Source of the DNA: Loxodes magnus
Lineage: Eukaryota > Ciliophora > Karyorelictea > Loxodida > Loxodidae
Assembly (NCBI GenBank): GCA_946699065.1
Contig: CAMPDV010000229.1
Coordinates: 372,001 to 436,000 of the forward strand
Direction of reading: 5' to 3'
Length of the DNA: 64,000 nucleotides
Made by a program: the position numbers and the translations under genes. This document shows, piece by piece, positions 1 through 64,000 of the stretch. The notes beneath the pieces were generated by a model that worked only from the letters and a program-made list of their open reading frames with translations, did no database searches and was not told the origin of the DNA. How positions within the stretch are numbered: position 1 is the stretch's first letter; every line of letters begins with the position of its first letter.

Positions 1-1250
1 TATTTAAGGATATAATGATACTTCTTAAGCAAGATAGATAAATCTTAATAATACTCTTTAAGTTGAAATATTTATTTATAGTGTTTATGCTAGAATGATA
101 GATATTTGGCTATTATGAATAATTGTCTATCTTTTATTATTAAGTACTATATCATTTGGCTCTATCAAGAATAATTATAAATAATAATAAATTTATTTAA
201 TTTAGATAGCTATCTTTCATTAGTGGCTAAATCTCTTAATTAACAAAATGGAAACAGTGTCAAATGAATAAATAGATAAAGGCTTAAGGATAAATAGCTA
301 GCTAGTTTTAAAGAATCTAGTTTAGTTTAAAATAAATATAGTACACTGCTTATACTAAATAAGTCAATGTAGATAAAGGCACTAAAATATGGATAAACTT
401 TAAATTAATAGCCTTAAGAACTATATTTATAAGCATTCTTTTCAAATAATATCAAAACTTACTCTTATTCCTTTGTATAAGAATCTAATTAATAAGAGGC
501 TTTAATTCTTAAGTTAAGCTTAAAAGTCTTAGAATTAATTTTAAATATAGGCTAGTTATTTTTATCATTTTATTTATTAATTTATTAATACTTTCTTAAT
601 GTAATATAAGAATCTAGGTTCTGCTTTAATTTAAGTTTTAATATAAGCTGTTTACTTTATAGCAATATAACTAGATTAAATATAAATAGATAAAGCTATT
701 AGAAAGTTACTTTATGATATTATAAACCACTAAAATAGAATGCTTTTATTAAATAGTGCAACTATCTTATTTAGATCTATTCTGAAGGTTTGCTAGAACT
801 TACAATAAAAGTACATAATTTGTAAATTTAGTAAATCATGCTAGCAAAGTCTAAAGATACCCTATATTAATACAATAATTAGGATTTAAAATTTTTTAGA
901 TATTTTGAACTTAAGTAATTGATAATGCTTGGTTACTAGTTATTTTCTAAGTCTTTAAAGAATAATCAACTAATTAATTGAAATTAGTTTTAGAAAACTA
1001 ATAGCTTTAAATAATTAAATTTAGAATCATTTGCTTAGATTTAATAAGCTAGCATTAATTCTAAGCTTATTAATATACTCTAATACAGGGAAGGCTTTTT
1101 ATAACTTTTCGCTTACAAAAATTAGAGTTAGCTAATAATAGAAAATGGTTTGTATACATTTGCATTTCTTAGATAAAATGTAAAATTTTAATAATTTAGT
1201 GAGAATAAATATATTAATATGAAGAAACAGTAGTTATTCATTTTATTAAT
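1..1250 (+). other. AT-rich block upstream of gene A, possibly coding
   Basis: This block has few long A or T runs and an estimated GC near 25%, richer than the poly-A/T spacers around 12000. Frame 1 reads as a Leu/Gln/Asn/Ser-rich sequence without obvious domains, but another frame also reads acceptably and there are no hard stops, so coding cannot be shown. The mirror copy is 55435-56684. No recognised gene, RNA or repeat is visible inside. Confidence 0.3.
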
Positions 1251-1309
1251 ACCTATCTATTTAATTTAATTCAGACTTTAAATTCTCTATTTGCATCCTT
1301 AATTATAAT

Positions 1310-4300
1310 ATGAACCAAACTAGCTTAATCTTTTAGTTAAGTTTGCTTCTAGCCCTTATTCAAAATTTTTCAAGTCAACTCATTTATTTCTACGTCACCA
1401 CTCCTGAAGTTTCAAACCATTTAGGATTAACTCATCCAAACGGATAAATAAGCAACCCTTTTACTTCCTTATCATAAACTCTGTACAATTTACCTGAAGG
1501 ATCAGAAGCTTAAATTTGATTATCTCCACATAATCATATTTTAGAATGCCTAGCTGAAGACACTTGTGATGAATGTGATGTTTGTGATATTTTGAGAGCA
1601 GGCAATCAGAATAAAAATCCAATGAAAATTATAATTTAAACATTTGACTGCTAAAATAATGAGTAGCATAGAGCAATGTGCTTAAACTCATAAGAAATAA
1701 CCAATTTACTTGTAAACAATCCTAACTTATATCTAAGTTTAAATGGAGACTCTCTTACGCTAAATCACCTAACTATAAGCGGAGAAACCTTAAACCAAGA
1801 ATACTATTAAAACTAATGCACATCCACTATATTGATTAAAGCTGAAAAAGCCTTTCTGGATTTTTATCAAGTAACTATGCAAAACTTTATTTTAGGCTCT
1901 TAAAGCTTTTTATAAATTACTTCTGGAGTAGCTAAATTCGCTAACTTTACTTTGCTAAAAATAGTTACTTCATAAAATGCAATAAATGTAAGAGATGCTA
2001 CTATTGATATTAAAAACTCCTATTTTATTGGAAATTATGGTTCAGTTTTATACAGCATACAAAGTATTTTGTACGTGACTTAATCAAGATTTCTTTATAA
2101 TTAAGCATATCAAGGAAGCTGTATCTTATATGAACTGACAACTTTAATTATTTCAAGATCAATTTTTATATCCAACTACGCAGAAAATAGGGGAGGTGCT
2201 TTTTACGTAATTAAATCGGTTTCATACTTTAGAGATTCTATTTTTGTTAACAACTCAGCCTTATCTTGAGGAGGAGTTGTAGAATCAGTAGGAGATTCAA
2301 ATTATTCTTTTTAAAGCTGCTAGTTTATCAATAATAAAGGAGATATAGGGGGAGCCTTCGACTTAATTATCGATACAATTTTTTTAATTGATGATTGCCT
2401 CTTTTAAGAAAATAAAGCAAATTTAGCTAGCTCAATATCTACCTTTCAAGTTACAATTTATTAAATTTCAAACTCCATTTTCATTTCTAACAGAGCCATT
2501 GCAAGTAGAGGAGTTATTTGGGTTTAATACTCCTTTGTAAATCAACTATACAACTTAACTTTTATCCAAAATGCTGCATAATGGAAGGGAGGAGTTCTAT
2601 ACATATCCTCTTCAACTTACATAAACTCAATAAAAGATTCCATATTTTTGGAAAATAGCGCTGAGAATGGGGGAACACTGAACATATAAGATTAGTCAAT
2701 TGTTTACTCCATTAAGAACTGCTACTTTAGTAATAATAATTCTACAGATGGAGGAACTATACGTTTATAAGATTAAGCAATGAACTCAGTTAACGATAAA
2801 ATGATAATTTAGAATTGTACCTTTATTAATAATCAAGCTAATAACGGAGGCACTTTCAGTTTTCTAAAAGCCATCGTTGAAATCTAGTCCATAAAAGTTA
2901 GAAACAGTTAAGCCATTTATGGTGGAGTTCTAAAAGCAGAATTATCTGAAATAAACATAGTAAACTCAACCTTTACAAACAGCAAATCAACAGAAGGAGG
3001 TATTTTCCATATCAAATTTTCCGAGCTTAATATTTTCCAAGTAGTATGCAGATAAGGTGAAGCATTCAATAAGGGAGGAGTGAGCTTGTTGGAGACTTCT
3101 AGCACCTTGATAGCAGAAAAGAGCGAATTTAGTGAAAACTCTGCAAGTGAAGGATCGTTTATATATGTTTAGGACTCTTAATTTATAATAGAAGATTGCT
3201 AGATTTTTAATAATAATGCTACGTCAACAGGTACAATCTACCTATAGACTTCATTCCTATAGAAAGCAAGCTAATTATAGAATGTAGAGATATTTGATAA
3301 TGAAGCTTATGTTTCTACAATTTCAGTTTATAGAAGTAAATTAATATTAAATGAAGTAATTGTTAGAAATAACAAGGCTAAAGTACTTACTTCAGGTATT
3401 TTAGTTAGAAACTCAGAAGTTAAAATTTCGTTTTCAGTGTTTTAAAACTAAAGTACGAGAGAAGGGTTGTTTATTCTCTGTGATTTCGAAGGTAAAGTTG
3501 AAATAAATAATTCTATCTTTGAAAATGGAGAGTGAGAGTAGGGAGGTTCTATACACTTAATTTAATCCGAACTGATTTTAAATTAAGTATAGCTTTAAAA
3601 TATGACAAGCTAATAAGGAAGTGTAATTTAAGCATTCTCTTCTAAAATAAGAATCCAAAACTCGAACTTTAATAAGATTAATTCCGATTAGTTTTAAGGA
3701 TCTATAGTTTACCTCAAAAACTCTGAAATGGTGACAGAAAATTGCTCTTTTAGTAACTACTTAAATACTGCCATTTACCAAGAAGCAAGCTCTTTAGTTG
3801 TAAGTTTCTCAAATTTTACAAGAGGAGTAAGTAAAGACTTTTATGGATCTGCAATTTATTCACTTAACTCTTAGATAAAGATGATTAATTGCCAATGTTC
3901 AGCGATGTGAGCTTAATCAGGTGGATGCTTTAGCATAATAAATAAAAGACCTGAGAAAGAAAATGAATTTATAGGAAATATTTTCGAATATTGTGTCGCT
4001 TAAGAAAATGGGGGAGTTGGTTACTGCTAAAATAGTAAGATAAAATTTAAAGAAAACAGATTTGAAAATAATAGAATAGAAGGTAATAAATAGTAGGTTT
4101 CAAAAGGAGGAGCTTTAAGACTTACGTGTGATAAAGACTTGATTTGTGAATATTTAGTTGAAAATAATTATTTTATAAACAACTAAATAGTGACTGAAAT
4201 AAGTGAAGGAGGAGCTATTTCATTTTAGGGAGCATTGATTACTCTAATTCCTAATGTTTGAAGTAAAGAAATTTGTTCTTTGTTTTAGAATAATAAAGCT

Positions 4301-7068
4301 TATTATGGAAGTAATTTAGCTTCGTTTGGTTACAAATATAGTAATAATTCAATTACTGACGTTCTATCTCACTGTTACGAAAATATTACTAGCAGAAAAT
4401 GCCTTAATAATATTCCTGGTTTTTCAGTTTCCTAGTTCTAAATTTAAATAGTAGATATATATGGATAGATTGTAAAAAGTGATTCTACTTCTATTATTCT
4501 TGTTTACTCAGATGAAGCTCAACTAGCAGGAAAAAATAGGTTTTAAGCTAATCAAGGAACTTTTGATATTTAAGATATCATCATCAAATCTAAGCCTGGA
4601 GATTTAGTTCATGTATAGTTAGAATCAAATGCAATAGATCAAAAAAATATATTTTATGACCAAAATATGACTAATAAAATGTAAATAGAATTTACTATTT
4701 AGTCATGCTTGGAGGGATAAATTCTCATAGATGGAAATTTATGTCAAAACTGTTTTTATGGATAATATTCTCTGAATAAAAAAGACAAATCTTGCAAGGA
4801 ATGTATGTAAGGAGCAAGATGTTATGGTGGTAATTTAATAGCTCCAGAATAAGGTTACTGAAGAGAATCTATAAGTTCAGATTTTATTCACAAATGTCCT
4901 ACTACAGAAGCATGTTTAGGTACCTATGTAAATAAGATCTGACTTGAAATATATTTTGCGAGTTCTAATGAAAAAGAAAGAATAAACTTGTTAAATGAAA
5001 TAAATTGGAATGGAAGATGTGAAAAAGGATACAAAGGAGTTTTATGTGATGTTTGCGAAGAAAATTGAGCAAAGGATGATTTTAATAAATGTGTAAAATG
5101 CTAAAGTAAAAAATTTTCTATTCTAGTTGCCTTTTTTTCTTAATAGCTTTTGTTGCTTATATACTGTTCATAGTGAAAAAAACTTTAAAATAATCATAAA
5201 GCTCTTATTTTGGTGCTTATTTCAAAATTCTAACCAACCACATACAATATTCAATTCTTATTAAAAATTTCAAATTCAACTGACCAAATATCATTACAGA
5301 GTTATTCAAATTTAACTAAGGATGTCTCATTGCTACTTCCACCACTATAAAAATGGATTGTATTTTAAGTGAAAAAGGAGAATAATAATATTACGATAAA
5401 GTATCTAGTACCATGTTATTTCCTCTTGCAATTTTAATATTTACATTTTTGGTATTATTTTTATGATCTTTGGTAAGAAGAAAACCTTTTAACAAACCAG
5501 TTGCAGCTAGTATAATGACCATCTCATTCTTTCAATCTTATACTAACTTAATTCAAACTATTTTTAACTCCTTAAGTTGCCATTATATATCAGAAAATAC
5601 CTTCGTTCTGAACCCTTATACTGATATAAAATGCTGATAAGGATCTCATAAGCAGTTCGTTTTAGTTTTATCTTTACCAGCCTTCATACTTTATGGAGTT
5701 TTTATTCCTTTCTTAGCATTTTTATATCTCTATAAGAATAGAAAAATCATTTAAAGCTATAAAGTTAAATCCAAATTAGGTTTTTTAACAAATGGATATC
5801 AAGATAAATTCTTTTATTGAGAACTCTTTAAGATGTAGCAGAAGCAAGTTATTTCATGTGTTCTAGTATTTTTGTAGAACTACTCTATAATTTTTTAATT
5901 TTGATGCCTTATTTTAATAATGTTAATCTGTGTTTCCTGCTAAATTAAGTTTTAGCCTTATATAAAGAAAGATCTGAACTCCCTAGAATTGAATTACTTA
6001 CTAATTTCATCTTTCATTCTATACATTGGAATTTATTTTGAATCTGGAGAAAGACAGTTTGTAATAGATTATACTCTATTCGTATTGCTAGTGATAGCGA
6101 ATGGATAATTTCTAATATTTTGATTTAGATAAATAACATTAGAGATAGGATACTCAGTATAAAACAGAACTATTTAGAAAATATTTAGTTTATGCCTTTC
6201 TAATAGGAAAGTTAAATTGCTTGAAACCATTACTAAAATGGAAAGAAAGCAAGCTTTTTCTTAGCAGTAGAAGACCTAAAATCTAATTCAGAAAATTTAA
6301 TCCAAAATAAAAGCGTTTTTTAGCAATCCCATTAAAGTAAATCCAGAATTTGAAGAAGATAGTTTAAGCTATCTGTCTTTAGAAAATAAGCACAGTAGAA
6401 GACTTTACCCACAGTTTGAAGATTAGTAAATAATTACTTTGCTTGAGTAATTAGAATTATCCCTTCTAAAAGATTTTAACTTGAATGACCTTTATTATTT
6501 TAACTGCCTTAGTTTTCGTTAATCATGAAAGAAATATTGAAATAATAGAATTCAAAATTTTCTTCAATAATACGAAAAGTTTCAAGTTCTATTATATTTA
6601 TATGAGAATGAAGAAGAAACTATAAAAAATGATTCATTTTAAAATACTTCTAGATGTAACGAAATTAATGAGCAAACCAAAATAAAAGAAAGTTTTCTTT
6701 AGGATTTTTAGTAATAAGAAAAAATATCAAAGAAAATGAAAATTGGAGATATACCTATCAAGTAAGAAATAAAAGGAAAATATGAATACTAACTAGCGTA
6801 AAATGAAGATGTTGAGGAAGCCTAAATGTTGTAAATAAGATAAAGCAATAATTCAAGCTACTTATTATCATGTAAGAATTAAAATTAAAACTTGCTAACA
6901 ATTTAGGAAAATTAAGAAGAAGAGGAAAAAAATTAAGAAAATATACTTAGTTCTTAAGAAGATTTTATAACATAAGATAAATCAAAAAGTGGATTGAAGG
7001 ATTACAGTATTTCTTTTTAGATTCCATCCTTAAATGAATTTAATAATGCCTTCAAAGACAAAAAATGA
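1310..7068 (+). CDS. surface protein A: beta-helix repeats plus seven-helix membrane domain
   Basis: Large membrane protein of about 1918 codons, start ATG at 1310 (MNQTSLIF), terminal TGA at 7066-7068 after a Lys run. The start matches paralogs B and C and opens a hydrophobic signal peptide. Residues about 150-1080 hold repeats with Gly-Gly-Ala and Phe-x-x-Asn-x-Ala spacing, as in pectin-lyase-fold and Chlamydia-type polymorphic membrane proteins. A Cys-rich module follows (about 1130-1265), then about seven membrane helices and a polar tail. Gln is often TAA or TAG and Trp usually TGA, for example TGA at 2267-2269 where B has TGG. Relative to B and C, one T is missing in the run 5132-5138, just inside the first helix, so the last third is in a shifted frame: either a recent inactivation or a homopolymer error. 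Function is inferred from architecture; ligand unknown. Confidence 0.85.
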
Positions 7069-7399
7069 CAAATTTATTTTTTAAGCACTTTCTCTTTTAT
7101 TAGCAATCATTTTTAATGTTAAATGAATATTTTATAAAATTTTCTATTATTAATAAAATATTTTCTACTTTATATAAAACTAAAAAAATCTCTTACTTGA
7201 TAAAATTCCCAGGAAAAATGGATAAATAAATAAATAATTGATTATAGTGGGTTTGCCATTTTTTAGACTAACTACTTTTAAGTTTAAAGTTAGGTATAAG
7301 TATAGACTTTAAATCTGTTTGGATTTTGTCTATTATAAGTCTTGGTGATTTTTAGGTTATTATTTCTTATCTTTTCCGATAGATTGAATCCCATTCACT

Positions 7400-7950
7400 T
7401 TTTATTGAATTCATTAACCGCCTATTAGATATAAGGAGCTTCACTCTTTAATTGAGTTTTTTTTCTACAAAGTTTATCTTCTTAATAGCAATAGATCCTG
7501 AAAATATTTTTCCATTAGTTTGTTATTATTTTCTTTTATTTTTATTAAAATTGGAAGCAGTTTCTTACTTTGTACCCTGGTCGCTTGCAGTACCAGCATC
7601 TCATTATTTTCCGATATGGAATGAAAGTTGCTGTGGGCTGTTACTCAGCAACCATTGGATCATTCACTTATATTTTTTATAAGAATATGCTTTCAGTTAA
7701 TTCTGCGATATGGTTGAATTTTTCTATTCTGATATTTCCTGGCTGTTTATTCTCAATTTTTTTCTCTTGTGATCTAGCCATCAGATATTCTATTTTTCTT
7801 TCTAGTTCTTATACTATTCTTAGGAGCTTAAAAATTTTCTAATTGCATAACTTGAAGTTCTTAAAGTACTTTTCGATAATCATATTTTGACTAAGATGAA
7901 TCCTTTTAAGAAGAGACTTATTGCAAGAAATTTTCCATTTTTTCTATATA
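7400..7950 (-). mobile_element. retroelement-like coiled-coil/zinc-knuckle ORF fossil, left copy
   Basis: On the minus strand a Lys/Glu-rich, coiled-coil-like reading leads into a knuckle-like motif at 7557-7598 containing CKRPGYKVRNC, followed by a basic Gln-rich tail. This order is typical of Gag proteins of LTR elements and of some LINE ORF1 proteins, which bind element RNA. No reverse transcriptase or integrase is visible nearby. The mirror copy is 48700-49250, and diverged relatives lie at 9800-10571, 13058-13351, 38290-39010 and 40450-41480. It looks degenerate. Family assignment between Gag and LINE ORF1 is open. Confidence 0.5.
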
Positions 7951-8559
7951 GTATATGATAGTAAAAATATCAAAAGATAAACTAAAAAAGCAAGAAATTA
8001 AACTAGAAAATAGAAAAACAAATCACCTAAATTATCATCATCATACAGCTATAAGAAAATTAAATTAATACTTCGATTGAATAAATAGATATTTGAATTA
8101 ACAATAAAGCAGTATATGAGTAGATCAAGAAAATGTAAAAAGTTCTCTACTTTCAAGATTAGCAAATCTACAATTTTTTAGATATATTATGAGAGCAAAT
8201 GACATTTATCGAATAATTGAATTTAAAAGCAACATTGGCAAATTGTTCAAAATAAAGTAGAAGGAAAGATATATCGTTAATTTTATTCAAACTCAATTGA
8301 GGAAATTCAAATTGTAAAAAAAAACTAATACTGATATCTTGACTTCTTGACTAGAAATGGAAATAGAAATAAAAAAATTAATAAAAATATTCGAAAAAAT
8401 TAAAAAATATATAAAAAATGCTGATATAGCAGTATTTTCCATAAAAAACGCTGTATTATCTTTAAATGGCTTAGAGGTAAAAAGATCAATAAGTTTGAAG
8501 AGAATCGCAAAGCTTCATAAAAATAGTAGACAAAAGCAATTTCAGTAAGATGAAGATAA

Positions 8560-9800
8560 AATGGAAATCATCCATTTAAAAAACACAAGGAATCTAACCA
8601 CGATAAAAATTGGAAAGTTAAAATTGGCTTAAAGATATGGGTAAGCAAAAATAATAAAAATTATGATTGCGATATAATCTCTTAATTGATAAAGATAAAA
8701 AGTTAGGCTTAATAAAATAAATATGAATATAGAATATAAAAATAACAATTATTTGATTTAATTGATCACTTATATAAATTAATAGTTGACTTTAATTGTT
8801 AGCTAAATTAATTAAAAATGATTGATTATTATATGAGTTCTAATATATAAAATACAATTTCATAATCCAATATAATTTTAAAATGCTAAAAAAGAGAGTA
8901 ATTTTACTTTATATTAATATTTATCTTATAAATTAAAAATAGAGTCTATTTTTAATTTAGTAATTAATACTAACAATAATTTTAAAATTTGTACATTAAA
9001 TTAAAGAAAATAAATATAAAAGTTCGATTTATCTTAATAAATAATTTTAATAGTTAAATAATAATTAAAAAAATATAAAAATAAGACTTTACTTAATAAA
9101 TAAAATATAATCATTTAATTCTAAAAAATATAGATATTTTATATTAATCCTAAACTTTTACTTTCGAAAATGTTTATCAAATTAATAATAATAAGTTTAG
9201 ATTGATAGTTACTATATAACAATTAATAATATATTTTTATCATTGCTAGAATGATGAAATTAAAAAATGTTCAAAGAGTTTATAAAATTATTAGAGATTT
9301 ATTAATAAATATTTCCTAAATTTTAATAAAATTTCATTTAAGTGGGTTCAAATCTACCCTTTTGCCAACAAGCGTTTTATGCTGAGTGCTAATTGAGATG
9401 ACAAGTTGGATATAAATTTAAAATAATTAATTTGCTATAAGATTGATTATAAAAAATGAAATAAATAAATTAAAAATAATAAAGCTTTAACTTTTTTATT
9501 TAATTAAAATTTCAGAAAGCAAATACATTATGAATTGTATGATTTTTTTATTTCTAACTTGGTTATTAGTCAATATAATAAGTCAAATTATCTAACTCTA
9601 TGTTTCGTCTTAAAATGAGATATTTTGCAAATAAAAAAGTTAAATATATATTTAAGTTTATATTATTTACCTTTAAAATTATTTTTATAAGTTACTATAT
9701 ATCTAAATACAAATTTAAATCTTCGGCGCTCTTGGAGCTATTTCAACCTCTTTTCCGACACCCTCTAGAGGCAAATATCAAGTTTAAATGAATATACATT
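8560..9800. other. AT-rich spacer in left arm
   Basis: Poly-A/T-rich DNA with no gene, RNA or mobile element that I can support. A short T-arm-like string, GTGGGTTCAAATC near 9340, lacks the rest of a tRNA. A stop-free run in the standard code at 9600-9791 is Lys/Phe/Ile-rich and appears to be compositional. The mirror stretch is about 46860-48070. Confidence 0.5.
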
Positions 9801-10571
9801 TCTTCTCCTTGCTAATCATGATTTACTGAGGTATCCATTTGCCTAGGTAATGATTGGTATCTTTCATCTTGTATATTTTTCCAAATTTATTTCAATATAA
9901 TCTTTCTCTTTTAGTTATATCTGATAAAATATCTTCTTTTCTCTTCAACTTCTTCTAGTAGTTTCAGTATTCTTAATTAAATTTTTTAAATTTCTAGCGT
10001 CTTTTTTATAGTTGCGTTCTAGAGTTATAATAATAGAATCTTTTTGCTTCTCGTTTAGGTTTAAATCTTGAAATATTTTCTCCTTCGATTATCATTGGGT
10101 CATTTCCTTATTTTTGTAGGTCCATTTAATGTTGCAATTTTTGCTGGCTTTCTTCTGTTTTTTCTATTTTGTTGACTAGTTCTTTCTGCTTCTATTATTA
10201 GTGTTATAATTAATTGTTCTGGTTTTGTGATTAGTTTCAAAATGCGTTAAGGTCTTTTTCTTAAATCATGAGTCTCGATTTAATTTCCACTGAAAGCTCA
10301 AGTTTTTCAATTAACTTCTTATAGTCTATCTTCAATTTTTTTACCTCTTTCTTAAAGCCCACCACCACTTTTTTCAGCTAATTATAGCTTATTTACTTCT
10401 CTGTGATTCGAGACTTCCGAGCGCATAATACTTTTAACCTATTTCCTAGGCCTTTCTTCAGAAGTGGGAAATTTGATTTAAAGGCTAACTTTTTGGCTTC
10501 CTTTTCCCGATCTAGCTTCTCTAGAATGTCGTTAACTCCTACTTTTATGGAACCACGAAAAATCCTGACAT
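9800..10571 (-). mobile_element. coiled-coil ORF of the zinc-knuckle family, left copy
   Basis: Reads on the minus strand from ATG at 10571 (MSGFFVVPSVNDILEKL) as a Lys/Glu/Gln-rich coiled coil of about 250 residues with an NDPM motif, and ending near a KWIPQ string. The NDPM motif followed by a Lys/Arg/Tyr-rich stretch lines up with the segment before the zinc-knuckle region of the 7400-7950 fossil, so I place it in the same family as a diverged member. Copies occur at 46061-46850 (mirror arm) and 14205-15240 (spacer). It looks degenerate; no enzyme domain is seen. Coding status rests on balanced composition plus conservation among copies. Confidence 0.45.
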
Positions 10572-10985
10572 ATATATTTTTTACTTACTATATGTCTATC
10601 TTTATAAATTAAATGTTCAATTAATTTTTAATATAATTTTAGTAAAATAAAAATTAAAGGAGAATGAAATTAAATAATTAAAATAATTAAAGACAGTAAC
10701 TTATGAAAATTAAATCTAATATTCCAAAATATCAATCTCTGTGAATCTATTTTAATGTTAAAAGAAAATTATTAAACATAGATAAATAGCTTTATATATC
10801 TAAAATATTAAAAATAATTTGCTTTTTTAAGTTTATAAATAAAAATAATTGTGAATAAAATAAAAATGCCTAATAAATAACTTAATAGCTAATAACAATG
10901 CATACAGTATTTTTATAATTATAAAAATACTTACATTCAAAATTATTATATAACAATTTAAGTATTATATAATTCATTTTTTAAA

Positions 10986-11527
10986 TGCATATCGTGCTCT
11001 AGTCAGCCAAGTAGGTAATCCGGTGTAATGTAGACTGCATTACAAATACTCTTGTAATAAATGCCACATCAAATAAGCAAGGGTTTGCCCTTGTGTGATA
11101 AGCCTTAATATTTGAGGGTTCTGTCAATCAGTACGATAATCGGACTAGGAAATACTAAAGTCCAAGTCTCAGAGTTATCCTACCTCTACATATCATTAAT
11201 CTAATCGGGAATTGGAAAAACTTAAAGACATGATTAGTACAAATTATATTTTTAAGTAGAAAGATTTAATTCGGTTGTGACATTTGATACAAGAATCGGA
11301 ATTCTTTCTAATCTCTTCTAACTCCAGCATTCGGAAAGAAATACAAGAATTTTGAGAGTGAAGTTAATAACTTTTTATTTCAAAAATGGAGAAAAAATAA
11401 AAAATGAGCAAAGAGATTACAGGAAGCTAGAAGTATTTCTAAACTTTTTTAACAAAAAAATTTGGATTTTTTTATTAATCTTGGTGAGCCTAATAAAGGT
11501 CAAATCACGTTAATTTATTTATTTAAT
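10986..11527 (+). mobile_element. SINE-like structured element, left arm copy
   Basis: A GC-richer island in AT-rich DNA. Its head (AGTCAGCCAAGTAGGTAATC at 11001-11020) resembles a pol III A box, and a GGGTTCT string occurs about 100 bases on. Hairpins are clear: 11025-11043 (GTAATG/CATTAC), 11079-11092 (AAGGG/CCCTT) and 11142-11163 (GGACT/AGTCC). The 3' end is TTTATTTATTTAAT, similar to the ends of the 13640 and 35300 elements, whose heads also align. The mirror copy is about 45105-45640. A retroposed pol III transcript is the best guess; a structured non-coding RNA gene is the alternative. Confidence 0.5.
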
Positions 11528-12430
11528 CATTTAAAAGCATTTCTTCCAATATTTTTTTCACTGAGAAATTAAAGAAAAAATGGCTCACTAATGCATATAT
11601 GCTATATTATTTACTAATTAAATTATTTTAAATAGCAATAAAATAAAATAAAGAAACATAGTATAATTTACATTATAAATTTCATAGTTTAAATTTTATT
11701 TATTAAAGATAAGTTTCTAAGATAAATCTTAAAAGTTCTTTATCCTTTTTCTAAATATAAATAAGTCTAAAGTTATATTTATATTATTATATTAAAGCGA
11801 ATGCTGAAAGTAAATCTTATAGAAATTTCTTAGTAAACAATATTTAATTAATTTAACTTTGCTATCGAAATTCTAGTAAATGCTAATAATTAAATCTAGT
11901 TAAAAGTTAGAAAGATAAGATATTTAGAATTATCTGAAAAAATGTAAAAATTAGAAGATTAAAAAAGTAAAAAAAAAGAATAAAGTAAACTAATTTAATA
12001 TTACATTTTTAATTAAAATTACTAGAAATTTTCCATTAAAATAATTTTATTAATTATTTTTTATTTCTTTTATATTACTATCTTTATCTATTTAATTTTT
12101 ATAATTTCATTAATTATGGAAAATTAAAATTTGTTTAAAGTTTAATTGTTTGTAAATTAATTATCTTTTTATCTTTTTTAAATAAGTTAAAAAATTAGAA
12201 TTTTCCTCTTTATCTTCCTTCCAAATTTAAAAATATTATATATTCTTATAAAATTTATTTATATTTAATATTTTTTCTATTAGAAACCTAAAAATTTTAA
12301 TCTTTTTTAGTTTGTGATTGTTTTAATCTTTAAGTAATAATAAAATTATAGTTCTATTCAATTAAAGTAATTAAAATTATTTATTTATTTATTTCAGTCT
12401 TAAAATATATTTATGATTTGATTATTAAAT
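11528..12430. other. poly-A/T-rich spacer in left arm
   Basis: Very AT-rich, homopolymer-rich DNA. I see no gene, RNA, promoter or repeat. A TTATATTATTATATT microsatellite near 11780 is longer in the mirror copy (about 44830). Confidence 0.55.
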
Positions 12431-12908
12431 ATTAAGATAATAATATGGGCTTTCTTTTTCAAAGTTTTGACTATGAACTTTCTATTACATCCAATCAAAC
12501 TTTTAGACCTGTCTTTCAATTTAGATAGCAAAAACTTAATAATACTTAACTTTTTATTTAATTTAAAAATGTTGTTAAACTATTACTTAGATAGGATATT
12601 TTATTGGGTATTTTTATTTCCTGCGAGTTTCAGTTTTATTTAAATCTTTCCCTTAAATCAAAAATATTAGGCAATTTCTTCCTATTTGTTAAAGTGTTCT
12701 ATAAATCCTTTGTTTTAATCCTTTAAGTATATTATATTTTTCTCAATTTAATATTACTTCAATAGTTGTTTAAATTCAATTATTAAAATTTAAAGATTTT
12801 ATCTATTTACTAATTCTTAGCTTATTTTATCTAGTTATAAGATTTTATTTTAGAAGAAGGAGTTTATTGCACATTATCAACTTTCTTGCTTTTTTAGATT
12901 TGTTCCAT
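12430..12908 (-). CDS. possible Gln/Lys-rich reading frame, left copy
   Basis: Minus-strand reading from ATG at 12908 (MEQIQKGKKVDNVQQTPSS), about 155 residues, ending in a Trp- and Leu-containing segment (LNWKTGLKVWLDVIES) close to 12450. This frame has a more balanced composition than the other two, but no hard stop exists to test it, and no domain is recognised. It is divergent to the 13058 reading frame, with about 150 bases between their ATGs. The mirror copy is 43721-44195. Weak call. Confidence 0.25.
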
Positions 12909-13057
12909 TTGATCCTGTATCTAAATTTGCTTAGACAAATTCTTTTAGAATTATTTCTGATATTTTTATCTATGTAAAGCAAGATAAAGTAAATACAAAT
13001 TACTATTTAAAATAAATTAAATTATAGCAAAGCTTTTTATTATATTCTATACTTAAA

Positions 13058-13351
13058 ATGGCACCTAAAAGTAGCAATCTCCAAACTAGAGCAACAAAAT
13101 ATAATAAGAAATACAAATAAATTATTAACATTAACAAAACAAAAATCTAAAACTCTAAAAGCAGTCCAAGAGCTTTCAAGCAAAGTTTGAGTTCTAGTTT
13201 AGCAAATTGTTTACCTATACTCAATAATTCAGCAGACTTGAATAAAGAACAATAATAAATTCTGAAAAGTAATAGGAAAGGTAAAATAAAATATGATCCT
13301 ATGGATTTAGAGAAGACAGTGAAAGAAGAAAAAATTAAGCATTATCTATAT
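13058..13351 (+). mobile_element. zinc-knuckle-family ORF fossil cut by the arm boundary
   Basis: Starts at ATG 13058 (MAPKSSNLQTRATKYNKKYK) with a Ser/Lys/Asn-rich N-terminal part. The mirror copy (43571 down to about 42950) continues into a GYNVRNHFKIQQKRQ segment resembling the knuckle region of the 7400-7950 fossil. In the left arm the similarity ends at 13351, so only the N-terminal third is shared. It belongs to the same Gag- or ORF1-like family and is treated as a fossil. Confidence 0.4.
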
Positions 13352-13639
13352 TAAAAAAAGTTGAATTTAATATGAAAAAAAATTCTTATGAATATCTATC
13401 TCTTCTTGGATTATAACTTTATAATTCTTAATTCAAAGTGATTATTAATTTATGCAAAATTTTTATCTTTTTTTCTTTTATATTACTAACTTCGTTTTAT
13501 TTAGTAATAATTTATTGACTCTCATTCATTAATTTTTGCCAGAAGTTAAACTAAATTTTACATATTATAATATAATTTTTGTTTAAAAGATGCTAATTGG
13601 TTGTATGCTAATTTTTTCATTTAATTTATTATATAAAAA
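13352..13639. other. AT-rich DNA between arm end and SINE-like element
   Basis: First bases of the spacer, with no similarity to the corresponding position outside the right arm (43279 and below). Nothing else recognised. Confidence 0.5.
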
Positions 13640-14045
13640 TATGGATGTTGGCTGTGTTCAGGAGAACTAATAGGCAATTTGATGTAGTGTATACTGCATT
13701 GCGTGTAATCTCGCACTAAATGTTTTGTTGGGGAAGGGTGGACAAGCTCAGAAAAGACAAGCCTAGCTTGGTTCTCCCTAGCAGTATGAACATTTTATTG
13801 GCTTATTAATTACTTAACAACTAATTCTTATTTAAATTTATTCAAGAAGACTTTAGCATTTTATTAAAGATTTCGAGAATAATCTTTAATAAGTAGATTT
13901 CCAATTTGGAGTAGCTGACGTGACTCGTTGGGCTACTTGAATTTTAACAAGAAGTATGAAAACGCTTTTTTAATATTAAAATTAAAAGAGTTAAGGGCCA
14001 ACGAGGTGCTACTCGCTCTATATTCAAATTTATTTATTTTCCTTT
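13640..14045 (+). mobile_element. SINE-like element, common-tail family
   Basis: The head GTTCAGGAGAAC, followed by a GTGTATACTGCAT hairpin, aligns with the heads of the 10986 and 35300 elements. A GGTTCTCCCTAGC string downstream could be a B box. The 3' part contains a GAGTTAAGGGCC...GAGGTGCTACTCGCTC block and ends in CAAATTTATTTATTTT, the tail shared with the 35300, 37880 and 19087 elements. It shows several differences from the 35300 copy, so the insertions are not recent. Length about 400 bases, with no protein-coding part. Confidence 0.55.
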
Positions 14046-14204
14046 TAAAATATAAAATAAAGTTTAAAATAAAATGTTTATCTATTTTATATTGATAAAT
14101 ATTAATTTTATTTAAGAAAATTTTCCTTATTTTTCTTGCTTTTAAGATAAATAAGATAAAATTAAATATTTGATATTCTTGTAGGTCTTTCAACTTTATC
14201 CCAT

Positions 14205-15240
14205 CGAACATAGATTATTCCAGAGGTTTAAAATGAGAGTAAAATGTCTCTACTATTTCTTACATAGTATTACTTCCTTTCTTGAAATTTTTTAATTCTT
14301 TTTTATAATAGTTTCTTTTTTCTTATAAATATTCTCTATTGCATCACGTTATAGTTGCTCTATTTAATTCTATTATTTATTCTAAATTTGTATAATCGTG
14401 TTTTGTGATATGTTTCAGAAGACTCTTAAATCACTTTCTTAAGTCATGAGTCTTATCTCTATATTCTCCGTTATGTTCTCTCCATAAGCATCTTACTATT
14501 TTTTAATATTTTAGAGGTAGCCATTCGCCTAGATAATGATTGGTATCTTTCATCTTTTATATTTTTCCAAATTTGCTAAAATATAATCTTTCTCTTTCTC
14601 TTTTTAGTTTTAGTTGTTGTTGTATCTTCTTTCTATTCTCCAACTTCTTCTAGTACTTCAGTAATCTGAATTAAATTTTTTAAATTTCTAGCGTCTTTTT
14701 TATAGTTGCGTTCTAGAGTTATAATAATAGAATCTTTTTGCTTCTCGTTTAGGTTTAAATCTTGAAATATTTTCTCCTTCGATTATCATTGGATCATTTC
14801 CTTATTTTTGTAGGTCCATTTAATGTTGCAATTTTTGCTGGCTTTCTTCTGTTTTTTCTATTTTGTTGACTAGTTCTTTCTGCTTCTATTATTAGTGTTA
14901 TAATTAATTGTTCTGGTTTTGTGATTAGTTTCAAAATGCGTTAAGGTCTTTTTCTTAAATCATGAGTCTCGATTTAATTTCCACTGAAAGCTCAAGTTTT
15001 TCAATTAACTTCTTATTGTCTATCTTCAATTTTTTTACCTCTTTCTTAAAGCCCACCACCACTTTTTTCAGCTAATTATAGCTTATTTACTTCTCTGTGA
15101 TTCGAGACTTCCGAGCGCATAATACTTTTAACCTATTTCCTAGGCCTTTCTTCAGAAGTGGGAAATTTGATTTAAAGGCTAACTTTTTGGCTTCCTTTTC
15201 CCGACCTAGCTTCTCTCTAGAATGTCGTTAACGCTTCATT
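14205..15240 (-). mobile_element. coiled-coil ORF of the zinc-knuckle family, spacer copy
   Basis: Third copy of the unit at 9800-10571 and 46061-46850, just inside the left arm boundary on the minus strand. The segment 14670-15232 is almost identical to 9974-10540; beyond 14670 the two diverge. This copy reads further than the others, through a Trp/His-containing part (LWREHNGEYRDKTHDL) and a coiled-coil-like stretch to FDGIKLKDLQEYQIF near 14205. No domain is recognised in that extension. Retroelement-like fossil; polymerase not seen. Confidence 0.4.
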
Positions 15241-16370
15241 TTTGAAGCTGCGAAGAACTCTGTTTTTAATTTTGATATCTTTTTTTATATATAAAACCAT
15301 AAACTTAAATTAGACCATATCAATTAATCACTTCTACTCTGTATTTTGTACATTAATAAATAGATTCGCTTTTTGAAACTTAACTAATTGAAAAATTTTA
15401 TTATCTTCTAGCACTTTATAAATAAAACTATAACAAGTTGTCTTCTAAAATTATGAATGCTATACAATAATTAATTAAAGTTTTCTTATGCTGTATGTAT
15501 TTAAGAGGTATTTTTCCAAAATAAATTGCAAAATTTTTTTAATCATAATTTTCAAAAACTAAAATGAAAGATAATTCAATACTTTCTCACTTATTTAGCA
15601 ACTTCGCTTTATTTTTTCCTGATAAGCATTTTGCTAGATTCTATTTCTTGAGAATTATTTTCCTAATTTACACTTTTAAGTTTGCTCAAAATCGCCAATT
15701 AAAGGTTAGAAAAATAACACACAAAAATTAAAACCAAAAAACCAAAAAGCTAAGAATAAAAAGATCTAAAATGAATAAAATTTAAGCTTCTTAAATAATC
15801 TTAGCATCAACATAATTTCCTATTTTATCAAATGGAAGTAAAGAAAATGATCCCATAGGAGCATTAAACTTAATATGCAAATTTAGTAAAAACAATAGTA
15901 AGGTTTTAAATTGATTATCTATTTTCATTCCTAAATGTAATAAGAAATTAAAAATTCATACTTAATATTAGTCTATTTTCTTATTTACTTATGAAGGATA
16001 AAAATAGTTTTCATTCTATTGCATAGGAAAGGGAGATTATCTGGCTCTTCTTTAGCTTTATTAAATTTTCCTTTATTGATATTAAAGTTTAAGAGTTTCT
16101 TGTTATTAAAGATGAACTCACTTAATTTTAAATTTTTATTTTCATTAAAATTGACTTTTAAAAGGAAAATCATCCCTTATCATTGTTTATGCTTAATTAT
16201 AAATTAAGGGTAGTTATTATTAATTAAAGTGTCATGTGATATACTACCTAATGATGCAGTTATTTAATAAAGCGAAGATAATTGAGAAATTATAGAAGTA
16301 AAGTTATTATACAGGTTAAATTTAAATAAGTGATTTAGTAATAGTGAGTAATTATCTACTTTTATAAATA
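15240..16370. other. AT-rich stretch with weak coding hints
   Basis: Mostly poly-A/T-rich. Around 15985-16200 one plus-strand frame reads as a plausible mixed sequence (SFHSIAQEREIIWLFF), but it does not stay in phase with the reading frame that begins about 16380. I cannot set gene boundaries here. Confidence 0.3.
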
Positions 16371-16379
16371 TTAAGGAGT

Positions 16380-17535
16380 TGAGGAATAAACTATTTAAAC
16401 ATTGAAGAGTTAGTTATCAAAATTATTCTTATAAAGTTTTAGGATTCGTACAAAAATAAGCATCTTATAGTCGAGTCTTTAGAAGAAGCGGAATAGAAAC
16501 ATATTTTATGAGCATAAATAAAAAAATATCAGAATAATGCTTTAAGACCTTTTTGCTTTATTAGTTTGAAGAAAACAATCTAGATGTCTCTAGAAAAAAA
16601 TAAAAGATCATAAATATAAAAGGCTAAATACAGAGACAAATTTCCCTATTTTTCATAGTTATTTATAAATCATAGTAATCTACTATATAGCATGATTGCA
16701 TAATGAATGGAAATAGATTAAGTACTAAAGATATAACTTTTTTTTATTTTTCTCAAATCACTAAGTAGAAATTTGAAAATAAAAGAAATTCTATTTAATT
16801 TGGAAATTATTTTAGAATGCAAGCAAAGAAAGATTATAGAGAAAATGATATGAAGTTAAAAGAATAAATAACTTAATCAACAAAAAGCAAAAATCATACA
16901 GACATAAAATATTCTCACTTAGATAGTTATTTTATACTCTAGGATCACTTAGAAAATCAGTCATTCTGATAGATTGCAAGACTTAAAGATATAAATATTG
17001 GCTATCATATAATACAGAAAATAGTTATGAAATATCAAGAATTTAGATTATCTTTATCAGTTAAAATTTCCGCAATTTTTTCTATTAATACTTATTTGAG
17101 CTGGCTATAAGAAAGATTGATTTTAGTTAACGAATAAGTTTCATTTTAGTTACTTAAAATAAAATCTGAAATTACATAAGATGAAGAGTTAAATCTAAGT
17201 TTTTGAGGTTATAAACACTAAATTAATAAGTAGAAAACCAGAAATAGACCGTGTAATGTAAATAAAAGTCTAAAAATATATAAAAATATTTGCTACCGTC
17301 AAGCTTAACATTTTCTAAGTGATTAATTCTTCGTCTCTTTAGATAGAATTATTGATTTGATTATGAGAACGAAATAATACCAAAATGTTGAAATTAGAGA
17401 AAATATATAGACAAAGAATAATTTCTTTAACTTCAAAGAGGGCGATAATAATGGAAGAAATTAAATGGACAGATTTATAAAAATGGATAGAGTTACTTAT
17501 CACCTATATTGTTTTTTAAGCTTTAATTTAAAGAA
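16380..17535 (+). CDS. unrecognised coding candidate
   Basis: One plus-strand frame reads about 385 residues of balanced composition with internal TGA codons in Trp-like settings (for example ENQSFWQIARLKD and NLSFWGYKH). The other two frames are poorer in acidic residues and richer in Lys/Ile/Phe. No signal peptide, membrane segment or known motif stands out; there are Lys/Glu-rich helical stretches. The start is not defined and the region thins into AT-rich DNA after 17535. No paralog in the window supports it, so it may be a degenerate gene or an accident of an open code. Confidence 0.25.
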
Positions 17536-18060
17536 TTTTTTAATTTAATTAAGTTAAAAGTTTCTTATTCCTTAATAATTTTTCTAAATTTATTACCTTT
17601 TATTAATTCTCTAAATTTAGTTGGTTGCTTTTCTAGTTAGAAGTGAATAGGAGTTTTCTTATCTCTTCTCGGAGTTTCTTTAAATATATAAGTGAATTAA
17701 TTATTCTTTTATTTTATCATCTCATAGTCGAAGTAGATTTCATTTAGCCTCTTCTAAAAACATAAGATATATCAGATCATCCAGCCACCTTTAAATTATT
17801 TGTGAGTATTCAAATTTAATAATTATAAATCCGATTAACCTTCACCAACAAAATTTATTTATTAGCTTTAAAAATAAAATAGTGTAGATTATATAAATCA
17901 CTATAAATAGTGATTTAGGAGTATAATAAAGCTAAATAGATTTGAGAGAAGCTGCTAGAGTTATAACTTAGTATAATTAATATGAAATACTAAATTATTT
18001 ATTAATTTAGATACTTGAATACTTAAGAACTTTAATTTTTTTATTATTAATTAATTAAAA
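17536..18060. other. AT-rich spacer
   Basis: No gene, RNA or repeat recognised. Confidence 0.5.
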
Positions 18061-18079
18061 GAAAAATACGAGGCAATGT

Positions 18080-18870
18080 ATGAATTTTAACTATTACCTT
18101 TTTTCTGCTATACGTTAGTATAGTTTCTGTCTGCTCTTTTGATATTTCGATGGCTTAGAACTTGAACTAATGGAATCGATAGACTAAAAAGAATTTAGAT
18201 TATGGATATTATTACAATTCGTGTTTCGAAAGATATGTGGCAAGTTGGAAAAGGGGCTATGAATGCAAATCTTGGTAGGATGAATTGTAATTTTGGCAAA
18301 CTTATTATAGAATAGAAAATACTTCTTGGTGTGTGAAGAAATTTCCTCCTGGATATTATAAATCTTTTAATTACTCAAACTCTTCGTGTACTAAAAATTT
18401 ATAAGACACCTCAACTCAAAGCTAACCTCAAATCATTTATATGGTTTTACCAAGCAAAATATTATTGTTATCCACAAAGTGAAAACTGGCCTCAATACAA
18501 AGAAAACAAGCCTTCTTAAAGTCCTTTCACTCTTCTTTCCAACGACTTAGTAGAATTTTTATCTACTAAATATACTTTAATCCATTTATCCGCAAAAGAT
18601 TCAACAATTAGCGAGCACATTCTTAACCAAGTGAACTTATAAGACTTATATTTTTCCTACTCAGATTCTATCATAATCCAGCTTACCTAATCTAGAATGA
18701 GGTTTTTAACATTTCAGCCTCTCTATTACTCCTATAAATAGTAAAGTCTAAACTTCAGCAAAAGCTTATAGTGCCCCTAAAATGTAAATTAAAAGAAACA
18801 GGCAAATTATCTTAATATAAAGCAAAAATAAAGTTTTAGTTATTTAAATAAATTTATCTATTTAATTTAA
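18080..18870 (+). pseudogene. fragment resembling an extracellular Cys-containing protein
   Basis: Around 18170-18400 the plus strand reads as a Cys/Trp/Tyr-rich segment (YYNSCFERYVASWKRGY, then CVKKFPPGYYKSFNYSNSSC), typical of secreted ciliate proteins. A hydrophobic stretch precedes it (LTITFFLLYVSIVSVC), though I find no in-phase ATG for it. From about 18450 a different frame becomes the better one (SENWPQYKENKPSQSPF), so the gene looks interrupted or spliced. No paralog is present in the window and no family is recognised. Confidence 0.3.
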
Positions 18871-19086
18871 TCATTAATGCTTAGAAATCCTCCGATTTAA
18901 GTAACCTTTATGATTTTAATTTCTTAAATAACTAAATAAGTTGTAATTTTTTCCGTTCTTTAACTCTGAAGACTATCTTTAAGATGAATATTGCTTCAAA
19001 TGAACTGCTGAAGAGTTTCCTTATCTTAAAAAATATATTGGAGACTTAAGTTAAACCAACTATTATAGTGTAATTCCTTTTTATAT

Positions 19087-19590
19087 ATAAATAAATAAAT
19101 AAATTTGATTATAGAGCGCGTAGCACTCTCATTGGTGCGCAGCTCTTTAAAAAAAAAATGTTTCATACTGACAAGAATGTTTGTTACTGATAAAATTATC
19201 AGATACTGATAAATCTTGTTCAATACTGGTATAATTACTCAGTACTGATAAAAATGTTCAATACTGATATAGTTTTAGAATACTCGTAATCTTTAATACT
19301 TGCTGGAGGTCCAGGGACATGGCAGGATTGTGTCCCATTGCATCACCAAAGCAGAGGACGACATGTGTCAATTATGGGTACTTAAATTCCCCACCTCTGA
19401 TGAAGCTCGCAATATTATTTCTTTTTCGTTCCAGAATTAAAAATAAACTGAAATAAGCCAGTGCCGAAGGTCTAAGAATCTTATGTCTCGAGGCCAAGCC
19501 AAAGCAGAGGAAGACATAAAGTCGATTATGGGTACTTAACTTCCCCAACCTCTGATGAAGACGACCTTGTTGTTCACCTTCGAACAACTA
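19087..19590 (-). mobile_element. SINE-like element, hairpin-head type, partly dimeric
   Basis: Reads on the minus strand. The head is a hairpin TTGTTCGAAGGTGAACAA (about 19572-19589), then a block including GGTTGGGGAAGTTAAGTACC. That block recurs in altered form at about 19370-19420, so the head is partially duplicated. Next come about six diverged 19-20 base repeats built on TATCAGTATTGAACA (about 19170-19280), and the common tail GCGCACCAATGAGAGTGCT with AAATTTATTTATTTAT at the 3' end. The sister copy at 37880-38222 has a single head. Confidence 0.55.
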
Positions 19591-19599
19591 TGGCGGTTT

Positions 19600-22500
19600 T
19601 AAAATATATATATAATACTTAATTGAAGTTATTAGTAATTTTATATATAAGCTTTGACGTCATTTAAATATAGTGATATATAATTTCGGACCTTTGAAAT
19701 TAAAAGCATTAATAATAAATTTTCTTATTTAAACTAATTTTATTTGCATTAAACCAAGGATTTAAATGATTTGTTGATATAGTTGTAGATTAAATAATTA
19801 AAGATATGAATTATTATTCCTTCTTATTATTTAATAAAGAGAATTAGATAATTTATACTTAAGTTGCTTTAATTGTATTAGCAAGGAAATTTAGATTCTA
19901 AATATTTTATTCGTAAGTTATTTGATAAACAGCATGAACACTAATCTAATCTTCTATTTATATAATTTATTTATATATTTTACTTAAGCATATCAATATC
20001 TATATTTAGTATATTTCCTTGTTAACGCATATAGCTTAATTAATCTAACTAGAAAGACAAAGATGTAAAAAGAAATGTTTATATTAAAATACTTTTAATC
20101 ATTTTTATAGTTATATTCTGCTTAATTAGGGATTATAAGCAATAGAATTCATTCTAATTTAAGTTTAGTAGCTGTTCTTTATTGAGAACTAAGAGTGTAT
20201 TGGATAATTAATAAGCCTTAACAGTATAAATGCTGAATTATAAATATGAATTTTATTTATTAAACTAAATTGAAAATTAGAAGTATAAAGCTATTTCTAA
20301 AATAAATAAATCCAGATTATTATCATTTTATTACTAACCTATTAATAAATCTAAAGCATATCAACTTAAGTAATTATTCTCTTTATTTAATATAGAATTA
20401 TTTATGGCTTGGTACAATCTCATTTAGAATATTCTTGATGTGAGCATAATTAAATAGCTATAATTTGGATTTATTAATAGTTAAACTTGTAATAAAATGC
20501 ATAATTATAGGTTTTTAATTTTAGAAAATAGAAATAAATAATCTAAATTAATAAACTAAGAACAAGTAGGAATAAAATTCCCTTTTAGAAACTTTTAAGA
20601 TGCTAATATTATTTATTTACGATATAACGATATTCATATTTAAACCAAAGTACACTATATTAAAGCTATCACTATAAATCTAATCTTATATTTATTAAAT
20701 CTAAATAGAGATTTATATTCTTTATTTCCAAATAACTTCTATTTATCAACTTATTATGAAAGGGATCAAATATTAATAGATTAGTTATTAATTAGAATGT
20801 ATAACCAACTTTATATAATTAAGAGACTAAAATATTCAGAATTAGATTAAGGTGAAACTATCCTCAATAACTTAAATAGAAAGGTAAAATTATTTTATTT
20901 TCTTTACATTATATATTTAAAACTATTTTGCATGCACAATCTTTATTTCTTCTTTAGATGAAAGTTTCTTTAAAGAAAGCAAAACTTAATTGACTTTGAC
21001 TGTAGCTCTTATTTTTATAGATTTTTCTTGATATAGAGTGATAAAGCTTACCAATAACTAGTTATGACCTTTATTATTTTATACTTCTAGCTTACATATA
21101 ATAATGATGTGATTTCATATAACAGTGGCTAAAGGATTTATCATAAGAGATAAGGTTATTTATTTTTAAATATATAATGAATCATTAGATTTAATTATAT
21201 AGTTTGCAATAGACAGGAAATCTCTCTTAATTCTTCACTTTTATTTTCAGAAAATCAAATATACAGTTTTTAAGACAGAAATACCACTATCTTCTAATTA
21301 AACTAAATTAGAGGATAAATCTTGAAGTGATTAAAGCAAGGCTATTTAAATAAAATTGAAGAATTTAGTAAAATGACTTATATCTTGAACTAGATGAAAT
21401 AGTTCTGTTATTTTATTCTTTCAACTAATTTTATTTTAGCCCTATGATAAAATTATTTAGTTCATTTAATAGAATTTTTTTTATTATTTTAATATGTGAA
21501 ATCCTAATCCCTGGCTGTAAAATTGCTATTATCATCAGTGATGCTAATGACTTAATTTATTTGAATCTAATCTGAAGATAATAAATCTCTATTTATAAAG
21601 CTTGAATATCAACTATTAAATTTACAAAATATAGCTAAATATTATTTAAGATACATGCTACTCATAAAATAGCTATGCATGTAATTTATCTAGTGGCTTT
21701 TTTACTAATATATTTAAACAAAGATGATTAAACTAAGTGGCTTACGCTCTTAACTAATATTCTATAAACTGAAAATTTTAAGTTAGTTGTTTATCTTAAT
21801 TTCTACATTAAAATAATTTTATAATTTTCAACTACATTCATTTGTTACTAATAGTCCTACGTACTAAAAAGAAAGAATAACTAATAAATAGTATCCTATA
21901 TCTGGTATCTTAAATAAAATAATAGCACTTATCTATTACTAACTTCATTATGCTTTTAAGGTTTAAGATTCATATGAGTCATATATTAGATAGGAAATAA
22001 GACAAAAGCGTCTTACACTCTTGTCTTAGTTTAAATATTAAGCATAAGCAACTTTTAAATTTATTTATTCAACCTTTATATTTTAAAATAGCCCAAGATA
22101 AACCAAAATTTACTTAGAAAAAATTAAAAAATTACAATAGTTGCTTACCTAAAAATAAAGTAGATGAACATATGGATTGCTTATTCAGATAAGTTATTAA
22201 ATTTTAGATACTTGAGTTATAATATAAAAGGTTAGATTTGTTTAATATAGAAATAGTTGATGTACTTATAGATATGCTATTAGGATATATAGATAGTAAT
22301 AGCTTTAACTATTTCTATTTATTATTTAATTTAATCTTATAATTCCTGTATATCTATATATGCTTCTAGGCTTATTATTTATTAAAGCTAGATTGCACAT
22401 TCCTTGTATTATTGCACTTTGAATAGAATGGAAATGCTGCTTAGTTAATAGGCTAATAAAAAATGTAATAAAATAACTATTGAAGCTAATTAGATTTTTA

Positions 22501-23700
22501 CAATTGATTGCTTAAAATTTAATTTAATAGTTTTAAGGAAATAAGGAAAGTATGCTATTAATAAATATAACTTGCAAACTTCTATTTGAAGATGATAAAT
22601 TAATTATTGCTAATGCATTTTAAAAGAGCTTAGAAGGAGATTATAAATAAACAGTTTAATATTTATTAGATATTTTTAATTAGTTAATTACAAGTTATAG
22701 TCACTTGCTTTAAGAAAATAAGGACAAACATTACTAACTTACTTGAAAGCCTTTTTACTCATAATAGCTATTATTTTTGACTTAATTAAAATATTTCTAA
22801 AGTATATATCTAAGATATTTGGAAAATGTATTTAGAAGTATAGATTTTCTATAGAACTAGACTTGCAAGAAAATTGATTTGGATAGAAATTAAATAGACT
22901 GCTATTTAAATTAGCCTACTAAGAAATGCTAGCTTTTAAGTTCTCTATTTAATTAAGGAAATTTTAAACTAAAGCTTGTATATTAATAGAAAATAAATAA
23001 TCTTATCATTATTTTAAATTGGTTATTTAATATGCTGAATGTATTTAAAAAGACCTACTAAATTATACAGTTTGATTGCTTCTAGAAACAGCGCGTGATT
23101 TATTTTCAATTACTTACGAAATTTCCTTCTGCTACAATAACTTTGACCTCTTAAAGCTAATATTAAAAACCTGGCAACTATCAGTTTATGATTTTCTAAA
23201 AATAAAATTTATCATCAGGTATAGCAATGAAATAGATTTACTTAGATATTATTTAGAATTCGTTAATCCTTTGCTTAGCTTTAATTGTAATAAAGCAATC
23301 AATTAGCTTTATTCTTTAGTACTTCTTAGAGCATAATAAAGCTTTTAATTTAGTAAGTAATTTTTTAAGCATTAAAAGGAAATTATCATCAAGTCTATTA
23401 TAAGCTTATTTAATAGATTCATTTCAGAATCTCATCTATGAATCCTTCTTTAACTTACACTCTTTTTTATAAAATAATAAATTCATTATAGCTATAATAA
23501 TAAGCTAGGATCTTAATTCTTCCTTGTAGTAATAATTCTAAAAAATAAAAAGGAAAAACAGAATTTGAGTGAATATTTGTTGTTTAGATAAAGCATAAAA
23601 TTAGAAGAATTAGATGAGAACAAATAAATAAAATAGAGACTAGAAATATTCTATTTATTACTAACCTTATTTATACTTTAAATACCTAGCCTTTAAATTC
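19600..23700. other. long AT-rich block upstream of gene B
   Basis: About 4.1 kb with few homopolymer runs and intermediate GC, unlike the poly-A/T spacers. From about 22400 some plus-strand frames read as balanced protein-like sequence (for example LLFEDDKLIIANAFQKSLEG at 22579-22638, and YLLFRQSIKLEELDENK just before gene B). The favoured frame changes along the way and no start or domain is visible. It could be one or more large, possibly decayed genes, or non-coding DNA of unusual composition. Confidence 0.25.
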
Positions 23701-23724
23701 TTTATTTTCATCCTTAGCAATAAA

Positions 23725-26700
23725 ATGAAGCAAACTAGCTTAATCTTTTAGTTAAGTTTACTTCTAACTCTTATTCAAAACTTTCAAAGCCAGCTCATTA
23801 ACTTCTATGTCACCATTCCTGAAATTTCTAATCTTCTGGGATTAAATCACCCGAGCGGGTAAATAAATAACCCCTTTACTTCATTGTCGCAAACTATTTA
23901 TAGCTTACCTGAAGGAGCCGATGCTTAAATTTGAATATCTCCACATCAACATGATCTAGAATGCCTAGCAATAGACACTTGTAACGAATGTGATGTTTGT
24001 GAGATTTTAAGAGCTAATAATTAGAATAAAAAGGCAATGAAAATTATAATTTAAACATTTGACTGCTAAAATTATGAGTAGTATACAGCTATGTGCTTAA
24101 ATCCTTAAGACTAAGCATTCTTACTAGTAAAAGATCCTAACTTATATTTGAGTTTAAACGAAGACTCTCTTTGGTTAAAAAACATTACTATAAGTGGATA
24201 AATCTAAAATCAAGTATGCGATTAAAAGTAATGCACCTACAGTACATTCATTAGATCTAAAAAAGCTTTTATAGATCTTTATAAAGTAACTGTGCAAAAT
24301 TTCAATTTAGGCTCTTCAAATTTTTTTTCATTTACTTCAGGAGTAGCTTAATTTACTAATTTCACTTTGCTGAATATATTCACTTCATCAAGTGCTTTAA
24401 GTGTAAGAGATGCTGCTATTGATATTAAAAACTCCTATTTTATTGGAAATTCTGGTTCAGTTTTATACAGCTTACAAAGTATTTTGTACGTGACTTAATC
24501 AAGATTTCTTTACAATTAAGCATATCAAGGAAGCTGCATCCAATATGAATAAACAACTACAATCATTTCTGACTCCGTCTTTAAATTTAACCATGCAAAT
24601 GATAGAGGAGGGGCATTTTATGTTTCTAACTCAGATTCATATTTTATAGCCTCTACCTTTATTAATAATTTCGCATTTTTTTGGGGAGGAGTTGTAGAAT
24701 CAGTAGAATATTCAAATTGAACAATTTAAAGTTGCTAATTTATCTAGAATAAAGGATATTTTGGAGGAGTGCTAGACTTTGGTATAGATACAGTTAATCT
24801 AATAGATAATTGTGTCTTCTTAGAAAATGAAGCTGATTATGCTAGCTCATTTTCTTCTTATCAAGTTCTTATACATTAAATTTCAAACTCCATTTTCATC
24901 TCTAACAGAGCCATTCAGAATGGAGGGGGTATTTGATTTGAATACAACACCATAAATATATTATACAACCTTACATTTATTCAAAATGATGGATAATGAA
25001 AGGGAGGAGCTCTTTACATATCATCCTAGACTAACATAAACTCAATAGAAGACTCCATATTTTTGGAAAACAATGCTGAAAATGGAGGAGCAGTGAGCAT
25101 ACAAGATTAGTCAATTGTTTATTTGATGAAAAATTGCTACTTTAGTAATAATAACTCTACAGATGGAGGAGCTATACGTTTATACGATTAAGCTAAGAAC
25201 TCAGTTAACGACATAATGATAATTTAGAATTGTACCTTTATTAATAACCAAGCTGTTAACGGAGGCACTCTTATCTTTCTAAAAGCCATCGTCGAAATCT
25301 AGTCCATAAAAGTTAGAAATAGTAATGCCATTTATGGAGGAGCTCTAAAAGCAGAATTATCTGAAATAAACATAGTAAACTCAACCTTTATAAGCAGCAA
25401 ATCAACAGAAGGAGGTATTTTCCATATCAAATTTTCCGAGCTTAATATTTTCCAAGTAGTATGCAGATAAGGTGAAGCATTCAATAAGGGAGGAGTGAGT
25501 TTTTTGGACACTTCTAGTAGAATGATAGCAAAATAGAGTGATTTCAGCAAAAACTCTGCAAGTGAAGGATCGTTTATATATGTTTAGGACTCTTAATTTA
25601 TAATAGAAGATTGCTAGATTTTTAATAATAATGCTACGTCAACAGGTACAATCTACCTATAGACTTCATTCCTATAGAAAGCAAGTTAATTATAGAATGT
25701 AGAGATATTTGATAATGAAGCTTATGTTTCAACAATTTCAGTTTATAGAAGTAAATTAATATTAAATGAAGTGGTAAGTAGTAATAATAAGGCTAAAGTA
25801 CTTACTTCAGGTATTTTAGTTAGAAACTCAGAAGTTAAAATTTAGTTTTCAGTGTTTTAAAACTAAAGTACAAGAGAAGGGTTATTTATTCTCTGTGATT
25901 TCGAAGGTAAAGTTGAAATAAATAATTCTATCTTTGAAAATGGAGAGTGAGAGTAGGGAGGTTCTATACACTTAATTTAATCCGAACTGATTTTAAATTA
26001 AGTATAGCTTTAAAATATGACAAGCTAATAAGGAAGTGTAATTTAAGCATTCTCTTCTAAAATAAGAATCCAAAACTCGAACTTTAATAAGATTAATTCC
26101 GATTAGTTTTAAGGATCTATAGTTTACCTAAAAAACTCTGAAATGGTGACAGAAAATTGCTCTTTTAGTAACTACCTAAATACTGCCATTTACCAAGAAG
26201 CAAGCTCTTTAGTTGTAAGTTTCTCAAATTTTACAAGGGGAGTAAGTAAAGACTTTTATGGATCTGCAATTTATTCACTTAACTCTTAGATAAAGATGAT
26301 TAATTGCCAATGTTCAGCGATGTGAGCTTAATCAGGTGGATGCTTTAGCATAATAAATAAAAGACCTGAGAAAGAAAATGAATTTATAGGAAATATTTTC
26401 GAATATTGTGTTGCTTAAGAAAATGGGGGAGTTGGTTACTGCTAAAATAGTAAGATAAAATTTTTAGAAAACAGATTTGAAAATAATAGAATAGAAGGTA
26501 ATAAATAGTAGGTTTCAAAAGGAGGAGCTTTAAGACTTACGTGTGATAAAGACTTGATTTGTGAATATTTAGTTGAAAATAATTATTTTATAAACAACTA
26601 AATAGTGACTGAAATAAGTGAAGGAGGAGCTATTTCATTTTAGGGAGCATTGATTACTCTAATTCCTAATGTTTGAAGTAAAGAAATTTGTTCTTTGTTT

Positions 26701-29469
26701 TAGAATAATAAAGCTTATTATGGAAGTAATTTAGCTTCGTTTGGTTACAAATATAGTAATAATTCAATTACTGACGTTCTATCTCACTGTTACGAAAATA
26801 TTACTAGCAGAAAATGCCTTAATAATATTCCTGGTTTTCCAGTTTCCTAGTTCTAAATTTAAATAGTTGATATATATGGATAGATTGTAAAAAGTGATTC
26901 TACTTCTATTATTCAAGTTTTTTCAGATGAAGCTGAGCTAGCAGGAAAAAATAGATTTTAAGCTAATTAAGGAACTTTTGATATTTAAGATATCATCATC
27001 AAAGCTAAGTCTGGAGATCTAGTTCATGTATAGTTAGAATCAAATGCAATAGACCAAAAAAATCTATTTTACGATCAAAATATGACTAATAAAATGCAAA
27101 TAGAATTTACTATTTAGCCATGCTTGGAGGGATAAATTCTCATAGATGGAAATTTATGTCAAAACTGCTTTTATGGACAATATTCTCTGAATCAGAAAGA
27201 TCAATCTTGCAAGGAATGTATGTAAGGAGCAAGATGTTATGGTGGTAATTTAATAGCTCCAGAATAAGGTTACTGAAGAGAATCTATAAGCTCAGATTTT
27301 ATTCACAAATGTCCTACTACAGAAGCATGTTTAGGTACCTATGCAAATAAAAGCTGATTAAAAATATATTTTGCGAGTTCTAACGAAAAAGAAAGAATAA
27401 ACTTGTTAAATGAAATAAATTGGAATGGAAGATGTGAAAAAGGATACAAAGGAGTTTTATGTGATGTTTGCGAAGAAAATTGAGCAAAGGATGATTTTAA
27501 TAAATGTGTAAAATGCTAAAGTAAAAAATCATCTATTCTAGTTGCCTTTCTTTTCTTAATAGTCTTTGTTGCTTATATACTGTTCATAGTGAAAAAAACT
27601 TTAAAATAATCATAAAGCTCTTATTTTGGTGTTTATTTCAAAGTATTAGCAAACCACATGCAATACTCCATGCTTATTAAAAATTTTAAATTCGATTGAT
27701 CGGAAAACATTACAGAGTTATTCAAATTTAATTAAGGATATCTCATTGCTACTTCCACCACTATAAAAATGGATTGTATTTTAAATGAAGAAGGAGAATA
27801 ATAATATTACAATAAAGTATCTAGAACTATGATTTTCCCTTTTGTCATTTGAATAATTACTGTTCTGGCATTATTTTTATGATCTTTGGCAAGAAGAAAA
27901 CCTTTTAATAAACCAGTTGCTGTTAGTATAATTACAATCTCCTTCTTTCAATCTTATACTAACTTGATTCAAACTATTTTTAACTCCTTAAGTTGCCACC
28001 ATATTTCAGAAGAGACTTCTGTATTGAATTCTTATACTGATATCAAGTGCTGATAAGGATCTCATAGACAATTTGTATTAACTTAGTCTTTACCAGCATT
28101 TTTAGTTTATGGAGTTTTTATTCCTTTCTTAGCATTCTTATATCTCTATAAGAATAGGAAAATTATTTAAAGCTATAAAATAAAATCCAAGTTAGGGTTT
28201 TTAACAAACGGATATTAAGATAAATTCTATTACTGAGAGTTCTTTAAGATGTAGCAGAAGCAAGTGATTTCATCTGTTCTAGTATTTTTGTAGAACTACT
28301 CTATAATTTTTTAATTTTGATGCCTTATTTTAATAATGTTAATCTGTGTTTCCTGCTAAATTAAGTTTTAGCCTTATATAAAGAAAGATCTGAACTTCCT
28401 AGAAATAAACTACTTACTAGTTTCATCTTTCATTCTATACACTGGAATCTATTTTAATTCTGGAGAAAGAAGATTTTTAATAGATTTAGGCCTTTTCGTG
28501 TTGCTTGTGATAGCAAAAGGATAGTTTATGATACTTTGGTTAAGATAAATAACTTTTGAGATAGGATACTCAGTATAAAACAAAACTATTTAGAAAATAT
28601 TTAGTTTATGCCTTTCTAATAGGAAAGTTAATCTACTTGAGACTATTACTAAAATGGAAATTAACTCAACAAAATCCTCATTGAAACATTGGAGTCTAAT
28701 TCAGAAAATTAAAACTAAAATATATAGATTTTTTAATAAAAACATCAAAAGAGATTCAGAATTTGAAGAAGATAGTTTAAGCTATTTGTCTTTAGAAAAC
28801 AAGCACAGCAAAAGACTTTATCAGCATTTTGAAAATAAGTAAATAATTCCTTTACTTAAGTAAATTGATCTGTCTCTTCTAAAAGGTTCTAAATTAAATG
28901 ATCTTTATATTTTAAGCTGTTATAGTTTTCATTAATCTTGAAGAAAATACTGAAATGACCGTATTCAAGCTTTTCTATAGGAATATGAAAGCTTCTAAGT
29001 TTTATTACATTTATATGAGACCGAAGAAGCTAAGGTTAATGATTTTTCCTTTTCATTAAATACCATTCAAGAAGCTTAAATCACCCAGTAAGCTGAACCA
29101 AAAGAAATTTAAGTCATATCAAAATTCAGCAATTAATTAAATAAGCAACAGCAAATGGAAGTAGACGGAATATCCTCCAAAAAAAATTAGACATAATATG
29201 TTCAATACTAAAAGGTACTGGCTGAAGAACTAACGGAAGATTAACTTTGTTATGTCAAATATCCTTAAACCTCTACCCTTAGAAAAAATAAAGATTTGCT
29301 AAAAATTTAAGATTTCTAAGAATAAGAAATTGAAGATAATGGTATAAGTTCTTTTGAGAGAAATTGAACATAAGACATACAAAAGAGCGAATTCAAGGAT
29401 TAAAGTATCTCTTTCTAACTTACTCCTTCAAACGATTTTGAAAATACCTTAGCAGACAAAAAAAAATGA
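23725..29469 (+). CDS. surface protein B: beta-helix repeats plus seven-helix membrane domain
   Basis: Intact in one frame: ATG 23725, 1914 codons, TGA stop 29467-29469 after a Lys run. Residues 1-24 form a signal peptide (MKQTSLIFQLSLLLTLIQNF). A CNECDVCEIL Cys cluster lies near residue 90, then Gly-Gly-rich beta-helix repeats to about 1080. A Cys-rich module runs about 1132-1265 (DGNLCQNCFYGQYS, ending CDVCEENWAKDDFNKCVKC). About seven hydrophobic helices span residues 1268-1607, for example SILVAFLFLIVFVAYILFIV. A Gln/Glu/Ser-rich, probably cytosolic tail of about 300 residues ends the protein. About 85 bases upstream of the ATG resemble the same region of gene A; downstream sequence differs at once after the TGA, which supports TGA as terminator. 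It is a member of the large ciliate family of pectin-lyase-fold membrane proteins; function unknown. Confidence 0.92.
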
Positions 29470-32400
29470 CTTTAAAATTAACAATTCTTTCTTTCAATGT
29501 TAAACAAAAACTTTTTATTTTAAAGCATGTCACTATCAATAGCTGCTTCTTTCGCTCATAAAAGAAATATAGATAAAATTATTAAAAATAGATGAATGAA
29601 ATGAAATATTTAAACATTTATCTAATAACTAACTAAAGAAAAAACAATAAAAATTAAGTCTTTATAATTTAAAATTAAGCTAGGATGGAAAGCTTTGGAA
29701 ACTTAATGTAAATTTTAATTTAAAGATTAAAGATATAAAGTTATTTATAATAATTGATTTCAGCAAGCATTAAATTTAAAAACAGCTATAATTTAAATAT
29801 TTTATTTAAATAAATAAATCCCTTATTAAAGGCATATCAAATAACTCTAGCTATTTTTTATATAAGAGAAAAAAGTAAATAATACTGAGAATGTTTATTG
29901 ATTTTAGGTTTTGTTTGCTAAAATGAAGGAAAATAAATTTAAAGCATATTAATAAAATAATAGATTGATATGATTTATCATTAAATTAATTTCTATTTTT
30001 ACACTTCTTAAAGATATTTTTCTTAATGTTTTTAGAATTTATTTAGTTTAAGTAATTATCTTTATAGATTAATTGCTAAGATAAGAGGCTATTAAATTGC
30101 TTGCTTTATTTTAGAGAAATTTAAAAATTTGAAGACTACCTAGCTTGTATAATAAATGTAATTAATAAAGCTTTTGCATACTACAAAAAGGAATTATAAT
30201 AAATTATTATCTAAAAATTATTTAGTTTAAGCAAGCTATTATTAAGAGTAATTACCTTTATTAAAGCTCTTTCTTTATTTACAAACTTTTGCAAAACGCT
30301 TAGTTTACTCAGAAGATCTTATTAAAGAAAAGATTGATAAGTCTCTATATCAGCTAAATATAATTAGGTAATTATTATATAGGAAGCAACTTATTTGTTC
30401 TAGTGCTTGAATTAAAGAATTATTTTATAATTCTTAGTAGTATAAGATTCTTACATCCCTTTTCTATTTTATTCTTTACTTTTAAATAAGTTCTTCTAAA
30501 TCATTTATAAATTTATCTATAGCAAACTATTCAAACTTCTTTAAATTTATTGTTTATTTACATAGAACATATAATCTTTGAGAAATTTCCTATTTAGTAT
30601 ATTTAAGTAGGAAAGCTTGATAGTTCAAGTTCTTAAATCAAAAATAATCCCTTTAAGTAAAAAATATTTATAATATACTAATGAAATGAGAATTCTAAAG
30701 TCTTCATTCTACTAATCTTTTTAGCAGTTCTTCTTAAATTTGTTTAATATAAAGATTATAAAGAACATTTTTTATCTGACTAAGGAATTTATTTCATAAT
30801 TTGTCTGTTTGTGTCTTTTAAAAATATATGTATAAAACCTTATTAATAAAAGTAAGCAGCATCTATACTTGTATGAAGAGTATTAATGATAATCATTTAA
30901 ATAAGTTTTAAATAATTTATTATCATGCTTAGCTTTTATTTATTTAAGTTAAATTTGTTATAACAAAATTGTAAAAGAAAAGCATATTTATAAATTTCAT
31001 TGTTTATACAATTATTAATTGATAGCCAATTCCTTTGATTTATAAAGTCTATGCTTAATTTTAAAATGATTATAGGAATATTAATAATTTTAATCTTTCA
31101 TTTGTTTTATTTAGGTAATTATAAGATTAAAGCTTATAATAATTTTTGCTCTTTAATCTAAGTTAAGTCTATGTAAAATATAGCAGCAATTTATTATCCT
31201 AGTTACTCTCTTAGTTGTCTTAATTGATATTAATTTATTACATAGGAATTTTATTAATTATAATATTTTTAGAAGCATTTTATGAATTTTAATTTGATTT
31301 TATGGTTTCTAAGTTTCTAGGATATATTTAAATTAGATTTGAAAGCTTTTTGAAGAATAATTTAATTTGAATGCTTATTTACTTATTTATCTATAACTAT
31401 ATACTATTAATTTCTATTAAGCAAGTTGCTCCTACTCTTATTACAAATTATTGGCATTTCAGTGCTATTATTAATAAAGTAATTTTACTTAGATTAGTAA
31501 CTGGGTATAGTTATTGCTTATGCTATATCATTCATTCTATTTAGCTATAATATATAAATAAAAGAGATAAAAGAAACTATAGAAACTAAATATTAAAGTA
31601 TTAAGATTCCATAATTGTTTTTATTCCTAAAGGTTATATCTCTTTCCTTAATGCTATAACTATTAATTTCCTTTATAGTAATTACACACAAACATCTTCT
31701 ATATATTTTAGGGTATAAGTTCTTTTATTAGCTAAAACATATATACTCTTACTTACTATTCCCAAAATCTTTATACATAATTAAATTTTATCATTTGATC
31801 ACAAAAATTAGAATAGCTTTGATATAGTAATTATAATTTAGTTTTGAAGATAGTAATTTCAAGCACTAATCCTTTATTCATTTTATTAATAACTTTAAGA
31901 GAAAATTTTTCGTTTGATATATAACTAAAGCACTAAATATTAATATGAATATTAGTTTAAATAAACTGACTAGTGCTCTAATTAAAAAGAATTTAGCAAA
32001 GCTTATCTGATACTCTACTATTTTTAAATTTAAAATTATATAATTTTGTCTCTACATAATTCTAAATGGTTGCTAGTAATTAAAAAAGTGCACATTGAAA
32101 TTTATAAATGATTATAACTATAAACTTGCTAATTTGACTCTGATGACTAAATCAAGATTGTATAACATGGAGAAAGCATTTTTTAATTTTATTAGCTGGA
32201 CTTATTAATATCTACTCTATCATTATTGCAGGTACTTACTATACTCTGGTATATTAGTAAATGTCTTAGGGTTCTTAGAAAAATAACCAAGACTAGCTTA
32301 GTACTATTATCTTATTTAGCATTTTATAAATTTCCCATAAAAGCCAGATGTATCGTTAAGTTTATATAGTAACTATAAAATTGCGAAAAAGGAAATGCTT

Positions 32401-35295
32401 AGATAACTTAAAGTGACTAAAGAATAAAAAGCTATATTTAAATTACAAGCTGAGTATACTAAAAGAATAATGAATATAACTATTATTTAGATGTCTAAAA
32501 TGATAGATACAATGCATAAGAAATATTATAATTATGAACTTATTTAATATTCTATTCTTTATTCCTTATTTTCATAACATTTAGCATCTAATCTTGTTAA
32601 GCAAGGATTTTAATAATTTATCTTAAATTATTTCTTCTTTTCTCGCTTAGATTATATCAAAGCAATAAAGAAAGTTTATCTAAAAGAAAATTGGATATAT
32701 ATCTAAAACTCAATTTATAGATTAAATGTTTCTTACTATAATTATATTTAATTGTGCTATAATTGTAGATAATTAAATACAATTATATATTTGAATAGCT
32801 TTAATTTGCTTTATCATAAATAAATATCAAAGAAAACAAATCATCACTTTTCGTCAAATGCATGGTTTTTAAACTTATTATTGATTCTTAAATTTTGAAT
32901 AATTGACTTATTTTTCAATCCTATTCTAACTTAAATTGCTTTACGATTAATGCATTTAAAACATTTATTGATGCAATATTTGAATACAAATAGATGGAAT
33001 GTATAAGTAGATGAACTATTGCATAAGAATAAAATATCAATAAATAAAATGAATGTTTAGTATTATTTCTAATTATAAGCATTAATAGCTTGTCCTACCT
33101 TCTCTCAGTTTTTCATTTGAAACTTTTCAGAAACTATTTTATTATAATGTATTATACTAAGTCTATTTCGTCTGTATTTATGCGAGCTTAATAAAATTTA
33201 TTCTTTATCTTCTTTAAATTTTCATTGATTACTATATATAATTTTGAGATAACGATTTATAATAAATTGCTAATAGTTGTATAAATTGTAAGCTTAGGTA
33301 GTAGATGCTTCTAAATTAATTAGTAAATAGTAATTAATAACCCTTACATTTATTAACTTTTTTTATATTTCATAACTTGATATTCTCAACAATTTCAAAG
33401 TTTAGAAGTTATTATAATAAAGTGTTAAATAATTTGTTAGCTTGCTTACTTTTTATACTACGTTTGCTAAACAAATTAGATTTATAAAAGTGTCTGGATA
33501 AGCTCATTTTAACATTCGATTACAACTAAGCTAAAGAGTTGCTAACTTATTTATATTCGTTTCTTTAGATTTATAAAGCAATTCTTTAGTATCCTAATTT
33601 GTTATATAGGTATATTTTGATAATATTACCTTAACTTTAAAGAGAAAATAGAATATTCCTTCAATTAAAATCAGAGTGATTACCTATAGATAAGCTTGGT
33701 AAATTGTTATATATCAACTTATATTAAATAGTTAAATAGCTAAATAAATGATAGCTATATTCTCATAGTCAACTATCACCAATATATAAGAATGCTATAT
33801 TTAAGCTTAAGCAGTCTCAAGAAAATATTGCCTATTTTAAGTCAATCTTACATGCTAATGTTTTGAATCTATATAATCTTCTCAGTCGTAGTACTTGTCT
33901 GGGAATTAGATAAGTCATAAGATTCTAAATAGAGTTTAAAGGATTTAGGATATAAAGATAATTAATTAATGAAAATCTAAGGTAAATAGATATAGAAATG
34001 ATTAAGCTATAAGTAGCTGTATAAGCATCTTATTATTCTTAGGAAATTTATATAATTAGAATAACTAACTAACTTAATAAAATTGATGAGGTAAATAATT
34101 TAGTTAATTAAGCTAAATGTATTTACATTTATGCAATTTAAGAATTAGAAATAAAACAGGAAATGTAAGTAAGCCTTTATTGTAAACTTAGGAAAAAGCA
34201 AATTTAAATCATCTTAGTAAATTAAAAGAGGAATTAGAATATCTATTTTTTATATTATAGATAGCAATATAATAAATCAATATCCATAATATTAAAGAAA
34301 AACAATAGGTAGCATAAATAAATTATTTTATAGTAGTTATTATTTCATGTAGCAAGAAGAAAAATTAGATTTAAGAATTTAGTTATGAGACTATAAAAAT
34401 AAATTATGGCCTTTTCCTTTTATTTGCCTAATAAGACAAATTTATGATAAATAACTTAAGGAAAGTAAATGAAATAATATCATAAAAATTAATAAATTGA
34501 AACTTATAGAAAAACTAAAAGATTGTTAATTAAATTACAGGGTTTGCTAATTTTAATTAAGTATATAAGAAAGTTAATCTTGCAATAGCTTTTAAAGAAA
34601 TTAAATATTTAACCAAATATAAAAATAAAAATACGCTATAGTCAACAAAAGATTAAATCAATTAGGAAAAAAGTCTAAGTGGACAATATGGAATAAAATT
34701 TAACTATAATTTAATAATAAAAATCAAGAGTAAAAATTTAAAAAAGAATAATATTTAAAAATAACTTAATTAAAAAACTAAAAATTATTATAATTAGAAA
34801 AATATAATATAGTATAAATTTATCAAAAAGGATTTATGTCTCTAATCTACTAACTATAATATTAAGCTAAAGAATAACTGAGTAATTTAATATTTTCATA
34901 TTAGGATTTATATGGATTTATAAAAATTATTTAAAATGAAATTAAAAAGAGTAAATTTTTTTATTTTTGATTAAGGAAATGTTAAAATTGCTTAAAAATA
35001 AATTGTTAGCTTTAAATTTTTTTTAAAAAGCATATAAAAGTTTTATTTTTATTATTCTATTAATTTTTAAATAGAGTTGCTATTTCAATAAAAATTGATA
35101 TTTGACTGCTCTATTACAATTATACACCTATTTTACTGATCTCCATTTTTTTAAAGGTTACGCTAATAATATTTACCATGCAAAGCTTAAATCTAAATTT
35201 TTCTCTCCTGATTTTAATTTCTTCAAAGTTCTTAATTTTTAACTTATCAATATTTTATTAATCTAAGATATAATAACAAAATGTTATATTATATT
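29470..35295. other. long AT-rich block downstream of gene B
   Basis: About 5.8 kb with no recognisable gene or repeat. From 29700 to about 34500 it has few homopolymer runs and intermediate GC, like 19600-23700; from about 34600 it turns poly-A/T-rich. Some plus-strand stretches read as protein-like (for example FTINAFKTFIDAIFEYKQME near 32940-33000), but competing frames do too. No tRNA, rRNA or mobile element seen. Confidence 0.3.
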
Positions 35296-35299
35296 ATAA

Positions 35300-35715
35300 T
35301 ATGGATGTGTGCTGCGGTCAGGAGAAATAGTAAGTAATTTGGTGCAGTATACTGCATCGCGAGTAATCTCAAACTAGATGCCACTATGGAGAAGGGTGGT
35401 CTAGCTTGGAAGAGATAAGCCTAACTTGCCCGAAGGTTCTCGCTAGCAATATGAACGTTTTACTGACGCGATGTTAATGTCTTAACTACTAATTCTTGTT
35501 TGGATATTATTCAAGAAGACTGGAGCATTTAGTTCAAGATTAGAGAATAATCTTTTTAATAAGTAGATTCTCCATTTGGAGAAACTGACGTGTCTCGTTG
35601 GACTATTAGAACTTTAACAAGAGAATGAGAACACTATTTTAATATTAAATATTAATATTAAAAGAGCTACGTGCCAAAGAGGTGCTACACGCTGTATAAT
35701 CAAATTTATTATCTT
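35300..35715 (+). mobile_element. SINE-like element, common-tail family
   Basis: Sister of the 13640 element. The head GGTCAGGAGAAATAG is followed by a perfect palindrome TGCAGTATACTGCA at 35343-35356 and the string GCGAGTAATCTC. A possible B box GGTTCTCGCTAGC lies about 100 bases on. The tail has GTGCCAAAGAGGTGCTACAC and ends CAAATTTATTATC. Non-coding, GC-richer than its surroundings. Probably mobilised by a LINE with a matching tail, which is not in the window. Confidence 0.55.
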
Positions 35716-35849
35716 TAATTTTCTTATAAAGTACATTTTTATTTTATTTTAATATCCTCATTTATTGGAATGACAGAAATCTTAAAATTTCATTTTATCT
35801 ATTTAAAATAAATTTTTTAATAATTATTTTAACGTCAAATATTTTAGAA

Positions 35850-36700
35850 AAAATTAATCTCAAGTTGGGTTTCTTTCTTAAAATGCCTCTTTAAATTTAA
35901 CAGGGAGTTTCTGCTGGTCAATTTCTGCAAATAGAAACTAATATGAGCAATTAATGCATATTCCATAATAATTGATTTCAAAATTCTACTAAGGTCGAAT
36001 GATCTTCAGTCGCGTTCCCTTATATCTTTATATCCAAATATGTACTTCTCATAGGTTAGAGATCTAAGCAAATAATTATAAATCTTATTCTCTCTTTTCT
36101 TTTAGTTATTTTAAAATGTTGTATTAAAAGGAATTTTGGCTATTTGTTAATTAATTTTTCAAAGAATACAAAAACTTAGAATTAAAGTTATTGATTCTTT
36201 TAAGTTAATACAAATATTTTACCTTTTCTTTAGGAATATATAGATCTAAGATTATGCCAAAATTTTGGCTTGCTTATGAGCTTAGGAATTTAGTACTCCA
36301 AAAGTTATTAAAAACAATATATAAGTTCCTCACGGGAAGCTATGTTTGATGATTTATCTTACTCGTTTAATCTGTAGGTATTGGTAAGACACCCTCGACT
36401 CTGCAATCCAACTCAGACTTTGCGAAAGGTTAAAATCCAATCATCCTTATAGAAGCCTTATCTTTCCGGAATAATTTATAGGCAAATCATCTCGCAAAAA
36501 AATACAAAGGGTATAATAAGCCAAATCAATAGCTTGATTTTAGGTTCCTTATATAATTTTCCTTCGGAATCATATTTAATTATTAAGGAATAGAAAGAGT
36601 TAAATCTTTATTTGATATCTTTAATTTATAAAAAGCCAATTTTTCTTCTTTATATTACCCAAGATAAATTTATTTCCATTAACTGTCTATCAAAAGTTGA
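35850..36700 (+). CDS. unrecognised coding candidate with a membrane-like segment
   Basis: One plus-strand frame reads about 280 residues of mixed composition. It includes CWSISANRNQYEQLMHIPQQ near 35910, a hydrophobic stretch YVWWFILLVQSVGIGKT near 36340-36390, then STLQSNSDFAKG. This island is richer in GC (36300-36560) than its flanks. GIGKT resembles a P-loop end but lacks the upstream Gly spacing, so I do not call an NTPase. No start codon is secure and no paralog is present. Confidence 0.25.
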
Positions 36701-37879
36701 ATAATTTAAAATAAAATAAGATTATAATATGAAAATTTATATATCTATGCAAATAATGATGCTTATTAATAAGATTATTTTCAATAAATACTAAGATATC
36801 TCACTACTATAAAATGTGTACTTTTGCTTGTATTTAAGTTGAAAATATCTTAAAAATAAATAACATAATTTAATCTTAAACTCAAGAATTAGAGTAAAGT
36901 AATTAAAAGTTAAAGGAATTAAAATACCATATAACTAACTATTGAAATATGACTAGACATATATCTTTAATTAAGCATATCAATATAAAATTAATTATAG
37001 CTTTTATTTCCAATCCCAGTTTATTAAGCTATTTTGGGTTAATTTTTTGTAAAAAAGCCTAGTAAATTCCTCTAGTATATTTGTAAAAGACTTAGTTAAT
37101 AAATAAAATTTTTATAATACTACATTAAATAGAATTATATAATCTAAATTAAAGCCTAACTTAAATTAATTTAAAACTAGTATAATATAAAAGTATTTAA
37201 CAAGTATCATACTTCATATATCTAATATATATTAATTCTATTTATAGCTTTATCAGTTATAATCTTATACATTTTATTATTAGTCTATTAATTTAAAATT
37301 GATATCAGAAAATGAATATAATTAAACAGTTAATAAAATAATAAATGACACTTTGGAAATACTTTACTCTTATATTAATTTATACTATCTAAAAATTAAT
37401 TTTTATTATAATTAGTTTAAGCGACTAAATGTTATTTTTAACTATCTCTTTTCCTAGAATTCATTATAGTTTATTAATAAAAAACATAAAAAAGAAGAGT
37501 AAACTAATAATGATTTATATATAAGAGTAAAAAGTTAGAATTTAAGTAATAAGAGATTCAATTTAAATAATTATACAAATAAAAATAGATAAAATCATAA
37601 TAAAAAGATATAAATATTATTAAAATGTAGGATTATTATAGACTATCTATTTTTAATTTAACTTTTTATTTATAATTAATATTCTAAGCATTAGATATAA
37701 TTAATATTTGTAGTATTAATGATGCTATTTAAAATTAAAATAATAATATAATATTATAATATTATAATATGATATCCAAAGAATATAATTTTATATTAGC
37801 TTTATTATATTAAATATATATTTTAAGACTAATTATTAAATTATACATTAAAGAAATATTATATATATTATTTAATATA
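36701..37879. other. AT-rich spacer
   Basis: Very AT-rich, with repeated TATAATATTATAATAT strings near 37740-37770 just before the next SINE-like element. No gene recognised. Confidence 0.5.
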
Positions 37880-38222
37880 GTTGTTCGAAGGTGAACAACA
37901 AGGGACATCTTCATAAGAGGTTGGGGAAGCTAAGTACCCATAATCGACTTTATGTCTTCCTCTGCTTTGGCGATGCAATGAGACACAACCCTGCCATGTC
38001 CTTGAACCTCCAACAAGTATTAAAGATTACGAGTATTCTGAAATTATATCAGTATTGAACATTTTTATCAGTACTGAATAATTATACCAGTATTGAACAA
38101 GGTTTATCATTATCTGATAATTTTATCAATAACAAAGATTCTTGTCAGTATGAAACATTATTTAAAGAGCTGCGCACCAACGAGAGTGCTACGCGCTCTA
38201 TAATCAAATTTATTTATTTATA
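37880..38222 (+). mobile_element. SINE-like element, hairpin-head type
   Basis: Begins with hairpin TTGTTCGAAGGTGAACAA, continues with GGTTGGGGAAGCTAAGTACC and a CTTCCTCTGCTTTGG block, then about six diverged 19-20 base repeats (TATCAGTATTGAACA type, about 38044-38155), and ends with the common tail GCGCACCAACGAGAGTGCTA plus TTTATTTATTTATA. It is the single-head counterpart of the minus-strand element at 19087-19590. The tail is the same as in the 13640 and 35300 elements, whose heads are unrelated. Confidence 0.6.
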
Positions 38223-38289
38223 AGTAGTTATTAAAGAAAAATATACAGCTTTAAATAACTCTAGATAAATAAATTAAATATTTTTAAGA

Positions 38290-39010
38290 TTTAATTTGGA
38301 TAACATAATTAACATAATTTTTTAACGTGTCCTCACTTTTATCTTGTTTGCCACTAATCAAAAAGTCTAAAATCGTCTTAAGTGTTTTTCCATTTCCAAT
38401 TTTCTTCTTAGTCTTCTTCTTAGAATACATATTTTGCAATACTCCGATCACCCTTATTAATTAGAAGTATCTTGTTTCAATCGAGTTCGATTCCAAATAT
38501 ATTCAAATTTCTTCTTTACTGAACAAGTGCGATGTTCTTCAAAATTTCATTTTCCATATACATCTTTTTTCTGTATAATAAACCTTTTGAAGGGCAGTAT
38601 AGATTTCTTATGGATTTCATAACTTAAAGCTTTAAAGTTTTTATATTTATTAGAATTTTCAGCAATATCCTAAAATGTGACCATATTTCCTGTATTATAA
38701 GCATTACTTTCTATTCTTAACTATCTGAATTTTTGCTGGTTGAGGTATCGGCTTCACATCAATGGGGTCATTTGTTGTTGTATTTAAAAAAAAAGCTTTC
38801 AGTCATTTCCGCTAATTGATTGAATTTCGATTCTATTTGTTCAATTCTCAGATTGACTGGTTGGAAATTTTCATTTTTAATATTTATCTAATAGACATAA
38901 GGTATGCAATTTTTCTTTCAAGCAAATCTTAAATAATTACCAAAAACATTTTAACTACTTTTACAAATATTTAGATATATAATCATTAAACTATCTACAA
39001 ATATCCATTT
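38290..39010 (-). mobile_element. retroelement-like coiled-coil/zinc-knuckle ORF fossil, spacer copy 1
   Basis: Minus-strand reading with a coiled-coil-like part (RIEQIESKFNQLAEMTES), an NDPIDVKPIPQPAK linker and a knuckle-like motif at 38661-38703, then a Gln-rich stretch and a Lys-rich C-terminal part (KKKTKKKIGNGKTLKTIL). Coil, linker and motif follow the same order as in the 7400-7950 fossil, and linker positions match (NDP). The sequences are well diverged, so this is an older paralog. It looks broken in a few places. It lies directly beyond the tail of the SINE-like element ending at 38222. Confidence 0.45.
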
Positions 39011-40449
39011 ATTTAATTTTAAGCTATCATAAAACAGGTATTTCATTTTTTTTAATTTTACAAAAATTTGCATTTATAAAAAAGTTCACTCAAAATGTAT
39101 ATCCCTTTTATCAAACACTAAATCTCTAGATGCCCACATTACTCTACCATACTCTCTGCTTCGCTTGTTATTTTTCTACTACGAATAATAAAAATTTATT
39201 TCAAAAAATGTTTTCTCTCATTCTTTTAGCTCTTTTTCTTTTTCTTTCCCTTTATCGTTTTTTATAAACTTCTCATTCTCTCAATATAAAGTCATTTATA
39301 ACAAAATTAGTTATCCATTATAACCCTGCTATCAATAATATATGAAATTTTTCTCTTTTAAACTACTTTTTTACACAAAAAATGTATATATATTTTTTTA
39401 AACATTAAACACAGCCTTACTAAACTAAATGCTACATAAAATATCTTTAAATTTATAGAAAGATAAAAATATTCTAAAAAGAAAATGCTCCACCTTACTA
39501 TATATTTTAATTCTATATTAAATTATATATTATAAATTGTTAGGATTTACGTAGATTATAAAAACCAAGGCCATCACTTTAGTATGCACCATTTTGAAAA
39601 CTTAAAGAAAAATTTTTTTTTTATTTATAACTGAAGCAATAAATATAAAGAACCAATAGATTTTGTAGTGCTTTAATAAAAGTTACAGTTTGAAACAGAG
39701 AAAACATAAGATTAATAAAGAAAAAAATTTCCATCTCACGACTAAGCATAATTTTAATGAAATAAGATGCTTCTATTAATTCCGTTCTTGAATTAACATT
39801 TAGAAGAGCAGCTCCTCCAAAAAAAGCTTAGTTTTTTTTAAATGTACAATTCTTTATTTAAGATATTATTTTTATTATGATGAAATTCCACTATTTTTCC
39901 TTTTTAGTTTTTTTAAAAATACATGAATCAAAATATTTAAATGAATATGAAGATTGCAAAATGTCACCGCTGACTTAAGTCTTGTTTCCAATTAAGCTTG
40001 AGTTCCATATAATAATTTTTAATTTATCATATTTCAAGCAAATTCCTCCTTCACCTTAATTATCATAGAAAATTGATTCATTTATTATAAGTTTACTCTC
40101 TTAAGTTTAGATTATTGTTCTATTGTTCTATTCAAAGTAGCTATCTAATATGTTTACCTGAGCATTTAATAGAGATAATACTACTCTAAGCCTTAACTCT
40201 ATAAATTCTTGATTCACTCATATGAATTTCTCATGAAGTAAAATTTATTAAATTTACTGAGTTGAGAACAAAATTTTTGAAAGTTGGAAGTAAAATATAA
40301 ATTTATGCATCTGTTGATTGTATGGAAGCTCTGCTTATCTAAAGCAAAAGCTTAATAAGATAGTTGGTATTTTATAAATTTGAATTCCTTAAGTAAAAGA
40401 ATTGCATTGAATATATTTTTATGCTTATAAATTTAAATTTGTTTACGAA
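39011..40449. other. AT-rich spacer
   Basis: Poly-T-rich at 39160-39300, otherwise featureless. The string GGGTTAGGG near 40490 just beyond its end is a single occurrence, not a telomere array. No gene recognised. Confidence 0.45.
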
Positions 40450-41480
40450 ATGTTTTTAAATATTATTTTTATTAATTAATTTTAACTAAAAGGGTTAGGG
40501 TCATCTTTAATTAGAGAAAACGCTTCCTAAAATTAAAGACAATAACATTTTTTACATCCATCGCTCAACTGTACATGTCTTCATCTGATTTAATTTCAAA
40601 CTAAGATAATTCTTCTTTCTCTTCTATAAACTAATAGAATTGTTCTTCTATCTTCTTGTAATTTTTACCCAGCTTTTCTAAAAAATTTCTAAGGCCATTG
40701 TTTTCTTTTGAAGTAGTTTATTTTGTTACTATTAATAACAAAGATCATGTTTGAACAATGTCACACTTGAGTCTACTAATATCGGCTTCTTTCTAAAAAT
40801 ACCTTCAAAGCAGTTTAAATATAGTAATCTTGGTTTTCCAAATTATTTTTGGTGCTATTCAATCACTCTTCTTCATTTTAGACATTATCTCCATTAATGT
40901 CCAGTCTTTGACAACAATAGCAACGTTTTATTAAGGGTTTGAAGTAAAATTTTTATTATGTTTAAATTTTTTGTTTAAATTTTCATCTTATCTATTAAAG
41001 GTTAGTGTTTTTTAATTTGTAATTGGATTTCTTCTTCAATTTATGGATTTGCTACTAGGTTTTTTCTATCAATGCAAATTTGGAAGTTAAGGCTTCAATT
41101 TAAAACAAAACTTAACTTACTTAGCCTTTATCTTCCTTTTTTTTATCTTACAAGATTAACTTAAGATTCATGTTTTTTGCTTTGAGGGATTAAATTTTTG
41201 TATTCATTTTCTCAATTAAGGAATAAAGTTAAATAATGTCTTTTTCATGGATTTTCTCAAGCTTTTTAAGTTTGTTGGAAATTCAGTATTTCCCAATCCT
41301 TAACAGGATTAAATTTATCTTTTTTGATCTTGACTCTTGTTATTTAACTGAGACTTAAGATTGATTTATTAGGTTAAAATTTAAAGTTTAGATTCTCGGG
41401 GTTTTTCCATATTTTATTATATTTGCGACTTATTCTTTTTGGATTCTCAGATTTCATTATGTAAAGCTCGCTTAAGATTT
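40450..41480 (-). mobile_element. retroelement-like coiled-coil/zinc-knuckle ORF fossil, spacer copy 2
   Basis: Minus-strand reading of about 330 residues: a Lys/Glu/Leu-rich coiled coil (EKIHEKDIIQLYSLIEKMN), a Gln/Lys segment, a short Cys motif RCYCCQRLDINGD at about 40885-40925, then a basic C-terminal part. The coil-then-Cys-motif order matches the other family members in the window; pairwise similarity is low. Its 5' end overlaps a small inverted repeat (41421-41508). No polymerase follows. Fossil or highly diverged member; low certainty on the family. Confidence 0.35.
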
Positions 41481-41857
41481 TTTATCAACTTTTATATGAA
41501 ATTTAGAAATAAAATCTGGTCAATACTTTAAATCTTATTTGCATCAATAGAATATAAATATTTTCTAACATTTTTGACATTAAATTAAACTTTACCTAAG
41601 TTTGAAAAGTATTGCTCTAAAACATTTCTTGCTTAAATAATTAAGATATGAAATAATTTTAATTTATTTATGCTTAATATTTAATCTTCTTTAGTATCCA
41701 AACTATAAAAGTACCAATTTAAAATATATCTATTTATTAGTATAAATAAATATAGTATTCAACTATTTTTCTAAATTTCATATCAAATTTGATAAAACAA
41801 TCTTAAGCGAGCTTTACTTAATGTAATCTGAGAATCCAAAAAGAATAATTCGCAAAT
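41421..41857. repeat. short inverted repeat, arms about 88 bases
   Basis: Arm 41421-41508 (TTTTTGGATTCTCAGAT, TAAAGCTCGCTTAAGAT) is repeated in inverse orientation at 41769-41857 with a few mismatches; the spacer is about 260 bases. It could be the terminal repeats of a small non-autonomous DNA element or a local inverted duplication. No target-site duplication is evident. Confidence 0.6.
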
Positions 41858-42950
41858 AAAAAGTATTGTGTAATAAATCTAAGATCTTAACAATAAAAGC
41901 CTTGATTAATAACTTGTATGATTAAACTTAAATTAAAATTAATTATTAGCTTGAACTTTAATCTACTCTTAATGATTCTATGTATATTGAGGATAAATTT
42001 TAATTTTAGTAAAGAAGAAAGAAATCTTAAATAGTTGATATTACAAGAAGATAAAACATGTAGTAAGAAATTGCAAATTTCCCAAGAGAAATTAAAAAGC
42101 AAGAGAATAAAGCAGACTAATTAAAATGAAAAATTATTTTAAGTTTGATGTAAGATATATTGAAGTAAGCAATTCGTGAGTTGCAATTACTCAAAATAGG
42201 AATAAATTAAAACAAAATAAAATATTAGTATTGAAGATAGAGGATTATAGAATGCTTATATACAAAAATATGGAAGAAGATCTATATATTTTTAGATACC
42301 TGGTGCAAAAACTAATAATCAAAAAAATAGGAAAATAGAAAATTTTAGACTTAAATTTCTGAGAGTTTAATCTATTGATGTGTGAAATTAATATAATAAA
42401 ATATTATTAATAGTAATATTAAATAGCTAATTATGGTTACTAAATTAACTAAAGCACATTACCAGAAGTATATAAAGAAATATTCTATCTAAAATAATAT
42501 AAAAAATATTTAAATATTAAATGAATTTTTAATTATATTTAAATAAAATTATTTAAGATAAAATATAAATAAAATAATAAGTTTAAAGAATTATTTACAT
42601 AATGATACAAATCTACTATCAAATTTTAAATAGTTTATAAAGAGAAATTAAATAATCTAGAAAAAATAAAAACTAAATATAGCTTTTAATCATATTTAAA
42701 TTAAAGCTGAAAATAAATTTAGCAAAAATATTTAAAGCATAAAAATAAAATCTAAGAGATAAAATCTCAAAATATTATAAATGCTTCAAGATAAAGGGGG
42801 TAATATTATAATCTTATAATATATTTTAAATTAATAACAAAAATATTTAAAATTTGTAACATAACCAGCATAACTTAATTTATTAAAGTGAATTCACATT
42901 TATTTGGTTTGTCATATATTTGTTTATAAAGGGAGTTAATTCTCAATAAT
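41858..42950. other. AT-rich spacer
   Basis: Very AT-rich, with no gene or repeat that I can support. A Lys/Leu/Ile-rich standard-code run at 41887-42102 (-) appears compositional. Confidence 0.5.
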
Positions 42951-43571
42951 AGTCTTCTATTTCAAATTGAACTTATATAATGAATAACCTTATTTTTTTC
43001 TTCCCCCACTGAGACTTGCCTACATAAGCTTTTCTACGTTTGAATCCGTATTGTCTTTTGTTTCACTCTCTTGCTTCCATTATTATTCGCGATATTGTTT
43101 ATAGGATTTGTTGTTCTTTCCTTCTATAGATTTTTCTTCCCTTATGCAGTATATTCTAAATATTTTATTTCAAATTTTTTGCTCTTCTGCTTATCTTTTT
43201 TACTAAATTTTAAAGTGGTTTCTTACATTATAACCTTGCTCTTGCAATATCAACACCTTACTATCGGTCTTCGATATGTATAGATAATGCGTAATTTTTT
43301 CTTCTTTCACTGTCTTCTCTAAATCCATAGGATCATATTTTATTTTACCTTTCCTATTACTTTTCAGAGTTTATTATTATTCTTTATTCAAGTCTGCTGA
43401 ATTATTGAATATAGATAAACAATTTGCTAAACTAGAACACAAAATTTGCTTGAAAGCTCTTGGACTGCTTTTAGAGTTTAAGATTTTTGTTTTGTTAATG
43501 TTAATAATTTATTTGTATTTCTTATTATATTTTGTTGCTCTAGTTTGGAGATTGCTACTTTTAGGTGCCAT
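42950..43571 (-). mobile_element. zinc-knuckle-family ORF fossil spanning the right arm boundary
   Basis: Minus-strand reading from ATG at 43571 (MAPKSSNLQTRATKYNKKYK), about 205 residues. A Ser/Lys-rich N-terminal part is followed by GYNVRNHFKIQQKRQ and KIFRIYCIREEKS segments that line up with GYKVRNCFQFQQKQK and NIFRIYCYQEDK of the knuckle fossils at 7400-7950 and 48700-49250. The part beyond 43280 lies in the arm and has a left mirror (13058-13351); the rest lies in the spacer. Retroelement-like, function in RNA packaging inferred only from the family resemblance. Confidence 0.4.
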
Positions 43572-43720
43572 TTTAAGTATAGAATATAATAAAAAGCTTT
43601 GCTATAATTTAATTTATTTTAAATAGTAATTTGTATTTACTTTATCTTGCTTTACATAGATAAAAATATCAGAAATAATTCTAAAGGAATTGATCTAAGC
43701 AAATTTAGATACAGGATCAA

Positions 43721-44195
43721 ATGGAACAAATCTAAAAAGGCAAGAAAGTTGATAATGTGCAATAAACTCCTTCTTCTAAAATAAAATCTTATAACTAGAT
43801 AAAATAAGCTAAGAATTAGTAAATAGATAAAATCTTTAAATTTTAATAATTGAATTTAAACAACTATTGAAGTAATATTAAATTGAGAAAAATATAATAT
43901 ACTTAAAGGATTAAAACAAAGGATTTATAGAACACTTTAACAAATAGGAAGAAATTGCCTAATATTTATGATTTAAGGGAAAGATTTAAATAAAACTGAA
44001 ATTCGCAGGAAATAAAAATACCCAATAAAATATCCTATCTAAGTAATAGTTTAACAACATTTTTAAATAAAATAAAAAGTTAAGTATTATTAAGTTTTTG
44101 CTATCTAAATTGAAAGACAGGTCTAAAAGTTTGATTGGATGTAATAGAAAGTTCATATTCAAAACTTTGAAAAAGAAAGCCCATATTATTATCTT
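43721..44195 (+). CDS. possible Gln/Lys-rich reading frame, right copy
   Basis: Mirror of 12430-12908. Plus-strand reading from ATG 43721 (MEQIQKGKKVDNVQQTPSS), with IYDLRERFKQNWNSQEIK and YLSNSLTTFLNKIKS further on. Substitutions between the two arms exist but are too few to judge selection by eye. No domain recognised. Confidence 0.25.
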
Positions 44196-45104
44196 AATAT
44201 TTAATAATCAAATCATAAATATAATTTAAGACTGAAATAAATAAATAAATAATTTTAATTACTTTAATTGAATAGAACTATAATTTTATTATTACTTAAA
44301 GATTAAAACAATCACAAACTAAAAAAGATTAAAATTTTTAGGTTTCTAATAGAAAAAATATTAAATATAAATAAATTTTATAAGAATATATAATATTTTT
44401 AAATTTGGAAGGAAGATAAAGAGGAAAATTCTAATTTTTTAACTTATTTAAAAAAGATAAAAAGATAATTAATTTACAAACAATTAAACTTTAAACAAAT
44501 TTTAATTTTCCATAATTAATGAAATTATAAAAATTAAATAGATAAAGATAGTAATATAAAAGAAATAAAAAATAATTAATAAAATTATTTTAATGGAAAA
44601 TTTCTAGTAATTTTAATTAAAAATGTAATATTAAATTAGTTTACTTTATTCTTTTTTTTACTTTTTTAATCTTCTAATTTTTACATTTTTTCAGATAATT
44701 CTAAATATCTTATCTTTCTAACTTTTAACTAGATTTAATTATTAGCATTTACTAGAATTTCGATAGCAAAGTTAAATTAATTAAATATTGTTTACTAAGA
44801 AATTTCTATAAGATTTACTTTCAGCATTCGCTTTAATATAATAATATAATAATATAAATATAACTTTAGACTTATTTATATTTAGAAAAAGGATAAAGAA
44901 CTTTTAAGATTTATCTTAGAAACTTATCTATAATAAATAAAATTTAAACTATGATATTTATAATGTAAATTATACTATGTTTCTTTATTTTATTTTATTG
45001 CTATTTAAAATAATTTAATTATAAATAATATAGCATATATGCATTAGTGAGCCATTTTTTCTTTAATTTTCAGTGAAAAAAATATTGGAAGAAATGTTTT
45101 TAAA
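44196..45104. other. poly-A/T-rich spacer in right arm
   Basis: Mirror of 11528-12430, with a longer TAATATAATAATATAATA microsatellite near 44835. Nothing else seen. Confidence 0.5.
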
Positions 45105-45640
45105 TGATTAAATAAATAAATTAACGTGATTTGACCTTTATTAGGCTCACCAAGATTAATAAAAAATCCAAATTTTTTTGTTAAAAAAGTTTAGAAATTC
45201 TTCAAGCTTCCTGTAATCTCTTTGTTCATTTTTTATTTTTTCTCCATTTTTGAAATAAAAGTTATTAACTTCACTCTCAAAATTCCTGTATTTCTTTCCG
45301 AATGCTGGAGTTAGAAGAGGTTAGAAAGAATTCCGATTCTTGTATCAAATGTCACAACCGAATTAAATCTTTCTACTTAAAAATATAATTTGTACTAATC
45401 ATGTCTTTAAGTTTTTCCAATTCCCGATTAGATTAATGATATGTAGAGGTAGGATAACTCTGAGACTTGGACTTTAGTATTTCCTAGTCCGATTATCGTA
45501 CTGATTGACAGAACCCTAAAATATTAAGGCTTATCACACAAGGGCAAACCCTTGCTTATTTGATGTGGCATTTATTACAAGAGTATTTGTAATGCAGTCT
45601 ACATTACACCGGATTACCTACTTGGCTGACTAGACCACGA
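45105..45640 (-). mobile_element. SINE-like structured element, right arm copy
   Basis: Inverted-repeat mirror of the element at 10986-11527, with the same hairpins (for example GGACT/AGTCC near 45470-45490) and the TTTATTTATTT end. Differences from the left copy are few and mostly single bases. Confidence 0.5.
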
Positions 45641-46060
45641 TATGCATTTAAAAAATGAATTATATAATACTTAAATTGTTATATAATAATTTTGAATGTA
45701 AGTATTTTTATAATTATAAAAATACTGTATGCATTGTTATTAGCTATTAAGTTATTTATTAGGCATTTTTATTTTATTCACAATTATTTTTATTTATAAA
45801 CTTAAAAAAGCAAATTATTTTTAATATTTTAGATATATAAAGCTATTTATCTATGTTTAATAATTTTCTTTTAACATTAAAATAGATTCACAGAGATTGA
45901 TATTTTGGAATATTAGATTTAATTTTCATAAGTTACTGTCTTTAATATTTTAATTATTTAATTTCATTCTCCTTTAATTTTTATTTTACTAAAATTATAT
46001 TAAAAATTAATTGAACATTTAATTTATAAAGATAGACATATAGTAAGTAAAAAAATATAT

Positions 46061-46850
46061 ATGTCAGGATTTTTCGTGGTTCCAAGCGTTAACGACATTC
46101 TAGAGAAGCTAGGTCGGGAAAAGGAAGCCAAAAAGTTAGCCTTTAAATCAAATTTCCCACTTCTGAAGAAAGGCCTAGGAAATAGGTTAAAATTATTATG
46201 CGCTCGGAAGTCTCGAATCACAGAGAAGTAAATAAGCTATAATTAGCTGAAAAAAGTGGTGGTAGGCTTTAAGAAAGAGGTAAAAAAATTGAAGATAGAC
46301 TATAAGAAGTTAATTGAAAAACTTGAGCTTTCAGTGGAAATTAAATCGAGACTCATGAATTAAGAAAAAGACCTTAACGCATTTTGAAACTAATCACAAA
46401 ACCAGAACAATTAATTATAACACTAATAATAGAAGCAGAAAGAACTAGTCAACAAAATAGAAAAAACAGAAAAAAGCCAGCAAAAATGGCAACATTAAAT
46501 GGACCTACAAAAATAAGGAAATGACCCAATGATAATCGAAGGAGAAAATATTTCAAGATTTAAACCTAAACGAGAAGCAAAAAGATTCTATTATTATAAC
46601 TCTAGAACGCAACTATAAAAAAGACGCTAGAAATTTAAAAAATTTAACTAAGAATACTGAAACTACTAGAAGAAGTTGAAGAGAAAAGAAGATATTTTAT
46701 CAGATATAACTAAAAGAGAAAGATTATATTGAAATAAATTTGGAAAAATATACAAGATGAAAGATACCAATCATTACCTAGGCAAATGGATACCTCAGTA
46801 AATCATGATTAGCAAGGAGAAGAATTGTATATTCATTTAAACTTGATATT
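46061..46850 (+). mobile_element. coiled-coil ORF of the zinc-knuckle family, right copy
   Basis: Mirror of 9800-10571. Reads from ATG 46061 (MSGFFVVPSVNDILEKL) through a long Lys/Glu/Gln coiled coil with TGA in a Trp-like setting (LNAFWNQSQNQNNQ), the NDPMIIEGENISRF motif, and ends near GKWIPQ. Retroelement-like by relation to the knuckle fossils; no enzyme domain. Confidence 0.45.
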
Positions 46851-46859
46851 TGCCACTAG

Positions 46860-48070
46860 AGGGTGTCGGAAAAGAGGTTGAAATAGCTCCAAGAGCGCCA
46901 AAGATTTAAATTTGTATTTAGATATATAGTAACTTATAAAAATAATTTTAAAGGTAAATAATATAAACTTAAATATATATTTAACTTTTTTATTTGCAAA
47001 ATATCTCATTTTAAGACGAAACTGTAGAGTTAGATAATTTGACTTATTATATTGACTAATAACCAAGTTAGAAATAAAAAAATCATACAATTCATAATGT
47101 ATTTACTTTCTGAAATTTTAATTAAATAAAAAAGTTAAAGCTTTATTATTATTTAATTTATTTATTTCATTTTTTATAATCAATCTTATAGCAAATTAAT
47201 TATTTTAAATTTATATCCAACTTGTCATCTCAATTAGCACTCAGCATAAAACGCTTGTTGGCAAAAGGGTAGATTTGAACCCACTTAAATGAAATTTTAT
47301 TAAAATTGAGGAAATATTTATTAATAAATCTCTAATAATTTTATAAACTCTTTGAACATTTTTTAATTTCATCATTCTAGCAATGATAAAAATATATTAT
47401 TAATTGTTGTATAGTAACTATCTATCTAAACTTATTATTATTAATTTTATAAATATTTTCGAAAGTAAAAGTTTAGGATTAATATAAAATATCTATATTT
47501 TTTAGTTTAAATGATTATATTTTATTTATTAAGTAAAACCTTATTTTTATATTTTTTTAATTATTATTTAACTATTAAAATTATCTACTAAGATAAATCA
47601 AACTTTTATATTTATTTTCTTTAATTTAATGTACAAATTTTAAAATTATTGTTAGTATTAATTACTAAATTAAAAATAGACTCTTTTTTAATTTATAAGA
47701 TAAATATTAATATAAAGTAAAATTACTCTCTTTTTTAGCATTTTAAAATTATATTGGATTATGAAATTGTATTTTATATATTAGAACTCATATAATAATC
47801 AATCATTTTTAATTAATTTAGCTAACAATTAAAGTAAACTATTAATTTATATAAGTGATCAATTAAATTAAATAATTGTTATTTTTATATTCTATATTCA
47901 TATTTATTTTATTAAGCCTAACTTTTTATCTTTATCAATTAAGAGATTATATTGAAATCATAATTTTTATTATTTTTGCTTTACCCATATCTTTAAGCCA
48001 ATTTTAACTTTCCAATTTTTATCGTGGTTAGATTCCTTGTGTTTTTTAAATGGATGATTACCATTTTATC
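46860..48070. other. AT-rich spacer in right arm
   Basis: Mirror of 8560-9800; no supported feature. Confidence 0.5.
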
Positions 48071-48699
48071 TTCATCTTACTGAAATTGCTTTTGTCTACT
48101 ATTTTTATAAAGCTTTGCGATTCTCTTCAAACTTATTGATCTTTTTACCTTTAAGCCATTTAAAGATAAAACAGCGTTTTTTATGGAAAATACTGCTATA
48201 TCAGCATTTTTTATATATTTTTTAATTTTTTCGAATGTTTTTATTAATTTTTTTATTTCTATTTCCATTTCTAGTCAAGAAGTCAAGATATCAGTATTAG
48301 TTTTTTTTTTACAATTTGAATTTCCTCAATTGAGTTTGAATAAAATTAACGATATATCTTTCCTTCTACTTTATTTTGAACAATTTGCCAATGTTGCTTT
48401 TAAATTCAATTATTCGATAAATGTAATTTGCTCTCATAATATATCTAAAAAATTGTAGATTTGCTAATCTTGAAAGTAGAGAACTTTTTACATTTTCTTG
48501 ATCTACTCATATACTGTTTCATTGTTCATTCAAATATCTATTTATTCAATCGAAGTATTAATTTAATTTTCTTATAGCTGTATGATGATGATAATTTAGG
48601 TGGTTTGTTTTTCTATTTTCTAGTTTAATTTCTTGCTTTTATAGTTTATCTTTTGATATTTTTTATTATCATATACTATATAGAAAAAATGGAAAATTT

Positions 48700-49250
48700 C
48701 TTGCAATAAATCTCTTCTTAAAAGGATTCATCTTAGTCAAAATATGATTATCGAAAAGTACTTTAAGAACTTCAAGTTATGCAATTAGAAAATTTTTAAG
48801 CTTCTAAGAACAGTATAAGAACTAGAAAGAAAAATAGAATATTTGATGGCTAGATCACAAGAGAAAAAAATTGAGAATAAACAGCCAGGAAATATCAGAA
48901 TAGAAAAATTTGAAGAAAAATTCAACCATATCACAGAGTAACTGAAAGCATATTCTTATAAAAAATATAAGTGAATGATCTGATGGATTCTGAGTAACAG
49001 CCCGCAGCAACTTTCATTCCATATTGGAAAATAATGAGATACTGGTACTGTAAGCGACCAGGGTACAAAGTAAGAAACTGCTTCCAATTTTAATAAAAAT
49101 AAAAGAAAATAATAACAAACTAATAGAAAAATATTTTCAGGATCTATTGCTATTAAGAAGATAAGCTTTGTAGAAAAAAAAACTCAATTAAAGAGTGAAG
49201 CTCCTTATATCTAATAGGCGGTTAATGAATTTCAATTACCTAACTCAGTC
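48700..49250 (+). mobile_element. retroelement-like coiled-coil/zinc-knuckle ORF fossil, right copy
   Basis: Mirror of 7400-7950. A Lys/Glu-rich coil precedes a knuckle-like motif at 49040-49081 (CKRPGYKVRNC) and a Gln/Lys-rich tail. It differs from the left copy by substitutions and small length changes, more than in the flanking gene, as expected of unconstrained DNA. Looks broken. Confidence 0.5.
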
Positions 49251-49614
49251 TCTTTTACTTGCTTTTCTACTTCAATAAAAATTGAATGGGATTCAATCTA
49301 TCGGAAAAGATAAGAAATAACAACCTAAAAATCACCAAGACTTATAATAGACAAAATCCAAACAGATTTAAAGTCTATATTTATACCTAACTTTAAACTT
49401 AAAAGTGGTTAGTCTAAAAAATGGCAGACCCACTATAATCAATTATTTATTTATTTATCCATTTTTCCTGGGAATTTTATCAACTAAGAGATTTTTTTGG
49501 AGCTTTATATAAAGTAGAAAATATTTTATTAATAATAGAAAATTTTAGAAAAATATTAATTTAACATTAAAAATTATTGCTAATAAAAGAGAAAGTGCTT
49601 AAAAAATAAATTTG

Positions 49615-52600
49615 TCATTTTTTGTCTTTGAAGGCATTATTAAATTCATTTAAGGATGGAATCTAAAAAGAAACACTGTAATCCTTCAATCCACTTTTTG
49701 ATTTATCTTATGTTATAAAATCTTCTTAAGAACTAAGTATATTTTCTTAATTTTTTTCCTCTTCTTCTTAATTTTCCTAAATTGTTAGCAAGTTTTAATT
49801 TTAATTCTTACATGATAATAAGTATCTTGAATTATTGCTTTATCTTATTTACAACATTTATGCTTCCTCAACATCTTCATTTTATGCTAGTTAGTATTCA
49901 TATTTTCCTTTTATTTCTTACTTGATAGGTATATCTCCAATTTTCATTTTCTTTGATATTTTGTCTTATTACTAAAAATCCTAAAGAAAACTTTCTTTTA
50001 TTTTGGTTTGCTCATTAATTTCGTTACATCTAGAAGTATTTTAAAATGAATCATTTTTTATAGTTTCTTCTTCATTCTCATATAAATATAATAGAACTTG
50101 AAACTTTTCGTATTATTGAAGAAAATTTAGAATTCTATTATTTCAATATTTCTTTCATGATTAACGAAAACTAAGGCAGTTAAAATAATAAAGGTCATTC
50201 AAGTTAAAATCTTTTAGAAGGGATAATTCTAATTACTTAAGCAAAGGAATTATTTACTAATCTTCAAACTGTGGGTAAAGTCTTCTACTGTGCTTATTTT
50301 CTAAAGACAGATAGCTTAAACTATCTTCTTCAAATTCTGGATTTACTTTAATGGGATTGCTAAAAAACGCTTTTATTTTGGATTAAATTTTCTGAATTAG
50401 ATTTTAGGTCTTCTACTGCTAAGAAAAAGCTTGCTTTCTTTCCATTTTAGTAATGGTTTCAAGCAATTTAACTTTCCTATTAGAAAGGCATAAACTAAAT
50501 ATTTTCTAAATAGTTCTGTTTTATACTGAGTATCCTATCTCTAATGTTATTTATCTAAATCAAAATATTAGAAATTATCCATTCGCTATCACTAGCAATA
50601 CGAATAGAGTATAATCTATTACAAACTGTCTTTCTCCAGATTCAAAATAAATTCCAATGTATAGAATGAAAGATGAAATTAGTAAGTAATTCAATTCTAG
50701 GGAGTTCAGATCTTTCTTTATATAAGGCTAAAACTTAATTTAGCAGGAAACACAGATTAACATTATTAAAATAAGGCATCAAAATTAAAAAATTATAGAG
50801 TAGTTCTACAAAAATACTAGAACACATGAAATCACTTGCTTCTGCTACATCTTAAAGAGTTCTCAATAAAAGAATTTATCTTGATATCCATTTGTTAAAA
50901 AACCTAATTTGGATTTAACTTTATAGCTTTAAATGATTTTTCTATTCTTATAGAGATATAAAAATGCTAAGAAAGGAATAAAAACTCCATAAAGTATGAA
51001 GGCTGGTAAAGATAAAACTAAAACGAACTTCTTATGAGATCCTTATCAGCATTTTATATCAGTATAAGGGTTCAGAACGAAGGTATTTTCTGATATATAA
51101 TGGCAACTTAAGGAGTTAAAAATAGTTTGAATTAAGTTAGTATAAGATTGAAAGAATGAGATGGTCATTATACTAGCTGCAACTGGTTTGTTAAAAGGTT
51201 TTCTTCTTACCAAAGATCATAAAAATAATACCAAAAATGTAAATATTAAAATTGCAAGAGGAAATAACATGGTACTAGATACTTTATCGTAATATTATTA
51301 TTCTCCTTTTTCACTTAAAATACAATCCATTTTTATAGTGGTGGAAGTAGCAATGAGACATCCTTAGTTAAATTTGAATAACTCTGTAATGATATTTGGT
51401 CAGTTGAATTTGAAATTTTTAATAAGAATTGAATATTGTATGTGGTTGGTTAGAATTTTGAAATAAGCACCAAAATAAGAGCTTTATGATTATTTTAAAG
51501 TTTTTTTCACTATGAACAGTATATAAGCAGCAAAAATGATTAAGAAAAGAAAGGCAACTAGAATAGATGATTTTTTACTTTAGCATTTTACACATTTATT
51601 GAAATCATCCTTTGCTCAATTTTCTTCACAAACATCACATAAAACTCCTTTGTATCCTTTTTCACATCTTCCATTCCAATTTATTTCATTTAACAAGTTT
51701 ATTCTTTCTTTTTCATTAGAACTCGCAAAATATATTTCAAGTCAGATCTTATTTGCATAGGTACCTAAACATGCTTCTGTAGTAGGACATTTGTGAATAA
51801 AATCTGAACTTATAGATTCTCTTCAGTAACCTTATTCTGGAGCTATTAAATTACCACCATAACATCTTGCTCCTTACATGCATTCCTTGCAAGATTGATC
51901 TTTCTGATTCAGAGAATATTGTCCATAAAAGCAGTTTTGACATAAATTTCCATCTATGAGAATTTATCCCTTCAAGCATGGCTAAATAGTAAATTCTATT
52001 TGCATTTTATTAGTCATATTTTTATCGTAAAATAGATTTTTTTGGTCTATTGCATTTGATTCTAACTATACATGAACTAGATCTCCAGACTTAGCTTTGA
52101 TGATGATATCTTAAATATCAAAAGTTCCTTAATTAGCTTAAAACCTATTTTTTCCTGCTAGCTCAGCTTCATCTGAAAAAACTTGAATAATAGAAGTAGA
52201 ATCACTTTTTACAATCTATCCATATATATCAACTATTTAAATTTAGAACTAGGAAACTGGAAAACCAGGAATATTATTAAGGCATTTTCTGCTAGTAATA
52301 TTTTCGTAACAGTGAGATAGAACGTCAGTAATTGAATTATTACTATATTTGTAACCAAACGAAGCTAAATTACTTCCATAATAAGCTTTATTATTCTAAA
52401 ACAAAGAACAAATTTCTTTACTTCAAACATTAGGAATTAGAGTAATCAATGATCCTTAAAATGAAATAGCTCCTCCTTCACTTATTTCAGTCACTATTTA
52501 GTTGTTTATAAAATAATTATTTTCAACTAAATATTCACAAATCAAGTCTTTATCACACGTAAGTCTTAAAGCTCCTCCTTTTGAAACCTACTATTTATTA

Positions 52601-55374
52601 CCTTCTATTCTATTATTTTCAAATCTGTTTTCTTTAAATTTTATCTTACTATTTTAGCAGTAACCAACTCCCCCATTTTCTTAAGCAACACAATATTCGA
52701 AAATATTTCCTATAAATTCATTTTCTTTCTCAGGTCTTTTATTTATTATGCTAAAGCATCCACCTGATTAAGCTCACATCGCTGAACATTGGCAATTAAT
52801 CATCTTTATCTAAGAGTTAAGTGAATAAATTGCAGATCCATAAAAGTCTTTACTTACTCCTCTCGTAAAATTTGAGGAACTTAAAACTAAAGAGCTTGCT
52901 TCTTGGGAAATGGCAGTATTTAAGTAGTTACTAAAAGAGCAATTTTCAGTCATCATTTCAGAGTTTTTGAGGTAAACTATAGATCCTTAAAACTAATCGG
53001 AATTAATCTTATTAAAGTTGGAATTTTGGATTCTTATTTTAGAAGAGAATGCTTAAATTACACTTCCTTATTAGCTTGTCATATTTTAAAGCTATACTTA
53101 ATTTAAAATCAGTTCGGATTAAATTAAGTGTATAGAACCTCCCTACTCTCACTCTCCATTTTCAAAGATAGAATTATTTATTTCAACTTTACCTTCGAAA
53201 TCACAGAGAATAAACAACCCTTCTCTCGTACTTTAGTTTTAAAACACTGAAAACGAAATTTTAACTTCTGAGTTTCTAACTAAAATACCTGAAGTAAGTA
53301 CTTTAGCCTTGTTATTTCTAAAAATTACTTCATTTAATATTAATTTACTTCTATAAACTGAAATTGTTGAAACATAAGCTTCATTATCAAATATCTCTAC
53401 ATTCTATAATTAGCTTGCTTTCTATAGGAATGAAGTCTATAGGTAGATTGTACCTGTTGACGTAGCATTATTATTAAAAATCTTACAATCTTCTATTATA
53501 AATTAAGAGTCCTAAACATATATAAATGATCCTTCACTTGCAGAGTTTTCACTAAATTCGCTCTTTTCTGCTATCAAGGTGCTAGAAGTCTCCAACAAGC
53601 TCACTCCTCCCTTATTGAATGCTTCACCTTATCTGCATACTACTTGGAAAATATTAAGCTCGGAAAATTTGATATGGAAAATACCTCCTTCTGTTGATTT
53701 GCTGTTTGTAAAGGTTGAGTTTACTATGTTTATTTCAGATAATTCTGCTTTTAGAACTCCACCATAAATGGCTTAACTGTTTCTAACTTTTATGGACTAG
53801 ATTTCAACGATGGCTTTTAGAAAACTGAAAGTGCCTCCGTTATTAGCTTTATTATTAATAAAGGTACAATTCTAAATTATCATTTTATCGTTAACTGAGT
53901 TCATTGCTTAATCTTATAAACGTATAGTTCCTCCATCTGTAGAATTATTATTACTAAAGTAGCAGTTCTTAATGGAGTAAACAATTGACTAATCTTATAT
54001 GTTCAGTGTTCCCCCATTCTCAGCGCTATTTTCCAAAAATATGGAATCTTCTATTGAGTTTATGTAAGTTGAAGAGGATATGTATAGAACTCCTCCCTTC
54101 CATTATGCAGCATTTTGGATAAAAGTTAAGTTGTATAGTTGATTTACAAAGGAGTATTCAACCCAAATAACTCCTCTACTTGCAATGGCTCTGTTAGAAA
54201 TGAAAATGGAGTTTGAAATTTAATAAATTGTAACTTGAAAGGTAGATATTGAGCTAGCTAAATTTGCTTTATTTTCTTAAAAGAGGCAATCATCAATTAA
54301 AAAAATTGTATCGATAATTAAGTCGAAGGCTCCCCCTATATCTCCTTTATTATTGATAAACTAGCAGCTTTAAAAAGAATAATTTGAATCTCCTACTGAT
54401 TCTACAACTCCTCCTCAAGATAAGGCTGAGTTGTTAACAAAAATAGAGTCTCTAAAGTATGAAACCGATTTAATTACGTAAAAAACACCTCCCCTATTTT
54501 CTGCGTAGTTGGATATAAAAATTGATCTTGAAATAATTAAAGTTGTCAGTTCATATAAGATACAGCTTCCTTGATATGCTTAATTATAAAGAAATCTTGA
54601 TTAAGTCACGTACAAAATACTTTGTATGCTGTATAAAACTGAACCATAATTTCCAATAAAATAGGAGTTTTTAATATCAATAGTAGCATCCTTTACATTT
54701 ATTGCATTTTATGAAGTAACTATTTTTAGCAAAGTAAAGTTAGCGAATTTAGCTACTCCAGAAATAATTTATAAAAAGCTTTAAGAGCCTAAAATAAAGT
54801 TTTGCATAGTTACTTGATAAAAATCCAGAAAGGCTTTTTCAGCTTTAATCAATATAGTGGATGTGCATTAGTTTTAATAGTATTCTTGGTTTAAGGTTTC
54901 TCCGCTTATAGTTAGGTGATTTAGCGTAAGAGAGTCTCCATTTAAACTTAGATATAAGTTAGGATTGTTTACAAGTAAATTGGTTATTTCTTATGAGTTT
55001 AAGCACATTGCTCTATGCTACTCATTATTTTAGCAGTCAAATGTTTAAATTATAATTTTCATTGGATTTTTATTCTGATTGCCTGCTCTCAAAATATCAC
55101 AAACATCACATTCATCACAAGTGTCTTCAGCTAGGCATTCTAAAATATGATTATGTGGAGATAATCAAATTTAAGCTTCTGATCCTTCAGGTAAATTGTA
55201 CAGAGTTTATGATAAGGAAGTAAAAGGGTTGCTTATTTATCCGTTTGGATGAGTTAATCCTAAATGGTTTGAAACTTCAGGAGTGGTGACGTAGAAATAA
55301 ATGAGTTGACTTGAAAAATTTTGAATAAGGGCTAGAAGCAAACTTAACTAAAAGATTAAGCTAATTTGGTTCAT
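49615..55374 (-). CDS. surface protein C: beta-helix repeats plus seven-helix membrane domain
   Basis: Mirror paralog of gene A. ATG at 55374-55372, 1919 codons, TGA stop at 49617-49615; the distance is a multiple of three, so unlike A it is intact. Same plan: signal peptide (MNQTSLIF), beta-helix Gly-Gly repeats, Cys-rich module, about seven helices, polar tail ending in a Lys run. Most of it matches A closely, but 51755-52262 carries B-type variants (see findings). TGA is kept in Trp positions shared with A and B, such as the EENWAKDDF segment. Likely localisation is the plasma or ciliary membrane; role unknown. Confidence 0.92.
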
Positions 55375-55434
55375 ATTATAATTAAGGATGCAAATAGAGA
55401 ATTTAAAGTCTGAATTAAATGAAATAGATAGGTA

Positions 55435-56684
55435 TTAATAAAATGAATAACTACTGTTTCTTCATATTAATATATTTATTCTCACTAAATTATTAAAATT
55501 TTACATTTTATCTAAGAAATGCAAATGTATACAAACCATTTTCTATTATTAGCTAACTCTAATTTTTGTAAGCGAAAAGTTATAAAAAGCCTTCCCTGTA
55601 TTAGAGTATATTAATAAGCTTAGAATTAATGTTAGCTTATTAAATCTAAGCAAATGATTCTAAATTTAATTATTTAAAGCTATTAGTTTTCTAAAACTAA
55701 TTTCAATTAATTAGTTGATTATTCTTTAAAGACTTAGAAAATAACTAGTAACCAAGCATTATCAATTACTTAAGTTCAAAATATCTATAAAAATTTTAAA
55801 TCCTAATTATTGTATTAATATAGGGTATCTTGAGACTTTGCTAGCATGATTTACTAAATTTACAAATTATGTACTTTTATTGTAAGTTCTAGCAAACCTT
55901 CAGAATAGATCTAAATAAGATAGTTGCACTATTTAATAAAAGCATTCTATTTTAGTGGTTTATAATATCATAAAGTAACTTTCTAATAGCTTTATCTATT
56001 TATATTTAATCTAGTTATATTGCTATAAAGTAAACAGCTTATATTAAAACTTAAATTAAAGCAGAACCTAGATTCTTATATTACATTAAGAAAGTATTAA
56101 TAAATTAATAAATAAAATGATAAAAATAACTAGCCTATATTTAAAATTAATTCTAAGACTTTTAAGCTTAACTTATGAATTAAAGCCTCTTATTAATTAG
56201 ATTCTTATACAAAGGAATAAGAGTAAGTTTTGATATTATTTGAAAATAATGCTTATAAATATAGTTCTTAAGGCTATTAATTTAAAGTTTATCCATATTT
56301 TAGTGCCTTTATCTACATTGACTTATTTAGTATAGGCAGTGTACTATATTTATTTTAAACTAAACTAGATTCTTTAAAACTAGCTAGCTATTTATCCTTA
56401 AGCCTTTATCTATTTATTCATTTGACACTGTTTCCATTTTGTTAATTAAGAGATTTAGCCACTAATGAAAGATAGCTATCTAAATTAAATAAATTTATTA
56501 TTATTTATAATTATTCTTGATAGAGCCAAATGATATAGTACTTAATAATAAAAGATAGACAATTATTCATAATAGCCAAATATCTATCATTCTAGCATAA
56601 ACACTATAAATAAATATTTCAACTTAAAGAGTATTATTAAGATTTATTTATCTTGCTTAAGAAGTATCATTATAACCTTAAATA
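55435..56684. other. AT-rich block upstream of gene C
   Basis: Mirror of 1-1250, with scattered substitutions. Possible coding on the minus strand cannot be proven. Confidence 0.3.
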
Positions 56685-59600
56685 TCTATTAAACAGTACA
56701 ACTCAATTTCATATTTCACTGTTTAGCTTATAGCAACTTAATATCATTATTAATTGTATTTATATAGATTAAATTAATTTCAAGATACCTAACTATTACA
56801 ACTATCTAAACATAAGCAATCTAATCGCTTTATTGCATAATCCTCATATTAGAAAATTACTAAACTTAAATTATCTAAATTAATTCTATTTCAGCTATTC
56901 TTTTTAAGCTTTCATCATAATTGTATTTACTATTTAAATAGCACTACTTAATTGTCTTTGAAATGAAAGAGAAATAGGGAATAGTTTAAGTTTATTAAAT
57001 ATTTGATTAATTTCTTATTTATATAATATATTTATTATAACTATAAATATTTTAAACTTAACTTATCTTTCTTATCTTCGCTAATAATTGGTTTTCTCAC
57101 TTTACTTCTAAACTTGTATGAAAAATTTGGTTTGGTGATATTGCTCAATCAAGTTAGTACCTATTTTTCTTTATTTTTTACAGTTAAATAGTAGAAAGCT
57201 AAAGAATAAAAATTAAGTAATAAAATTATAAAAAATAGAATTTATTTAAAGATGTAAAGTTAAAATTAAATGGCTTATTTAAAATTAGAAACTAAAAGTT
57301 AATTATTCTAATAAATCTTTTACACATTGCTTTAGGAACTAAAGTACTTTCAATTGTTTTTTTATTAGTTTGGATAAATTAATAGAGCGAAATAAAAGCA
57401 TTATTTAAATAAAAGCGAAATAAATGCTAATAGATAGTAAAATTGAATTAAAATTAAAAAGTCTTAATACCTTTAAGTAATTGGATATAGTTAAAACTTT
57501 GCTATAAATATTGCAAATATATCACTATATCAAATATAAAAGCTTATTTTAACTATTTCATTATTTTACTCTTTTGGTCATACCTTATCTTTTATTCTTT
57601 TCATTTTATTACTTAAAAATCATAATTTCTTAAATCATTTCTGACAAATTTTTATATTGGAGTGAATCAAATTAATGAATGTATATCTTCAAAACTTTGC
57701 TTAATCTTAAATTATTTAAGTAAATGTTTAACTATATAATTAATAATTATTGAATCTGTCTATTAAAACTATATAGCTTTTAATTCCTTTATAATTAATG
57801 TTCTTTGTTTTCAGATAATAATAAAATCTATTTCATCTTAAATTACGTCACAAGTTTAAATAACTTTACAATTAGCATTATAATAAAGATAAATAAGCTC
57901 TTGTTAAATCATAAGAAAAAACTTGAGTAAATATATCTCTGTCTATTATATGATACTTTTTGTAATTGGTTTTACTATTTTAGGAAATACAATTTTATTA
58001 CTATCTATTTAGAAATTTTTTAGGTAATATCTAAAGTTTGTTCCTTTAGACACTTTCTTTGGTTTTTTTTTCATATATTTTTTATTCGCTGGTAATTGTA
58101 AAATATTTGATTCTTCAGAAAATTAAAATCAAAGTCATATAAACTTAATGGATTTATATTTACAGTGAGGTAATTTTGCTATGCTTATAAAAAAACAGGT
58201 ATAAATAGTAAATTTTAATAAATCAAACTTAGTTGTTTTCATTAACCCTATTTAAAAGACTTATAACATAAGGAAGATATTAAAATAAACTTTTATTTAT
58301 TTATGATTTACCTTTTATTTCATAAATTTACATGCTAAAAAGACTGATGGATAATTTTTATAATTTTAGTGTTAAGTCTAAAGAAGATTAAATGACTGCA
58401 TAAACTTCAATTTAATAATAAATTTAAAATTTAGTTTATAATAATTATCTTTGTTCTAAAGTTTATTTGTTTATGCAATTTATTATTTTTCATTTTTACA
58501 TTCTTTCTTCGACTCAATTTATTGTTTCTGATATTTTAAATAAGTTAGTTGTTTTAAATGTAACTTGATGATATACCCAATAAAGATTTGAAAATTAATA
58601 TTTAAATTTATCTATTAAGTATATAGTTCATTATACTATATCCCCAACTTGAACTACTAAATCTTTAACAATTTTTAATCATATAAGTCTGTTGTGCAAT
58701 TCTACTACTAAATTTAATTATTTTTGTATTATTAGAAGCTTCCAAACTAAAATGTTTTAATTTAGTTTTATAAAATAATCAAGCAACTAATTAAAGTTTT
58801 ATTTAATTAATGAAATTCCTTTGCTTTTTTAGTGAATATATCTATAAAAATGACTTGCTACTCTTCTACTAGTTATTATTATAAGGTTGCAAGGTTTGTA
58901 AATTTGCTTTAAATTTAGCTTTATTAGTTTTTATGATAAATCTTTTTTTTTATTTCTTTTACTATAAATAAATACAAAAATCTTAACTCTTTAGTTCTTT
59001 TTCCTTGTTGAATGTTACAAGTAGTTCCTTAAAAAAGATAAAAGATGTATAAATTAAAGGCTAAAAGAGAATTTAATAACTTAATAGTATTTGTATATAA
59101 CCTTTATAATAATTATAATATTATATCTCTTTTAACTTCTTATTTTCTTTACTATTTAATCGAAAATTTTGATTGTAAGGAAAGCTTTCAGTCTATCTCT
59201 TTGTTAGTTATTTTATTATCTGTATTGTTTATCCTTTAATCTTAATTTATCTTAATTTATAATTTTTAAATGCTAGATCTTTCTTAAAAATTTTTATTCT
59301 TTTATATGAAATCTAATAAAATTTAGAAATGCCTTATTATTTTATTAAAACTTAACTTTACTGTTTAATAGTAATAAAAATTAGAAACACTCAAAGCTAT
59401 TTTTATATTCTTATCTATTAAATTTAAGTTTTAAATTTAATTCTTACAGTTAACTTTGAGTTTCTTTTAATTTATTTTTATTATACATTTTAACTTAAAT
59501 TATCTAAGTATCTTTATTTTATTTTCTATCTTAATTATATTTTTTGATTTACCATTAAATTTAAGCAAGCTATTATTTATCTTAGGATTTCTTAAGTAGA

Positions 59601-61900
59601 TAAAATTAATCTATATACTTTTATTTAGATTTTACAACATCTAAGAGAAAACCTTGATAAATTTAAAAGCTTAAATCAATTTTTACTAGTAACTTAAATA
59701 TTTTAAATAAGTTTATCTAATTTAACTCTTATTTTTAGCTTAATTTAAAATTTATAACATAATAGTAAGCCAATACACTAATTAGTTTATCTTTTCATTA
59801 TGTTCATGTCTTAAATTAGATCCATAGAGAAATTTCTAGCTTTTAGAATATTTTGCTTTTATATCCATATCATCCAATTTTATTTTCTTATTTATAGATA
59901 ATCAAATAAATCTAATAACTATTAGCTTTTATCTAATTCCATAATTTCTATATATATAATATATAGAAAGTTAAGAATCAAATATAATATATCTTTAAAT
60001 TTCATTTGTCAAAGTGTCAAGTGAGCAACTTTTAGAATGCTTAATTATTTTATTTTCAAAATTATAAGCTAAGATTTTAAGTAAATCAACAATAGTCATT
60101 CAATTTACTATTTACACTTTTCTTATTTTTTTATTTTAGATACATTTATTTAGAATAGATTGCCCAGAATTAAGTTTGTCTTTATTTAGTTTAGTTTTAA
60201 AACTTTCTTCTAACTTATAAAAAATAAAAGAATAAAATGACAAACTAACTTAATAGAATAATAAATTTGTCATAAGCATTATAGCATTGATAAGAAAAAG
60301 AATATATAATAGGCATAAATAAAGCATAAATTATAATATTTTATATTTTTGTATTTAGATATTAAATATTTATAAATACTCTTTTAGAGTTCTAATGAAT
60401 AAGCATATGCTTAAAAGTATAATATCTTCTACATAGATATCTCCTAGTTTTTTAAATGTAAGTTAAAAATATCCTTAATGTGTAAAAACTTTCATTAACT
60501 TGATTACTAAAATAAATTAATTTTATAGTATTTGCATTTATTTTAGAAGCTAAATTAATTAAGAAAATTAACTTGATATTTTCTTATTTCAATACATTTA
60601 CAATAAAGCTTTAAATTTTTGCTTGTATATATTTCTTTTCTCGAACACAAATAAGTTAATAAAAAGTTATTTAAGTAGACAAGGAAAATTAAGTTTTTAT
60701 CTTATTATAATATTCTATTTATTCTATAATTGGAGAGATCTTTAGTAAATTTCATTTATAGCTGTCTTTTTCTTAATTAAATACTTTAAAGCAAACCTTT
60801 TTTGAAATAGCTTAAAATGCTTTAAAGCTCTTAGTTCTTACAATTTTTAATCTCCTCTATATAAATATTTATTTAGTAATTATGTAGGAAGAAGAAAATT
60901 CTAGTTTAGTAATGTTTATAATATTTGGCTATAAAATGAAATAGTTCAAAAAGATATTAGAAATATTAGTATATTGTACATTGCTAAATTAAACTGTAAT
61001 TGTAGTTTCTTTATAATTATAAATTTATATTATATTGCTATAGCTAAACTTAAATTGGTTTATTAAAATTAGCTAGCTCAACAAATAAAAGTTATAAAAA
61101 TTAATTTAAATAGTAAATAATTAGGTATATAAGATTAAATCATCTTACAATATATCATTAGGAACTATTCTCTCCATTTTATTTTAAAGACTCTAGCTAT
61201 TTTGAAATCCCATAATATGCTTAATTATCTTTAACAATATAATCTATTTTTTCTCTTTTACTCTCTAAAATAAATGCTATTAAACTAATAGATTTAATAT
61301 AAGAGTAAGGCTATTTTGAGTTTACTTAAGAAGGTAAAAAGCTTATCTGGCAAGCAACTTAAAATGTTTAAGCTTATGAGTTAAAATAACTAATATAGAC
61401 TGAAGTAAATTATCATTAGTTCTATAAGTTTAGTAGAATTAAACAAATTAGATATAATGGTACCATCTAATATAGATATAATGTAATCATTAGTTCATAA
61501 CTTACACATATAGTTTGCTTAATATACTCTATTTTTAATGCTAAAGGCATCTTTTAATTATACTCTATAACCAGATTTTAAATAATAGAAAGAGTAATAC
61601 TGGTTAAAATTGGATTTGATAATTTAAATAACCAAGAGAATCTAATAAATTTAAAGAGCTAAACTCTAGAAATTAGATTAGAGTGAAGTTTCTATATATT
61701 AATTATTTAATATATAAATCATCTGATTTACTCAATTAAGAGGATAAACTTATATTTTCATACTTATTTTCCATAGATAAAATAACCCTATCGCTTCTAC
61801 TAAACTTCTCTTATCCATGAAACTCATTCGTTAGAGTTAACTTATTCTAAAGCTTAATTCATAATGCATCATTTATTAAATACGGTGGTAGTTATCATAA
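56685..61900. other. AT-rich block right of the inverted repeat
   Basis: About 5.2 kb whose relation to the left flank cannot be tested, since the window starts inside the left arm. No gene, RNA or mobile element recognised. A standard-code open run at 59045-59239 (+) is Leu/Tyr/Asn-rich and unremarkable. Confidence 0.35.
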
Positions 61901-61989
61901 TTTACAATTTTTTTTTTTTAAGCTAGCTCTATTTTGAAGCTTGAACTGTAAAAATATAATCCTTCAGACTATATTATTTCAACTATTTT

Positions 61990-64000
61990 TATAGTAGGTT
62001 CAGTAGCTTATGCTTTTGGGATTTCAGTATTTTTATGATGCTTGAAAGCTTAGATTGAAGGATTTGTGTTATAGCAGGTTCATTTATAATTAATATTTCT
62101 CTGATTCTTGTAGGAAAATTTTTCACATTTGAAAGCTTTTAGGCATACCCATAGGTTTAGCACTTTGTGGGTTGCATCTGCAATAGCTGCTATTCCTACT
62201 TTTAGCGGTATATAAAAAGTTAAATTAGATTTCCATTAGTTTCTTAAGAAGCTATTTCAAACTGTGTTCTATAGCAAACGTAGCATTATAATTTTCAAAA
62301 ATAGTAGGACCAAGTTTAGAAGGCATTGCAATGGATATTTTAAACTGAAATGTTTTGCTATGATATGCTTTTGTTTGGTAGTTCTTATACTTTATAATTT
62401 ATTATGTTTTTAACTATTTAAAAGAAACTAATTAGAGCTCTTCAACAGCTAAAGATAATCAGGATTACTCCTATGATCTCAAGAATGGTACTTCCAATCA
62501 GCACTGAGAGTTAAATTAAGCATTGCCTAAAATCTATACAAAACATAATTTTTCAAAAGTTCTCTTTAAATCTATTTACCATTCATGCTACTAATTAATA
62601 AGCCAATACCTAGAATTTCTTAAACTAGAGCATTTCATATTATCTATTTAAATAGATAATTTAGGTATTTCAAACTTTCTTAGCTAAGAGAGTATTCTAA
62701 CATTTTTATTTCTTTAAGTTTGTTTTACGTTATATACTCAATAAGCTCACTCATTAATAATGAGTATTTATACTAATTTGAATTATATTGCTAATATTCA
62801 GAAAGGTTGTAATATCCATGATAATATAGTAGCTTCCATTTTGATAAGTTTAAAGGATTATATTTAAATAACTTAAGTTATAGCTTTCTATTAGCCTGGG
62901 GAGATTAAAAAGACTTATATCTAACTTTCTTAATGTAATTAAAGGAAAAAACTTAATTTAGTTTTATTAAGTATTGAATATGTAGGAATGCTTAGTAATT
63001 AGTTTCAGCTTTATAATGGTATAGCAATTATAGGCTTTATAAGTTAATTAGCAACAATACATAATTTCTTATCTTCTTCTGTAGTTATATGGATTTATTA
63101 ATAAAATATTTCAATTAAGCTTATAAAAGAGACTTTAGTTACAAGATAACTTTCATATTTAAAGCTAGTTTTAATTATTAATTTACTTTCTAGTTTAAGC
63201 TAAAATTGAAGGCTATTTAAGGCTATTTTTTAAGCTAAATTATAATAAACAATCAAGCAGCTGGCAATTTTAAATGCCTTTTGTCAGCTGCTATATAAAC
63301 AGGATTTTCAGCAGGTAAATTCTACCTTATCCAAGGATCCTTATATTATATTATCAACTTGATAGTCTTAAAGTAGTTAAGCTTTGAATGCTTAACTTAC
63401 CACTAAAGTTGTCTCTTCTACTCTTTAAAAAAGTAAAAGCACTCTTTCTTTCCAGATTTTGGTTATAAGCAAAGGGTCTGCTTCTACTTATATTATCTAC
63501 TAGTTTTAAAGCTAATTAAAGTATCTAAGTAACTAGACTTACTAGAGCATAGCAAATTAAGATAATGGGAAATAATATTCCCTGAATTCCTTAAGGGAAG
63601 CTTATTATAAAATATACTAAAAAGCATTTTATTATATACATCATTTAGCTGCTAGTCCTATTTGAGATAATTGGGTTACATAAAGCCTCTGCTTAAATGC
63701 TTTAAACATTGGATAGAGCTAAAGAAAATGCATTTACTTAGTCAACTAATTTAATACCTTCATTATGTAATAGTCTACTATTCCTTCAACTCCTCGATAT
63801 GACTAGCGTGTATAAAATCTATCAGCTTAGAATTAGTTACTGCAACTAAAAGTTTGGCGCTCTTAAATATATGAAATTGGAAAAATGTTAGAGGGTAATA
63901 AATAAAATGGTCAGTTATCAATAAAAAGTACTATAAAAGCTTTAGAGTTTAAAAGATTAAAGAAGTGAAAGAATAAATAGTATATGAGGAAATAAAGATG
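61990..64000 (+). CDS. unrecognised partial coding candidate running off the window
   Basis: A single plus-strand frame (in phase with 63255) stays protein-like for about 2 kb to the window end. It has hydrophobic stretches near 62140-62230 and 62330-62400 (NVLLWYAFVWQFLYFIIYYV), then mixed sequence such as QDYSYDLKNGTSNQHWELN, KQLAILNAFCQLLYKQDFQQ and REAYYKIYQKAFYYIHHLAA. The composition is more balanced than in most AT-rich blocks here. No start, domain or paralog is available. A second frame is also passable in places, so the call is weak. Confidence 0.3.
63256..63292. other. hairpin
   Basis: Perfect 8-base stem AGCAGCTG (63256-63263) and CAGCTGCT (63285-63292) around a 21-base loop. It lies inside the weak coding candidate, so it may be chance. 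Confidence 0.4.

Follow-up and report, generated by a model that had tools for sequence, protein, structure and literature searches.

The 64,000-nucleotide stretch of DNA analysed here (the window) carries three long genes of one family. Gene A (1310..7068, plus strand) runs from an ATG at 1310 to a TGA at 7066-7068. Gene B (23725..29469, plus strand) starts with an ATG at 23725 and contains 1,914 codons open to its terminal TGA (29467-29469), and gene C (49615..55374, minus strand) contains 1,919 codons open to a TGA at 49617-49615 (TCA on the plus strand). In all three, the terminal TGA follows a short Asp-Lys run; C and A lie within an inverted duplication. Internally, B contains 19 TGA, 5 TGG, 74 TAA, 35 TAG and 44 CAR codons, and C contains 16 TGA, 3 TGG, 80 TAA, 32 TAG and 37 CAR codons. 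Translation of the window with table 11 yields no ORF of at least 150 amino acids, and ARAGORN found no tRNA in it. Inspection by eye suggests a signal at the N terminus of the encoded proteins, a stretch rich in cysteine and, towards the C terminus, several membrane segments. The designation 'surface genes' in the initial annotation was based on how the sequence looks; a Pfam search with B and C returned nothing over the cut-off, and neither did a PDB search with B.

The T-run at 5132-5138 of gene A has one base fewer than in B and C. As a consequence of this one-base frameshift, reading from the ATG of A leaves the frame before the terminal TGA; the final third is shifted into a different frame, where the tail can still be recognised. 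Similarity between A and B was initially described as being lost right after the terminal TGA; instead, the BLAST match already stops at 6616, about 450 bases upstream, and the fast-changing tail beyond that point can still be aligned. The 60 bases 3' of the terminal TGA have a GC content of 18.3% in A and likewise in B, and the published value for L. magnus 3'UTRs is 18.6%.

A total of 43 stretches in the genome match gene A, representing a multi-copy family, and 22 of them were included in a codon alignment. Frame-breaking indels relative to B are present in nine of the 22 copies, A included, and some of these nine may be pseudogenes or assembly errors. Such indels are what would be expected if the genes were decaying or misassembled and the in-frame TGA, TAA and TAG codons were ordinary stops. 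This explanation is highly improbable given the open lengths of B and C, the lack of a net frame shift relative to B up to the terminus in 13 of the 22 copies, and the use of the same codons by kinases and eRF1. Moreover, between B and copy L012 third positions vary most in the final 1,500 bases, with 60, 33 and 96 changes at codon positions 1, 2 and 3, although this pattern is not shared by all pairs (e.g., 11/12/11 for L019-L013).

The eight codons quoted for A and B in the initial annotation were all found where it had placed them, and their columns could be followed through the 22 copies. Codon 320 (plus strand; TGA in A, 2267-2269; TGG in B, 24682-24684) is TGA in 16 copies, TGG in five and TAC in one, and codon 404 (plus strand; TGG in A, 2519-2521; TGA in B, 24934-24936) is divided equally between TGA and TGG (11 each). 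Codon 1125 (plus strand in both; TAA in A, 4682-4684; CAA in B, 27097-27099, and in C) is TAA in 18 copies, CAA in three and CTA in one, and codon 338 (plus strand; TAG in A, 2321-2323; TAA in B, 24736-24738) is more variable, with six TAA, six TAG, six TCA, two GAA, one ACA and one TCT. In 21 columns of the alignment, five or more copies carry TGA; TGG is also present in 13 of these columns, compared with TAA in three, TTA in two, and AGA, TGC and TGT in one each among the other one-step neighbours of TGA. Comparable one-step pairs are found in 12 of 51 columns (AGA with AGG), 19 of 72 (GGA with GGG) and 44 of 104 (TTA with TTG). These comparisons place the pairing of TGA with TGG beyond chance. 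Furthermore, TGA occupies 176 of the 321 remaining cells of the 20 TGG-containing columns, although the copies are related and their cells are not independent events. Against a Trp meaning, when all 46 columns containing TGA are pooled, Gln is the most frequent of the other residues, with 106 of 605 cells, and Trp comes second with 101. One column, 1533, combines eight TGC, seven TGT and seven TGA, as would be seen if TGA encoded another residue, cysteine or selenocysteine. We attach almost no probability to that assignment, since only one of the 21 columns contains TGC or TGT, and the three conserved Trp columns of the kinases described below hold TGA or TGG with just two exceptions in 59 cells.

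Kinase domains provided a second set of codon columns. At least one in-frame TGA was present in 91 of 136 scored domains, as tallied from a hand-typed list. For the alignment, 24 domains were used, 20 chosen because they contain TGA and four because they were top matches; in this set the Trp column of the DxWSxG motif contains 15 TGA and 9 TGG, the HPW column 8 TGA, 10 TGG and one Phe, and a third Trp column 10 TGA, 5 TGG and one Pro. These three conserved columns account for 33 of the 51 kinase TGA codons; against this, 12 of the 15 columns with TGA, holding the other 18 codons, are not conserved Trp columns. Another reading is that the internal TGA codons lie within short introns or are skipped, to which the very short introns of L. 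magnus (mean 19.3 bp) lend some plausibility. That reading is extremely improbable, because other family copies carry TGG at the same aligned codon (11 of 22 at codon 404) and the motif around the kinase Trp encoded by TGA in 15 of 24 domains is in frame.

The eRF1 gene, located on contig C196, contains 13 TAA, 7 TAG, 4 TGG and no TGA internally and ends with TGA; a second copy has the same TGA ending. Its glutamines in GTLQGN, GGQ, DQR, FNQA and SQEGSQF, all of which are Gln in the solved eRF1 structure 1dt9, are encoded by TAA or TAG, with TAA specifying the glutamine of GGQ. Position 70, as aligned to 1dt9, is Ala. Ciliates without UGA translation can carry changes at this position too, and Ala at this site is therefore weak evidence. 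The best eRF1_1 match, L029, was rejected as an eRF1 and appears by eye to be a Dom34/pelota paralogue.

An array of tRNA-Trp(CCA) genes was found on contig C148. In the three copies drawn, the mismatch between T27 and C43 at the top of the anticodon stem, seen directly, leaves a 4-bp stem, and four further copies are identical to one of these three. A tRNA-Trp of the known UGA-reading type is present in this array. Contig C110 carries further tRNA-Trp(CCA)-like genes, whose stem has 5 bp; they were considered as an argument against the known mechanism until a second search yielded the 4-bp array. The initial annotation had also called for tRNA-Trp(UCA) and for tRNA-Gln with UUA and CUA anticodons, and only the CUA type was recovered. 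No tRNA-Trp(UCA) was found in a limited genome search, in which the 40 scored of 137 candidates were all one mismatch off and diverged tRNA backbones could escape the query. Five Gln queries (one of them empty) and 30 sampled loci gave no tRNA-Gln(UUA); the sampled loci comprised 24 CUG, three UUG, one CGG and two CUA genes, and in the one CUA gene drawn the first pair of the acceptor stem is mismatched. A genome-wide RF00005 search gave 63 places among 42,786 candidates, but the eight sampled matches were all tRNA-Lys(TTT), making it uninformative for Trp and Gln tRNAs.

Together, these observations assign about a 96% probability to the use, in this window of macronuclear DNA from the karyorelict ciliate Loxodes magnus, of the published karyorelict code (NCBI table 27). 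Alignment shows the sense meanings, TAA and TAG as Gln and TGA as Trp inside genes, and TGA is seen directly as the stop at the 3' end. The proposal that all three stop codons are read as amino acids, with TGA also serving as terminator, is accordingly borne out by the family columns, the kinases and eRF1. The statement that position-dependent TGA is established for karyorelict ciliates was correct as well: the code is already known, having been published for karyorelicts and for L. magnus itself, whose published MAC assembly (706 Mbp) is assigned table 27; the assembly used here is AT-rich and has 705,730,643 bases. According to the literature, UGA would be read as a near-cognate codon by the 4-bp-stem tRNA-Trp(CCA), which would normally outcompete eRF1, and eRF1 would prevail where a short, AU-rich 3'UTR brings the poly(A) tail close, ending translation. 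For table 27, in-frame TGA is described as depleted over roughly the last 20 codons ahead of the stop; in the family copies aligned here, the nearest internal TGA column lies 24 codons upstream of the end (1896 versus 1920), in a sample of few and related genes. Such a code violates the rule of one meaning per codon, with place in the message able to decide between stop and sense. This has been published for karyorelicts, and what the present analysis adds is modest: the code is checked independently, starting from the raw sequence, and a multi-copy family is described in which Trp is written more often as TGA than as TGG, as the counts for B illustrate.

Comparison with known codes places the window closest to table 27, as used by Parduczia and Loxodes, with the same Gln and dual Trp-stop assignments and an AT-rich 3' flank; nothing was shown to differ other than a possible UAA stop in some family copies. 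The Condylostoma magnum code likewise involves a dual UGA, a 4-bp-stem tRNA-Trp(CCA) and termination near the transcript end, but there all three codons are also stops, whereas TGA is the main stop here. The trypanosomatid Blastocrithidia also reads UGA as Trp with a 4-bp-stem tRNA-Trp(CCA) and has a changed eRF1 Ser70 (Gly there, Ala here), but differs in using UAR for Glu and UAA as stop. Euplotes is likewise a ciliate with a reassigned UGA, which means Cys in Euplotes and Trp here.

The ends of the family copies are less uniform than those of A, B and C. All three genes were initially said to end at a TGA in the same place; the TGA codons are indeed there, but A is frameshifted, and family-wide 13 of the 19 copies with a readable end stop at the common TGA and six do not (L003 was omitted as too short, and L018 and L020 because similarity is gone before the end). 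A strict column count gives only nine TGA at the terminal codon, because the preceding A-run varies in length. Five of the 19 lack the common TGA and have an in-frame TAA there or within a few codons after it, so UAA may also terminate. It can be proposed only tentatively that UAA is dual as well, meaning Gln internally but ending a minority of the genes, one group of family copies among them. Published L. magnus data show UAA depletion ahead of stops alongside that of UGA. Moreover, four pairs drawn from L025-L028 are distinguished, over the 1,500 bases preceding the TAA, solely by indels of 3 or 6 bases or by none, and the next 250 bases past it contain 1-base indels in three pairs and none in the fourth. 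On the other hand, an in-frame TGA about 40 codons beyond the TAA would permit read-through, the TAA adjoins a run of A that may have been assembled at the wrong length, and L021 has a 1-base shift upstream as well. It is conceivable, though somewhat doubtful, that the L025-L028 group and, singly, L021 lost the common TGA and now stop at the TAA. If these copies did exchange a UGA stop for a UAA stop, the family would form a natural series of a stop moving between ambiguous codons. The same L021 and L025-L028 copies contain 71-77 internal TAA codons.

All eight codons that the initial annotation had quoted for genes A and B, at aligned positions 320, 338, 404 and 1125, were found in place when the sequence was read directly. 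The observation of codon use is confirmed, and the reading of TAA and TAG as Gln and of TGA as both Trp and stop is supported. Under the bacterial table, no open ORF of 150 amino acids was found in the whole 64-kb window. With TAA, TAG and TGA read as sense, gene B runs on the forward strand from an ATG at 23725 to a TGA at 29467–29469 (1,914 codons; 19 TGA, 5 TGG, 74 TAA, 35 TAG and 44 CAR inside), and gene C on the reverse strand from 55374 to a TGA at 49617–49615 (1,919 codons; 16 TGA, 3 TGG, 80 TAA, 32 TAG and 37 CAR inside). Gene A starts at 1310 on the forward strand and its tail ends at a TGA at 7066–7068. It is one base short relative to B and C in a T-run at 5132–5138, which places its last third in another frame; this change, absent from the initial annotation, is either a real frameshift or an assembly error. 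The 60 bases 3' of the TGA have 18.3% GC in both A and B; published L. magnus 3'UTRs are short, with 18.6% GC (PMC11441545). The ~13.4-kb arms of an inverted duplication (1–13350 versus 43279–56684, ~98% identity) carry A and C, with B lying between them, and a 0.7-kb interspersed repeat (94–95% identity) occurs at 9828–10536, 14514–15236 and 46084–46796.

The code itself is not new. That it is established for karyorelicts, as the initial annotation had it, is borne out by publication: PMC4967479 (Swart et al. 2016) described an ambiguous stop code for Parduczia and Condylostoma, and the L. magnus study assigns the same code to Loxodes (PMC11441545). The latter source gives a macronuclear assembly of 706 Mbp under NCBI table 27, introns with a mean of 19.3 bp, and a depletion of UGA and UAA, not UAG, in the ~20 codons before the stop. 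The genome searched here, in which the window occupies 372001–436000 of contig C229, comprises 705,730,643 bases in 7,843 contigs.

A DNA search of this genome with gene A returned at least 43 matching stretches, some of them pieces of one copy (40 of 597 candidates scored), and 22 copies were aligned: A, B, C and 19 others. Codon 320 was TGA in 16 copies, TGG in five and TAC in one; codon 404 was evenly divided (11 TGA, 11 TGG); and codon 1125 was TAA in 18, CAA in three and CTA in one. Codon 338 (6 TAA, 6 TAG, 6 TCA, 2 GAA, 1 ACA, 1 TCT) is a fast-changing site that says little on Gln. TGA occupied five or more cells in 21 columns, 13 of which also contained TGG; TAA did so in 107 columns, where CAA occurred in 42, AAA in 33 and TAG in 29. 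Against TGA as Trp, the commonest other residue in the 46 columns with any TGA was Gln (106 of 605 cells), with Trp second (101 of 605); in many of these columns TGA occurred in just one to five copies. Family copies share descent, so that cell numbers in this alignment do not count separate events.

Protein kinases provide a second, independent view of TGA as Trp. With the kinase model PF00069, 136 domains of 5,592 candidates in this genome were scored, and 91 of the 136, by a hand-typed list, contained one or more in-frame TGA codons, 157 altogether. In an alignment of 24 kinases (20 chosen for having TGA, and the four top matches), the Trp of DxWSxG was TGA in 15 and TGG in nine, with no other residue. 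Two further conserved Trp columns had 8 TGA, 10 TGG and 1 F, and 10 TGA, 5 TGG and 1 P, respectively. Together the three columns account for 33 of the 51 TGA aligned; the remaining 18 fall in 12 columns where Trp is not conserved.

TAA and TAG as Gln, and TGA as stop, were tested independently of this family on the eRF1 gene of contig C196 (L031:569–1879). It encodes 436 residues and ends at TGA, with 13 TAA, 7 TAG, 8 CAR, 4 TGG and no TGA inside, and two further in-frame TGA at most five codons past the end. It aligns with residues 6–430 of the solved human eRF1 1dt9 (E = 8e-159). TAA or TAG stands at the Gln of GTLQGN, the catalytic GGQ, DQR and FNQA, and at both Gln of SQEGSQF; in a second copy (L048) on the same contig the Gln of GGQ is again TAA, and the gene closes in the same way. 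The stop-recognition region (1dt9 numbering) carries E55A, T58R, S60Q, S70A and Y125F, with NIKS kept. Ser70 is also altered in Blastocrithidia eRF1, as reported in PMC12153298, where it is Gly rather than the Ala found here. Both eRF1 copies of this genome share the altered stop-recognition motifs and carry extra in-frame TGA just past the terminal one.

Gene ends were readable in 19 of the 22 family copies, leaving out L003 (too short) and L018 and L020 (similarity lost). The common end of A, B and C at one TGA holds, all three being among 13 of the 19 with this terminus (also L011–L017, L019, L023 and L024), some of which reach it in another frame because of an indel farther upstream. TAA replaces the terminal TGA in L021, and L022 has a TAA with a TGA a few codons later. 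L025, L026, L027 and L028 have no TGA at the common terminus and have an in-frame TAA within a few codons. In four pairs among these last copies, indels over the final 1,500 bases, where present, are 3 or 6 long, whereas in the next 250 bases three pairs show single-base indels and the fourth shows none, as expected if coding ends about there. These patterns suggest that UAA may be able to terminate in this genome; read-through of the TAA is a possible alternative, with a TGA available ~40 codons downstream. A minority stop UAA was reportedly proposed in karyorelicts by Seah et al. 2022.

The tRNA decoders named in the initial annotation were recovered only in part. tRNA-Gln(CUA) is represented by two genes with this anticodon on a Gln backbone (contigs C1963 and C1453; first acceptor pair mismatched in the one drawn), tRNA-Gln(UUA) was not found with a few backbones as queries, a weak negative, and a tRNA-Trp(UCA) query had no exact match, all 40 matches listed being one mismatch away. 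Near-identical tRNA-Trp genes (~40 copies; loci L045–L047 and L049) form a tandem array on contig C148 at 155434–166515 with a period of ~241 bases; the DNA search placed 39 in one orientation and a single copy in the other (40 scored of 137 candidates, hence at least 40). The three copies drawn are tRNA-Trp(CCA) with an otherwise good cloverleaf and a T27 × C43 mismatch, which leaves a 4-bp anticodon stem, and a stretch of the array contained five copies identical to one of them, four of these new. Such a 4-bp tRNA-Trp(CCA) is already reported for Loxodes (PMC13092985 and PMC12005148, both citing Swart et al.). A T-run follows the gene in 3 of 3 flanks inspected. Contig C110 has three related genes with CCA, a 5-bp stem or nearly so and mismatched T-stems, and two more tRNA-Trp-like genes (L043, L044) with Arg(CCT) and Met(CAT) anticodons; a related gene on C7736 received no ARAGORN call. 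tRNA-Gln with CUG and with UUG are both present, and one Gln backbone (L084) bears a CGG (Pro) anticodon. Regular spacing was also seen at tRNA-Lys matches on C78, C103 and C158 and at tRNA-Gln on C112, C341 and C665: from the few copies read, ~527 and 1,753 bases for matches that proved to be tRNA-Lys(TTT) when sampled, 1,264 bases for CUG and ~2,340 for UUG.
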